From Telmatactis stephensoni (taxonomy: Eukaryota; Cnidaria; Anthozoa; Actiniaria; Isophelliidae): a stretch of DNA of 64,000 bases. Below are positions 1 to 64,000 of the stretch, one piece after another (positions within the stretch are counted from its first letter, which is position 1; each line of letters begins with the position of its first letter). The notes under the pieces are model-generated. The model did no database searches, was not told the DNA's origin, and saw only the letters and a list, made by a program, of their open reading frames with translations. Both the position numbers and the translations under genes were made by a program. The stretch lies in contig JALIZF010001831.1 of the NCBI GenBank assembly GCA_029948255.1, forward strand, positions 744,001 through 808,000, given 5' to 3'.

Positions 1-404
1 TCCGGGTACTCCGGTTTTTCCTCCCTCAGCAAAAATCAACATGTGAGTTAAGTGTTGTATGTAGAGTATATCGAATGTAGTGACAGCGAGTGTGAAATTG
101 TTTTTGAATATAAAAAGACATGGAGATGGGATTTGAAGATGTCTTTTTATGGAACACAAGTATCAGAGAACCAGCTGGCCTTTGGAAAGTGAAACGAAAA
201 TTTATTAGATAACTATTATTTCAGGGATTTTGTTTTTCTAAATTGGGGAAAAATTTACAAGCATCAAGCTAATGTAAAGAGTTTATGTAGTTTTCTTCCT
301 GGAAGACCAGAGTTTTAAGCCCAGAAAAGTCAGAGAAGAGAAATAGAATCCATTAAAATCAGGGGAAAAACATTAATTGATTAAAAAAAGAAAAAGAAAA
401 AAAA
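1..404. other. no gene recognised
   Basis: AT-rich sequence with stops in all frames and no motif I recognise. It ends in an A-rich run just before the composite tRNA-like repeat. Confidence 0.5.
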
Positions 405-1690
405 AAGAAAAAATGAAAATTTGACGCTACCAGGACTCGAACCCGTAACCCAAATAAATTAGTATGCTAATTTTATGCAAACCCCCAAAAATCGGGCCAT
501 GCATCCAGACAAATCGCTGAATCATCGCATGTTACGTATAGGATGGAGATTTCGGCCCCTTCCGCGCTATCCGGTAAAACGCAGCGAGCTTCGCAGTCAA
601 AGAGGGAGGAAACAGTCGGATCCTAGGCCATAAATGACTGAACCTTACCACTAGGCCAACTGGTCTACTGAGGGATTTGGAGAACAAAATAACCTAGTGT
701 ATTCTGTAAATTGGCTGCCTATTGTTGTGCAAATTGCGCGATCCCGTGGCGCAGTTGGAAAACCCTTGAACTGTGAAGCAAGTGAGCAGATGTAAGAGCC
801 GGGTTCGAAACCTGCTTGGGCCGGGGTTTTTTTTTTCTTCTTCTTCTTCTTCTTTTTTTAATAAATAGCTGAAGGTCGGGGTTTTGATAAAACCATAATT
901 CAGCAGTATTCACTAAATGTTCATTCAATTTAGAGAGAAATGCATCAATGTGACTGTAGTTTCTTAAAGTGCCTATAAATTCTAGCCAGAAATGATTTCT
1001 CTAAAAAGAACTTGGCCTCTTAAACAAAAATATTTAAAAAAATGGGTACTTAAATTTCTTTTGGCCGGGAAAAAGCCTTGCAAAGTCGGAGAAAAGGCAC
1101 ATTTTGGCATCCTGTTGAAAAAATTGTGAGAACTATTGGGGAACTGAGACCCAGTATCGATGAAGTATTCTAAGGAACAAAGTTAGATTTCAACGATACA
1201 AGCTCTTATTGAATATCCTTGTATATTGTTGTTGCTATGCACTCTATTTAACTTCTGCTAAAACTTCTACTACTTTAATATAGCTATTTTGTGTTCTTTC
1301 TTGGAGTCTAAATGCCGTGACTAGACACTTGTCCCTTATAAAGTACGGAGTCACAATTTGCCTTAAACTACGTCACAATGTCAAAGTTTATTATTAACCA
1401 AATGAGTTTATTATTAACCAAATTCGTCCCAGCCTTCTAAAGAACGCGGTTTTTACTGGAGAGACAGTTTTGAATGGACGGGAACACTGGAAAAACTTCA
1501 CATCTTTGATTTCACTTTAATTATATATTCCAACTAGATATATTCAACTTTTTAAAGATGTACATTTTCGCTAGGGTTTATAGGGGCTTTAAGGGAAAGT
1601 ATAAGTAGCCTAAGCTAAGCGGCTATTCTCTGTGGGAAGGGACGGGGATTCGTTCGAACCTTCGAACCATCCAAACCGACGGACCTGACA
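405..1690 (-). repeat. composite tRNA-like repeat, interrupted copy
   Basis: About 560 bp (405-967) and about 100 bp (1590-1690) match, in inverted orientation, the sequence at 7000-7720. The intervening 967-1590 is absent from the other copy and looks like an insertion. Two tRNA-like promoters lie in it. On the plus strand there is an A-box-like TGGCGCAGTTGG near 747-758 and a B-box-like GGTTCGAAACC at 802-812. On the minus strand there is an A-box-like TAGTGGTAAGG near 650 and a B-box-like GGTTCGAGTCC near 432-442. This suggests a tRNA-derived SINE or a larger element ending in head-to-head tRNA-like units. The tRNA-like parts do not look like intact tRNA genes. Confidence 0.6.
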
Positions 1691-1707
1691 ATCTATATTC
1701 TTTTCAG

Positions 1708-1895
1708 GAGAAAGAAATGGCTACAACATCCCTATGGTCACACGCTGTCCTGAGGCAACAAAATGGCTTAATGCAAAACCTGAGGAAATCATCAGTGCAA
1801 AAAACAAAGGAGAACTACCACCTTCAATGAAAAGACTCTTTGGTGATGCTTACATGTGCTTGTACCAGAATATTGAAATGACAATGTACAAATGA
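1708..1895 (+). CDS. candidate terminal exon of an unknown gene
   Basis: A polypyrimidine tract and TTTTCAG acceptor end at 1707. From there one frame is open to the TGA at 1893-1895, encoding about 61 residues of ordinary globular composition (first full codon at 1710; includes a CPEATKWL-like stretch and ends in a Tyr/Met-rich tail). No upstream exon was found, and I do not recognise the family. A second frame is also open to about 1830, so the reading frame is not proven. It may be a real 3' exon of a host gene that enters from the left, or a retro-copied fragment. Confidence 0.35.
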
Positions 1896-2860
1896 TCTGA
1901 AGGGAATTTTTTTCGGCGAATACGTCGGCAAAATGTAAAATCATCTGTAAAGACTGACTACAATAAGCTATTGATGTGTAATCTATTGCAAGAGTATACA
2001 AAGAGAGAGAATTTCGTGATTGTCTGGACACATTAACTAAATTCATATTAGAGACGGGAAACTCGTCTCGGACAGAATTTCGTTGCACAAAAATCTTTAT
2101 AAACAGAAAGCCCGTCGCGATTTCCTCATCTAATGGGAGTTTCTCATTTAAATACGAGTTATCCGTCGAACTTTCTCGTCGTGATGGCCGGGAAAATAGA
2201 ATGAGTTTTCTTGCCATAGGAGTTTCTCGTCTCTAATATGAATTCAGCTAATGAGTTACTTAGTACATATCTGGACCACTTTTATTTCTGATCCGAATCA
2301 ACGCACACGGGCGCCCAATGATGTGTGAAAATTCAATTTTCTTCTCAATGCGCGCGCTTCTTCCCTACCTTCTATTTATAGTCATTGAGAAAAGTCGATC
2401 CATGAATTACTCCATCAATTCTTTAATCATAGATGACGTAATGGTCAACTTTAGCTTGTTTGCAGCAAAGGATATGAAATTGTTTTCACCTAATCCACAA
2501 TGGACAAACATAATCTAAGTATTAAAGTATGTTCTTGGAGATCTGCATGTACGAGTTGGATTGTCGCTGGAGATAATCCACAATCAAATAGAAACAATGA
2601 CAATGCATGGTTGCGTAAATACTTCAATAATTAATAGCTAGTTAGATATACGGTACTGTAAGCTGCATCTTATGATTCTTGGGCTTATACAACTTGGTAA
2701 GGGTTTTAGGGGAAGTTTTATTTTTAAGTGGGGGAGCTTATATTGGGGTGGGGGGGGGGGGGTAAGGGAAGGATTTGGAGGGAAGAGGCTTTTGAATGGA
2801 CTAAAAATATAGTTAATTTCAACTAAGTTGAGATCAATTGCATTTTCTAAATGCTGACAT
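1896..2860. other. no gene recognised
   Basis: Only short ORFs of low-complexity composition are present. A G-run lies near 2740-2762. Nothing else stands out. Confidence 0.5.
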
Positions 2861-3080
2861 TTACAGCTACAATCGTTGCATCGCGACCTCCAACGTCGGT
2901 AGAGTTTTTGTCTTTTCTGATCCGTCCATCATTCTTGGGGGCGGAGCTTACATGAACGCGTTCAGTGATTGGTTGATTTGAAATAAGCTCCACTGCCAAA
3001 CTGATTGACGGATCAGAAAAAAACCCAAATTCAAAACAATTCGTAATTTGCAGGTCGCGACGCAACGATTTCGGCTGTAA
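2861..3080. mobile_element. palindromic MITE-like hairpin (220 bp)
   Basis: The two ends are imperfect inverted repeats. The left end begins TTACAGCTACAATCGTTGC and the right end is the near-complement ending GGCTGTAA. Inner blocks around GATCCGTC and GACGGATC also pair. No ORF of its own. This is the usual form of a non-autonomous DNA transposon. Confidence 0.6.
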
Positions 3081-5911
3081 AACGTACTACAATTTTTAGT
3101 GGTGTTTTTCAATTGTTAATGACCAGTAGACACTTATTCTTGCACATGATACACTCCTACATTTTTATTCTGTTACGGAAAATTAGAGAGAAACGGGACT
3201 TATAATCAGGGGGAGGGGATTTACAACTATCGTTTTCTTTTGCTGTTAAGGGACGGAGCCCGTAAGCTGCAGTTTACGGTACTTGAAAATTAGAACTGAA
3301 CCTAAATTGTGTACTTACATGTAATTATGTACTAAAGATAAAACACTAAACAGTTGTACATTACTGCATTGTTGTTACATTCATTGGGAATTACAAACAC
3401 TGTTTTGTATGAGTTAGAGATAAAAATGGATGGGGTACCATAAGACTCTAAGAATAGCTATACCTGGGCCAGGGACCGCGGAGCGCCTTCAAAAGTGGGG
3501 GTTGTGTTTGAGAATTAGGAGGGGAGGGGGATTAGGCAATTTTTCTTTTTAAGATATTTTGAGTTGCGCTTTCAGGTTGCTTAAGATCAAAACGCATCTG
3601 TTATATCACTAATATATCTGCTAATACATTCGCTACCGCAGCTTATTTACGTGTCCGACCTGGGAATCTCAATGACATGCGTCATCAACATGATAATTGT
3701 TGATGTTCTATCACTAATCATTTGTAAATATGCGAGCGGGAAGAGCGCATGAGAGTATAAGTGTTCGCAGAGGCTACTTCCTAGGGAAAATGTATTGCGC
3801 GCGTCACTCCCTCACAGAATTGCAACGACAGAAATGGTTGATTTGTAGCTCAGATCTAGAATATAATCAATCATCTCTTGGGAATGCGAAGCGCTAATCG
3901 CTCGGCAAAACTAGAAAAGTACAGCCTTTCTTTCGTTGACTGACTTGAGGTGACAGAGTTCAATTTTGTTCTTACGTGGCTTCCTTTGCACGATTTCTTG
4001 TACAGGTTTTAATGTGCATGCCGAATTTTTTTCGGACATCCCCCATTTTCCTCAAAAATATAATGGTCTATCGATTAAGTAGACTACCCGTTCAAAAACA
4101 CTTCTGAAACACAGTATGTCAATAGTTTGGTCAAATATAATGAACAGGCAGCGAAAATTTGTATCGCAACTTCTAAGGACTTAATTGGCGTGATACATGC
4201 TGTATGTAGTCCTCTATGCATGCTTTTATACTGGATTTAAAAATTCATTTTAGATGTTTGGATTTATGACCAATTTTTCTCAAAAAGCCATTTTTTAAGA
4301 TCGTATGATATCTCGAAATATTTAAAATAATTACCAGTACAAAATCCAAGGCTTGAAGATGAATAGCTGCAAATTTCTCAGAAATCGGACAAGGTTTTGA
4401 TTTAAAAAGACGCGATTGAAATTCATGCCCAACAAACAACTCATGCTACGGTACGGGCCACCTTAATTAAGGATCAATTACAAATAATAAATATAAATAA
4501 TAACTTTATTTAGACACGCTTGCCCCGTCAACATATGCTGGTTTCCACTAGGGGCGTGTGGATTACAAATAACAATTATATAAAAATTTATTATGATAAA
4601 AAGGAAGTAAAATATATAGCCCTCCCCCCTCCCAAAACCCCGATCCAAATGACTAAAAAAGAAATATTATAACATTATTATATACATTATTATAATATTA
4701 CAACAATGTCCCAGTGTCCGTGGACTTGAAATTTGTTCAAGGTCGCCCCCAGTCCCCTTCCCTCTCCCCTTCCCCTCCCTTCCCCAGGGCCGCTACGCAG
4801 GCTACCAGATACTTTCCTTTCCTTTAATTCCTTTCTTTTCCTTTCGTAGTTCCTTAATTCCCTTTCCCTCACTTCTATCCTTTTCTTCCCTTCCCTTCCT
4901 TTTTACCCTCCCATCCCCCTTACTCAAATTACTTCGAGAAACTGGGAGGTGGCTCGTATTGTTTCACTGCACCTGTCTACTCTATCGTATTGTGCAACCG
5001 GATTCGCATACTGCTTGCAGACATGGGCTGAGATCAGTTTCGAGGCGTTCGAAAACCAAGACAACTTGAGGTAAGATATCTATATTTGGAATATGCTGTG
5101 CAAGTGTACTTTATGTGCTAGCGCGCGTATTAAAAATGAAAATATATACTAGTTGTAAATTAAAAGTTGTTTGTCCGGTAAATAGTAATGTAGACATATG
5201 TGAAATGAAACGATAAACATAATTATTTGAAACGTACTGACAGCAAAAAGCGGCGTCATTTGTTGCTCTGCTTAATACTTCTATATTTTCAAGTAAATAA
5301 CTCTTGGAGTGGATCAACTACGAGCATCTTAGATCACTGAAGAGTTTCCAAAACCTATTTTCCGTTGCAGACGCACGTATCGGCAGCTGAAAATGTATTC
5401 CTTAATACGAAAAGATTATGCATAGTATTTTAGGTTTTTTAGTCTTTTATCACAAGTATGTTAAAAACCCAAAGCATATAAAGCTTGCAAAACTGACTGA
5501 TTTCCTTGATCGACGGCGCAAGTGTGTGAGCTGGTACTTTAATTTGAGCCGAATCTAACGCGCGATTATTACCTTAAAGTCAATTCATCGGTTACAGCTC
5601 ATAGTCATTCTAAAATGAAAAAAACCTTTGTAGAACTTTTGATACACTGTTAATAATTCATTATAAACAGCTCTCGACAATCTGATATCGTTTTTTAATT
5701 CACTACAGTCAGATCTCAAAAATTATCAGACCATTCCTGTGTATAACATAATATATTAAACCTACCGAATATTCCTTTTAAGATTTTTAAAATAAAACAA
5801 GTCGTAAGAAAATTGTCGCTAGCTGATTTCTCTTCAGGCACTTGACGGTCTATATCACATGAATAATATAACATTAAAAAAAATTGTATAAATTCATCCA
5901 CTAACAAAAAC
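3081..5911. other. no gene recognised
   Basis: Short ORFs only. There is an AT-rich block near 4480-4700, then a CT/AG-rich low-complexity stretch at 4735-4915. No coding signal can be supported. Confidence 0.5.
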
Positions 5912-6139
5912 AATAGGCCACGTTCGAGATATCAATATTCCTAGCATGATAACGAGACTCACAAAGTTAACTGCCGAAATAACCACCTAGCAGAAAGAGA
6001 ATAAGTGTATAAGATATTGGAAATTATTTAGAATATCGTATACGCTTATTCTCTTTCTGCTAAGTGGTTATTTCGGCAGTTTACTCCTGTGAGCCTCGCT
6101 ATCATGCTAGGAATCTTGATATCTCGAACATGGCCTATT
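5912..6139. mobile_element. palindromic MITE (228 bp)
   Basis: An almost perfect hairpin. AATAGGCCA at the left end and TGGCCTATT at the right end are the tips of arms about 95 bp long, with a loop of about 35 bp around 6015-6040. High arm identity suggests recent insertion. No target duplication could be fixed by eye. Confidence 0.75.
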
Positions 6140-6786
6140 ACACAACACACGACATTTGTAGAAGTGAACAAAGAGAATATGCTACCTTTAATTTGAGCAA
6201 CTACTGATGGAACAGAAACTATTTGAAAGAAACTATTTCTGTATCCATGAGTTGTGTAAATATAACAATAAAAGTTTGTCTAGCCAGCTGCTGGCATGTT
6301 CTCTAGTTCTTTTGTTGCTAAAGTCATTCAATTTGATAATGTTTGACTTTGCCACATATAAAGGAATGTTACATCGGAAAAAAATAGAGTGTTAAAAATT
6401 GCGAACAAGTTATCATTGTGAATGCTTTGAGTGCATTATGTCGAACTTTGGAATTAACTACTACTCGAGTAACAATTCGCAAACAATTGCTAGAAAGCCA
6501 ATCATCAAAAGCTTTTATAAAATACTGATCCTGCCGGTTAAAGGTAACTATACCTTAGGAACGACACTCGAACTAAATGGAGGCTATTTTCCATCAATAA
6601 ATTATAGCACAAATCTTTCGAACTAAAACAAGTTTGATTAATTTTATTTCAGCGGAAAATCGAGTCACTTCACAAGTCGTCAGGGAAGAGGAATGAAATT
6701 AGCAGGTGTAGCTGAATTTGCGAAATTATAATGTCTAAAAAGTAAGTTCATAAAAGTCCACTGACAGAAAGTGCTATTCCTCTACT
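6140..6786. other. no gene recognised
   Basis: Two short plus-strand ORFs (6207-6395 and 6399-6626) have no recognisable domain or splice context. They are treated as chance ORFs. Confidence 0.4.
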
Positions 6787-6999
6787 TATAGGCCTACTCT
6801 GGAGTCTAAACTCGCACTACACTAAATGAAAAAATACATTTGTCGAAAGTATACAAGGGCGCTTTCATTACGAGTCAGTTACAAATTTACATACAAATTC
6901 ACATACACACACACAAACACACACAAGTAGAGCCACCCCATACGACCCACATCTGATCACAGAGCCCAGCTTAGATCGAAAATCGCACTAGCTCGCAGT

Positions 7000-7233
7000 A
7001 CCAAAAGAGGGTCAGCCTGCAGGCCCGTAGCTTAGGGCGTTTCGAAGATTCGAACGAACCCCCTCCAACACATGCAGAAAATAGCCGCTTAGCTTAGGCT
7101 ACTATTACTTTCACGGGAACTACAATCACATTATTGCATTCCTCTCTAAACGAACCTTTGGTAAATACTGGTGAATTATGATTTTATCAAAACCCGAACT
7201 GAAAGAAAGAAAGAAAGAAAGAAAGAAAGAAAT

Positions 7234-7272
<39 letters not shown>

Positions 7273-7720
7273 AAAAAAAGGGCGAAAAAAAAAGAAAAAG
7301 AAAAAAAACCCGGCCCTAGCAGGTTTCGAACCCGTCTCTTACATCTGCTCACTTGCTTCACAGTTCAAGGGTTTTCCAACTGCGCCACGGGATCCCGTAA
7401 TTTGCACAACAATAGGCAGCCAATTTACAGAATACACTAGGTTATTTTGTCCTCCAAATCCCTCAGTAGACCAGTTAGCCTAGTGGTAAGGTTCAGTCAT
7501 CTATGGCCTAGGATCCGACTGTTTCCTCCCTCTTTGACTGCGAAGCTCGCTGCGTGCTACCGGATAGCGCGGAAGGGGCCGAAATCTCCATCCTATACGT
7601 AACATGCGATGATTCAGCGATTTGTCTGGATGCATGGCCCGATTTTTTGGGGGTTTGCATAAAATTAGCATACTAATTTCTTTGGGTAACGGGTTCGAGT
7701 CCTGGGTGCATCAACAAACT
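7000..7720 (+). repeat. composite tRNA-like repeat, second copy
   Basis: Reverse complement of the unit at 405-1690, without its central 620-bp insertion. It carries a tRNA-like B box (complement of GGTTCGAAACC) near 7324-7334 and the head-to-head partner (TAGTGGTAAGG near 7480, GGTTCGAGTCC near 7690). A GAAA microsatellite replaces the matching T-rich tract. Confidence 0.6.
7200..7310. repeat. GAAA microsatellite
   Basis: Tandem GAAA units with interruptions, grading into A/G-rich sequence. ORFs across it are compositional artefacts. Confidence 0.9.
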
Positions 7721-8469
7721 TTCTTTTTTTCCTTTTCTTTTGTTGATAGTGAATTCTATTTTCCTTTTTTTATTTTTTCTTGGATTAAAATTCTTGTTTT
7801 CAATGAAGAAACTACATCAATTCTTTATATTAGTTTGATGCTTTCAAATTTTGCGTAATTTAGAAAAACAAATTCTAATAAAATTTTCATTCTACTTCCA
7901 AAGACCAACTGCATGAACCTCTGATTCTTATACAAGTCATTTAAGCACTCCCTCAGAATCTCAGCCGAATATGGTTGAAATCGAACCTTAGCTCCTATCA
8001 ATATGCTTGAGACAGGCCTGTTATCTTGCAAAGGATTTCATAAAAGTAAATAAGGAGGGGCCATTATCCCTTACCTCGCCTTACTTCGTCTTACCTCGCT
8101 TTAACTCACAGGGTTGGGGAAGGCCATTACCCTATTTAGTCTTAACTCGCCTAAGCTCGCTCTTACTCGCTGCGAGCTACGGCGAGTTTAGACTCCAGAG
8201 TAGGCCTTTATAGAAAGTAATATATTACTGGTCCCATTGCTATATATATTGAATCTTTATCTCAAGTAATGTATGACGTCATCCATAATAAGGCATCTCC
8301 ACATATCTGTAAAATGGTTGTTTGTATACTCAGGAAATTTACCTTAAGATACTTGATCGTCATCGTCCGACAACATATATATATCACAAATTACATTTCG
8401 AGACTCGATCATCAAAAACGGCTCCTTTTCATGAATTAATGGTGTAAAGCTTTATCAGAAACCTACCAA

Positions 8470-8960
8470 AATCTCTTTTAAAGTCCCATATTTTGACGCA
8501 TATTTTTTTATTTTCAAACTCATTTCTTTTCTGGGAATATAGTTAAGATCTTTTTATCCCATTTTGGAATACTCTATATTTTCGGAGATATAAAAGTTTC
8601 AAATTTCAAAATGCAAATGTGATGACGTCAGGGCAGTCATCATCATTAGCTTCTCATGGATTTTACTAAAAGAGGTCTTCAATTCCACAACCAGATTTTT
8701 TACTCAAACACAGGCTTTACCAACGGAAATAAATTCCAAATGAAAAAATAAGAGTATTTCAAGTCATCTTGGTTTTGTATAAATGATGACTCCCCTGACG
8801 TCATCAAATTTGCATTTTGAAATTTGAAACCTTTATATCTCGAAAAATATGGAGTGTTCAAAAGCAAGACAAAAAGACCTCAACTATATTCCCAGAAAAG
8901 AAATGAGTTTGAAAATAAAAAAATATGCGTCATAGGGACTTTAAGAAAAGAATCCAGACA
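8470..8960. mobile_element. fold-back/MITE hairpin (~490 bp)
   Basis: Long imperfect inverted repeat. The left arm at about 8470-8640 pairs with the right arm at about 8785-8960, including the shared blocks AAAGTCCC, TTTCTTTTCTGGGAATATAG and TGACGTCA. The loop is about 150 bp. The ORF at 8824-9045 lies in the right arm and is not considered a gene. Confidence 0.65.
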
Positions 8961-9198
8961 AATGCTGCTCAAAGGTTTGAAAGCAAAACGTTATAATATG
9001 TCGAAATTTCAAAACTGTAATCCGGTGCAGTCATTTTTCATTTGATCGACCAATTTCCTTTTTTGTTTCTCCACGTTTTGCTTCTTATGGTTACGTTTTT
9101 GCTTCATCTTTTTGTTGTGGAAATGCTTACTCATGTCAACGCTCTGACTGCTTTTAGTCTATACGAAATCGTCATGATTAGCTTTCGTTTCCTAGAGC

Positions 9199-9325
9199 AA
9201 TTTTCGTATGAGTGTGAATCGGAACGCGCCGTGCCGTGTCCGTGTCCGTGCCGTGTTGTCTATAAATTCCTGCCGTAACCGTGCCGTGACCGTGCGGTGC
9301 CGTTTCCACAGTCATACGAAATCTA
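9199..9325. repeat. CCGTG-type minisatellite inside a small hairpin
   Basis: Short tandem GTGCCGTGTCC-like units between about 9225 and 9305. They are flanked by inverted TTTCGTATGA and TCATACGAAA-type sequences, so the block folds as a hairpin. Confidence 0.5.
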
Positions 9326-9350
9326 CTCTAGTTTCACTTTTTCCATTTCA

Positions 9351-9560
9351 CCATTTCACGGTTCTTGTCGTTCAACCTCAGCCTCGACAGCGTGTAGTAT
9401 ATTCTTGTATATTCTTTAGAATTTGACTCAGCCCGTGGAATTTTACAGTTTTCGACTGTTTTTGTTGATGTGTGTGCATTACCACGGGCTGTAGTCCATT
9501 TCTTAAGAATATATTACACGCTGTCGAGGCTGAGGTTAAACGACGAGAACCGTAAAATGG
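9351..9560. mobile_element. palindromic MITE-like element (210 bp)
   Basis: The left arm (CGGTTCTTGTCGTT then CCTCAGCCTCGACAGCGTG) and right arm (CACGCTGTCGAGGCTGAGG then CGACGAGAACCG) are nearly perfect inverted copies. The AGCCTCG block also occurs in the hairpin at 28121-28346, so the two may be related. Confidence 0.65.
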
Positions 9561-9639
9561 TCTATAGTATTATGCATCTATCTATCTATATTTATCTCTA
9601 GATATCATTACCTGGCTTGACTAAATTTATAAAGGAAAT

Positions 9640-9770
9640 CTTACGTGATGTGTGTGATGTAATTTTTTTGGTGATGTGACGTGATGTGATGTGATGTGAT
9701 ATACTGATGTGAGGTGAGGTGAGGTGAGGTGCGGTGAGGTGAGGTGAGGTGAGGAGAGGTAAGAATATAT
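9640..9770. repeat. GTGATGTGAGGTGAG simple repeat
   Basis: Tandem GTGAT units pass into GTGAG units. The minus-strand ORF over it is a repeat artefact. Confidence 0.85.
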
Positions 9771-9965
9771 AAAATCCCATGGGCCAGTAAATGATTTTTA
9801 ATGTCCACCGAACAACAAGAAATTTGTTCACCAAATTTAAATCATCAACTTTTATTTCACAATTTCTTTTACAGTAAGTATGGATTCCACTGTTTTGTGG
9901 ATGATTTCCTTAACCCATTACTGCTTCATCAAGTTACAACACCAGTGGCGACAGCCTTACGATAT

Positions 9966-12900
9966 ATGCGTGTTGTTTTGGATGGCCCAACTGGCGTCGG
10001 AAGATCATCGATATTACGTCGTTTTATTTCTGATGATCAAGAAATCGAAAAAACGGCAACATTTGATCATGGGAAACATCTGTTTGATTTAAATGGGACG
10101 AAAATCGAGATACAAATCTACAAAACGAAAGTACTAGCTCAATTTCGTTCAAAATCCGGATCATTGGCTTGAGCCGGATGTCATCATCGAATATTAATTT
10201 TTTTCAATTGATGAACCCAAAACTTTAGCAGAGGTTATCAATGTCAGGATTCCCCATCTTCACGCAATATGTCCATGGGTGCCGATTGTTCTGGTTGGAA
10301 CCAAAAGTGACCTTAGACACGACAACTCACCAGAATCTGATGTCTTTCCGATGACATGTGGACAATGCCTTGCTCAACTTGTTGGGGCCGTGAAATATGT
10401 CGAGTGTTCTGCAAAGTCAGATGAAGGCATCCAAGAGGTATTAGCGGAGGCAGTCCTTGCTATCAACAAGGCCGGTTCTTTAGCCGTTATCACCAATAAT
10501 GATGATTTAAAACGTTTGTTGATTGGAAAGATGATTTTGGGGAAGGAATGGAAGTCCATCACAGACTCAGTGAGCCTAAAAAGAAATTGTCTTAAACCAG
10601 TTGATCCAGTAGTACGAAATCAACTTGGATTTCTAGATGGGCACTTGTTCAATGTTGCTTCAAAATTAGAGTACTCGTTGGAAGATATTTGTACCTGCAG
10701 AAATATGGAAGTCGACACGGTCCATTTAGCAAACGGGCTTCTTAATATTGAAAATATTCCACTCATTCATGGAAATGCAAGCTGTACATGGTGGTGCATT
10801 GATAATCTTAATCATCATACTTACGGTGATATTCAAGCTTTAACAAGAGACGATTTGGTCTGTAAGGCAGGTTCCGTTTCACTGCGTTTCGTAAAGCAAG
10901 ATTGCTCTGCTATTGAAGAATTTCTTCTTTCTTGTACGCCAATCAATGTCCGAAGTTTGGCGATTATCAGTTGTAATGGAACACTGTCGTTCAAATTTCT
11001 TTCTATCTCGCTAGAAGGTTTAGAAAGTCTTGTCGTTGTCGACACCATGGTTGATTTCAACTGTCTTCAATTTCCGCCAAATATAGTCCACTCGTTGACG
11101 CACCTTGTTTTCAAGAAGTGTGATACAGAAACAGCAGAAGTCCCTGCTACAATAGGGAGGCTTAGCAACTTGAAAGTCTTGGATGTCACTTCTAATTAAT
11201 GGCTTTAAGAAACTTCCAGTGACTCTAAGTGGTCTTGAGAAGCTTCATAAACTGATGTTTGACAAGGAAAAAATGGTTTTCCCACCAATGGAAATTTCCC
11301 GAAAGTCCACTCAAGATATCGTTTGGTACCTCAGTGCAATCCAGAAAGAGCCTACGGATAACCGAGAAGCAAAACTGATGGTCGTTGGCCAGGAAGGCGT
11401 TAGTAAAAGTACCCTCATCAAGAGTTTAAAGAGTGGTCATTGGAAAGGGAAGACCACTCCACCAGCCAAAACTGATGGTGTAGAGATATCAGTTCTGCAG
11501 TTGCAAAGTAGTGACTGCAAAGTTTATGACCTTGCTGGGGACGTGGAATATCTAAATACACACTCGCTATTTTTCTCTCCTAACTGTCTTCATTTAGCAG
11601 TGTTTAATATGAGCCAGTTTGCAGTCAGCGAAAACATTCGTTCCAACGACCTAATTCTGTAGACTTGAACTTTGGCTTCAGACAATTGCCTGCCAAGATT
11701 CAAATTCCTACGCCATCATTGTTGGTACCCACGTCGATCACCCGATGCTAAACCACGAGGTGCGTCTTAGAATTCGTACCTTACTGGGAGAAATTCTTCA
11801 AAAGTATTTGAAAAAACATGTCTCATCACGCATCCTACGAAGCATCTCGCATAAAGAATGTCTGCTTTGTAATCCTGACAAGTTTTCTGCTAATGTAGAT
11901 ACTGGTTCGGATAGTACTTCCAGTTCTCCGTGTCACATTACCAAATACAGATCCCATGTCCAGCAGCATCCCACACATTTTAGGCTACTATGAAGTAAGT
12001 GGAATAACTAACAAGAACATCAAGAATCTAAAACGTAAAGTAGAATCTTCAGTTGCCCTTCTCAAGTGGTCAACAGCAACTGAAAAAATACCTAAAAAAT
12101 GGCTGTTGTTCCATGAATCTGTTACGACGAAGTTGTCACGGGACTGAAGAAATGAAACGGCAGCCTCTACTTGCATTATCTCGTGTTCAGGATCTTGCAT
12201 ATGAAGCAGTTGGTTTAACCAGCCAACAATAATTTGTAGCTATGCTGCGATTCTTTCACTCCCAAGGAGATTTCCTCTGGTATGAGGACATACCTGAAAT
12301 GAAAGACATCGTCATTCTAGATCCCCAGTGGCTTTCTAACCAGCTTCGAACACTCATCTCTCATCGTTCACGGGTGGATGCCATCTGCGAAGGTGTATTG
12401 TGTCATTCAGTATTACCTGAAGTTTGGGTTGACATGAGCGAGGAAAATCGTTCCAAACTCATTAGCCTCTTCAGAAGTGTTGGCTTGTGCTTTTCCATTT
12501 CAGAGGTAGAAGAATTATTCCCTTCTAAACTTCTTGTGGGATGGCCAGACCGAGAAATGTGGCCACCGCTACCAAAGCAGAATGAAAAACAAACCAGCCT
12601 GTTGTTCTTGTTCAGCTTTGTACCTCCATCATTCTTTCCAGATTTGATTGTAGCCATCGAGAACAAGCGGTTTTCCTTTGCTTCCAACGCACAACCTCTC
12701 TACTACCGCTTTAATGTGGTATACATCACTCAAGAACAATGTATTTGCCGTTTTCATCAGGCGAACTTTCTGAAAAGGACCGCAGCAAGTGCGCACGATA
12801 ATGGCCAGCCCAAGCCAGCGTTCCATAGAATTCATTTGGAGTTTATGCCACATAACAACTCCTTGAAGGTAACAATACGAGGATCCAATCCCTGCTGTAT

Positions 12901-13341
12901 GGTGCCTAATATCAGATCTTTTCTCGGAGATGTAAAATCCCGTCGCTATCCAGGTATCACATACAAAGAACGAGTTCTATGTCCAGAATGTGAGCTGAAG
13001 AAAGTTCACAACCCATCGAGTTTTGAATTTGATGATTCTCATGACGAGTTTTGTTCAAAGGGACACGAAGTTGGTAGATTGACAGACATTCTGGCTGGAG
13101 ATTTCAGTTCTTCTATCGCGATACCTTCAATGATAGGACAAACTGGACGCATCTTGGGCGAAACTTTGGAAGACCACGTCTGTCCTAAACTCTTTGCTGT
13201 TTTGCCCATTAATTTAGACAGCCTTTCTTTGAAGGATCGTTTTGTTTACTCGCATATCAGAGATGGGTATGCCGTCCACCTCCTTTGTGAATGCCCCGGT
13301 GAATGGCACTTTGTAGCGGCATATTGTAAAACATGGACTGG
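9966..13341 (+). pseudogene. ROCO (Roc-COR/LRR) protein, 5' and central part, broken
   Basis: Resembles large Roc-COR GTPases of the MFHAS1/LRRK type, which act as intracellular GTP-dependent switches in innate or stress signalling. Domains in order: a Ras-like GTPase with P-loop GPTGVGRSS near 10000-10025 and a G4-like GTKSD near 10302 followed by a G5-like CSAK; an LRR stretch around 11000-11260; a second GTPase-like segment with GQEGVSKST near 11392-11418, DLAGD near 11530 and THVD near 11730; and a COR-like region at about 12242-13340. The reading frame changes or stops near 10172, 11199, 11662, 11993 and 12147, and a fold-back element interrupts the 3' part at 13318. Introns could explain some breaks but I see no convincing splice pairs. 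The MRVVLDGP start at 9966 is chosen because it begins directly before the P-loop strand. Confidence 0.65.
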
Positions 13342-15936
13342 ACTGGACTGGACTGGACTGGACTCAAAATCTGTAAAACATGGACTGGACTGAAAAAATC
13401 TGTAAAACATGGACTGGACTCAAAAAATCTGTAAAACCTGGACTGGACTCAAAAAATCTGTAAAACATGGACTGGACTGAGAAAAATCTGTAAAACATGG
13501 ACTGGACTGAGAAACATCTGTAAAACATGGACTGGACTGAAAAAAAAAATCTGTAAAACATGGACTGGACTGAAAAAAAAAAATCTGTAAAACATGGACT
13601 GGACTGAAAAAAAAATCTGTAAAACATGGAAATGAACTTCATCGTATCATACCCAGCAGTAAGCAATGCTAGAAAACTTTTTTTTATTTGAGCGGCACAG
13701 TGATATATTCTGTATAGCCAAAAACATGGAGATAGTTATTTGGATTGGTTTTCTTTTTATTCCATGATATGTGTCTATAGTTTCTCGATGTTTCTTGATA
13801 ATAAACTTTATTGGACACAGTATTTCAAAAGTTAACACTTATTTACATGAAAGCTGATGTATATTTGCCAATAGATCGATTTCACTGACGTCATCGAGAA
13901 AAATAAAGTCGGTTTCAGAGCATCAAATAAAATAAAAATACTTGTACCTCAAAGAACAACTAAATCTTTGCAACTCTAGAAAATATTGAGTCAAAAGAGC
14001 TTTTCACCACGAAGATACGAATGTTTGAATGTGGGCTTGTTGTTGGTAAGAATGTATGGGGCCGCCATATTGGTGTACACCAATATGTACACCAATATGG
14101 CGACCATAAATACCAAGCATCGAAATGATATTAAAAATACATTTATTTGTTCATTTTATTGATTATATATATAGAAAATGACAATTAAGTTCATTGCCAA
14201 AGCAAATGAGGTGAAATTTGTCGCAAATTGATGTGTTCTTACGTCGTTTGAAAATGCGTGACTGCCATGGCGTGACACAATTTTGGTGCCGATAATTTGC
14301 CAAGCGATGAACAGAATCAGACCAAATTTCCAGAGACGACTTCTTTTCATGATACATACAAAATATCAGGCAATCAGCTTTCTCCGAATTTTAGTTTAGA
14401 TTTTAGTTCTCTCGTGACGTCACGTGAAATCGATCTATTGATAAAGTGTTGAGAAAAATATAAATCGGTAATCTGACATAGCTGGGCAGGCATTTCCTGT
14501 CCCGCTGTTCAGGTATTTGACGAGATTATCAAACTTCCAAGACAATCCATTTGCGATCATTTAATATTTTCCTAAATTAAATTTAGTAATTATGTACAAG
14601 TAACGCGAAGACATAAAATTTGGTAGATTTTGTTGACCCTCTACTATGGGCCCTCGACTGTGGACCCTCGACCCTTGACCGGCAAAAGGAAACTCCTGTT
14701 GGTCTGACTCTTGCTCAATCATTTCGACAAGTTTAACTGCAAATAATAAACAGCATCACGACCAGAGTACTTAGTATACTTTTTTCCTAGAATTTGACAT
14801 GTCCTAAATCGTTACTTCGGTTGTATATAAATTACACCATTTTTAAAGTCAAAGGCGGCTGTGTAGTTGGGCTGTTCGTGGTCAAAGGTGGCCTGTGAAG
14901 AAGTCATGCTACCGCGCCAAATAACTTGTGATGCTTCAAAGTTTTTATTATAAAATTTTCATTTCAAAGAAAAACTGACCGAAGAATTTGCTGCTTATAG
15001 AAAATTGAGCCAAAATTTTGTGCAGTGAGTTCTATGGCGCGATACCGGCATCGAGGACTTTCAAACATGTTCAAAACCATATGATCGGCAAATTCGATGG
15101 CGCGATCCATCGAGGACTTTCAAAATCATATGATATGGGATAAAAAAAATACAGAAATCGAAAAAAGTTTAGTTGACAAAAATCGCGAATAGAAACTGTC
15201 ACCAACGTACTCACGGAGGTCCCGAAGTACAGAGTCTCAGTAAGTTGTTTTTTAAAAAAATAAGTGATTTTATTAAAAATTAAACCATTCTCTGTTTGGT
15301 TGTTTGCTTTTAAGCTCTAACTTTTTATACAGGTTTGTAGTAGACCTAACAATCGAAATGGCTTTATCTTTAGAATAAAACATACTCAGCTGCAAATAAA
15401 ACCATGAATAATCGGTTTTGCTGATGCAACTAAAAAGTTTTTATTTTACTCTTCATGTGATTTTTACAAATATGCATTTTAAAACAAAAGCTGAATTAGA
15501 ATCGAATTTAGTGAAGTTCATTTCCATGTTTTACAGATTTTTTTTTCAGTCCAGTCCATGTTTTACAGATTTTTTTTTCAGTCCAGTCCATGTTTTACAG
15601 ATTTTTTTTTTCAGTCCAGTCCATGTTTTACAGATTTTTTTTTCAGTCCAGTCCATGTTTTACAGATTTTTTTTTCAGTCCAGTCCATGTTTTACAGATT
15701 TTTTTTTCAGTCCAGTCCATGTTTTACAGATTTTTTTTTCAGTCCAGTCCATGTTTTACAGATTTTTTTTTCAGTCCAGTCCATGTTTTACAGATTTTTT
15801 TTTCAGTCCAGTCCATGTTTTACAGATTTTTTCAGTCCAGTCCATGTTTTACAGATTTTTTCAGTCCAGTCCATGTTTTACAGATTTTGAGTCCAGTCCA
15901 GTCCAGTCCAGTCCAGTCCATGTTTTACAATATGCC
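13318..15936. mobile_element. fold-back transposon with tandem-repeat arms, inserted in the ROCO gene
   Basis: The left arm (13318-13640) and right arm (15513-15936) are inverted copies. They are built mainly of tandem ~28-32-bp units containing TGTAAAACATGGACTGGACT plus a variable A-run. The outermost tips carry extra GGACT pentamers, and the inverted match extends into GGCATATTGTAAAAC. The interior (13641-15512) holds another hairpin element and no transposase ORF. The ORFs in the arms are repeat artefacts. The ROCO sequence resumes just outside the right arm, so the insertion post-dates that gene. The layout is like FB-type elements, whose arms are internally repetitive. Confidence 0.8.
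13869..14440. mobile_element. MITE nested inside the fold-back element
   Basis: Terminal inverted repeats of about 30 bp (CAATAGATCGATTTCACTGA at the left, complement at the right end with CGATCTATTG) enclose 572 bp. A further perfect hairpin, GCCATATTGGTGTACA and its complement, lies at about 14058-14105. No ORF of note. Confidence 0.6.
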
Positions 15937-16375
15937 CTTTGTAGCTTCTCCTGGATTCCGTGTCGGCAAACCCAAAGAGTTTATTGAGAAATATGGCAGT
16001 CGAGTGTGTAAGGTTCTGCGTGTCATCTCAACTCTTGGTGCACCTTTCAAAACAGCTTCTCTTGAACCTCATTGCGAAGCTGGAGCAGCAGCAGTAAGCA
16101 TAGCAGAAAACGTTTGCAAAGAACTTGAGTTTCTTCTCGTGGATTATTTTCTGAAATACCCTCTTCTCAAGACAACCCTTGGTTCACCCAACGACGATCT
16201 GAAGGATCTTAAATCATCGCGTGGCCTTCAACGCAGTGAGCTCTCTCGATTCTTAGTGATTAAAGCAACTGGGCGTGACTTTGGTCCTTTGGTTTGTACG
16301 TATGTAGATAAATTCAGCGAATGGCTGTGGTTATGTGAAGAACACAATCAGAAGTATGAAATCGTAGAACGCTAG
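15930..16375 (+). pseudogene. ROCO protein, 3' part after the insertion
   Basis: Continues the ROCO sequence in a single frame from the edge of the fold-back arm to the TAG at 16373-16375 (about 148 residues). It is helical and rich in charged residues, consistent with the C-terminal region after COR. It has no catalytic motif. Without the insertion the COR-like segment that stops at 13341 would lead into this part. Confidence 0.6.
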
Positions 16376-16635
16376 CAACTGCTTGGATGGATATTTTTGA
16401 TGATCTATGAAAAGTTCTATATAAAAGAATTTAAAAGAATACCTTGAAAACACTAAAAACTTGACCAGTAAACTCTTACTAAAACAGGATAAAACAGAAC
16501 AAAAAGCACTAAAAAGCATTTTATTTGAGATATGGACATACATTAGCAATCTAATCGATGTCAGCAGATTCTATATAAGTGCAGAAGTGCAGAGAGTATT
16601 ATAAAATAATGTAATACTAATAATATAGCTTTATT

Positions 16636-16779
16636 TATAGAGTGATCGCACTTAATCCGTGAAATTGTACTAGCTAAATAATGCACAATAGCACTAATAA
16701 ACAATGGAAAACAAAGGATTATATATTAGTACAAAGTAGATTTTGTACTTTTTCACGGATTAAGTGCGATCACTCTATA
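16636..16779. mobile_element. TA-flanked MITE (~144 bp)
   Basis: Perfect 23-bp terminal inverted repeats beginning GAGTGATCGCACTTAATCCG, extending imperfectly to about 30 bp, flanked by TA on each side. This fits a Tc1/mariner-type non-autonomous element. Confidence 0.75.
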
Positions 16780-16961
16780 GCGCTAGGCTCTATCTGCAAT
16801 ACTCTAAAACGCTGAATAAAGATCACGACGATATGTGTTGAATATTATTCCAAAATTTGCAGGATATACGATTTCGTTTTTGGGATCTTCTCAATGTTAT
16901 TTTGATTTATTAGACTGTGATATAAAGTTTTAATTTAAAACTTGATTGTAGTCAACTAGAA

Positions 16962-19900
16962 CATGCTATAGCCTTTGCATTTTGTCGATTTTGGGCCATT
17001 TTTGCGCATTTTGCATGGGCTATAGCCTTTGCATTTTGTCGATTTTGGGCCATTTTTGACCATTTTGCAGGGGCTATAGCCTTTGCATTTTGTCGTTTTT
17101 GGGCAATTTTTTGAGCATTTTGCATGGGCTATAGTCTTTGCATTTTGTCGATTTTGGGCCATTTTTGCGCATTTTTGATGGTTTTGTTTGGGTCATTTTT
17201 AACCATTTTCCATGGGCTATAGCCTTTGCATTTTGTCGATTTTGGGCCATTTTTGCGCATTTTGCATGGGCTATAGCCTTTGCATTTTGTCGATTTTGGG
17301 CCATTTTCGCGCATTTTTAATGGGCTATAGCCTTTGCATTTTGTCGATTTTGGGCCATTTTTGAGCATTTTGCATGGGCTATAGCCTTTGCATTTTGTCG
17401 ATTTTGGGCCATTTTTGACCATTTTGCATGTGCTATAGCCTTGCATTTTGTCGAATTTGGGCCATTTTCGCGCATTTTGCATGGGCTATAGCCTTTGCAT
17501 TTTGTCGATTTTGGGCCATTTTTGACCATTTTGCATGGGCTATAGCCTTGCATTTTGTCGATTTTGGGCCATTTTTGACGATTTTGCATGGGCTATAGCC
17601 TTTGCATTTTGTCGATTTTGGGCCATTTTTACGCATTTTGCATGGGCTATAGCCTTTGCATTTTGTCGATTTTGGGCCATTTTTAACCATTTTGCATGGG
17701 CTATAGCCTTTGCATTTTGTCGATTTGGGGCCATTTTTGACCATTTTGCATGTGCTATAGCCTTGCATTTTGTCGATTTTGGGCCATTTTTGCGCATTTT
17801 GCATGGACTATAGCCTTTGCATTTTGTCGATTTTGGGCCATTTTTGAGCATTTTGCATGGGCTATAGCCTTTGCATTTTGTCGATTTTGGGCCATTTTTG
17901 AGCATTTTGCATGGGCTATAGCCTTAGCATTTTGTCGATTTTGGGCCATTTTTGCGCATTTTGCATGGGCTATAGCCTTTGCATTTTGTCGATTTTGGGC
18001 CATTTTTGACCATTTTGCATGGGCTATAGCCTTAGCATTTTGTCGATTTTGGGCCATTTTTGCGCATTTTGCATGGGCTATAGCCTTAGCATTTTGTCGA
18101 TTTTGGGCCATTTTTGACCATTTTGCATGTGATATAGCCTTGCATTTTGTCGATTTTGGGCCATTTTTGACCATTTTGCATGTGATATAGCCTTGCATTT
18201 TGTCGATGTTGGGCCATTTTTACGCATTTTACATGGGCTATAGCCTTTGCATTTTGTCGATTTTGGGCCATTTTCGCGCATTTTTAATGGGCTATAGCCT
18301 TTGCATTTTGTCGATTTTGGGCCATTTTTGCGCATTTTACATGGGCTATAGCCTTTGCATTTTGTCGATTTTGGGCCATTTTTGAGCATTTTGCATGGGC
18401 TATAGCCTTTGCATTTTGTCGATTTTGGGCCATTTTTGCGCATTTTGCATGGGCTATAGCCTTTGCATTTTGTCGATTTTGGGCCATTTTTGCGCATTTT
18501 GCATGGGCTATAGCCTTTGCATTTTGTCGATTTTGGGCCATTTTTGCGCATTTTGCATGGGCTATAGCCTTTGCATTTTGTCGATTTTGGGCCATTTTTG
18601 AGCATTTTGCATGGGCTATAGCCTTAGGATTTTGTCGATTTTGGGCCATTTTTGACCATTTTGCATGTGCTATAGCCTTGCATTTTGTCGATTTTGGGCC
18701 ATTTTTGCGCATTTTACATGGGCTATAGCCTTTGCATTTTGTCGATTTTGGGCCATTTTTGACCATTTTGCATGTGCTATAGCCTTGCATTTTGTCGATT
18801 TTGGGCCATTTTTGCGCATTTTTAATGGGCTATAGCCTTTGCATTTTGTCGATTTTGGGCCATTTTTGCGCATTTTGCATGGGCTATAGCCTTAGGATTT
18901 TGTCGATTTTGGGCCATTTTTGACCATTTTGCATGTACTATAGCCTTGCATTTTGTCGATTTTGGGCCATTTTTGCGCATTTTACATGGGCTATAGCCTT
19001 TGCATTTTGTCGATTTTGGGCCATTTTTGACCATTTTACATGGGCTATAGCCTTTGCATTTTGTCGATTTTGGGCAATATTTTTTCGCATTTTGCATGGG
19101 CTATAGCCTTTGCATTTTGTCGATTTTGGGCCATTTTTGCGCATTTTGCATGGGCTATAGCCTTTGCATTTTGTCGATTTTGGGCCATTTTTGCGCATTT
19201 TGCATGGGCTATAGCCTTTGCATTTTGTCGATTTTGGGCCATTTTTAACCATTTTGCATGGGCTATAGCCTTTGCATTTTGTCGATTTTGGGCCATTTTT
19301 GACGATTTTGCATGGGCTATAGCCTTTGCATTTTGTCGATTTTGGGCAATATTTTTTCGCATTTTGCATGGGCTATAGCCTTTGCATTTTGTCGATTTTG
19401 GGCCATTTTTAACCATTTTGCATGGGCTATAGCCTTTGCATTTTGTCGATTTTGGGCCATTTTTGACGATTTTGCATGGGCTATAGCCTTTGCATTTTGT
19501 CGATTTTGGGCCATTTTTGACGATTTTGCATGGGCTATAGCCTTTGCATTTTGTCGATTTTGGGCCATTTTTGACGATTTTGCATGTGCTATAGCCTTGC
19601 ATTTTGTCGATTTTGGGCCATTTTTGCGCATTTTACATGGGCTATAGCCTTAGCATTTTGTCGATTTTGGGCCATTTTTGACCATTTTACATGGGCTATA
19701 GCCTTTGCATTTTGTCGATTTTGGGCCATTTTTGCGCATTTTACATGGGCTATAGTCTTTGCATTTTGTCGATTTTGGGCCATTTTTGACCATTTTGCAT
19801 GGGCTATAGCCTTTGCATTTTGTCGATTTTGGGCCATTTTTGCGCATTTTGCATGGGCTATAGCCTTAGGATTTTGTCGATTTTGGGCCATTTTTGACCA

Positions 19901-20169
19901 TTTTGCATGTGCTATAGCCTTGCATTTTGTCGATTTTGGGCCATTTTTGCGCATGTTACATGGGCTATAGCCTTAGCATTTTGGGCCATTTTTGACCATT
20001 TTGCATGTGATATAGCCTTGCATTTTGTCGATTTTGGGCCATTTTTGCGCATTTTACATGGGCTATAGCCTTAGCATTTTGTCGATTTTGGGCCATTTTT
20101 CACCATTTTACATGGGCTATAGCCTTTGCATTTTGTCGATTTTGGGCCATTTTTACGCATTTTGCATCC
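16962..20169. repeat. 54-bp satellite array, left block
   Basis: About 60 tandem units built from GGGCTATAGCC, TTTGCATTTTGTCGATTTTG and a GGGCCATTTTTGNNCATTTT segment. Most monomers are 54 bp. A second class begins TGTGCTATAGCC and lacks one T, giving 53 bp. The NN dinucleotide (GC, AC, AG) and the CAT/GAT junction vary and define subtypes. Because 54 is a multiple of three, long open frames run on both strands. They repeat every 18 residues and are not genes. Confidence 0.95.
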
Positions 20170-20280
20170 GCACGATGTTGGTGCACAGCAGCGTAACAAA
20201 ATTACGACAAAAAAGGATCGTGCCCAAGGCACGCACGATAATCGGGCATTAATGCACGATGCACGATCACTGATGCTCGA

Positions 20281-20468
20281 TATTATCATCGAGCCTTCAT
20301 CGAGCATAGATCGAGCTTTTATCGAGCATAGATCGAGCCTTCATCGGGCATAGATCGAGCCTTCATCGAGCATAGATCGAGCCTTTATCGAGCATAGATC
20401 GAGCCTTCATCGAGCATAGATGGAGCCTTCATCGAGCATAGATCGAGCCTTCATCGAGCGTAGATCAA
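20281..20468. repeat. 22-bp minisatellite (left subterminal)
   Basis: Alternating 11-mers ATCGAGCATAG and ATCGAGCCTTC, about eight copies. Confidence 0.85.
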
Positions 20469-21489
20469 GAATATTGAACTCCGACATGGAACTATCGTCC
20501 TAGAATTGTCCTGCCAGTTGTTAGTCGATCGTTTCATGCATAAAATGCTTAGTTAGGGTCGGCAGAATCCAATGTTGTTGAGAAAATATTGTTCCAACGA
20601 ATAAATGAAATAAAATATTACAGATAATTAAATAATTGCCAATGTGGTTCCAGAAAAAAACAAGGATATTATTGCTCTGCGAGCCATTCTCCTTGCTTTT
20701 CATCAACTGCCATGGAGAATCGGAAAAATAAAAGACGATACGTAGGTGAGATATTGGACTAGAACCGGCCAGCTCTCCAATATCCCGGCCAACACATAGC
20801 GCTACACTTCCCTACTTGTTTGTGGAGTTCATTTGTCATTAAGGACGTTCGCGGTCATTGTTCGTGCGCACTTTTACTGAGCTAGCCTGAGTATCAGGCC
20901 TGATACTCAGGCTATTACTGAGCAGGCTACGCACGCTCAACTAAATTCAAGATGGCGGCCGTAAAACAATATTTTTTTCGATAATTTCTCTTTTTCCTTT
21001 TTTTGAAGAAGAAATTGTTCAAGTTTGTAGGAAAAATTAAAATAATGGCAATTCAAGGTTGAAAAAAATCATTTGGGTTGAAAAAGCGCAGAAAAAAGAA
21101 AGAAAAAGACAAAAAAAGGAACTTACGAAACCCAGTCTCCACTCGGTTTTCAAGATGGCGATGGACTCGGCTTGTCACAGTCATCACGGATCCAGCATTA
21201 GATGGTGAATATCTCTTCAAAATTAACGGTGACCCCCATATTTTATTTTCTCATTTTGAAGAGCTACTAAATGTCCACATTCTGTTAGTTTTTTAAAAAA
21301 TCGACATTTATTTTTCGTACCAAAAAATCGACATTTTCTTCCTAATTTTGAATCACACATTGTGCAATCGTCCTCCTTAATTACCTTTCAGTTCACGGTC
21401 GTCATAAACAACTCCGCGTGCTTTTCCTCGACGTTTTCTTTTCACCGTTCTCGCTTACTTTCATGATTCTTCTTGATTCTTCTATATTA

Positions 21490-21655
21490 TCATCGAGCAT
21501 AGATCGAGCCTTCATCGAGCTTAGATCGAGCCTTCATCGAGCATAGATCGAGCCTTTATCGAGCATAGATCGAGCCTTTATCGGGCATCGACCGAGCCTT
21601 TATCGAGCTTAGATCGAGCCTTTATCGAGCATAGATCGAGCTTTCATCGAGCCTT
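21490..21655. repeat. 22-bp minisatellite (right subterminal)
   Basis: The same 22-bp unit as the left subterminal block, in the same orientation, about seven copies with a few substitutions. Confidence 0.85.
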
Positions 21656-22154
21656 TTAGCCAAGGCACGATGCACGATACAATGTGCTCGATGCACGATA
21701 GTCAATGCTCGATGCTCGCTAAAAAATGCAAACATTTTAGTCACTTTTTCACGTTACAACGCTAGAAATGATTCCACTACTCATAAATGACAAAGATGAA
21801 CAGTAAATGGAGAAGGTATAGTTTAACTATAGCTAATTTGCCTCTGCAATCACTTAATTGTTTTAGAAAAAATAACGTATTCGGCGTGAAAATGGAACTT
21901 TTGAAAATTTAGTTTTAGTTATAGTAGGCCACAAAACCGGTCAAAATTAATGCGATCTGTTTTAAATTTTTGTCTTATATTACTTTCTTTGAAATTTATT
22001 CACCAATTTGAAACCATTTCTCCAGTGCACGTTAAATTCTCTGCATCCTGGAGAAAAAACAAGGAATTTAATCATTTATTTGTAAAGTTTGGAAGCAAAA
22101 GGTAGCGTTCGAACGAAAATCACAAAAACCTGTGCACCAACATCGTGCGCGAGG

Positions 22155-24480
22155 CCATCATGGGCTATAGCCTTTGCATTTTGTCGATTTTGGGCCATTT
22201 TTAACCATTTTGCATGGGCTATAGCCTTTGCATTTTGTCGATTTTGGGCCATTTTTGACCATTTTACATGGGTTATAGCCTTAGCATTTTGTCGATTTTG
22301 GGCCATTTTTGACGATTTTGCATGGGCTATAGCCTTAGCATTTTGTCGATTTTGGGCCATTTTTGACAATCTTTGATGGGCTATAGCCTTTGCATTCTGT
22401 CGATTTTGGGCCATTTTTGACCATTTTGCATGGGCTATAGTCTTTGCATTCTGTCGATTTTGGGCCATTTTTACGCATTTTACATGGGCTATAGCCTTTG
22501 CATTTTGTCGATTTTGGGCCATTTTTGCGCATTTTGCATGGGCTATAGCCTTTGCATTTTGTCGATTTTGGGCCATTTTTGCGCATTTTGCATGGGCTAT
22601 AGCCTTAGCATTTTGTCGATTTTGGGCCATTTTTGACGATTTTGCATGGGCTATAGCCTTTGCATTTTGTCGATTTTGGGCCATTTTTGCGCATTTTGCA
22701 TGGGCTATAGCCTTTGCATTTTGTCGATTTTGGGCCATTTTTGCGCATTTTGCATGGGCTATAGCCTTTGCATTTTGTCGATTTTGGGCCATTTTTGCGC
22801 ATTTTGCATGGGCTATAGCCTTTGCATTTTGTCGATTTTGGGCCATTTTTGACCATTTTGCATGTGCTATAGCCTTGCATTTTGTCGATTTTGGGCCATT
22901 TTTGCGCATTTTACATGGGTTATAGCCTTAGCATTTTGTCGATTTTGGGCCATTTTTGCGCATTTTGCATGGACTATAGCCTTTGCATTTTGTCGATTTT
23001 GGGCCATTTTTGAGCATTTTGCATGGGCTATAGCCTTAGGATTTTGTCGATTTTGGGCCATTTTTGACCATTTTACATGTGCTATAGCCTTGCATTTTGT
23101 CGATTTTGGGCCATTTTTGCGCATTTTGCATGGGCTATAGCCTTTGCATTTTGTCGATTTTTGGCCATTTTCGCGCATTTTTAATGGGCTATAGCCTTTG
23201 CATTTTGTCGATTTTGGGCCATTTTTGACGATTTTGCATGGGCTATAGCCCTTGAATTTTGTCGATTTTGGGCCATTTTTGAGCATTTTGCATGGGCTAT
23301 AGCCTTTGCATTTTGTCGATTTTGGGCCATTTTTGCGCATTTTGCATGGGCTATAGCCTTTGCATTTTGTCGATTTTGGGCCATTTTTGCGCATTTTGCA
23401 TGGGCTATAGCCTTTGCATTTTGTCGATTTTGGGCCATTTTTGAGCATTTTGCATGGGCTATAGCCTTTGCATTTTGTCGATTTTGGGCCATTTTTGCGC
23501 ATTTTGCATGGGCTATAGCCTTTGCATTTTGTCGATTTTGGGCCATTTTTGCGCATTTTGCATGGGCTATAGCCTTAGCATTTTGTCGATTTTGGGCCAT
23601 TTTTGCGCATTTTGCATGGGCTATAGCCTTTGCATTTTGTCGATTTTGGGCCATTTTTGCGCATTTTGCATGGACTATAGCCTTTGCATTTTGTCGATTT
23701 TGGGCCATTTTTGACGATTTTTGATGGGCTATAGCCTTTGCATTTTGTCGATTTTGGGCCATTTTTGACCATTTTGCATGCGCTATAGCCTTGCATTTTG
23801 TCGATTTTGGGCCATTTTTGAGCATTTTGCATGGGCTATAGCCTTTGCATTTTGTCGATTTTGGGCCATGTTTGACAATTTTTGATGGGCTATAGCCTTA
23901 GCATTTTGTCGATTTTGGGCCATTTTTGCGCATTTTGCATGGGTTATAGCCTTTGCATTTTGTCGATTTTGGGCCATTTTTGACCATTTTGCATGGGCTA
24001 TAGCCTTTGCATTTTGTCGATTTTGGGCCATTTTTGCGCATTTTTGATGGGCTATAGTGTTTGCCTTTTGTCGATTTGAGGCCATTTTGTACATTTTGCA
24101 TGGGCTATAGCCTTTGCATTTTGTCGATTTTGGGTCATTTTTGACCATTTTTGATGGGCTATAGCCTTAGCATTTTGTCGATTTTGGGCCATTTTTGCGC
24201 ATTTTGCATGGGTTATAGCCTTTGCATTTTGTCGACTTTGGGCCATTTTTGACCATTTTGCATGGGCTATAGCCTTTGCATTTTGTCGATTTTGGGCCAT
24301 TTTTGCGCATTTTTGATGGGCTATAGTGTTTGCCTTTTGTCGATTTGAGGCCATTTTGTACATTTTGCATGGGCTATAGCCTTTGCATTTTGATTTGAAG
24401 CGTTTTTTGATCATTTTGCATGGGCTATAGCCTTTACATTTTGTCGATTTGAAGCCATTTTTTACAATGTTCAAATAGCT
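22155..24480. repeat. 54-bp satellite array, right block
   Basis: Continuation of the same satellite, about 42 monomers. Between about 24050 and 24480 the monomers diverge (ATAGTGTTTGCC variants and shortened units), and a decaying edge runs to about 24690. That is the usual pattern at a satellite boundary. Confidence 0.95.
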
Positions 24481-24689
24481 ATAGTCTTTGCATTCTGTCG
24501 ATTTTAGACCATTTGTACATTTGGGTTATAGCCTTTGCATTGTGTTGATTTTGTGTTTTCTTTGACCATTTGCATGCGGTATAAGACTTATGATTTTGTC
24601 GATTTTAGGCCACTTTTCACTATTTTCAATGGATTTAGCTCTTTTATTTTGTCGTTTTTTGGTGTATTCTGGACATTTTGCGTGGGTTA

Positions 24690-25440
24690 TAGGGCTAAAT
24701 GGCCTAAAATTGTGAGAAAGGAAACGTTTGTCCAGTGCATGAAAATGGTCGTAAAAGTAAAGGTATATTGTAAGTATTTGTGTCAAAATCGATAAAAATT
24801 AATTGTACATTAATGTATAACTGTCATAAAGTCTCGTAATTGCAATCGATTTAATGTTAGGTTTATAGGATTTGCTTCGACTCCATATACCCCACTGGGA
24901 GTTGCACCCAGACCTCTTGGCCGTGACCAAGCGTGCTCGTCTACACTATAGAGTTGGTGTTGGTGTTGAAGCATCGAAAATCGAGTCAAAACAGGAAACC
25001 AAAAGAAGTAAACGTCAGCAAACAAAAATGGGAAAAATAAATGTCTGGAAAATTATAAAGGTCTAGATAGAAAAAGATGAGAAATTTCAATTCGAGAAAG
25101 GAATGAAAAACCTTAATGAGACTTATAGCAAAAGAATTAGAAAACTTCATCCAACAATTTGAATTTTCACCCAAAGATAAAATCTCAATTTTTGCTTTGG
25201 TATTCTTCCACTGTCATTACTTTTAGCAATTGGGATTTATAAAAATGGAGCAACAAAATGCATATACATATGAATGATTTCACGAAATTTTGAGGCAACG
25301 AAATAAAATGAGAAAAGGAAAAAAAGAAGTAACAAAGCTTTTCAGGAAAACCAAAGAAAGAAAGATAAAAGAAAGGAAGATAGAAAAAAAAATGGAAAGA
25401 AGGAAAGAAAGAGTGAAGGAAAGAAAAAGGAGAGGAATGA
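24690..25440. other. no gene recognised
   Basis: Short ORFs without domain signal. The sequence becomes purine-rich toward the microsatellite. Confidence 0.5.
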
Positions 25441-25652
<212 letters not shown>

Positions 25653-26138
25653 ATAAATCTCATCTATAACTATCAGCATTTTCCCCTAAATTCCGACACA
25701 TCCAATCTTAACGAAGTGTGAGCATGAGGTAAGTCAAGGAGAAGTTCTCGTGTCCATTATGACCATCTTGAATGCTCCACGATTTAAACTCCGATAATAA
25801 TTCAATACAGACCTTGTTCACAGAAGACGAATTTTAGATCGTTCAATTCCAAAGCAAGTTTCGCATGCAATCCTGATGCATCGTGATTTGAATAACACGG
25901 GAGTCCCGTAATAAACAAGAGCTAGAGCATAGATGCTGCGTACCCAGAGCCCTCGTTACTTTCGGCCTGCCTTCAATCACATGAGCATGCGCAGTAACAT
26001 AGTTTAACAATGTTCGAGTGAGTGACACATTTGCATATTTCGACCCCTCACTATAACTCGTGGATTTTCACGAAAATCCAAATCCACGAGTTAAAAAAAA
26101 GGAAGGGAATGATTAATGGATGGATGATTGACTTAAGG
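25653..26138. other. no gene recognised
   Basis: Unique AT-rich sequence. A short palindrome (CGTGGATTTTCACGAAAATC-type) lies near 26058-26090. Confidence 0.4.
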
Positions 26139-26421
26139 AGGCAGCATGGCCGAGTGGTCAGAGCGTTGGTCTCGCAATCTGGCGGTCCCAGGTTCGATTC
26201 CCGCTCTGGCCACTAGCTGAGACTGAATTTGTTCCGATTTCGATTAGTTCAAATTCAGTTTCTCGGCCATGCTTGTAATATAGCCAACTGGTTTGCCTCC
26301 TTGCCAGTTGGGATTCTTAATCCATTTATGTTTGATTTATATGATTTAGTTAGGATTTGTAAATTGAGCTGAAAAGCCCTGTTGAGGGAGTCTCGATCAT
26401 GTATGTATGTAGGTATGTAGG
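26139..26421 (+). mobile_element. tRNA-derived SINE
   Basis: A tRNA-like head carries a pol III A box (TGGCCGAGTGG, 26147-26157) and a perfect B box (GGTTCGATTCC, 26191-26201) spaced as in class II tRNAs. It is followed by a tRNA-unrelated body of about 200 bp and a terminal ATGT/AGGT microsatellite (26398-26421). The body contains AGCCAACTGGTTTGCCTCC, which I believe is shared by SINEs of other invertebrates. Confidence 0.75.
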
Positions 26422-27924
26422 AAGGACGGTGCCCTCTATTGTCAGCGCGCACTGCGTTCTGCGCATGGCCCTTCGTAGTAAAAATATCGTAAAAACAAAG
26501 CAGTTTTGCGATATTTGGATAAATAAAACTTACTTGCTTGTAGAAAAACATTTGACTATTCCTGTAGTAGAATTAAATTCAGTGTTGATGAATAAAACTC
26601 GCTTAAAAACCACTGTTTTGATCACAAGGACTAGATTTGCCTATTGGCCGCCATCTTGGAAATGTCCCATAATGCTTTGTAAAATCTGTCTATACTCTGT
26701 ATGGAGGGCTAGGGATTTCATCGTATTTCGTGCGTTTATCGGTAAATAACTTCTTAAATCGCCTGGATACCCCTCTTTTTTCCTTTTGTAAATTAAAAAT
26801 CAAAGAAAAATCTAGAATTATATAAGCTTTTTATAAATTTATAATTGAAGAATGATAAAAAATATCACATATTATATTTAGCAATCATAGACTAGAACAT
26901 CCAAAAACCAAGTAAATATTTAAAAAAAACATTTTTATGCTTAGAATGTTTTAGGAAAAAACAGTTTGAAACTTATTGGAAGTATAGAGGATTTTTAATT
27001 TTTCTTTGGGTCGTCAAAAATGCATTTTCCGCAACATTTGATGACGTATAACTCATTAAAATGCGTGGTGACCCCCAATTTTTTTCTTGGATTCTAACAG
27101 CCTACAATGGGTTCTTTCACACCCATATAGATTTTAGAGAAAATAATTACTTTCACATTAGAGGGCTCCGTCCTTAAACCGAACTTAAACCGTGGAACCA
27201 CGATGCAACCTTGCGATTCTGCGCGCAATGTTACAGAAAAAATTGGAAAAAACGTGGTTTCTTGTACCCGTGCCTATTTATGACTTTTGCAGTTGATCGA
27301 CTGATGTAATGATGACCTCAATTTTCGACACTATCTAGAACGCCTCTCCAATAAACTCTCCCTCGTGATCAAGTCCTTAAAATACTGGATAGACGCCCCT
27401 TTCCTACCACTTCCTCTTATAGACGCCTATTAACGCCCACCTCATTGAAGTTCTAAAAAATATTTGCCGGATATACGTCCTCTCCTATAAACATCCCCTC
27501 CCTCCCTCCCTCCCTCCCTCCCCTCCCTCCCCTCCCTCCCTCCTCTTGCTCCCAGCTTGCCTCGGCCAAAAATATTGCAAGTTGCTAGGGAAAATTGCAC
27601 AGTGTAACAGCGCCATAATTTTCTCTGCAACTTATTTTGCAACGCCGTTGCGAGACAAGTTGCTGAGAAAATTGCACAGTGTAACAGCGCCTTTAGCAGT
27701 ATTAAAACATCGAATTTTTATCGTGACAAGCCCGGTGAGAAGCCGTGTAGACTTCGTGTCAACTCGTAGTCCTTTCGACACAGGTTCCGAAAAAGTCACC
27801 GAAGGTAACGGGCTGACTTACACACTCGATGAATATATGATCACTGGCTTTACAAAAAAATCAATAAAACAAGAACAAAAAATACATATATTTGAAAAAA
27901 AAAAAAAGAATCTGAAAAAGATTG
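26422..27924. other. no gene recognised
   Basis: Contains a CCCTC simple repeat at about 27497-27545 and an imperfect direct repeat of an AATTGCACAGTGTAACAGCGCC block (27590 and 27670). No coding evidence. Confidence 0.45.
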
Positions 27925-28090
27925 GTCAATTCGGGGAATCGATCTCGGTCCATGAGATTCACACGCCACGCATTACTACACTTTGCCACCAAAACACTCA
28001 ATTTGCACAACAATAGACAGTCTATTAACACAATTAGTAGACCAGTTAGTGTAGTGGTAAGGTGCAGTCACTTACGGTCTAGAGTTCATT
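27925..28090. repeat. head-to-head tRNA-like pair, third copy
   Basis: Shares TTGCACAACAATAG and GTAGACCAGTTAG-type blocks with the repeats at 405-1690 and 7000-7720. The minus-strand tRNA-like half spans about 27935-28000 and the plus-strand half (TAGTGTAGTGGTAAGG near 28045) faces away from it. Flanking sequence differs from the other copies. Confidence 0.5.
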
Positions 28091-28120
28091 ATTGAACAAA
28101 CAAATTTATCGACATGATGG

Positions 28121-28346
28121 CAATACTCCAGTTTCGAGTTCTGTGTTGCTCACCGTTAGCCTCGATTAGATGTGATATTCAAAGAAATCAAGCAAACCCC
28201 AGAGGAATTCTAAAGCATTTGCTTTGTTCAATTGTGTACATTCCATTTATTCCCAAGGGTTAATGACTTGGGTTAGAACACAAAAGAATATATTATGCGG
28301 TATTGAGGCTAATGATGAGCACAATGAACTCGAAACTGGAGTATTG
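28121..28346. mobile_element. palindromic MITE (226 bp)
   Basis: CAATACTCCAGTTTCGAGTT at the left end has an exact complement at the right end (28327-28346), with inner pairing around GTTAGCCTCGAT. It lies directly before the LRR gene and may have displaced its original 5' end. Confidence 0.65.
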
Positions 28347-29019
28347 TAAGTGTCCTTGTATATTTTACTCTTATTTCAACTACCGTTGGATTTCAATGTC
28401 ACCCATGTCGGTGCGCACAATTGAAGGATGTGATTTTGATGGATTGTGAAGGAAAAATGCTGGAATCCATACCAAACGTCAACGCAACATCGATCATGTT
28501 TAACAACAACAAACTGAACTGCTTTGCACTAAAGCGCTACTTGAATGTTTATCATTCCCTACAGTGGATTGATCTAAGGAACAACCCCACTTTAACGTGT
28601 TCCTGTTTGACCGAGGTAAAGGAAATGGGTGTTACATATACCACAGATTGTACCATCTACAAGACCACCACCGTTCCAGCCCCAAAATTGCCCACTTCTT
28701 ATCACACTTCAACAACATGTGTTTTCAAGTCAAGTACTTTTAGTCAGGATACATCAACTACTACAAAAAAAACCCATAAAAAAGAAAGTACAACTACCAA
28801 AAAGTCCCTAAAAATACATTGGCGTGGGCGCTATCTTCATCATTTGGTACTTTATTGTTATTTGTTTTATTGTTTGTAATCAAGAAAGTGTACAAGTGGG
28901 TCACGACCTCCACACGTCAAAACCCAAACTTTCAACTTCAAAGTCTGTCTGAGGTCACACAAGACGATTTAAATGACGATGACCAAGAAGACAAAGAAAC
29001 AATATTTGATATCACATAA
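28347..29019 (+). CDS. LRR-type single-pass membrane protein, one frameshift
   Basis: Frame open from the MITE edge: a hydrophobic segment (signal-peptide-like, 28350-28398), a Cys cluster CHPCRC typical of an LRR N-terminal cap, a short LRR pair with a CSC cluster typical of an LRR C-terminal cap (about 28600), and a Thr/Lys-rich stalk to about 28810. A transmembrane helix (about 28829-28880) and an acidic tail of about 45 residues ending at 29019 continue in a different frame. The break lies in an A-rich stretch at 28760-28815. No ATG precedes the signal-like segment, because the MITE ends there. It may be a real cell-surface protein with an assembly indel, or a recent pseudogene. Confidence 0.5.
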
Positions 29020-29197
29020 ATATAACTTTATTGGAGTTAAATGAACAAACTTATTGTTACATAAAAGTATTAGTGACGAACTAAACTTTAGATCACTATT
29101 GTTGAAAATCTTGTAAGTCGAAAAAATATTATCTTAAATAACGCCATTTCAGTTTCCATCTAATTTTTTTTCTTTACTTTTTTTATCTTTCTGTTAG

Positions 29198-30468
29198 GTC
29201 AATATATGTTGGGCGAAATCACAGTTGGAAAACCTGTGTTCTCAACAAAATTGGATGGATACGTTTGTTGATTCGAGAATTGAAGTGAGTGAATTTGATG
29301 GGTCGTTTGATATATGTTACCTAGCAACAATATCGACTATTTTAGTGCAGCAATATTAAGTGTTGTAATCCTGTTAATCCCATTAGATCTAAACAGATCT
29401 AAGTATAGAACCGATCACGAAGTCACGAACTTACCCACGTGTACTTGGCTAATAGGTCACGCGTAAGCCACGACTCCTACCAGTGACTTATGATCAGGTG
29501 ATTTGCCTTATGTAATCAATATTTAGGATATCTGTCCAGGCAAAACCGTTACGTAAGTAAATTACCACCCAGGAATAATGCCAAATATTATGTATTTGAT
29601 TCTTATGTTTTGATCGGCTTAAGTAGCGTAATCTATGATTACACTTGAATTTTATATCACGAATAAGTTTCCCATTATCAAACGCTCTATCGGTAAAAGT
29701 TATATTTGTTTTGTTTGGCAAATTTAGCTATATTTCACAATGTTATTTAGATATACGCCCCCAATAAATATATAACCAATTGTCACTGTAATCCGGTTTA
29801 CAGCATTTCTTGTTAATGTTAAACCTAGGACTATAAATATGACGTACTTGTAACAATTTAGTCAGTTGTTCAGAGTTGTTACACAGTCGTCGTGTTATCA
29901 AGATTCAGAGGAATAAACGTATTTAGTGGAAATCTATTGTGAGTCGTCTTGGTTCAACTGGTCACCTAACTCGAGATCCCGTGTAGAAGATAAACCCTTA
30001 TCTTTACACAAGTAATCCTGAAGACAAGACAGGTTCTAAGGTTATTGTTATTTTTATGATAGATATTACACCAAGTAACACGTTTTAGCAATTTCCTTCA
30101 TCTATCAGAGTTTTCTTTGTTGTTTGACTTTTGTTCAATAATTTTTTATTACTCTTTCCAGAATAATGACTCCGTGTGTAACGAAGATGACATGATATCG
30201 ATGAGCTCTTGGACAAGTTGTGAGGAAAAATTAGTAAGTCAAATTCTATAATTTCATCCTTAACAGGTTAAATGTGTTCATTTCTTTTGTTTGTTTCATT
30301 TTAGGAAGCGTCCAGTGTTCCTGAAGAGGTCTTGGAAGATTGGGGGATGGATCTAGAAATGGATGAATCTGAGGTATATATAATATTTATTTAATTCGTT
30401 AATTATTATCTCTTTCAATTTATATTTATCATTATTTTATTTTATCATTATTATAGAAGACCCTCTAA
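29198..30468 (+). CDS. four-exon tail of an unknown acidic protein
   Basis: Exons 29198-29284, 30162-30233, 30305-30373 and 30457-30468 (stop TAA) each have AG before and GT after. All are phase 0 and open in one frame (87, 72, 69 and 12 nt), encoding a Cys/Ser/Glu-rich tail. The chance of four consecutive phase-0 open exons is low, so this is likely the 3' end of a gene. It could be an alternative cytoplasmic tail for the LRR gene just upstream. No domain recognised. Confidence 0.45.
29361..30008. mobile_element. candidate solo LTR in an intron
   Basis: A 648-bp block begins TGTTGTAATC and ends CTTTACA, with a TATA-like CTATAAATA near 29831 and AATAAA near 29911 in the order expected of an LTR. 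An AAGT duplication can be drawn at the edges if the ends are shifted slightly. It lies entirely within the first intron of the exon chain. Confidence 0.4.
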
Positions 30469-30506
30469 ATATGCCAGATAATGTACTAGCTGGATTTGAG
30501 ATTTAG

Positions 30507-30835
30507 GTGCTTTTGTTACACTTCACTGGAGAGCCATATGTTCCAGGGCAAGTGGAGGGAACCCCATTCAAGATCAGTACAATTATAGAGTGCATAGAGA
30601 TGATGAAGCACCGTTCCCTGGGTATCTGCAACATATTTGTAACGATCAGAATACCGTATTTAAAATAAACCTCTCTTTTGGGTTTATTCTACGCGACACT
30701 ATTACCCAGGCATTATCGTATTTCCACCCGAGTGTCAACAACAGTGGATATTTCAAAGAACCTCATATTATAAGGAACCAAGAGGACCTTGACAGACTGA
30801 AGGACATTGTATGCTTTATCATAGTTACTAAGTAA
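30507..30835 (+). CDS. short ORF of unknown family
   Basis: An open frame of about 95 residues, or 81 from the first ATG at 30590, with globular-looking composition (aromatic and charged residues, FGFILRDTITQAL segment). It has no recognisable domain and no splice support, and could be a transposon-derived fragment. Confidence 0.25.
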
Positions 30836-30839
30836 TGTA

Positions 30840-31105
30840 AAAGTGGTGTGTGTGTGTGCGTGTGTATATGTGTGTTGTGTGTATTCTAGCATAGTTATAT
30901 GTAATTTAAATACTTTTGAAAATTGTAAAAGCCCCCATCTGTTTTATGTAAATCAGTACTTGTCCTCTGGTCCTAACTGATTTTTAGCTTTTTAGTTATT
31001 TGTTAGGGCCAGTGCCTTTAACTATTCATTATATTTTTTCTTTTTTGTTATAATCTTATTTTAAACTTTATGGGCACAAATAAAGATGTTGTTGTTGTTG
31101 TTGTG
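30840..31105 (+). mobile_element. LINE-like 3' tail
   Basis: A GT-rich microsatellite is followed by about 170 bp of AT-rich sequence, an AATAAA signal near 31078 and a terminal GTT repeat at 31086-31103. This resembles 3' ends of non-LTR elements that finish in short simple repeats. Confidence 0.35.
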
Positions 31106-31214
31106 TTGTATGCAATAATGATTTCATCGAACACATGAAACAGCAACGTTCCAACACTAAGCACGTCCTGGATTTAGTAACTAACATAACGTTTTACGTT
31201 ACCAAGATCAGAAA

Positions 31215-31366
31215 CAGCAGCAGTAAGGGTTTGTTCCGTTTGGACCTTGAAATATGCAGGCCCTGCCTGCGTAGATCGAGGGGTGTCGGCAGCAGGGATT
31301 CACTGCACCAATTATGGCGTTTTGGGGCCCGGAGATTAAAAATGGCAAAACCCCTTACTGCTGCTG
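31215..31366. repeat. left terminal inverted repeat (152 bp)
   Basis: Begins CAGCAGCAGTAAGGG and matches the reverse complement of 48959-49110 at 151 of 152 positions. The mismatch is at 31351. The arm itself ends in CCCTTACTGCTGCTG, so it has its own short inverted ends, and it contains an inner GCAGGCCCTGC hairpin. Confidence 0.95.
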
Positions 31367-31394
31367 GTAGAGACTATAAAATAACTATTATATA

Positions 31395-32033
31395 ATGTTG
31401 TGTGACTGTAACGCGCCTGCCGTGACCTATGAAAGTTATAAAATGTGTTCTGATTGTCTTAAGCGAGAACTTATACCGCCGCCGCCAAGACGCTTAAAGT
31501 GTTGTGGTGATAAGATGACCATAGAGAAAGATACATCGGCCGTGTGTGAAATCTGCGGCCGTATATTTTTTAATGTTGTGCCTTGTGCGACCCGCGATCA
31601 ATATTATGCTAACGGCGCTGCTAGAAAGACGCCGTACAGGAAAATTATTTACTTTAGAAAGTGGATGCGAATTATATTAGGTTTAGAGCCGGTCTATGTT
31701 GATAAGAAAACCTTACGGCGGATAAAAGCTCATCTTTGTTACCAGAGAAAAAAAGAACCCACGCCACAGGATTTGAAAAAGACTCTGAGAAAATTAAAGT
31801 TGCAAAAATACAATAAGGGCATTTCTTGTCTGTTGTCAGAAATTACAGGCGAAAAAATTCCCGACGTTTCTATGGAAACTATGAATAAGGCTAAATGGAT
31901 GTTTACTCAGCTGCAGGATAAGAAAATCCCCTATTATCCTGATATAATCTATGACATATTTTACGAAATTGATCTAAGCCACCCAATCTTAGCTTGGATT
32001 CCTAGGCGACTAACACACGTCACAGTCATATGA
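31395..32033 (+). CDS. VLTF3-like late transcription factor
   Basis: 212 residues. The N-terminus has Cys pairs (C3/C5, C18/C21, C36-C37, C51/C54) that can form zinc ribbons. The C-terminal two thirds is basic and helical (FRKWM, LRKLKLQKY, MFTQLQ), with the arrangement of the poxvirus/NCLDV VLTF3 family, which activates late genes in the cytoplasmic factory. The start is preceded by ATTATATA directly before the ATG. It is the first gene inside the left repeat and points inward. The family call rests on motif order and spacing, not on a computed profile score. If right, it links to the ATG-overlapping promoter motif of the neighbouring genes. Confidence 0.65.
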   Translation: MLCDCNAPAVTYESYKMCSDCLKRELIPPPPRRLKCCGDKMTIEKDTSAVCEICGRIFFNVVPCATRDQYYANGAARKTPYRKIIYFRKWMRIILGLEPVYVDKKTLRRIKAHLCYQRKKEPTPQDLKKTLRKLKLQKYNKGISCLLSEITGEKIPDVSMETMNKAKWMFTQLQDKKIPYYPDIIYDIFYEIDLSHPILAWIPRRLTHVTVI

Positions 32034-32162
32034 TCATTCTCAACCAATTAAAAACTAACCCATAAATTGACCAAGCTGGCTGCCGCGACCAAACTTTTTT
32101 GGTTTTGGTTTTGGTTTGGGTTTTGGTTCAGTTTACAATAGTAGCCAACTACTGCTAACATT
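32034..32162. other. short gap with TTTTGG repeat
   Basis: Contains five to six GGTTTT units at about 32097-32128, then the start of the next gene. No gene seen. Confidence 0.5.
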
Positions 32163-32552
32163 ATGCCTGGTTTGGATGAACTTACACGGAGGTATGAAGC
32201 GGTTTGCGGGGAAATAGATGATTCTATTGTAATTATGAAAGATATTGCTGGTGGGAAACCCATTTTCACGTTTAATATGGAAGATTCATTTACTGCTCTA
32301 CAAAGATGTAATACAGACCTTGAAGTGGATTTTGCTGACTCTACCATTCTCCTGATGGGGGAATACATAAAACTTTTAAAGGCGGAGGGAAGGAGAAGAA
32401 ATATCTTGAAACAAATTGAATCAAAGAGAAAAAGAAATGGGTTAAAAGAAGAAGTGAAGAAGAGGAGAAGAAACCAACGTATGGCTACTACTACCCCGTA
32501 CACCGTGCTTACAAGAAAAGCAAGCAAGGAAAAGATCGAGAAAAATGACTAG
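32163..32552 (+). CDS. unknown basic-tailed protein
   Basis: 129 residues. An acidic to neutral helical N-terminal half is followed by a strongly basic C-terminal half (RKRNGLKEEVKKRRRNQR), suggesting nucleic acid binding or packaging. ATTATG precedes the start, a weaker form of the element's start motif. It is convergent with the next gene. No family recognised. Confidence 0.6.
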   Translation: MPGLDELTRRYEAVCGEIDDSIVIMKDIAGGKPIFTFNMEDSFTALQRCNTDLEVDFADSTILLMGEYIKLLKAEGRRRNILKQIESKRKRNGLKEEVKKRRRNQRMATTTPYTVLTRKASKEKIEKND

Positions 32553-32673
32553 ACTGTCTGAATAGTTATAATACAACAAATAAAAATTGTGAAACTACTT
32601 CATTACGCATATTTGCTAGACAGGTGTTCAATATGCAAATTAAAACCTGTTTCATTTCGCTGGAAGTGAATAT

Positions 32674-33276
32674 TTAATGATTTAGTTTTTGTTTGATTTC
32701 TTGCATCGCTTCTTGATATATTTTCTTGCGTAGTTCGGGATCGTCTTTTTTAAAAACTTCGACGCTTTTTTGTCGGATTTCATTTTTTAATTGCTCGTAT
32801 TTATTGGACTCGGCCATAATTAAAGCGAATTCATTCTCATCGATTCTGTTATTGTGAAGAGCTTTCGAAATGAGGTCTGAGATTGTATTTATTTTAGATT
32901 TGCATAACATTGTTGTTTTCTCATGTTTTGAAACCTTTTGGGTCAATTTTTTAGTCGCTACCGTGGCGACGGCTGAAATAATTCCACAGAGTCCCCCAAT
33001 CGCGCTTAAAGGGATTCCTACTACAATTCCGGGGCCCGTTAAAGACGTGGCAATCCCCGAACTTGTTAAAAGGGCCGATAAAGTACCGGAAGATAAAGCA
33101 ATGGCGTGGGTCACGGAGCGTGTTTTATTGTATTTTTTACGGACGCCGTCGTAATGTTTGACCTCGGCGCCTAATTCAGAAAGGATCATATTGATTTTTT
33201 GAAGTCGAAAACTTTCTCCATCAGAGATGACAGGGTATAATGGGGCAGAGGGTTCTTCTTGTATCACGTCGGTCAT
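32674..33276 (-). CDS. two-helix membrane protein, unknown function
   Basis: 200 residues. There is a cytosolic-like N-terminus with a PSAPLYP motif (PTAP-type late domain resemblance), then a Gly/Ser/Ala-rich hydrophobic hairpin at about residues 55-110, then a long charged helical C-terminus. The membrane hairpin suggests a virion or host-membrane protein. Starts 8 bp from the divergent 503-residue gene, inside a perfect palindrome. I believe homologues occur as unannotated proteins in other invertebrate genomes, but have no score to give. Confidence 0.7.
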   Translation of the reverse strand: MTDVIQEEPSAPLYPVISDGESFRLQKINMILSELGAEVKHYDGVRKKYNKTRSVTHAIALSSGTLSALLTSSGIATSLTGPGIVVGIPLSAIGGLCGIISAVATVATKKLTQKVSKHEKTTMLCKSKINTISDLISKALHNNRIDENEFALIMAESNKYEQLKNEIRQKSVEVFKKDDPELRKKIYQEAMQEIKQKLNH

Positions 33277-33284
33277 TATATATA
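33277..33284. promoter_or_regulatory. divergent start-codon palindrome A
   Basis: CATTATATATAATG (33274-33287) is a perfect 14-bp palindrome that contains both start codons. Only the 8 bp TATATATA separate them. No room exists for 5' UTRs if this is the core promoter, so transcripts would be leaderless or initiate at the codon. Confidence 0.75.
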
Positions 33285-34796
33285 ATGGTACAATACGAAT
33301 GGCACAGATTTAGGACGGCCTACCCGCACGCCGATTTTAAAAAGTTCTCTGCCGGGCCTCAGAGCATCGAATTCGAACACGATGGAATTGCCGTCGATGT
33401 GTTTAGAGAAGATATTACGCCAGATGGGCCTTTTCCAATGGCAGTGCATCACTATGGCGACTCAAAATTAAATGCGGCGCTTTCAAAGGCCTTGGGACCT
33501 AGAGATCTTAAAGACCGCCATGAAACGCAGGCTAAAGCTCCTGGAGGTTTTCCTAAGGCTCTGGAGCTGACGAAGGCCGCGTATGCCATAGGGATGGAGA
33601 AGCCAGCGGAGTTTGATGTGGATGCGATGGTGATTTATGTGGCGCCCGAAGAAAAGTTTACGATGAGGCCGCGGCGGATATTTACGGAGGTGGTGTTAAA
33701 ACATACGACGGCGGCGGAGGCTCATAGGTGGTTGAGGGGGCCGGATATGAGTTATTGGCCGCAGCAACTTTCGTTTGCCCTGTGGTGTGCGACGGCGGGC
33801 TGTGGCGTTGGCGTAGAAATGCATTACGAAGCGAGGGTAGACTCGTTGCTGAAGTTTCATGTTCTTTTTACCACTCGGCGCATTCTATCGCAGATGTCTG
33901 TACCGCTGCCGGGGGATGGTTATTTTCACCCTCTAGAGAATAAATACAATAAAAGCGCTTATCATAGAATTTGCAGGGAGTTTCAGATTTCGCCCAATAG
34001 CGATTTTCGTTTGAAAGGCGAGAATGGAGGCCTGGGGAGGATCTATAAAAAAATATTTGGCCTCGTGCATGACGTGACAGAGGCTTATGACGCAAAGATG
34101 GACGGCAAAAATGTATATCAGTGGCCCGGCGGCTTCTTTCATTTCAATGATGAAAGTGGCTCGTGGGGCGATCATGAGTTAGATCACATCTCGCCGCTGG
34201 AAAAGAAGCCTTATCTTTATTTTGCGCTAAGGAAGTCGAAGGGGCTTACCAAGGCGGGGCTGGCAAGGCTGAATCAGTCGATCGAGGCCTTTGTTTATAC
34301 GGTGCTGGGGGCGCAGGTGAATACAAGGAGTAGTATTGTAGGCGATGCCGGCTCTGCTACAGAAACGAGAGCGGTGTTTTTGAAATTGTTTGAAGATGCC
34401 ATAAAAGAGGCGGACATTTCTAAAAGCATACAGCGGTATCAGATGGCGGTTCAAAGTGCGAAGGTGCGGCTGGATTTTGCCGTAGCGCCTGGCTGCTGGT
34501 TGATGCCCAGCCATTTGATATTGAATGCGGGCAGTGTGGCGGGGTATAATAACAGGCTGCAAAGGGCGACGGCAGACATGAAGATGGGTGTTAATGAGGT
34601 GAATGTAGACACTAAGCAGCCCGTGCCTCATTTTGATAAGCCGCCGAAGAAAAAGCCACCGCCTAAAAAAGAAGTACCCACAAAGAAAAAGCCTATTAAG
34701 CCGCTGCCGACTATAAAAGAAGAATACGACCATGATCTTTTAAAGGGCGGCATTACTGCTGCGGCTGTTGGTTTGGGTTATTTTATGCTACGTTAA
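33285..34796 (+). CDS. large unknown protein with C-terminal membrane anchor
   Basis: 503 residues from MVQYEW. An upstream in-frame ATG at 33240 is rejected because it lies inside the divergent gene and the TATATAATG motif marks 33285. The protein is a large mixed alpha/beta body to about residue 435, a Pro/Lys-rich linker (PPKKKPPPKKE) and a terminal hydrophobic helix before the final LR. Size and anchor suit a virion-associated or entry-related structural protein, but no domain is recognised. Third position GC is high compared with host genes nearby. Confidence 0.75.
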   Translation: MVQYEWHRFRTAYPHADFKKFSAGPQSIEFEHDGIAVDVFREDITPDGPFPMAVHHYGDSKLNAALSKALGPRDLKDRHETQAKAPGGFPKALELTKAAYAIGMEKPAEFDVDAMVIYVAPEEKFTMRPRRIFTEVVLKHTTAAEAHRWLRGPDMSYWPQQLSFALWCATAGCGVGVEMHYEARVDSLLKFHVLFTTRRILSQMSVPLPGDGYFHPLENKYNKSAYHRICREFQISPNSDFRLKGENGGLGRIYKKIFGLVHDVTEAYDAKMDGKNVYQWPGGFFHFNDESGSWGDHELDHISPLEKKPYLYFALRKSKGLTKAGLARLNQSIEAFVYTVLGAQVNTRSSIVGDAGSATETRAVFLKLFEDAIKEADISKSIQRYQMAVQSAKVRLDFAVAPGCWLMPSHLILNAGSVAGYNNRLQRATADMKMGVNEVNVDTKQPVPHFDKPPKKKPPPKKEVPTKKKPIKPLPTIKEEYDHDLLKGGITAAAVGLGYFMLR

Positions 34797-34816
34797 AAAT
34801 CGCAGATTTTTAGATT

Positions 34817-36256
34817 TTATATCTTTAACTTCTTTAAAAGTACGGCGCCTATAGCTACGACAAGAATCCAAATATTGTTGCCGACAAACTTCAGCAATTC
34901 GCCGCCGGTCTTCAACACCAAAGATAAGACGCTGCCTAATAGACCTGGCACGGCGGCGGCCATTTTTTTACCTAGCGCGGTCAGGCCTTGACCTATTTTT
35001 TTAACACCGGCGCCGACACCTTTTAAAGAGGTTAATATGACTCCTATGACACTACTTATAGCCACGGCAAAGGCCGCAGGAATGCCATATTTCAAAAGGG
35101 CTCGTTTTATTTTTTCTTTGGTGGTGAGGCCTAATTCACGCTCTAATTTATTTTTTTCTTTTTTAAGCTCGGCGACTCTTTCTTGAAGGGAGGTTAGTTC
35201 TTCTTGGGCGGCTGTGCGTTCTTCTTCAGGGCGATTTAGGTCGTTGATGATTTGTTGTTTTTCGTTAATGTTATGCTCTAAATCTTCTATCGCCTGTGTC
35301 GTTTGCCTTAGCCGCTCTTCAAGGGTGCGGACTCTATGTTCTAACTCGGCCTTTTCTGTTTGCGCGGTCGCGAGTTCAGAACGAAGGGTGGCAGCGTCAG
35401 TTTTGGCCATCCCTAACTCTTGGGTGGTTTCGTCTAGCGCCGCGCGGGCACGGTCTCTTTCCCGCAGGGCTTTGTTGGCCTCGGTGACAATGATATTTCT
35501 TTCTTCTAAAACAGAATTGTAGCGTTGTTCGGCATCTTCGAGGAAGTTTTCTGTCTCCAGGTTGTGGCGTTCTTCGTTGGCCGCCAAGGCTTTTTCGTAT
35601 TCTTCCTGGACGCGATCAAATCGGGATTGTAGATTAGACAGGGCCTGGGTTTTGACCGCAAGGGCTTGTTCGGCCTCGCCTAGTTGATCTTCTAGGTCGA
35701 TGGCTCTCTTTTGTAATGCGATCTTTGCATTATGCTCTTTCAATAGCTCTAAGAGGCCTTTCGATGCCATTTTAAATCCCTTGAGCGCCTTTACCGTTTC
35801 TGTAACCTCACCCTCTTTAGTAAAAAGTTTTTGTGGCTTAGTCCAGGCGTCTTTTTTCTTTTCGTTTGGAAAAGAGATGTAAACTTGGCCCTTCTGCTCA
35901 GATAGTCTTACATAATCGAAGTCAAAGTGTTCGTATAATTCTAAGAGGCGCTCTTTGGCGTTCTCGATGGGGCTCTCGAGCAGCCAGTCGGCCATTTCAT
36001 TTTCTTCTAGCGCGTCAAACGTTTTCAACTGTAAGTATTCAGGAAGTCGGCGGCCCTGGTTACGTGACTTCCACTTTGCGCCCAAAGACTGCCAGACAGA
36101 TCGAGCCCTGTCTCCAAACCTACGCCTAAGCTTATCAAAAAGGCCCTGGGGGTCTGCGTTTTCATTCGGTATAAGAGATTCATATTCCTCGTCATTGATG
36201 TCTTCTTGGCCTTCTTCGGCGGTGGGATCAAAATCCGGATCTATTTCTCCTTCCAT
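34817..36256 (-). CDS. coiled-coil protein with amphipathic/membrane C-terminus
   Basis: 479 residues from MEGEID (the frame is open upstream, but the TATATATGG motif and the divergent MCP start fix 36256). There is an acidic N-terminus, then a coiled coil over about residues 175-380 (heptads rich in E, L, A, R), then about 100 residues with three hydrophobic or amphipathic Gly-rich segments ending in KKLKI. This could be a minor capsid or membrane-active virion protein. The coiled coil gives spurious matches to myosin-like proteins and should not be read as such. Confidence 0.75.
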   Translation of the reverse strand: MEGEIDPDFDPTAEEGQEDINDEEYESLIPNENADPQGLFDKLRRRFGDRARSVWQSLGAKWKSRNQGRRLPEYLQLKTFDALEENEMADWLLESPIENAKERLLELYEHFDFDYVRLSEQKGQVYISFPNEKKKDAWTKPQKLFTKEGEVTETVKALKGFKMASKGLLELLKEHNAKIALQKRAIDLEDQLGEAEQALAVKTQALSNLQSRFDRVQEEYEKALAANEERHNLETENFLEDAEQRYNSVLEERNIIVTEANKALRERDRARAALDETTQELGMAKTDAATLRSELATAQTEKAELEHRVRTLEERLRQTTQAIEDLEHNINEKQQIINDLNRPEEERTAAQEELTSLQERVAELKKEKNKLERELGLTTKEKIKRALLKYGIPAAFAVAISSVIGVILTSLKGVGAGVKKIGQGLTALGKKMAAAVPGLLGSVLSLVLKTGGELLKFVGNNIWILVVAIGAVLLKKLKI

Positions 36257-36263
36257 ATATATA
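36257..36263. promoter_or_regulatory. divergent start-codon element B
   Basis: CCATATATATAATG spans 36253-36266. The start codons of the coiled-coil gene (minus) and the capsid gene (plus) are separated by 7 bp. Confidence 0.75.
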
Positions 36264-37514
36264 ATGATCAGCTCAAAGATAGATCCCAGTATTCTGCCCA
36301 AAAAGACCGGTGGCTTAAAGGCTGAAAGGACTTTTCATCGCGTTACTTTTACGCCCTCTAGTGCAAACCCAGGGGAGACATTATACGTCAGCGTTCCCAC
36401 GCTCTCGGAAAATCTTCTCTTAGTGCCTGGCACCCTGGCGCTGCGGTTTGATTTGGCCATACAACCAACAACGGCCGACAAGCGCTATTGCGTTAACAAC
36501 ATAGGCCGCAACATCGTCAATCGCATGAAAGTTAAATTTGCCGGAGAATGTCTTTTAGATCTCAACCGCTATGACCTTTACCACACTTACAAAGATCTAT
36601 TCATGTTGCCCAAAGAGAGAGATGTGCTGGTGGAGCAGGGGATTGGCACTGATACCGTTAGAAAGATGAGAAGTGCTTCATCCAATAAGGGAAGTGATGC
36701 AGAAGCTACGGCGCTATCAACGGCCTATGGCACCAAATATGTCATCCCTTTGGATTTTGAAGTTCTGAAGACCCATGGTGTCTTTTACCCCAGAATCTTA
36801 TCATCTGATATGCAGTTTGAAGTGACGCTGGCGGACACCACTAACTTACTGCAGGGCACTGACTCGGCTTTGACTGGGGCGATTCACGACTACAGTATGA
36901 CCAATCTACAGCTGCAGTATGAAACCATTCACAGCGATACCTTAGCCCGCAGTGCCGCCGGTGAATACTCTGCTGGCAAGGCTTTTCTCTATGACCACGT
37001 GCATCATCACAAGACCATCCCCGTTCTAGACAAGACCCAAGATTTAATTACCGAAACGGTGAATATACCCCGCAGGTCTCTGTCTGGGCTGCTGCTGCTC
37101 TTCGTAAAGCCGTTTTCGGCCGGCCAGAGAGATTCAGAGAAGTTTGTCAATCCGAACATTACCGACGTCAAAGTCAATATCAACGGCGTTCCTAATAAGA
37201 TTTACTCGCAGGGCCTGAAGCCGGCCGACATTTACAAAGAAGTAGTAAGACGGTTTGGCGACCACATAAGCCCCCAGCAATTCTTTCATGGCAATAAATA
37301 TGCCCTATGGGTGGATCTAAGAACCTCAGAGGACAATGACATCCACGGCCAGGGCTTAAAACTGGTCAGCACACAAGACGGCGTCACTTTGGAGATAAAA
37401 CGCACAACAAATTCTAGCGCGGGCAATGATGACAAGATCAACTGCCACATCTTTGTCGTCGGCGATGCGCAAATGAACATAGAAGGTAATCAACTTCAGT
37501 CCATTGCCTATTAA
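36264..37514 (+). CDS. candidate major capsid protein (double jelly-roll type)
   Basis: 416 residues from MISSKID. The frame runs further upstream, but this ATG follows TATATA and lies 7 bp from the divergent start. Composition is beta-rich, with alternating hydrophobic strands and many N/D/G turns and no signal peptide, membrane helix or enzyme motif. Length, position beside other virion-like genes and co-occurrence with an A32-type ATPase fit a double jelly-roll hexon-like capsid protein. The C-terminal half is the more conserved-looking part (FFHGNKYALWVDLRTSEDND). The capsid call is inference from size, fold-like pattern and context. A structure prediction would decide. Confidence 0.6.
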   Translation: MISSKIDPSILPKKTGGLKAERTFHRVTFTPSSANPGETLYVSVPTLSENLLLVPGTLALRFDLAIQPTTADKRYCVNNIGRNIVNRMKVKFAGECLLDLNRYDLYHTYKDLFMLPKERDVLVEQGIGTDTVRKMRSASSNKGSDAEATALSTAYGTKYVIPLDFEVLKTHGVFYPRILSSDMQFEVTLADTTNLLQGTDSALTGAIHDYSMTNLQLQYETIHSDTLARSAAGEYSAGKAFLYDHVHHHKTIPVLDKTQDLITETVNIPRRSLSGLLLLFVKPFSAGQRDSEKFVNPNITDVKVNINGVPNKIYSQGLKPADIYKEVVRRFGDHISPQQFFHGNKYALWVDLRTSEDNDIHGQGLKLVSTQDGVTLEIKRTTNSSAGNDDKINCHIFVVGDAQMNIEGNQLQSIAY

Positions 37515-37555
37515 ATCCATCGGCTTTTAAGATTAAAAAAAATAATAGATATACC

Positions 37556-37732
37556 ATGTTACGCGTTTTTGTAAAGCTAAAAAACGGAGATGATTTGTAT
37601 TTTAAGTCAAAAGATATTGCCACGGCTTTAGGCTATGTTCGGGTATCTGAGGACTATAAGAAATTCCTGAGGCCGCGCGATTTCACCGCTCCCTTGCACC
37701 CGGCATTGCATATTAAGATTAAAAAAATATAA
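37556..37732 (+). pseudogene. truncated BRO-N duplicate
   Basis: An open 58-residue frame whose first 40 residues mirror the N-terminus of the next gene (RVF, GDDLYFKSKDIATALGYV, SEDYKK) but lack the middle of the domain and all downstream domains. Its upstream region (TTAAGATTAAAAAAA and GATATACCATG) is also a copy of that of the full gene. A decayed tandem duplicate is the simplest reading, though a short expressed peptide is possible. Confidence 0.65.
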
Positions 37733-37788
37733 GAGCCAATTTTTAGCAGCATCGGATTTTAAGATTAAAAAAATAATACTGATATACC

Positions 37789-38598
37789 ATGATACGCGTT
37801 TTTGAAAACCCACAGCTAAATCTAAAACTCAATACCCTAAAAAAAGGAGATGAATTGTATTTTAAGGCAAAAGATGTTGCTAGGGCCTTAGGCTATGTTA
37901 GTGAAAAAAATGCTATAAGAGACCACGTATCTGAGGAGTACAAGAAATCCCTGTGTGATATAAGGGGGCATCGAAATAATGCCCCCTTGAATGAGCAGCC
38001 AAACACCGTCTATGTTACTGAGCCTGGTCTGTATGAGTTAATTTTTAGCAGTAAGCTGCCCAGCGCCATAGAATTCAGAAAGTGGGTGTTTTCAGAGGTA
38101 TTGCCGCAGATACGCAAAACTGGCTGTTATGAGTTCAAAAAGGATATAAGGGCCATCACGTGCTTTAAGATCGAAAATGAGTTTGACTTACATAAAAAAG
38201 TAATAGATTATATCCGCCGCTTTCATAATCTTCTCCTTGTCGCCGGTCTCGGAGAAAACCAAGATACCCAGCAAAAAAGGATACAAAGTTGGCAAAAGGG
38301 CTATCAGAAGGGGCAGCCAGATCTTATAGTGCAAAACGCCCATAAAAATTATAACGGCTTCTGTATAGAATTAAAGACGCCTAAGGGCACTGGAGAAGTC
38401 TCTGAAGCCCAAAAAGAAGCATTACGAAGATACGAACAGCAGGGTTATCTTACTTTGGTCAGCCATGACTACGACGAAATAGTTGATGCCTTAAAAGAAT
38501 ACTGCTGCGGCCTCAGGATGCCTTGCCCGCGGTGTCCAAGGCGCTTTAAAACCGAAGAAACATTGGCGGCGCATCTAAAGGTGATCCATCGTATTTGA
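37789..38598 (+). CDS. BRO-N / VRR-NUC nuclease / zinc-finger fusion
   Basis: 269 residues. Residues about 1-110 form a BRO-N (Bro/KilA-type DNA-binding) domain (LYFKAKDVARALGY, EPGLYELIF, FRKWVFSEVLPQIRKTG). Residues about 140-235 fit VRR-NUC, a PD-(D/E)XK nuclease fold, with QPDLIV, CIELKTPKGTGEVS and a following Q. A C-terminal C2H2 finger lies at about 245-266. BRO-N proteins are typical of large DNA viruses and phages. The nuclease could process replication intermediates or host DNA. Start context GATATACCATG. Confidence 0.8.
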   Translation: MIRVFENPQLNLKLNTLKKGDELYFKAKDVARALGYVSEKNAIRDHVSEEYKKSLCDIRGHRNNAPLNEQPNTVYVTEPGLYELIFSSKLPSAIEFRKWVFSEVLPQIRKTGCYEFKKDIRAITCFKIENEFDLHKKVIDYIRRFHNLLLVAGLGENQDTQQKRIQSWQKGYQKGQPDLIVQNAHKNYNGFCIELKTPKGTGEVSEAQKEALRRYEQQGYLTLVSHDYDEIVDALKEYCCGLRMPCPRCPRRFKTEETLAAHLKVIHRI

Positions 38599-38627
38599 TT
38601 TTAAAGGTAAAACATCTTTAAGATATA

Positions 38628-38936
38628 ATGATCAGCGCCGCAGAATTTAACAATGCCATCAAAGAAGCCGAAACCATGACAAAATGGCGCGATTTAGAAG
38701 TCGGGCGCATTTATAAGATTGTGGACTATCATGTCTTTGAATCCGAAAGAATGAAGTTAACCCTCGAAGATGGCGATAATAATCTTTACACGATGTGGGC
38801 GCCGCAGCGGGTCAAAGAGACTTTAGAAGACCGCGATTATACGCATATCCGCAGCAATGGGCTCAAACAGGGCCGATGCAATGTCTATTGGAGCTTTAAT
38901 GCCGTTAAAATCGAAAAAAAAGATATGTTTTCTTAG
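38628..38936 (+). CDS. small unknown protein, possible OB-fold
   Basis: 102 residues, beta-rich (VGRIYKIVDYHVFESERMKLTLED then YTMWAP). This resembles small OB-fold-like proteins next to nucleic-acid enzymes, but the assignment is only by pattern. Start preceded by AAGATATA directly at the ATG. 29 bp after the BRO-N gene and 5 bp before the next start. Confidence 0.55.
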   Translation: MISAAEFNNAIKEAETMTKWRDLEVGRIYKIVDYHVFESERMKLTLEDGDNNLYTMWAPQRVKETLEDRDYTHIRSNGLKQGRCNVYWSFNAVKIEKKDMFS

Positions 38937-38941
38937 ATATA

Positions 38942-39109
38942 ATGAGTTCGTATGACAGCGACACCAGTGTTTTAAGTGCCGACGAAGACCGCAGCGACTG
39001 GAGTTACAGCGACATCAGTAGTGATAGCAGCGATTGGACGCTCAGTGACACGGACAGCGACGACTCTTGGAGTTTAGAGTATGGGAAAAAAAATGCCACG
39101 GCCGATTAA
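38942..39109 (+). CDS. small Ser/Asp-rich acidic protein
   Basis: 55 residues, almost entirely S, D, T, W and Y, with repeated DxSDW-type units (SDWSYSDISSDSSDWTLSD). ATG follows TTAGATATA, the same start motif as its neighbours, and begins just after the stop of the previous gene. Acidic low-complexity proteins of this kind can be DNA mimics, activation domains or kinase substrates. None can be shown here. Confidence 0.6.
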   Translation: MSSYDSDTSVLSADEDRSDWSYSDISSDSSDWTLSDTDSDDSWSLEYGKKNATAD

Positions 39110-39206
39110 AAGAAAAAATCAATGCCGGGTTAATAATATGTTATAGTTTCAAAAAAAGTCCTGTGGCGGCTTTAACAACGGTATGTATGTTTTGCCCTTA
39201 CATATT

Positions 39207-39254
39207 ATGAAGCAGTGTCAATACTGTAAGAAAACGTTTGCGGCGGCGGAATAA
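39207..39254 (+). pseudogene. truncated zinc-finger duplicate
   Basis: A 15-residue ORF (CQYCKKTFAAAE) that copies the start of the next gene's first finger, then stops in a GGCGGAATAA sequence. Preceded by CATATTATG. With the BRO-N relic, this is the second gene in the element with a short upstream stub of itself. Confidence 0.45.
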
Positions 39255-39340
39255 TGCTGCTGCTCTTTTTTTTTGGCCACGGCGGCGGAATAATAATGCT
39301 GCTGTTCTTTATTTGAGTGTTTAATTATTAGCACTATAAA

Positions 39341-40027
39341 ATGAATTGCGAACACTGTTCTAAGACATTTACTTCTGCGCGCCGCCTCCGTCAACACGAG
39401 GATTCTAAAAGCTGTCATACCGACTGTCCGCAGTGCAGAAAGAAGTTTTGCAGCACCCAACGTCTACAATCGCATTTGAAGAGTAAAGTTTGCGCCGTAA
39501 AAACCGACCGCCCGAATAAAGAATATGACTTTGGCGATTTAGAGTGCTATGACTGCGGCGATTTGATGGCGCGCTGCCAATGCCCGCACGTAGACCGTCT
39601 GAATAAGGAAAAAAGCCGTATAGACGCGCTCTTTGGCCGCCGCGGGGCCTATTTTGACGACATTGAAGGCGTGCCCTGGGAAAATCGCCCGCATTGGGAA
39701 TCAATACATCATTACGGCGTCTGTCGAGAAACCAGAGATTCGGAAGGACACATTTGGGGCTGTTTATACCCGCTCAAAGATAAGATGCCACGACGGCTCG
39801 AAGAAGTGCTTTACTTAGATAATTCGTGCCCGGCCTGTAAAAGGACGTTTTCGTCTAAACAGGCACTACATTATCACCGCGCCCATAACGTCTGCGGCGG
39901 CGCCGAATATAATGCGGCCGAAGAAGAGTATTATGACGCGCGGGCGCAAAAGTACGAAGATGACTTTGCCGCGGCCCATAAAGAGCGTATAAAGGAATTA
40001 GGACAATGGCTCAAAGAGCGCTATTAG
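39341..40027 (+). CDS. zinc-finger protein
   Basis: 228 residues. Two C2H2/C2HC-type fingers at the N-terminus (CEHCSKTF...H, CPQCRKKF...H), a central Cys-rich knuckle (CYDCGDLMARCQC) and a third finger near the C-terminus (CPACKRTFSSKQALHYHRAH), then an acidic helical tail. Likely DNA- or RNA-binding. TATAAAATG at the start. Confidence 0.75.
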   Translation: MNCEHCSKTFTSARRLRQHEDSKSCHTDCPQCRKKFCSTQRLQSHLKSKVCAVKTDRPNKEYDFGDLECYDCGDLMARCQCPHVDRLNKEKSRIDALFGRRGAYFDDIEGVPWENRPHWESIHHYGVCRETRDSEGHIWGCLYPLKDKMPRRLEEVLYLDNSCPACKRTFSSKQALHYHRAHNVCGGAEYNAAEEEYYDARAQKYEDDFAAAHKERIKELGQWLKERY

Positions 40028-40045
40028 AATCCAGAAAAGTGTCTA

Positions 40046-40160
40046 GGGCAAATAATAATGTTGCTGCTGTTTTTTCTTCTATACTTATTACATTATTATA
40101 ATAATATTTATTACATTATTATTATAATATTTATTCTATTAGTAATAATAATAGCAGCAA
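40046..40160. other. AT-rich hairpin at convergent gene ends
   Basis: AATAATAATGTTGCTGCTG at about 40050 pairs with CAGCAGCAACATTATTATT at about 40154, separated by TTATTA-rich sequence. It could act as a transcription terminator for both directions. Confidence 0.45.
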
Positions 40161-40480
40161 CATTATTATTTAGCCCAATCGGTTCTTCGTATTCTAACCG
40201 CGGAGAGAAAAAAACAGCAGCAACATTATTATTTAGCCCAATCGGTTCTTCGTATTCTAACCGCGGAGAGAAAAAAACAGCAGCAACATTATTATTTAGC
40301 CCATCTACTTTTTTTGTATTCTAACCGCGGCGACATTATTATTTAGCCCAATCGGTTCTTCGTATTCTAACCGCGGAGAGAAAAAAACAGCAGCAACATT
40401 ATTATTTAGCCCATCTACTTTTTTTGTATTCTAACCGCGGCGACATTATTATTTAGCCCAATCGGTTCTTCGTATTCTAA
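40161..40480. repeat. tandem repeat array at the centre of the element
   Basis: Units begin CATTATTATTTAGCCCA and end CTAACCGCGG. Two types alternate: a ~63-bp unit with CGGTTCTTCGTATT and a GAGAGAAAAAAACAGCAGCAA tail, and a 46-bp unit with TCTACTTTTTTTGTATT. The order is long, long, short, long, short, long. It lies between convergent gene groups, a place suited to termination, replication or recombination. Confidence 0.85.
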
Positions 40481-40659
40481 TCGGCGCCCTGATAGATGCC
40501 ATCATCTTTAGTGCGGCGGGCCTTTAGATCGGCCGTACAGCGGTGGCCCACAAACTCTGCTTCTCTGTAGATTTCATTACAGTGCAAACAGCGCATTTTC
40601 TTCTCTTCTTCTGGGGCGATGACACAATCACTCGACGGCGACGACGTTAAGCAGTCCAT
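40477..40659 (-). CDS. small Cys/His zinc-knuckle protein
   Basis: 60 residues from MDCLTSS. The start lies at GATATATGG, and the longer frame to 40788 overlaps the upstream gene and lacks the motif. Contains CLHCNEIYREAEFVGHRC, a C2HC knuckle. Begins 4 bp after the stop of the 196-residue gene, like a short operon. Confidence 0.6.
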   Translation of the reverse strand: MDCLTSSPSSDCVIAPEEEKKMRCLHCNEIYREAEFVGHRCTADLKARRTKDDGIYQGAD

Positions 40660-40663
40660 ATAT

Positions 40664-41254
40664 CTAAAGCCTTGATGTGCCGCCGCCGGTAGGGGGCTTC
40701 TTATCGGGATTTTTTGGCACAGGTTTTTTAATATCTTCTTCGACCCGTGGTATAAAGGCTCTTCTACCGATGGGTTGTGGCGCCGCATTATTTTTTTCTT
40801 CTATTGCTCCACAAAGCGGAATAGCACTCATGGTACAAATCGTTTTATGGGCATAGGCATAATTTATATCCGCGCCGTTTATTCTATTTATCCAAATAAA
40901 AGCAGATCCGCCGTCAGACATCAACACCTGTAGCTTTACCATGCCGCGGCAATAAGCTATCATATGAAAAGACCAAGTCGTTAAATTCTCAGTGCTCTGC
41001 CTGAAAGGTTCTGTTGAAAAATGCACAGGTATGCGATTATCTGTTTTTTCGCGCATCGGCGGCAGAGTGGTAAGGCGGAATCCTACATTGGCACTGTTAT
41101 ATCCCGATATGGCGACCGAACAAAGAATTAAATGCCACCCCTCTACATACAATTCCATATCATCAATATCTTCCCATTTATTTGTACTTTGGGGACCGTC
41201 AGTTTCATTCACATAAGTCACATAGTCTTTTTTCACCGCATAAGGATTATCCAT
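40664..41254 (-). CDS. candidate virion surface/minor capsid protein, paralogue 1
   Basis: 196 residues from MDNPYAVKKD. A beta-rich body of about 150 residues is followed by a Pro/Lys-rich tail (KPVPKNPDKKPPTGGG). The body aligns with the next gene upstream (shared MDNPY start, LILCS, FRL, PPMRxKTDNRxPVHFS, TFHMIA-like and HKTI segments). A C1q/TNF-like or jelly-roll fold is plausible for a spike or minor capsid, but this is inference. TAATATATGG at the start. Confidence 0.6.
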   Translation of the reverse strand: MDNPYAVKKDYVTYVNETDGPQSTNKWEDIDDMELYVEGWHLILCSVAISGYNSANVGFRLTTLPPMREKTDNRIPVHFSTEPFRQSTENLTTWSFHMIAYCRGMVKLQVLMSDGGSAFIWINRINGADINYAYAHKTICTMSAIPLCGAIEEKNNAAPQPIGRRAFIPRVEEDIKKPVPKNPDKKPPTGGGTSRL

Positions 41255-41257
41255 ATA

Positions 41258-41713
41258 TTAAAGAGATATGACCGATAAAGTGCTTATGGTTTTATGATTA
41301 TAATCATTATTTCTTTTATCTGTAAATCCATTTATCCTAAGTTTTCCCACATCATCGGCCCTTATTTGAACCTTAACCTTTTTCTTCACATCCGCAATCA
41401 TATGAAAAGTGACAACACTTAAGTTTTCTGAACTTTTAATGGACGGTTCAAATGAAAAATGCACAGGCTCTCTATTATCCGTCTTAGAGCGCATGGGCGG
41501 AAACGCTGTACCGTCGGCATCTACCAATCGAAATCCCGCATTCACATGGCTCGTAGTACTAATACAAATACTACAAAGAATTAATTTTCTGCCGGGATAA
41601 TTCACTGACACCGACAGCCCACTCACATCTTGCCAGGCCGCTTTATCATAATTTGCCTCTGTATCTAAAACCGTATAAACGCAATCTTTTCCTAATGTGT
41701 AAGGGTTGTCCAT
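41258..41713 (-). CDS. candidate virion surface/minor capsid protein, paralogue 2
   Basis: 151 residues from MDNPYTLGKD. The open frame to 41764 is rejected because TAATATATATGG marks 41713 and the MDNPY start matches the paralogue. Same beta-rich body without the Pro-rich tail, and it ends in SVISL shortly after HKTI. Stop lies 3 bp before the start of paralogue 1, so the pair is a tandem duplication with different C-termini. Confidence 0.6.
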   Translation of the reverse strand: MDNPYTLGKDCVYTVLDTEANYDKAAWQDVSGLSVSVNYPGRKLILCSICISTTSHVNAGFRLVDADGTAFPPMRSKTDNREPVHFSFEPSIKSSENLSVVTFHMIADVKKKVKVQIRADDVGKLRINGFTDKRNNDYNHKTISTLSVISL

Positions 41714-41718
41714 ATATA

Positions 41719-41928
41719 TTACATTGGAGCCCTCATAAAATCCACTATGACTTCTTTGCCCCATAGAGCCAAAGTAATCGCCGCCGATAGTCTTTCAGTG
41801 GTTTTAGCGGCGGCTATTTCTTCTTTGAGCCTTTCCACCTCAGCCCTTAGCTCTATGACTTCTTCTTCTAGGCATTTTTTTTCTTTTATAAATTCAACGG
41901 CCTTCTGTAGCTGTTCCACACTCATCAT
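41719..41928 (-). CDS. small coiled-coil protein
   Basis: 69 residues: heptad-rich (FIKEKKCLEEEVIELRAEVERLKEEI), with a short hydrophobic C-terminal segment. Two possible starts, 41928 or 41925. Divergent from the packaging ATPase with 5 bp between start codons. Could be a scaffold or oligomerising partner. Confidence 0.6.
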   Translation of the reverse strand: MMSVEQLQKAVEFIKEKKCLEEEVIELRAEVERLKEEIAAAKTTERLSAAITLALWGKEVIVDFMRAPM

Positions 41929-41933
41929 ATATA
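41929..41933. promoter_or_regulatory. divergent start-codon element C
   Basis: CATCATATATAATG spans 41923-41936. The start codons of the coiled-coil gene and the ATPase are 5 bp apart. Confidence 0.7.
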
Positions 41934-42539
41934 ATGAACCCTGAACATATTCCCGGCAATGCTCTAATAGTGGGCCCCACGGGCTGCGGCAAGACTAAAT
42001 TCGTCGTGGAGCAGCTATTAGGCCCTTTTAGATACAAATTTGACTATATTGTTTTACTTTGCCCCACCTACGTTAACAATAAGACCTGGGAAAACGTGGG
42101 CAAAGAAGATGATGATTTTTTTGTAGACATCTTAGACCCCAATGAACTCTCAACGCATTTAAAATTTTGGCATCGGCAGTGGGGGCACATCACCGAGACG
42201 CAAACGTTACTTATTCTGGATGATATTGCCTGCGGCGACGACGTGAAAAAACGCACTTCAGAGCTAGTAAAACTGGCCTTTTCCGGGCGCCATGATAACA
42301 TTTCTGTGTGGCTCCTATCACAGCAGCTGACAAGCGTCAGTAAGCCCTTTAGAGAAAATATCGGCTCTTTAGTGGTCTTCTACACGCCCAGCAAAAGCGA
42401 CCTAGAAACCATCCTTAGCGACTACGGCGGCGAAATAACCAAAGAGCAGCTACAAGAACATATGCGGCATTTAAAGGCCAATCAGTATTCTAAAATGATC
42501 TTTTCTCTAAGATATCCTTACAGCGTGAAAAATCTATGA
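41934..42539 (+). CDS. A32/FtsK-type genome-packaging ATPase
   Basis: 201 residues. Walker A GPTGCGKT at residues 14-21, Walker B LLILDD at 92-97, and a following LSQQ sensor-like motif at about 131-135. Length and motif order fit the compact packaging ATPases of Polintons, virophages and NCLDVs, which drive DNA into preformed capsids. The intact frame indicates recent function. Its divergent partner starts 5 bp away, and the next gene begins 14 bp after its stop. Confidence 0.85.
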   Translation: MNPEHIPGNALIVGPTGCGKTKFVVEQLLGPFRYKFDYIVLLCPTYVNNKTWENVGKEDDDFFVDILDPNELSTHLKFWHRQWGHITETQTLLILDDIACGDDVKKRTSELVKLAFSGRHDNISVWLLSQQLTSVSKPFRENIGSLVVFYTPSKSDLETILSDYGGEITKEQLQEHMRHLKANQYSKMIFSLRYPYSVKNL

Positions 42540-42553
42540 TTTTTCTAATATAC

Positions 42554-43081
42554 ATGAACATCGAAGAGCTATTAGATGAGCCGCCCACACAGCTGGGCGA
42601 TGATCAACTGAAAGAACAGCTTAATGTTTTAGTCAGCAGCGGCAAATGTAAAGAAATGATCGGCAAAGAACTGACCCATGAACAAGTCAATCAGCTGTCT
42701 GAAGCCGATGTGAAGAAGTTCTATAAGCGCTATGAAGTGGCCCTGGCCAGTAAAACCACAGACGCCGTCGCCGACAGCGCTATAAAGCTGGCCACTAAAC
42801 TACTTGGACTTGCACTGCCCATAGACGACGTCCAGCAATTACAAAAAGACTTAAGTGAGGACTATATCATCGCCCAAGAACTTAAGATCACTTGTGGCTG
42901 GTTGTCTTTAAAATGCGGCAAGTTAATGGCGTTGGCCAGCGGAGCACTTCACATAGCGCAGCACATCGACTTACAAGAACTTACGACGTCTTGGAGCGAC
43001 TTCAAGAAGTCACGACTAAGTCCGCCGCAAGTCACCACAAGTCCGCCACAAGAACTTGATCAAGTCGAGTCAACAACTTAA
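42554..43081 (+). CDS. unknown helical protein
   Basis: 175 residues from MNIEELLDEP. The upstream ATG at 42536 is less likely because it overlaps the ATPase end, and AATATACATG marks 42554. Helical, acidic N-terminus; two hydrophobic helices at about 68-85 and 112-135; Pro/Ser/Thr-rich tail. The DNA under the tail carries many AAGTC repeats. Confidence 0.6.
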   Translation: MNIEELLDEPPTQLGDDQLKEQLNVLVSSGKCKEMIGKELTHEQVNQLSEADVKKFYKRYEVALASKTTDAVADSAIKLATKLLGLALPIDDVQQLQKDLSEDYIIAQELKITCGWLSLKCGKLMALASGALHIAQHIDLQELTTSWSDFKKSRLSPPQVTTSPPQELDQVESTT

Positions 43082-43130
43082 TCAAGTCACCATAAGTCAT
43101 TTTCAAGTTACTTGATAAGTCGTCAAGTCC
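43006..43130. repeat. AAGTC short-repeat cluster
   Basis: About nine AAGTC pentamers in 125 bp, in irregular spacing, crossing from the 3' end of one gene into the gap before the next. Could be a binding-site cluster or simply a local expansion. Confidence 0.6.
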
Positions 43131-43137
43131 TTAATAT

Positions 43138-43467
43138 ATGAGTGACACCGAGCAGAAAGAAGATACTACTACCCCCGCCGCGGCCGAACAAAAGATCACC
43201 AAGCCAAAGGCGCCCGGCAGAGTAGCGGCGGGAAAAAAGCTGGCCGAGCTGAATAAAAAGAATAAAGCCAAAAAAGACCCTTCTTCGGAATCTAGTGACG
43301 GCTGGGATATCAATCCGGGCTACGTCATCGGCGGCCTCGGCGTCTTAATAGCCGCAGGCAGCCTCTATCTGCAATGGAAATCACAGAAGCCCGCCGTGCA
43401 TCTTGAGCCCGTAATACACCATGAACCTAAAGAAAAAAAGCGCTCTAAGATCCCCGAGATGGAATAA
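43138..43467 (+). CDS. basic single-pass membrane protein
   Basis: 109 residues. A charged N-terminus with a Lys-rich stretch (RVAAGKKLAELNKKNKAKK), one transmembrane helix at about residues 60-77 (YVIGGLGVLIAAGSLYL) and a short basic cytosolic-like tail. Start TTAATATATG. First of a run of small membrane proteins. Confidence 0.65.
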   Translation: MSDTEQKEDTTTPAAAEQKITKPKAPGRVAAGKKLAELNKKNKAKKDPSSESSDGWDINPGYVIGGLGVLIAAGSLYLQWKSQKPAVHLEPVIHHEPKEKKRSKIPEME

Positions 43468-43491
43468 AAATCTCTTTGCAGTTAATATAGA

Positions 43492-43710
43492 ATGCCCTCT
43501 ACATTGATGAAGACCGCTGAAGAAGCCGCCGTACTTACTTCTCTCGTCGCCGCCGTCGGCTGGGTCGGCAAAAAGGCCCTAAAAGAAACCTTCACTGGCG
43601 ACCCCAGCAGCAGCGTGATGAATTACGTTAAAATGACCGCCGCCGTCGCCGGCAGCATCGCTTTGAGAGATTACCTGATCAAAGAAAAATACCTGCCCAA
43701 TAGTATCTAA
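43492..43710 (+). CDS. small two-helix membrane protein
   Basis: 72 residues with two Ala/Val-rich hydrophobic segments (about 12-26 and 45-58) separated by KKALKETFTGDPSSS. Start TTAATATAGAATG. Function unknown. Likely virion or membrane associated by context. Confidence 0.6.
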   Translation: MPSTLMKTAEEAAVLTSLVAAVGWVGKKALKETFTGDPSSSVMNYVKMTAAVAGSIALRDYLIKEKYLPNSI

Positions 43711-43733
43711 AAATCATAGATTTTTTAAATATA

Positions 43734-44159
43734 ATGGTTAGTGTCATCGCCGGAAGCATCGCCGCAGCCTTAGCCTTTACTGGCGCCAACTACGGCGGCC
43801 GCTATTTAGACAAACTGATTCACGGCGACAGTAAAAATGAATTAGCCATGGAAAGAAAACGCCACGATTTGGCCATGGAAGCCTATGAAAATGCCGTCGC
43901 CGCCTATAATAAAAAAAGGCAAGCTTATAGAGACTGGTTAGACCAAAATTACCGCGATAAAATGCAGGCCGATAAGAATTTCCAAAACACCGATTACGCT
44001 TTTAAGCTCTACGCACAGACGCATCCTCACTTTGCTCTGAAAAAGCCACCGCAGTTTAAAGATTATTACACACCTTCTAATAGGCAAAAAAATAATGAAT
44101 TAATGTTTCTAGGCATTTCAGGCCTGGCCATCGGAGGCGCCGTGGCCTATTATATATGA
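43734..44159 (+). CDS. small membrane protein with helical middle
   Basis: 141 residues: N-terminal hydrophobic helix (VIAGSIAAALAFTGANYGG), a long charged helical region (NELAMERKRHDLAMEAYENAVAAY as the core) and a C-terminal hydrophobic helix (LGISGLAIGGAVAYYI). Its stop overlaps the start of the next gene (ATGA). Start AAATATAATG. Confidence 0.65.
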   Translation: MVSVIAGSIAAALAFTGANYGGRYLDKLIHGDSKNELAMERKRHDLAMEAYENAVAAYNKKRQAYRDWLDQNYRDKMQADKNFQNTDYAFKLYAQTHPHFALKKPPQFKDYYTPSNRQKNNELMFLGISGLAIGGAVAYYI

Positions 44160-44620
44160 TCGTCTTTTTGAACAGCGACCAAAATCCGTTTACAACTTAT
44201 TTAAATCCGCCGATCAGAGCCCACAAGGTCCGACTCATAAGTTGCTCTTTGTACAATTCTTGGCATAATTTAATAGCCGGCTTTATAATGAAAGGCAGCA
44301 AGCAGCATCTCATTCCTAATTCGCATTACACGCCGCAGACGCTGGCCAAAGAACTGGCCAAACATGATGTCACTTTAACAACAGGGCTGCCCCACGAATG
44401 GAGCCTTACACACGACAAAAGCACCACACTGAATCAGCGCATTAAAGACCTGATCGGTTATAAAGTGGTGACGCTGGCCGGTCAAAATATCGACACATTT
44501 CATTGGAATGTCCCTTCTAATTATGAAATCCATTGTGACTTAGTTTATACATATGAAAATGGCAGTCGTTCGAATGTGATGGCTAAATTCCCGCCTAAAG
44601 GTAATCCCTTTGACCTGTAG
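44156..44620 (+). CDS. unknown beta-rich protein, possible minor capsid
   Basis: 154 residues, globular and beta-rich, starting MIVFLNSDQN. Overlaps the previous stop by 4 bp. Sits at the end of the structural gene run, so a minor capsid or vertex role is possible. No motif proves it. Confidence 0.5.
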   Translation: MIVFLNSDQNPFTTYLNPPIRAHKVRLISCSLYNSWHNLIAGFIMKGSKQHLIPNSHYTPQTLAKELAKHDVTLTTGLPHEWSLTHDKSTTLNQRIKDLIGYKVVTLAGQNIDTFHWNVPSNYEIHCDLVYTYENGSRSNVMAKFPPKGNPFDL

Positions 44621-44645
44621 AATACAATCCCTATTACTTTATATC

Positions 44646-44756
44646 ATGATTTGTCTTGCGACTTGGTTCAGAAATAAACATCAGTCCATTAAAGTCGACG
44701 GAGAAGTTGTAAATTTTAACAATAGAAAGATAAACCTTGTCTTGGAATTCATATAA
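44646..44756 (+). CDS. 36-residue ORF before the integrase
   Basis: Starts at TATATCATG and its TAA shares an A with the integrase ATG. No family recognised. The start motif is the main support. Could also be the remnant of a longer gene. Confidence 0.35.
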   Translation: MICLATWFRNKHQSIKVDGEVVNFNNRKINLVLEFI

Positions 44757-45722
44757 TGCCTCGCGTCGAAGACAAACTTAAGAGAATTTATTATGGACCT
44801 CAAGGCTATTGGAGAGGAGCCTCGGCTATTAAGAAACTTGCTGTAGCGGCTAGAGTCTCTGAAGACACAGCGAAGAACTGGTTAAAAAAACAGACCCTCT
44901 GGCAGGTTTATCTTCCCGTTCCTAAATACATTCCTAGACCAGCTTTACCGTGAATGCTCCAAACGAAGTTCTCAGGCGGATCTGCTTTTCTTGCCGCACG
45001 ACAAGGTAAAGAGAAAAACTTACAAATATGCCTGACTGTCGTGGATCATCGCCAGCAGATACAAGGATGCTGAGCCCATAACCAGTAAGGATTCAGGAGA
45101 AGTCGCGGAAGCGCTAAGTAAGAATTTATAAGCGCATTTTGAAATGGCCTAAGCTGCTGCAAGTGGATGCGGGGACAGAGTTCATGGGCGCCGTCACTAA
45201 AACGCTGAAAGACACGATACTAAGTATAGGAGAGCCTGAAGCAGAGTACCACAGGGGTCAAAGCCTCGTTGAAAGATTTAATCGCACCCTAGCCGGAACG
45301 GTTGTTTGGATATCAGTATTGGAAAGAACTAGCAGATCCATCCCAAAAGCAACAGGGAGTGGGTGCAGAGACTTCCAGAGGTCATTTAAGGGCTTTAATT
45401 AATGAGGAAACAAGGGCAACGGGAATGAAACCTAAGGATGCCATAAAGAAGAAACACGTCGAACACAAATCCTACGTTAGGAGTTCAAGAGCAGTAGGAA
45501 TGAACGAAAAAATTACCACAGAATATAACAGTCAGATATTTGTATCAGCCTGGAGAACTGGAAGGAGGATCCAAAAGAGTACGGATCCTAATTGGTCTTT
45601 GAAAACTTACCAGATCTGAAAGTCCGTCACAAAAGAAGGACAGCCTGTGTTGTATTACTTAACAGACGGCCAAGCCGTGGATTTGTTAAAGAAGAGCTGC
45701 TCATCGTTCCCTGAAAATTCAG
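44756..45722 (+). pseudogene. rve-type (retroviral-like) integrase, broken
   Basis: The start (44756) gives an N-terminal helix-turn-helix-like segment (GASAIKKLAVAARVSEDTAKNWL) as found before Polinton-type integrases. After the first stop at 44951 the DDE core continues in changing frames: a QADLL-like block near 44980, VDAGTEFMG near 45163 and a Glu in SLVERFNR near 45266. Then the C-terminal region runs in yet another frame to about 45720. At least three frame breaks or stops. These enzymes insert the element into host DNA. This copy should not be active. Confidence 0.75.
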
Positions 45723-46104
45723 AGTAGTGCTGCACCACGCGCCTGATTACACTCTAAGCACGTCAAACGTATATTACCTACAGAGTGACCTTTCTTATTA
45801 TTTAAACGGTCCACAGAAAATTGCTGATCGTCGTTTGGTTCAAAATCCCAGAGTAGCGGTATGTTACACTTAGCACACCTTGCGTTGGGTTTATAAACAT
45901 CATCGACTGTGAGGTCAAATACCTTATTTTTTTCCTCATCAATTCTCTTATACCGTTGTAATTTCTTAAGTATATTTGCTTTAGCCACTTCAGGCGGAGT
46001 GTTATCGTACCGTAATTGCGGACCCCACGCTCTTTTTAGTTGTTTGTAGTATTCAACTCTGCTAACTGCAGTGTAAATAAGATTACTCCAGCATAAACGC
46101 TGGT
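45719..46104 (-). pseudogene. C-terminal part of the replication protein (helicase motif VI + HNH)
   Basis: In frame from about 46104 to 45722 after the stop that ends the longer ORF. It holds a helicase motif VI-like YTAVSRV, a basic linker and an HNH-type nuclease (CAKC, FSVDR, GH, NIRLTCLECN). The frame differs by one base from the polymerase/helicase ORF, so it is cut off from it. A separate short start at 45988 is possible but has no TATATA motif. Confidence 0.65.
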
Positions 46105-48315
46105 CTATAATCCATAAGTTTCTTTAACTGTTAATCCCTGAGCACTGTGTACTGTCATACAATAACCTAACCGCCAGTCCGGCGAAGAAATAACCTTTTC
46201 TACTACAGATAGCGGCACCCAAGCCCTATCGTGTGTTACAGCATTTTCTAAGATTACCTGCGTATAAGGCACCGTAATTGATTTTTTTTGTCTTGTATCG
46301 CGCGGCCTATAAGACACCGGCACCAAATGCGAAGTAAACTTTTCCCTATGCTGCCTTAACAGATCTTTTTCAATTCTCGCCTGCACAGCCCTTTTACTAC
46401 TAAGCACCAAATCCGTCGGCCGCCACTCCTGCAAAAACACCTCATAATCCCGCGCCTTCATATTTTTCCTCATACATTTACACTGCTCAACATCGGTTAA
46501 ACCTCTCAATGCCCTTTTAAACTTCTTTATCTGCTCATCTTTACTTCTATAATCGGCTTTTATTTCTTCATGGTAAAACTCCTTTAACCACTCATGCGGC
46601 ATTTCTCCCGCAATAGGCGGCGGCTGACACGGATCGCCCGCAAATATCACCTGCGTTTTCCCCTCTAAGAACTCTACAAACTCCTTCAGCATCGGCAGCG
46701 GCACCGTACAAATCTCGTCCCAAAGAATAACCGGCGGGATCTCTTTTATAGCCTCAGGCACCCACTTTTCGCCATTATAACGGAAAAAGCTATGATAAGT
46801 TTGCGCATCATGCCCCTGCGCCACCAATTCCCTTTCTAACCGATGCGTCGGCGTCAACACTTTGACCTTCGGAAACAAATTCAGCACTCTCGTCGTCTTC
46901 CCACTTCCGCCGGCCCCATAAAGATACGAAAACCTCTTATAGCTTATAGGATCTTTGACGCTAGGCCATATTTCCTGCGTCGCCTCTCTGTTGCCCTCTT
47001 TATGATTACCGCAGTATTTCACCCTTTCTCGCCACGTCCTCATCTCTTCATTTTTTATACGCCATTGTCCACTTTCGGCCATCTCATCTTTGACATAATA
47101 CATTTTCATCTTTTCCAACACCTCAGGCCTTATATACAAACTATCCGTGGCCACCCTAGGTATATCTTCCTTATCAAACCGCAGCAGCATCGTCAAAAGA
47201 TTAATATGAGCATACGACAACATAGAAGCCCTTAAATGATAATACTGCGCCCTATAATCGTTATAATAACACAACACTTTGCCATCGCCGCCAAAGTCAT
47301 CTGTCCGCACCATAGTATTTTCTTTATGGGCCTTTTTTATTAAAAAGTTCAGCTCTTCATCATCAGTTATCAGCCGCCGCTGCATATGTTTTTCTCCTGC
47401 TCTGGCGCCCTGCGTAAACTTACCAATAACAATCCGCGCCGCATGATTATCCGCCGGCAGCCACTGTGTCTTATCACCGTGGCAAAGAATGGCCTCGTGC
47501 GCCGTATACTCTAAAAGTCCACGCTCTTCAAAGAACTTTAACAACGGCACCGGAATCCAACCTTTCTCTTCTATATGCTTACCATACCACGCGTAAATAA
47601 TAGGATGAAGCCCCTCTTTAAACTTCCACGCCGTCAACTTCACAAACCCATTAGCCGGCGCCTCATAACGCCCATCTAAAGCCACCCTAAAGAACTGCGA
47701 ATCCGGATGTCCATACCGCTGATAATAAGACGCCGCATCTCCCAGTCCCTTAAAGCTGGCCGGATAACAATGCTTCATGTCCAGCGACACATAATCTTCT
47801 TTTTTGTACTCCATATTCCAAAGACCGCCATGACCATGTTCAACGCACGCCAACGCAATCTCCGGCAACTCTTTCGGCGTCGGCTTCCAATGATTTCTTT
47901 TTCTCGCGGCCACAAAGTCTAAAGAACTACTACAAAATACCTCTTCTCTAAAATCCTCGCCCAATATCTCACAGGCCTTTCTTATTTTTTCATCCTCCAC
48001 CTGCGGCCGATAAAGCGTCCCATCCTGCGTAATAAACTGCGTCCCCTCCGCATCTAGCAGCCATATAGAATTCTCTTTAATAAAATCACTGCCATCACAA
48101 AGAATATTACCGTCAATGTCAAATTCCGTCCACAGCGGATTCACATCTTTATACACTTCTACTCTCTTTTTCTTCGGAAACCTCACATCTCTCCACGCAT
48201 GACCATTATGCTGATAAATATTTATAGCCGGTCCATTGCCTCTATACTTATCTGTGCCAGAATAAATAAACCCGCCCATAATGTCTAGCACAACAATGCG
48301 CCTCTTTATAGCCAC
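46105..48315 (-). pseudogene. family-B polymerase / SF1 helicase fusion, central part
   Basis: 736 residues in one frame. Polymerase: motif A-like SLDMKHCYPASF at about 178, motif B-like KFTQGARAG at about 300, motif C-like VATDSLYI at about 390. Helicase: Walker A GAGGSGKTT at about 467, Walker B ILWDE, motif III GDPCQPPP, motif V-like TVHSAQGLT near the end. The frame ends at 46105 before motif VI, which lies in another frame, and the N-terminal part lies in a third frame upstream. Such fusions would couple unwinding and synthesis in genome replication. Two frame breaks make this copy a likely pseudogene unless they are assembly indels or recoding sites. Confidence 0.75.
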
Positions 48316-48907
48316 TTCTAATTTCTTTATTGCTTCTATAGTACCGCCACACCTCTGTGTATTTTTTTCCCATGTCCTTATAGGCCTTTTTTCGTTCGTC
48401 AGTTAAACTGCCGCCTTTCGTAGAGTCTGTAAAATATTCTCTAATAAGTTTGGCGACACAGTTGCCGGGATGTCTCATCGGCTGTAGCTTTTCTGCATCG
48501 GGCTCTTTTATTTTATAACCCAAGTAAATAACCACGGTTACAGGATACGCCTCATCGTAATACAAAGAGTCAATGCCCACTAAAGCGCCGGGCCTAGTAT
48601 TTTTATTCAAGATAAATAGATCTTTACGATTACTTGCCCGAATAGGATTTCTCCCCTCTTCAACTATCCACTGGCGGCCATCGTATTTTATAAATGCTAA
48701 CTGCAGACGAAAATCCCCTTCGGGCAGTCTATTAATAATATCTTCCGCGCGTTCTTCAGTCATCGAAGCATCTGTATTTTTTTCTATAAACGTTGTAAAA
48801 ACTATATCTGCATTTGTGTTATCGATTACATTCTTTCTGAGACGCGCTATTTCTTCATTTGCAATAGGAGGTAACTCGCTTTGTAATAGCCAGTCAATAG
48901 CGTCCAT
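48248..48907 (-). CDS. N-terminal part of the replication protein, separate frame
   Basis: 219 residues from MDAIDWL, with the start at TAGATATATGG. The sequence is open to 48248 and overlaps the polymerase ORF by 68 bp in another frame. The overlap includes a run of seven A near 48368. No exonuclease motif is clear; it may hold a priming or N-terminal polymerase domain. It begins 51 bp from the right repeat and reads inward, mirroring the VLTF3-like gene on the other side. Confidence 0.55.
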   Translation of the reverse strand: MDAIDWLLQSELPPIANEEIARLRKNVIDNTNADIVFTTFIEKNTDASMTEERAEDIINRLPEGDFRLQLAFIKYDGRQWIVEEGRNPIRASNRKDLFILNKNTRPGALVGIDSLYYDEAYPVTVVIYLGYKIKEPDAEKLQPMRHPGNCVAKLIREYFTDSTKGGSLTDERKKAYKDMGKKYTEVWRYYRSNKEIRSGYKEAHCCARHYGRVYLFWHR

Positions 48908-48958
48908 ATATCTATATATATTTTATATTCAATAAACAATACCAACCGACGATGTCTC

Positions 48959-49110
48959 CAGCAGCAGTAAGGGATTTTGCCATTTTTAATCTCCGGGCCC
49001 CAAAACGCCATAATTGGTGCAGTGAATCCCTGCTGCCGACACCCCTCGATCTACGCAGGCAGGGCCTGCATATTTCAAGGTCCAAACGGAACAAACCCTT
49101 ACTGCTGCTG
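48959..49110. repeat. right terminal inverted repeat (152 bp)
   Basis: Reverse complement of 31215-31366 with one mismatch. Outer end CCCTTACTGCTGCTG at 49110; inner end CAGCAGCAGTAAGGG at 48959. Flanking AAA on the host side matches AAA before the left repeat. Confidence 0.95.
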
Positions 49111-49420
49111 AAACCATCTTCCAATTGGTGGCGTTACTCCACTTCCATCGTACATAAAATCCAACAAGGCCATTGCAGGGTTAGAATACGACGCAAATCA
49201 TGGTGTACTGTACTGTGACAGGCTTTGTTTTTTTTTTTGATGCTTATCAATGGCCCGAGGATGTGATCGAAAGAACTTGAATAGTGCTACAAAAAACCTA
49301 CTTCAAAAGGTAATGTTTAAATTTTTAAATTGTACAAACGAAAAAATGTCAATAGTAAAAAGGTATTGGAGTAGGTATTTATATCTTTCTTTTCTACTTT
49401 TCACACAGATATACAGACAC
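49111..49420. other. no gene recognised
   Basis: Host-side sequence after the element. Short ORFs only. Confidence 0.4.
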
Positions 49421-51597
49421 GTTTATCCCCGCTGGTTCAACATTTAATGGAGTAATGTTGAATAACTTAGATGATATTGAAAAGCTTTTCAATGTCAACA
49501 TATTTGTGTACTCTCTTCTCCCACGTGGTCATCAAGCAGAGTCAGAAGCGAGTGAAGACGAAGAACAATATTTTTTTAATTTTATAATTTTGCAATTAAT
49601 TTTACAATTTTGTAATTTTTTATATTGATATATATCTTTTATATTATGTAGATGTTTTATAGTTTATATATTTTATGTATATTTTGTTTTGGAGAGTAGT
49701 TTTTGCATGGGAATTCAGTTTCCCCCTACTACTATCCGTTACCATATGTATTTTATTTTTTGTTGTCATTTGGTATAAAGTATTATTAAACCTTAAACCA
49801 AACAAGATGGTAAAGAGACAGTCGCACATTTGGTCAGACGTTCGCATAGGAAGTACTCCGACACAATGTACCTCAACCTCTACAAAGATCATTTCAGTTA
49901 CATTACAGATATCAGAAAGTATTGCAAGTCCTATCAGTGTTCCAGATGTGGAAAATATTGGTCCAAATTCAGACGACTGCATCGACATGAAATCAAGTGT
50001 GAGGCCAAAACTCATCTATGTTATCCTGGTAAAACATACGTAGTTCCACCTAATATTATAGACAAACTTAACGACGAAGGTATTACTGTTCCTGAGACAC
50101 TGATATATTTCAAATATTTATTTCAAATAAGTATGTTTGTTGTAACAGATCTTCCAAAAAACTCTAACAAGGTAACATGGGAAAACAGACATAAACCGGT
50201 TTCTGTCAGCATTGCGTCAAATGTACCCGGGTTCAAGAAACCACAGTGCTTTGTTACAGATGGAAACGACCACATCCTTATCAAAGATTTTGTTAACTAT
50301 CTACTAAGAATCAGCTCCGAAAGCTACCGGCTTCTAAAGATAGAGTTCAAAGATGTCTTGGACTCTATAGAAGAAAAGATTGCTGAGTCCGCACCACAAG
50401 ACGAGAATAATATAGATGAACTGGCGCAGATTTTAGTTGAATTACAAAAGAGTGACGACTGAGACGATGACGGATTAGAGGAAAACATTAATTTATTGAA
50501 CAGCGACATCGAAGATGATGACGAATCTATTGAGTCTTAAACAGAAGAAGATAGAATGTTTATAGATGATGATGAGAAATCTGACGAAGGGGTGGATTTC
50601 CATCTTGTGTTAAACCATGAAATGGATGAATGCAATGATCAACAAATGGAAGAATGCAGCGATCAGACAGAAAAACCACAAAACAAGAAAGTTAAAAAGA
50701 GACCACATCCACTGGTTAAACTTAAGGTAAGAAAAAAAAGGTTAATTTTTTACTTAAGTATTTCTATTATATCATTAACCTGTCTCCTATCCTTCTCACG
50801 TTTGTGTGTATATCCCTATCTCTATATATCAGTATCTATATGTATTGCACATTAACAGTTTTTTTATATTTTAAATATACCTATTAGGAACAACTACTTG
50901 CATACCTGATGGAGCTCCCTGTGGTTGGGTTTAATAATGGACGGTACGATTCGAATGTCATCAAAGAGTTTCTTATACCCTATATGGTCAAGAATGAACC
51001 GGTGAAGTTCACAATCAAGCGTAATAATAACACTATGTGCATGTCAACCCAACATCTGAAGTTCCTTGACATCACGAACTATTTAGCTCCAGGTTTCAGC
51101 TATGGGAATTTCCTTAAAGCGTTTGATGTGTCGGAGAACAAGGGGTATTTTCCCTATGAATGGTTAACTGACCAACAAAAGTTAGACTCCACTGAACTAC
51201 CACATACAGCACCTCTTAGCTCCATTTTAGCTCCATTTTAGCACCTTAGCACCCCAAAATCCGGCACGTCTGGACAATGTAGAGTTAGCACACTGTTACT
51301 AAAAACAGCTTTTAAGCAAAACAACTCTTTAGGAAAAAAGTGTCAATGCATCTAAAGTAATTTATGTTTGTATTTCATTTTCAGTATGAAAAGCTGGTGC
51401 TTAAAGAGAACAAAATAATCAAAGAAGAATTCACTACAGAGGGGAGAAAGGTGCCACTCCAAGAGATTAGAGAAAAAATGCTTCAAAAACAAGATCAATA
51501 CCTAAGAAAACTAGATGATAAACACTATGATGAATTAAATGAAGATCAAATAATGCAAAGACTCTCAGAGTTTAATGAGCTTTCTGATAAGCAATGA
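49421..51597 (+). pseudogene. Polinton-type DNA polymerase B relic with an intron
   Basis: Fragments in order: an N-terminal segment near 49426-49570, a zinc-finger-like block (CSRCGKYW...H...H) at 49935-50000, a long region to 50461, and an acidic linker with in-frame stops at 50460 and 50535. A GT-AG intron follows (50727-50887), then an exonuclease II-like segment (VGFNNGRYDSN) with ITNYLAPGFSY and KGYFPYEW blocks to about 51225, and a separate piece at 51387-51597 after a TTTTCAG acceptor. The polymerase core is absent. The exonuclease I acidic motif is replaced by non-acidic residues. This family is different from the polymerase inside the 17.9-kb element. Confidence 0.6.
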
Positions 51598-52860
51598 TCT
51601 GAGTGTGAGTAAACTAAAAGATGAATCATTAGAGAGAACCAGAAACCTGCTTGTTTGCATTGGCTGGATAACTCAACAGTTGTTAACCATGGCTATTAGG
51701 TGTGTCTTGTAACGTGTTTGTATGATCCTGCAGTGGATCATATTAACAAATAAGGAGATCAAGATAACAATAACAATATCCAACTAGAGGCACACCTACA
51801 TTCACTCGTGCCCCGGGAGCCCCTTTTAGGAGAGGCTCCAATGACTGGTCCCATTCATACTCTTCCTCGAGCCGTTTCATGCATTCTTTACCATTCCGGG
51901 AAATAGTTAACCGTAACATAAAGACCCTTTTTCAATCGGCTAACTTAAACTAAAGAATATCTGATTAGTCAATTTGTCTGTCAGCAGCTATTAGTGTTTG
52001 CCTTTGTCCTTCTATTATTATGTATGGGTATTATATATTTCCAACATGCAAAAATATTACTGGCGAATATACCAGTTTATTCAACTTTATTTCACTATGT
52101 ATCTCAATTGTTTGCTGTAAAGAGTTCTACAACGTTTTTGACACAATAACAAATCATATTTTTTTGTTCATGTTTCGGATGTTTTATATATGAATAAAAG
52201 ACGTTATGTGACCAACAAGGTCAATGGAACCTAGCCGTTCCATGCAATGGTCTGGTCCAGAATTCCGATATTAAAATTCATGTACAACCTCTCAAGATCT
52301 CTTGAATGCTTGAATGAGGAATATAATTGACTTGCTTCTATGTATGTTTGTTTAGCAACATGTAGGATGAGAAATTTGTAGATTCCCAGCTCATAGTCTT
52401 TATCGCGAGGGCTTCCTTTCAAGTACTCCATTTAGAGTTCGATATTTGATCAAAGTATTGGAGACGAAGCTCAAAATACAGCCCATTCTGAAGCTCTTAT
52501 AAGTATATAGGTATATCTCAAGTTAAAAGCCCCAAATTACATTGTTCTACTGCAGGAAAAGCCTGTCTCTGAAAGCTATTTTCTTTGTAGTCGGCCATCT
52601 TGCATTCCTAAAGTTCCTCGCTGGTGTTTACTATGAAGAGTTCACACCCACTCAAAGGTGATGAATGAAGGGCATTGTTTCTCCCATTCTTAACCAATCA
52701 GGGATGTAACACATGACCGATTGTGCAAGAATGGCCTTTTCTCGAGACGACAAAAAAAAAGCATTTGCAGTTTATAACTTGTTCCTGGCCTTTGGCCTGG
52801 GCACGAGTAAAACGGGCTAGAACAGCCAGAAATCCTCTTCACTGCTAGATGTGGGAGCTC
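51598..52860. other. no gene recognised
   Basis: Unique AT-rich sequence with only small ORFs. Confidence 0.45.
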
Positions 52861-52894
52861 TGATCAGGAACAATTACTGTAGTGCATTCAGGAA

Positions 52895-53690
52895 ATGAGG
52901 ACTAGCACTATTTCCACCTCTGATTCCATTAAATATCATGATGTGATGAGGTTTTGCCATGGTGACAGCCCTCTGAGGGCTTTTGAGGAAGGTCAACAAA
53001 AAGGTGGCAACTACTTCTGTGCTACAAGTGGTGTACACTGTAACATGACAGATGAATTAGACCATGCTTTAAATTGTAAGATGGAAACAAAGTCGAGGCA
53101 AGAGTTTCTTCTCAAAGGAACAATCTCTAAGCAGAACACCTTATAATTTAAAGCCAAACCCCTAAAAGAACTCAACAAAGAAAACCTTGAGAGAGAACTG
53201 GGCTCCAGAGGGTACTAAGAAGATGGAACAAAGAAAGAACTTAAAGATGTATTATCTGAAATAATGTGTGGGAAGCAGCGAGTGCCAGCCCTACTGTTTC
53301 ACAAGCCAGAAGCCTCACTCAAAAGCCTTTCTCTAGACAAATATGAAATACTTCCCTGTGAGCCACTTCATGACATAGGCCACCATATACAAAACTTCCT
53401 AACTGAAATTCCTTCCCATCTAAATAATGATGAAGCTCAACTAATCAATGAATGTGTAGAATTATGTCTTGGAAACAAGGGAAGTAAAAGAACAATTGAC
53501 TACCCTATTGCCCTGGTAAAAACAGCTGCTAAGGCTCATCAATCAAATAAAATGTTTACTAAAGCACTGTCAGCAATAGACACACTTGTAGAGATGCACA
53601 AAATTCTTTACTCTCCTGATGAAAAGAGATCTCCAGCACAAATTCTACGTTACTACAACCAAGCCTGGTATCATGCGAGGTAAGGTATTT
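52895..53690 (+). pseudogene. multi-copy invertebrate ORF family, broken
   Basis: Two ORFs (52895-53146 and 53264-53683) are in one frame, separated by stops at 53144 and near 53217. The first has a CHGDSPLRAFEEGQQKGGNY block followed by Cys/His-rich residues. The second is helical (ALLFHKPEASLKSLSLDKYE). I have the impression this is part of a large repeated protein family in cnidarian-like genomes, probably mobile-element borne. No function can be given. Confidence 0.45.
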
Positions 53691-53898
53691 TTCGAGTTAC
53701 GATTTTCGAGTTATAATTTTCGAGTGACGCGCCCGGCCACGCCCATTTTGGTGAGGTAACACCCACTTTGACATCTGTGCATAACTCGATGACAAACATC
53801 ATTGAAATCAAAGTCGAGTTACCATAACTCAAACTCAACAGAACGAAATTTCATAACTTCGAAACTTCCGTAACTCGATTCTAAAAGTTGAAAAATAC
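53685..53898. mobile_element. candidate MITE at the 3' edge of the broken ORF
   Basis: GTATTTTTCGAGTTACGA at the left and a partly complementary TAACTCGATTCTAAAAGTTGAAAAATAC-type end at the right; inner CGAGTTA repeats. Imperfect arms. Confidence 0.4.
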
Positions 53899-55918
53899 TT
53901 TTTGGAGTTACACTTTTTGGAATTGTCGTGGTTATTTTTTAAGCCCATTATTGCTCTCACTTTGATAACTTCCTCTTCATTTGTATATTGAGCTTGATAG
54001 AGTACAAACGCAACTGACTAGCGGCTCCACTCACAGCCATGCAACAATCATCCAAGCCACATCATCCCTAATCTTTTCATTCGCCTCCAAGCTGAAAAGG
54101 AAATGGGCTTGCAAAGAGATGAGCCATGAGATGAGATTAGCCAACAGCAAGCTTTTTTAAGCAAGCTGGCTAAATCTACCAACACATGCATACCAATCAG
54201 CATCATAAACAAGTACAGCAGAGAGTGGCAAGCCCATCTCCAGCAAATCAGTGACTATATTAGATGTAATATTTCAAGTCCGACAATGAGCTCATTCTCT
54301 GGCTTGGAATTACTTCTCATCCTCATTAATTATTTGGGAGTGAAAAAAGACGAGGAAAATAAATTCTACGGGAATATATTGGTTTTATCATTTGCAACGG
54401 CTACTTCATGCATGATTTCAGATTTACATAATTTTGAATACATTGTGCACTAATTATTGTTCTTCAATACCCAAACAGGGTAATTGAAACAAAAGCTATT
54501 CAAATTCTCTATTCATTTCAATCCTAATGAGCTTAGTTCATAAGATTTAAAATTATTTAATCTTCCGAAATTTCCTGTCCGAAAGTAGTGCAATGGTTTA
54601 AGGCGGCATGCATAAGGTGGAAGGTTGGGAATTCGAATCTCAAGGTGAAATTTATCATAGAGTTTTTCACTAAATTCTAAACTTAGTTAAAACTATTTCT
54701 ACTTGTTTAAAAGAATTCCAATAACTTGGACTTTGAAATTATTTGAGAAATTAAATCAGCTTGGAGTAACTGGATCAAAAATAATTCAGTACGCCTAGTA
54801 ACTTCCTTCAATTTCCAGTTACTGCATGTGGTATGAGTTACGATCAAGGATTGGCCAGATACACCTGGTGAATAATTAATGAGGATGAGAATGAAGGAGA
54901 AGATGTATGGTAGAGCAAGACCAATGGCTATGTGGAATTTTTTTCTAATGAACATGTTCTAATATTTTGCTTCATTTTAAAAATCAATTACTCGGTGAAC
55001 CAAAAATTGAATTTAAGAACCTTGCGGGAGGAAAAGCAGTAGCAACCGACCATCATGTTTTTTGGTAAACAAGTCGTGAGCAGTATCATCTCTTGAATTA
55101 TTGGTATACTTATAGAAATAAATATAGACTACAACCTTTCTGCACATACATGCAAAACCCAGAACGTTTGTAGTGTCTAGTTGTTCTTCCTCGTTGAAAA
55201 TAGAAAAGAAGAGTGTGTGGCGAGTCAATGTGAGTCAAATGAACACAGAAACGGCTTTTTAAAGCGTACTATCGTGCGTGATGTTTTTATCTCATTTATT
55301 GTCATTGCACCCCCTGGGTAGGCCCCAGGCACCCCCGGGGGTTCAAACTGTATAAAAGGAGAGCGATGGGGCACTGTTTTTCATGCAATTTCTTGCTTTT
55401 TTTTCAAGTATAGAAAAATTGTAAAAGAAAAGAAAAATATGGTGTGGGACAGCACAACAGAGCTAGGCTCCACATTAAGTGCACCCACATTAAGTGTTTC
55501 CGTGAATTGGCGCCATAACGATAAAAAAGGGCTCCTTTTATCAATTTTCTTCAAAAACTGCATAACATTGCAATCTAACTAATACCCCTAATCTCTTCTT
55601 CCTTGATTGTTTCTTGTTCACATTGTTCTCCTCGTTTTCCTCTTCTACTATTTGCTACACCTTATCCACTAAAATATCTCTTTTTTTTTTGTATACTGAA
55701 AGCTTAAAAAAAAAGTTGTCAAAAAAATATGTTCATTGTCCAAAATTGTAATAAAAAAAAAGAAATTATTGTAAAAAAAAAGAAATTTTCTGTGTTATAT
55801 ATGTAAACAAAATTTATTGTAAAAATCTATAGTGTTAAAATGTAAAAATTTATTTGTGTGAAATAAACATAAAAAAAACAAAAAAAAACAAGAAGAAAAA
55901 AACAACAACAACGATTCG
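53899..55918. other. no gene recognised; small signals only
   Basis: Holds a tRNA-like fragment near 54585-54650 (TAGTGCAATGG and GAATTCGAATCTC boxes, weak) and A-rich low-complexity sequence at 55680-55920. Confidence 0.4.
55351..55358 (+). promoter_or_regulatory. TATA box candidate
   Basis: TATAAAAG after a GC-rich block with a CCCCCGGGGG palindrome. A transcription start about 30 bp downstream would lie near 55385. The nearest coding relic begins at 55919. Confidence 0.4.
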
Positions 55919-57776
55919 ATATCTCGTTGCTTTCGTACATGTTAGAAATTCGCGAAAAGCACACGAACGATGTCAAAGCGGCAAAAGAGAGACTGATTCA
56001 CAATTTACGAGAAATTCTGAAACTCGTCAGACCTGAATACGAGGGACAAGACGAAAATTGCAGTTTGATTTTTTCGTCTGGACAGTGAAGATTTGGATTC
56101 CCCCATCGTGATTCCTCTAATGAGAATGCCAGAACTGACTCTGGAAAGGCTCGAGGACTGTATTTCCAAAGTGGTTCAGTCCAACAATGAGTTCATTCTC
56201 AATGGGGTGTTCAACGTTCAATTTCTGTGGCCAGAATACCACCAGACGGTTCAGGAAAGAGAACACGATCCTACACCAAACCAAAGAAACGAGATTTGGC
56301 CCATGCAAAAGGGGGACAATCTGGTCGGGGCTTACGATAGTAAGTACAAAGTTTATTTTGCACAGAATCATAGTTTAATCGGGCATGCTCAGTTGCACTT
56401 TTAGATTTTTATGGGATTTCCGATCCTATTCCAGGAGTTACTTTTCGTGCAGCTCACAAGTTCAAAGCTGAAACATCTTTTGTTGATTCCTTTATCCAGT
56501 GTCATTCTGTAAAAATAGCGTTGAGGTTAATGGAAAACATAAGCTGTTGTGATTCCGTGGAAGACCATGGTGAATTTAAATATTGGGAGGATTTTTTATT
56601 TTCAAAGAATAGGCTCCTGGTAGTAGTGAAGTCTAATCTTCACACTATGTTGGATGAAGTCCTGTATTCTCATGAGAAAGAAGCCATTGACTTGAAAGAT
56701 GTATTTGTAATTGTTCTCGAGTGGAAAGGGAAATCTTACTTACTCTACGGCAGATGTGAAGTACCTCGTGGCTTCGAAGTTTAAGATTGGTTATTGTCCT
56801 TCTTGCCGGTTGTTGTTTTCTTCAACTCATGCTATTTTAAAATTTCTCAGTGCCTCTCAAATGTCAACCAGGGGTATTTCACATTTGCCTGTGACATATC
56901 TGGGAACTAAGGGACCAAGTCAAATTAATGCGTACAGAAGGGGAAGCTGCAATTGTACAACACGCCCAATCGTCCCCTAGCTAACATATCTAGGCCTTTT
57001 ACGAGGGATTCAGCTATTTTTTTTTATAAGAAAAAATCGGTCCTTTCCAACCTTTTGATATGTGCTGCCCTTTCGCCATTGCACAAGGAATCACTGCTAT
57101 TCCATCAGAGAATGTTGAAGTGGTAGAGATGCTGAAAAAAGGTTTGAATTTGTTGTGAGAGGCCACTGAATTATTAGAAAGGGCAGGAGTGGAAAAAGGA
57201 CCTTGTGGTATTGAGCAACTCAAAAAGTTTCAAGAGGTCTTAGCAGAAGACGATATCATGTTTCATGCGATTTGTTTTCACATGGGGAGCCAAGTAGGCT
57301 TTTGCGGGGATAAAAAACTGTCTAAAGACGAAGAATCCATTCAACATGTCTATCTTTATCACCGTGATAAGCATTATGCTTGCGTTAAAAATGTTAGGGA
57401 CTTTTTTGTAAAACCTTTTTATTGCTGCTTATGTGATTCATTTAGTTGTCAACAGAAGCATTGTTGTAAGAAAACGTGTATGGATTGTAAACGGAAAATC
57501 AATCAGTGTACGATGCCTGATGAGGATAATTCTAATAATTATTGTCCATCATGTTTCGTTTGCTTTCGAAATGGTGATTGCTGTGTGAATCATGCCATGC
57601 CTATGCATCAAATACCCCAAAAGAAAAAGACTCCCAGCGTAGAAGACCCAGTATGGGAGGTTTTTGAAGAGGAGGGGGAGGAGGAGAAAAGTATGTCAAA
57701 AGAGGAAGAAGAGGAGGAGGAGGAGGAGGAATATCAGCCTCCAAGGCCAAAGCGAAAAAAGGGAGCAAAACATTAG
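55919..57776 (+). pseudogene. Polinton-type PolB, N-terminal region, broken
   Basis: A helical segment at 55919-56087, a frame change, then 56093-56404 (PELTLERLEDCISKVVQSNN block). A fragment at 56521-56784 and others follow in shifted frames. At 57189-57776 a GPCGIEQLKKFQEVL block leads into a Cys-rich zinc-binding region (about 57420-57595) and an acidic Glu-rich tail. The order matches the N-terminal region of Polinton-type B polymerases. Several stops and frameshifts. Confidence 0.6.
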
Positions 57777-58007
57777 ATTTTGACAAGCTGTATTCCACTT
57801 GCCAGCGCTTTAAGAAATGCGCTTATTGCTTCAAAAAAGTAGATTTATTATCAAGACGAAAATCGGGAGTATTTTTTTAGAACTATGTCCAGTCATAGAT
57901 GCGGGAAATTTTGTTTCAATTGCAAGACTTTAGTTTCCAAAGATCACTTGTGCTACATACAAAACTAAGTCCTCCTCAAGAGCCACCTCAGGAATGTAAG
58001 TACCTAG

Positions 58008-59216
58008 TTTTTGACATAGATTGTTTGGCCTATGAAGAAGACGGTATTCATAGGGTATCTCTGATCAAAGCACTTCACGTTTGCTTGCTTTGTGTGAAGG
58101 GTGCGGACTTTAAAACACCTTGTGCGGGCAACCTCTTTGAGAAGAGAATGCAGACGTTTGAAACTATGGGTGCTTTCATGTGGTGGCTTTTTGTGCGAAA
58201 AAAAACCTGCTAACACCATCTGTCTTGCTCATAATTTAAAGTCTTATGATGGCCAATTGGTATTGGCCTGGCTTTTGGAAAATTGGTTTTTGAAATTATT
58301 TTTTCTTTAGAATAATGTGTTGTTACTAACGAATTTAGACTTAATTCGATCGATTGATAGCTTTAGAAGTCACTGCCCAGATTGAATATATGTTTCAAGG
58401 ATACTTTGAGTTTCATCCCCAATGGCCTGAAAGAAATCCCTGAAATGTTTGGTTTGGAGGATCAAAAAGGTTTCTTTCCCCACAAGATGAACATGATGGA
58501 GAACCGTGGTTATGTTGGCCCTTTGCCCAATGTCCATTACTATCAGCCCGATTTTATGAAAACCGAGGACAGAGAAGAATTTCTCAAATGGTACAAAGAA
58601 GAAAAAAAAGCAAATGGAAGAGGAAGGAGAACAATTTCATCTACGGCAAGTCAAGGACCATTACTGTGCTCAGGATGTGATCGTTTTGACTCGAGCGATC
58701 TTGGCCTACCGAAAAGCGAGCGTCGAGAGAACAAAGATGATCCCTTCACCAAATGCATCACTCTGGCTTCCTTTGCCATGAGGGATTTTCGTCAGAATCA
58801 CATGATTCCCAATAGCATCGTTAGCTTTCCGGATCGTGGATACCACAGTGTCCAAAATAATTCAGTGAAATCCGTCAAGTGGATCTTAAAGATGTTTCAA
58901 GATCAAAAAGTGGACCGTCACAAGTTCCATAGCATTTTGCACCCAGAGGGAGAAGCTTTACTTTTTGAAAAGTGCCGAGTCAATGGCTACCAAATAGTTT
59001 TCCATCACTTTGTTTCAGTTCACCTCTGTAACGTCTCTTCTCATAGGGGGCCGCCAAAATACTCTCTCAACCAACAATAAACGAGACCTGTCAAGTAGAA
59101 CAGCATGTTGCAAAGGATCTTCCAAAGGCCGAACATGCTTTTTATTGATGCGTCTCAAGTTTACCACGTGATATAGAAACGGTATATTCTCTCTCAACTC
59201 ACACACCTTTTATACC
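58008..59216 (+). pseudogene. PolB exonuclease region, tandem copy 1
   Basis: Begins with a DID variant of the exonuclease I motif (usual D-x-E) at about 58011, then an exonuclease II motif (NLKSYDGQ) near 58239, a frame change, a KGFFPHKMN block near 58467 and downstream sequence to about 59080. A frameshift after KEEKK near 58610 scrambles the region that should contain exonuclease III, and the frame is recovered near 58740. About 1,209 bp period to copy 2. Confidence 0.65.
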
Positions 59217-60432
59217 TTTTTGACATAGAGTGCTTGGCCTATGAAGAAGACGATATTCATAGGGTCTCTCTGATCAAAGCGCTTCACGTTTGCTCGCTTT
59301 GTGTGAAGGATGTGGACTTTAAAACACCTTGTGTGGGCAACCTCTTTGAGAAGAGAATGCAGACGTCTGAAACTATGGGTGCTTTCATGGGGTGGCTTTT
59401 GTGTGAAAAAAAAGGCTAACACCATCTGTCTTGCTCATAATTTAAAGTCTTATGATGGCCAATTGGTATGGCCTGGCTTTTAGAAAATTGGTTTTTTAAA
59501 TTATTTTTTCTTTAGAATAATTTGTTGTTACAAATGAATTTAGACTTAATTCGATCGATCGATAGCTTTAGAAGTCACTGCCAAGATTGAATATATGTTT
59601 CAAGGATACTTTGAGTTTCATCCCCAATGGCCTGAAAGAAATCCCTGAAATGCTTGGTTTGGAGGATCAAAAAGGTTTCTTTCCCCACAAGATGAACACG
59701 ATGGAGAACCGTGGTTATGTTGGCCCTTTGCCTGATGTCCATTACTATCAGCCCGATTTTATGAAAACCGAGGACAGAGAAGAATTTCTCAAATGGTACA
59801 AAGAAGAAAAAAAGCGAATGGAAGAGGAAGGAGAACAATTTCATCTACGGCAAGTCGAGGACCATTACTGTGCTCAGGATGTGATCATTTTGACTCGAGC
59901 GATCTTGGCCTACCGAAAAGCGAGCGTCAAAAGAACAAAGATTGATCCCTTCACTGAATGCATCACTCTGGCTTCCTTTGCCAGGAGGGATTTTCGTCAG
60001 AATCACATGATTCCCAATAGCATTGGTAGCTTTCCGGATCGTGGATACCACAGTGTCCAAAATAATTCAGTGAAATCCGTCAAGTGGATCTTACAGATGC
60101 TTCAAGATCAAAAAGTGGACCGTCACAAGTTCCGTAGCATTTTGCACCCAGAGGGAGAAGCTTCACTTTTTGAAAAGTGCCAAGTCAGTGGCTACCAAAT
60201 CCATCACTTTGTTTCAGTTCGCCTTTGTAACGTCTCTTCTATTTGATCGTCAATAAACCATAGGGGGCCACCAAAATACTTTCTCAACCAACAATAAGCG
60301 AGACCTGTCAAGTAGAACAGCATGTTGGAAAGGATCTTCCAAAGGCCGAACATGCTTTTTATTGATGCATCTCAAGTTTACCACGTGATATAGAAACGGT
60401 ATATTCTCTCTCAACTCACACACCTTTTATAC
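59217..60432 (+). pseudogene. PolB exonuclease region, tandem copy 2
   Basis: Same order as copy 1, but with the canonical DIE exonuclease I motif near 59222 and an intact exonuclease III-like YCAQDVIIL near 59866. It still has frame changes near 59419 and a stop after about 60246. The two copies look about 95% identical by eye, so the duplication is recent compared with the decay of the gene. Confidence 0.65.
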
Positions 60433-62236
60433 AGTTCACTATGGGGTGCCTCCTTGTTCTTTTGGACGGAACAGTTCCAATTTATCCCCAAAGAAGCTGT
60501 CATCCTGGTTGTTACAAAGGATCGTAATTATCGTTACCTTCATTTACAACTCAATTTCAGAACATGAGTTTGGCATTTTTCTCATGGGGGTTCTTAGTGG
60601 AGTTGAGTACCAAAGTCGTCCTGATGCGACTTATTTTTGGAGTGCTGGAGAAGAGCAAATTGATTACCTACGAAAAATCACAACTATTCTACAATGCTGA
60701 AAAATTGCATCCTCTAATTCACATCCAGAAATATACGATGCTTCTGCACAATGCCGGCATCTTTGTTGATCATATCCTCCACTGCGTTAGTTTGAGTACT
60801 ACAGCTCCACTGAAACAAGAGTGAAGACGTAGACATGGAGCAACTTTATAGATTGGTGCAGTCTTTGGCTTATTCAATATCTCCACTCTATGGATGTCCT
60901 GAACTAAACGAAACTGCATCATATTTGAATAATAACTTGTGATGAAGATGATTCTAACATTTTATTTAGCTTCACAGAGTTGAATAATGTTCAAATCATG
61001 GGCTATGTAAAAACAAACTTAAAGATCACCACTGTAATGAGTATTAGAAATGGCTTCTTGACAAACGGTTTATTGAATTGCGTTATTTTTTCCAATGTCA
61101 CGATACTTAGTGTTATGAATATTTAAAAACGGCTTTTTGACAAATGGTTTAATATATTGTGTTACTTTGGGTGAGACGAGTATTTAAAAATGGCTTTTTG
61201 ACAAACAGTTTAATATATTGCATTACGCCCTCTGGTTTGTGGTGTTACGCTATGACGTCATTCCTGTGTGGTGTTACGCTATGACGTCATTCCTGAAACT
61301 TTTTTTTCTATTACACATATTACTACTCAAACACTTAGTAAATAAATGTAAAGACGAGCTTGCAAATATTCAAGTTAAAGTATTAAATGAAAAAACAAAA
61401 GTTGAAAGAGAGAGCTGAAAGCATGGGAGAAACATTATGTGACCATCCACAATCTCAAAACACCATCCTTAGCAGAAATGAAAGCAGACAAGGATGCTTT
61501 TGGTTTTCTCAAGAAAATTAAGTATGAAAATGCTTTGCTCAAAGAATGGAAGATTAGTTTTTGAAACATTTGAGACTTTTTTAGATTTTTTAAATTATTA
61601 TTTTCTTTACAATGTGTTGTTACGAACGAATTTAGACTTTATTTGATCGATTGATAGCTTTAGAAGTCACTGTATTTATCACTTGTAATGTGACTCTAAT
61701 TAACACTTTAGTTGCTTTAAAAACGACTATCGATCTGTGCATAGCTTTATATTTACGTGTTAAATGAGCAACTTCTTTCTTTGCTAGTTCTTTATAAGTC
61801 TTAGTGAATGCATTTGGTCCATAAACCCATGAAAAATGCCAACAAATGAGAAATCCTTTATGTAGCCTGCTCCAATGGTTTGGAAACATAAAATACTTCC
61901 AATTTTCAAAAAATGGCATTAACTAGCTCGAATCAGTTGTACACAAGCGAAGACGCCATATTTAATTACATTTTGCATCCAGGCTCCAGTTGCCATTATC
62001 TTTGCAGGGGTCAAAGTTCTGTTTGAAAGCCATGCCTTAATTATGCTGAGTGGGCCCTTGTTGTTACAACAGTTCAATTTCAGCCTTGTTGTTACAACAG
62101 TTCAATTTCGATATAGTCTATCACCCTGAAAGACCAATAGGAATGCTGATGGCTTGAGCAGATGACATTATGAAGGGTGTGAGTTATATGTAATCAGACG
62201 ACGTGAAAACCCTGATGCTCATGATAAGATGTACAT
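60433..62236. other. no gene recognised; short direct repeats
   Basis: Contains imperfect ~85-bp repeats with GGCTTTTTGACAAA (61050-61230), a 29-bp tandem duplication including TGACGTCA (61238-61295) and a 28-bp duplication CTTGTTGTTACAACAGTTCA+ (62056-62112). Small ORFs only. Confidence 0.5.
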
Positions 62237-63334
62237 TTGTCAAAGACGCATCGTATATTGTTCGACTTGATTTCCTATTTTAAGACAAACAAATTGCCTG
62301 ATGATGACACGTTAGCCAGAAAGATACTCTTACTTGAAGATTTATTCTACTTAGGCAATGATGGTTTGCTGTATCGCATAGAACACAATACTAGACATAC
62401 TTGTACTCAACCAGTGTCACAGCTGGTAATCGTGATTTGAGATTTTGTCCAATGCACATGATCATATTGCCGGTGGCCACTTAGGCACGTACAAGACATT
62501 ATCAGAAACTAAGAAAACGATATTGGTGGAAAGGAAAGTTTAAAGATACTGAACATTGGTGCAAATCTTGTGTTGAATGTTCCATGTGAAAAACACCAAA
62601 GACCAATCTCAAGGCTACCTATGTGACGTTTCTTCGTTCATAAGTGAGCATTCTCAGTGCATTGTTGAAAATGTTGAATGGTAATCAATTAAGGTATATA
62701 TCAATCTTAAATGTGAATATATTTAAAATTGTAAAAAATGTATTTTCTGTACATTTAATGTATATATTGTAAATGTGTGTGTAAATAAAAGTTCAGTTCG
62801 GTTCAGTTCAGTAGCCAGAACATTGCAAGAGAATATTCAGAAAGCACAACAAAAGAATGTACAATACGATCGGCATGCCAGTGATTGAAAATTTGTTGGA
62901 CAAAAAGTATGGTTTGTACTCCCAAAACCAAGAAAAGACTCTCAAAGAAGTTGTTACATTTCTACCATGGACCGTTTGGACTCATGGAGAAGAAATGTTC
63001 TTGTCATTTCATGGTAAGAAGTATGAGCAATAATAGAGTAAAATTCACAGTACATGTTAACAGAATGAAGCCCTTTGTAGATCCTGATGAACGAGCAATA
63101 GAACCCCCAGAAGAAGACGTGGATGAACCATATTTAGATGTTTCTGATATCCCAGATGATAGTTTTGATAACACAACAAATGAAAATAAACAGTGCAAAC
63201 AAAATATGCAAGCTAGTGATCCAGAAGAGAATGAAGAGAAAATTGTTGGTAATGCTAATGGGAAGCTGAGTAATGGAAACACAGACACTGACATTGATTT
63301 GATTTCATTGGATTTCCCACCAACAGCACAGTGA
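62237..63334 (+). pseudogene. gypsy/Ty3-like pol fragment (integrase ends)
   Basis: 62237-62440 has a LPDDDTLARKILLLEDLFYL block leading to an H2C2 zinc finger that continues in shifted frames (HIAGGHLGTYKT near 62462, CKSCVEC near 62566). 62885-63334 has the integrase C-terminal region with an HGPF motif (GPY/F type) and RVKFTVHVNRMKPFVDP, then an acidic tail. The catalytic core is missing between them and a repeat-tail sequence fills part of the gap. Confidence 0.65.
62630..62815 (+). mobile_element. candidate non-LTR/SINE tail insertion in the pol fragment
   Basis: AT-rich stretch ending in AATAAA (62784) and a short GTTCAGTTCG tandem (62791-62812). The pol frame resumes directly after it. 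The 5' limit is uncertain. Confidence 0.35.
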
Positions 63335-63361
63335 ATTAGCAATAACCCCATTCTTTTGTAG

Positions 63362-63688
63362 ATGTCAAATCAAATACCACTGAAAAATTATAAACGAGAC
63401 AGAGGAAGATTTGAGGAATACTTCAAGACAAAGTGTTACATTTGTTATGAAAGAAAACAAGAGCCATCAGTTGCTGTACCTTATTGTAACAAGAGGATCC
63501 ACAAAAATTGCCTGCAACAGACATTTGACAATGCCTACAGTCCAGGTGATTACAGGTGTCCATTTTGCCGCCAAGGATTAGCACCTTGCAATGTCGACAA
63601 GCTGTTTGAACCGGATTTTTTAAATACTGTCCAATTTATTAAGTGCACAGAACAATTCATTAATTGCACATATCCTACATGTTTTTGA
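63362..63688 (+). CDS. small RING-type zinc-finger protein
   Basis: 108 residues with CYIC at about 25, a second Cys (YC) at about 40, HKNC at about 46-49 and CPFC at about 65-68, which fits a RING/RING-H2 zinc-binding pattern as in E3 ubiquitin ligases. Starts 28 bp after the gypsy-like ORF in another frame and could be part of that element or a host exon. Confidence 0.5.
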   Translation: MSNQIPLKNYKRDRGRFEEYFKTKCYICYERKQEPSVAVPYCNKRIHKNCLQQTFDNAYSPGDYRCPFCRQGLAPCNVDKLFEPDFLNTVQFIKCTEQFINCTYPTCF

Positions 63689-64000
63689 CTTTTCTCTGAC
63701 TTAGAAATGTCTTTTTTATAGATGTTATTATTAGAAATCTGCATCTTATATCGTGAAGGAATTAATGAAAAAGTGTTTTTCATTTTTCTTCTTGAACAAA
63801 GTAATTTCTTATACTAATGCAAGATGTACACCATATATTAGGGTATTATATTATTTTTCTTTTAATGAGCTGATGAGCTGAAAATGTACATTGATATAAC
63901 CATTATGCTACACTTTACCAATTTCAATTAGTTTTTTATTAATGCATTAGTTTTAATAACTTGATGGTTTGAACTAGGCCTTAGCTGTAACTTTGCTGAC
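63689..64000. other. no gene recognised
   Basis: AT-rich; nothing supported. Confidence 0.4.

What the first reader, a model, noticed from the sequence alone, without database searches (positions are those of the whole stretch)
31215..49110. Complete virus-like element with a mosaic gene set
Seen: 152-bp inverted repeats with one mismatch around about 25 tightly packed, intronless genes of higher GC than the flanks. Known: PolB, packaging ATPase, jelly-roll capsid and rve integrase define Polinton-like viruses and adintoviruses. Inferred: the added VLTF3-like factor, BRO-N/VRR-NUC protein, polymerase-helicase-HNH protein and small membrane proteins, without a recognisable protease, point to a lineage apart from classical Mavericks.
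Basis: partly seen in the sequence, partly recalled or inferred. Interest (0 to 1): 0.95.

Follow-up and report, generated by a model that had tools for sequence, protein, structure and literature searches.

The report
Polinton-like provirus with giant-virus-style promoters
A small DNA virus has inserted itself into this eukaryotic genome; it carries capsid, copying and packaging genes plus a giant-virus-type gene switch, and many closely related copies with open capsid genes sit elsewhere in the same genome.

Summary
A 17,894-bp element (31216-49109) has 152-bp terminal inverted repeats (one mismatch), a 5-bp target duplication, about 20 packed genes and higher GC than its flanks. It is an integrated polinton-like virus (PLV), not a classical Maverick. 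The replicase has the published Tlr1-type layout (vOTU-like region, polymerase palm, SF1 helicase, HNH-like end). The capsid model is a double jelly-roll; A32 ATPase and VLTF3 pass Pfam cut-offs; rve integrase is broken here but recognisable in three other copies. The host genome holds 62 such repeats, at least 8 end-to-end copies and 71 full-length stop-free capsid genes. Copies differ mostly at synonymous sites in replicase and integrase, so they spread recently under selection; but in none of 7 copies examined is the replicase frame unbroken, which may be assembly error. Two features I found unreported in my searches: a TATATA motif abutting 14 of 20 start codons (16 of 565 other ATGs), as near start codons of asfarvirus and its kin, beside a VLTF3 gene; and terminal repeats predicted to fold into branched hairpins. 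Host probably a hexacoral (COX1 recognised by recall). New variant of a known kind.

The parts
31211..31215 (.). left target-site duplication GAAAC
   Evidence: abuts the TIR; same 5 bases follow the right TIR
31216..31367 (+). left terminal inverted repeat; 14-bp inverted repeat at its own two ends, branched hairpin predicted
31395..32033 (+). VLTF3-like late transcription factor, 212 aa
   Evidence: PF04947 E 2.6e-9, 37.5 bits over cut-off 25; ORF kept in 6 of 6 left ends examined
32163..32552 (+). 129-aa protein, unknown
   Evidence: no Pfam match
32674..33276 (-). 200-aa protein with hydrophobic stretch, unknown
   Evidence: only sub-threshold Pfam matches
33285..34796 (+). conserved core protein (518-aa ORF begins at 33240; ATG at 33285 is preceded by TATATA)
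   Evidence: 335 relatives; AF2 model pLDDT 74, no PDB fold match at E up to 0.001
34817..36256 (-). 479-aa coiled-coil protein with C-terminal hydrophobic segments
   Evidence: sub-threshold coiled-coil Pfam matches only; hydrophobic segments by eye
36264..37514 (+). [quoted passage not shown]
   Evidence: 828 relatives; AF2 pLDDT 87.7; Foldseek best iridovirus and PBCV-1, also Sputnik and mavirus MCPs
37789..38598 (+). BRO-N + VRR-NUC + C2H2-like finger protein, 269 aa
   Evidence: PF02498 E 1e-27, PF08774 E 4.9e-5 at its cut-off
38628..38936 (+). 102-aa protein, unknown
   Evidence: no Pfam match
39341..40027 (+). C2H2 zinc-finger protein, 228 aa
   Evidence: PF12171 E 7e-11
40081..40480 (.). 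tandem repeats (23-, 63- and 110-bp units)
40664..41254 (-). 196-aa protein resembling its neighbour 41258-41764; candidate minor capsid (inferred)
   Evidence: similarity seen by eye; no Pfam match
41258..41764 (-). 168-aa protein, candidate minor capsid (inferred)
   Evidence: no Pfam match
41719..41928 (-). 69-aa charged protein, unknown
   Evidence: ORF; not scanned
41934..42539 (+). A32-type packaging ATPase, 201 aa
   Evidence: PF04665 E 1.3e-15
42536..43081 (+). 181-aa protein, unknown
   Evidence: no Pfam match
43138..44159 (+). three small proteins with hydrophobic segments (109, 72, 141 aa)
   Evidence: ORFs, segments by eye; no Pfam match over a cut-off
44156..44620 (+). 154-aa protein
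   Evidence: 154-aa ORF also in L016; 190-198 aa form in L009, L017, L018; not seen at 120 aa or more in L015, L019
44756..45620 (+). rve-type integrase gene, frames broken in this assembly
   Evidence: aligns to the integrase ORF of copy L018, which matches rve PF00665 E 1.5e-8; pieces
45722..48907 (-). vOTU-like / pPolB palm / SF1 helicase / HNH-like replicase (Tlr1-type layout); in three frames in this copy
   Evidence: ORFs 48248-48907, 46105-48279, 45722-46105; AAA_30 E 1.7e-7; 152 relatives, some in one frame
48958..49109 (-). right terminal inverted repeat
49110..49114 (.). right target-site duplication GAAAC

Best explanation
An integrated PLV of the Tlr1-helicase type, one of a recently active multi-copy family in this genome. 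Shown: ends, 5-bp duplications at independent sites, capsid fold by model, packaging ATPase, VLTF3, helicase and motif order of the replicase, selection on replicase and integrase, start-codon TATATA motif. Inferred: the rve integrase pastes linear DNA into chromosomes; the polymerase-helicase copies it from the ends by protein priming, perhaps helped by the hairpin-forming repeats, which also keeps both repeats alike; VLTF3 recruits an RNA polymerase (host Pol II or that of a co-infecting large DNA virus) to TATATA sites at the start codons; ATPase and capsid proteins make particles.
For: 62 repeats with the same palindromic ends, reversed control 0; 8 end-to-end copies readable in the printed part of that list; duplications of 5 or 6 bp in 5 of 8. 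35 different outer flanks among the 40 ends examined. 71 full-length stop-free capsid genes by my count among 106 matches, 100 of 182 candidates scored. Substitutions lean to third codon positions: replicase, 6 copies, syn/nonsyn 22/18, 38/19, 34/21, 59/29, 58/27, 65/34; integrase, window against L018, 30/4. Capsid fold. Replicase layout in relatives and in print. TATATA: 14 of 20 starts against 16 of 565 other ATGs, Fisher 9e-16; 10 of 16 without the four less certain starts, 3e-11; kept in other copies. Both repeats of a copy share the variant class at 24-27 in 8 of 8 copies.
Against: No particle, transcript or excised form was seen. In the window copy and in all 6 other copies examined the replicase frame is interrupted before the end seen in relatives; no copy with an unbroken replicase or a proven full integrase was seen. 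The window's integrase indels (12) are far denser than in five other copies (1 to 4), which a uniform assembly error rate does not explain. 3 of 8 end-to-end copies lack a 5-bp duplication. The synonymous lean is weaker in the capsid (11/15 to 31/23 over 8 pieces). Pfam gives no PolB match and HNH only E 0.3; palm, vOTU and HNH rest on motifs and the published layout. The 518-aa protein has no known fold. TATATA is missing at 6 of 20 starts.
Confidence: 0.82

Rival explanations
1. A fossil: an old, decaying endogenous family with no active member left.
For: Broken integrase and replicase frames in the window copy; replicase interrupted in all 6 other copies examined; degenerate capsid copies elsewhere.
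Against: 71 full-length stop-free capsid genes; synonymous lean and no stop-making substitution in the integrase beside 12 frame-breaking indels, a pattern that assembly indels explain better than decay. The Roco gene nearby also jumps frame between overlapping open frames at 11174-11199 and 11655-11662 (by eye).
Confidence: 0.15
2. A classical Maverick/adintovirus with extra genes.
For: rve integrase in other copies, AG...CT ends, double jelly-roll capsid, A32-type ATPase.
Against: Replicase carries a fused SF1 helicase and gives no PolB match in Pfam; no Ulp1 protease found; 5-bp duplications in 4 of 8, 6 bp in 1. A true DNA_pol_B_2 remnant lies separately at 58367-60246.
Confidence: 0.04
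3. Contamination or chimaeric assembly joining a free virus to host DNA.
For: Several repeats sit within about 1 kb of contig ends.
Against: Target duplications at different sites; the window lies in a 911,632-base contig; 35 distinct flanks among 40 ends.
Confidence: 0.02
4. The 152-bp repeats are a separate short transposon (MITE) that happens to flank the genes.
For: Each repeat has inverted ends of its own.
Against: In the 40 ends examined the inner sequence is one of only four types, all seen next to element genes or their variants; duplications flank the whole element.
Confidence: 0.02

Closest known systems
Tlr1 element and PLVs with Tlr1-like helicase
   Same: pPolB palm without exonuclease + SF1 helicase + C-terminal HNH or GIY-YIG, vOTU; Tlr1 itself has rve integrase (PMC11071308, passages), ATPase and capsid proteins (PMC4642659, passages)
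   Different: VLTF3-like gene; start-codon TATATA; palindromic hairpin repeats; probable animal host. No Tlr1 sequence was compared here.
Oxyrrhis marina PLV (OmPLV)
   Same: BRO-N fused to VRR-NUC, A32 ATPase, SF1 helicase-polymerase fusion, multi-copy endogenous (PMC12721341, passages)
   Different: OmPLV has the helicase first and a full exonuclease, and a tyrosine recombinase with no rve detected (same passages)
Polintons/Mavericks and adintoviruses (Eupolintoviridae)
   Same: rve integrase, AG-start inverted repeats (Polinton side recalled), double jelly-roll capsid, ATPase
   Different: helicase-fused replicase, no Ulp1 found, mostly 5-bp duplications
Endogenous polintoviruses of stony corals (Stephens 2024)
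   Same: probably the same host group
   Different: paper not held; relation not tested
Late transcription system of Nucleocytoviricota, incl. mriyaviruses
   Same: VLTF3 (PMC11253617, passages); TATATA near start codons in asfarvirus, faustovirus and kaumoebavirus (PMC5974111, passages); poxvirus TAAAT without leader (PMC5294985, passages)
   Different: 18-kb integrating element with a PLV-type replicase; VLTF2 not found by Pfam

Membership tests
PLV with Tlr1-like helicase | pPolB palm + SF1 helicase fusion lacking exonuclease | tested here: met
   helicase by Pfam; in 36 relatives of 1000 aa or more fixed patterns found: palm A motif 21, palm C (ATDS) motif 31, Walker 33, helicase motif VI 27. 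Palm by motif only; absence of exonuclease judged from missing Pfam match
PLV with Tlr1-like helicase | vOTU Cys and His before the palm | tested here: inconclusive
   NCV and HN-HA columns at least 90% conserved among 21 rows; H.GHAW in 25 of 36, GNC(V/I)A in 3 of 36 relatives, others have LNCVAQ; no structure made
PLV with Tlr1-like helicase | double jelly-roll capsid and packaging ATPase | tested here: met
PLV with Tlr1-like helicase | PLV-clade capsid or polymerase in a tree | not tested
   no named PLV, Tlr1 or Polinton sequences were fetched
Polinton/Maverick | pPolB with exonuclease | tested here: not met
   no DNA_pol_B match in the main ORF or the other two pieces; helicase fusion instead
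Polinton/Maverick | rve integrase | tested here: met
   3 of 3 other copies match PF00665, one over cut-off; window copy broken
Polinton/Maverick | Ulp1-type protease | tested here: not met
   none among 20 window sequences scanned (the 69-aa ORF was not scanned) nor in the pieces
Polinton/Maverick | 6-bp target duplication | tested here: not met
   5 bp in 4 of 8, 6 bp in 1 of 8, fewer in 3 of 8
Nucleocytoviricota (mriyavirus-like) | VLTF3 and VLTF2 | tested here: not met
   VLTF3 met, VLTF2 not found by Pfam
Virophage lifestyle | dependence on a large DNA virus | not testable with these tools
   only indirect: VLTF3 and late-type promoter motif

The most novel reading that the evidence does not exclude
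A dormant virophage-like provirus of an animal: its genes are wired to a giant-virus-type late switch (own VLTF3 plus TATATA at the start codon, no RNA polymerase gene among the sequences scanned), so it would wake when a large DNA virus infects the animal cell and could act as an inherited antiviral, as mavirus does in a protist. Its ends would be hairpin-forming repeats, a replication design not described for PLVs in what I read.
Probability: 0.2. Interest if true: 0.88.

Novelty: new variant of a known kind. Interest (0 to 1): 0.62.

Why it matters
The mriyavirus paper (2024) states that VLTF2 and VLTF3 were not detectable outside Nucleocytoviricota (PMC11253617, passages); here VLTF3 sits in an integrating PLV with a matching start-codon motif, so the question whether small viruses share or borrow the giant-virus late transcription system becomes testable. 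The family is large and recent, with many open capsid genes in one probably animal genome, which gives natural material for transcription, particle and co-infection surveys.

Tried and rejected
Viral-contig scans with the capsid and polymerase, and genome contigs with the capsid, found no relatives. PDB sequence searches with the capsid profile, VLTF3 and ATPase gave nothing useful. Foldseek of the 518-aa model gave no match with E up to 0.001. A 7-mer screen of upstream regions was not clearly above its null (top count 5; 8 of 300 nulls reached 5); the position-specific test was set up after seeing those upstream sequences. Considered and rejected: MITE origin of the repeats, contamination, classical Maverick. 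Dating by repeat divergence was dropped because the repeats vary far less than the genes.
Full report
What is there. The element runs from 31216 to 49109 (17,894 bp). Its 152-bp inverted repeats differ at one base and are flanked by GAAAC on both sides. GC is 0.439 against 0.381 and 0.370 in the flanks. I count 20 genes on both strands; their ORF lengths, overlaps counted and integrase left out, sum to 83% of the element.

Genes. Pfam gives VLTF3 (E 2.6e-9), A32 ATPase (1.3e-15), BRO-N (1e-27) with VRR-NUC (4.9e-5), C2H2 fingers and a superfamily-1-type helicase (AAA_30, 1.7e-7). The capsid scores below the cut-off with Capsid_N (0.0084), but an AlphaFold2 model (pLDDT 87.7) matches iridovirus, PBCV-1, Sputnik and mavirus capsids (Foldseek E 1.2e-17 to about 2e-12); many named rows of the BFVD list are NCLDV capsids, with an adintovirus and virophages among them. 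The 518-aa protein is a conserved partner (335 relatives; several of its contig lengths recur in the capsid list, by eye) without a known fold. None of the ten sequences has a match over a cut-off; two of these are pieces of integrase and replicase. Calling 40664-41764 minor capsid is inference.

Replicase. The gene at 45722-48907 lies in three frames in this copy. Two relatives 86% identical to the middle piece and one at 63% have it in one frame of 1043-1068 aa. In the 36 listed relatives of at least 1000 aa, fixed patterns found the palm A motif in 21, the palm C (ATDS) motif in 31, the Walker motif in 33, helicase motif VI in 27, the H.GHAW pattern in 25 and GNC(V/I)A in 3; others carry LNCVAQ, and the NCV and His columns are at least 90% conserved in a 21-row alignment. 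This order, the missing first Asp of motif C and the Cys-rich C-terminus fit the Tlr1-like helicase, i.e. pPolB-S1H, of Krupovic et al. (PMC11071308: abstract and passages). HNH scores only E 0.3, so that label rests on the Cys pattern and on the paper. Named sources among the 120 relatives listed of 152 include sea slugs, a freshwater mussel, a coral, arbuscular mycorrhizal fungi and MAGs labelled Candidatus Thiodiazotropha; the 518-aa list names Nematostella.

Copies. The window is part of a 483.5-Mb genome. The repeat has 40 scored hits from 175 candidates, 32 at 100% and 8 at 99%. A pattern for the palindromic repeat finds 62, and 0 in the reversed control; the printed part of that list contains 8 end-to-end pairs of 17.4-18.2 kb. 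Duplications directly abutting the ends are GAGAT, TAATT, GTGCTC, TAAAG and GAAAC in 5 of 8; 3, 1 and 0 bases in C436, C71 and C593. C71 has right-type sequence inside both repeats, and C593 shares its right flank with five other contigs, so both look rearranged or duplicated. The capsid protein has 106 matches, 100 of 182 candidates scored; by my count of the table 71 cover residues 1-416 without a stop, 62 of them at 94% identity or more. Some contigs may be alleles or duplicated blocks, so loci are fewer than gene copies.

Selection and frame breaks. In 6 copies the replicase differs from the window at 40-99 sites, mostly third positions. Among 8 capsid pieces the lean is weaker: synonymous/nonsynonymous 15/9, 11/15, 14/12, 13/12, 23/14, 23/22, 7/6, 31/23 (C239 over 1132 of 1251 bases). 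In the integrase the window differs from L018 at 34 sites, 30 synonymous, none making a stop, yet has 12 frame-breaking indels; five other copies have 1 to 4. Decay would not spare the substitutions, so most of these indels are probably assembly errors; against this, they crowd in the window copy. In all 6 other copies examined the replicase frame is interrupted before the end seen in relatives, so an unbroken replicase was not seen. Full-length capsid ORFs are in 5 of 8 fetched pieces; one piece (L027) was cut by my coordinates, and that copy is full length.

Mosaic left end. VLTF3 is an open frame of 196-212 aa in 6 of 6 left ends. In one it is 99.8% identical in DNA, in five 82-85% over the aligned part, while capsid genes of 8 copies are 95.7-98.9% identical. 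C239 has capsid 98.9% and VLTF3 82%; C593 has capsid 96.9% and VLTF3 99.8%. The simplest reading is that ends are exchanged between co-resident lineages.

Start-codon motif. ATATA or TATAT lies within 14 bases before the ATG in 14 of 20 genes, against 16 of 565 other ATGs in the element (Fisher 9e-16) and 28 of 927 plus-strand ATGs in the flanks; a looser motif sits in the last 10 bases in 16 of 20 and in 0-2 of 20 in each of five farther bins. Two starts (518-aa protein, capsid) are not the first ATG of their ORF, and integrase and replicase are broken; without these four, 10 of 16 starts carry it (3e-11 against the same control). Among all ORFs of at least 100 aa, spurious ones included, it is 9 of 23 inside and 1 of 45 in the flanks. 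In other copies, where the gene start could be located, it is present for capsid 7 of 7 (8 pieces given), VLTF3 6 of 6 (6), 200-aa protein 4 of 4 (6), replicase 6 of 6 (6), integrase 4 of 4 (6), coiled-coil protein 6 of 6 (8); these copies are related, so this is conservation, not replication. In asfarvirus TATATA lies mainly 0 to -20 from the start codon, in faustovirus 0 to -50, and for the asfarvirus capsid gene the -2 to +2 stretch of an A/T-rich promoter with TATTT and TATATA is most critical (PMC5974111, passages); poxvirus late promoters use TAAAT at the start without a leader (PMC5294985, passages). Together with VLTF3 the simplest reading is a giant-virus-type late switch. I found no mention of such a motif in PLVs: PMC12220804 and PMC10120064 have no 'promoter'; the listing shows virophage promoter papers that I did not read.

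Terminal repeats. The outer 14 bases recur inverted at the inner end of each repeat: 4 matches in the window, 0.02 expected. As single-stranded DNA the repeat folds at -34.7 kcal/mol against -21.8 +/- 3.0 for shuffles, z -4.33, with a closing stem and side arms. Most single-base variants fall outside pairs of the predicted fold, but they are few and no compensatory change was established. The shape recalls adeno-associated virus ends (recall); whether it works in replication or binds integrase is open. Both repeats of a copy share the variant class at 24-27 in 8 of 8 copies, as expected if one end is copied to the other.

Host. A contig with COX1 split by a stretch that holds a LAGLIDADG-like frame (by eye) uses TGG and no TGA in the first COX1 part; a second contig has a COX1 copy with stops. 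The protein reads like hexacoral COX1 from recall; no database comparison was made. Bellas et al. found cnidarian capsid genes to be the only metazoan ones outside the main Maverick cluster (PMC10120064, passages), and stony-coral PLVs are cited in PMC12220804.

Verdict. A real, recent, multi-copy PLV family of the Tlr1-helicase type. The architecture is known; VLTF3 with a start-codon motif and hairpin repeats make it a variant worth testing. Literature searches on PLVs, Tlr1, VLTF3, corals and promoters were made; some listed papers that mention both VLTF3 and PLVs (PMC12945077, PMC13037468, PMC11633385) were seen only in listings. Also seen in passages: PMC11071296, PMC7805220, PMC10328495, PMC4642659, PMC12451622.

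Noticed in passing
window 58367-59080 and 59572-60246 (also 50888-51241, 57159-57776): Remnants of a different, classical Polinton-type DNA polymerase: two similar neighbouring pieces match DNA_pol_B_2; the other two pieces look alike by eye but have no Pfam match.
   Followed up: partly
window 9795-13393: Host Roco (Ras-like/COR) gene with frame jumps between overlapping open frames, suggesting assembly indels or pseudogenisation.
   Followed up: partly
window 17187-20167 and 22159-24617: Two long arrays of a 54-bp tandem repeat, open in several frames.
   Followed up: no
G000 C593, C1325, C1299, C404, C397, C40: Six contigs share the same outer flank; five of them also carry the same degenerate capsid pair further on: a duplicated block or alleles.
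   Followed up: partly
G000 C71:570385-588242: End-to-end copy with right-type sequence inside both repeats and no target duplication; end exchange or rearrangement.
   Followed up: no
L009, L015, L017, L018: These copies have about 350 bp more than the window, L016 and L019 just before the integrase; in L009, L017 and L018 the 154-aa gene is longer.
   Followed up: partly
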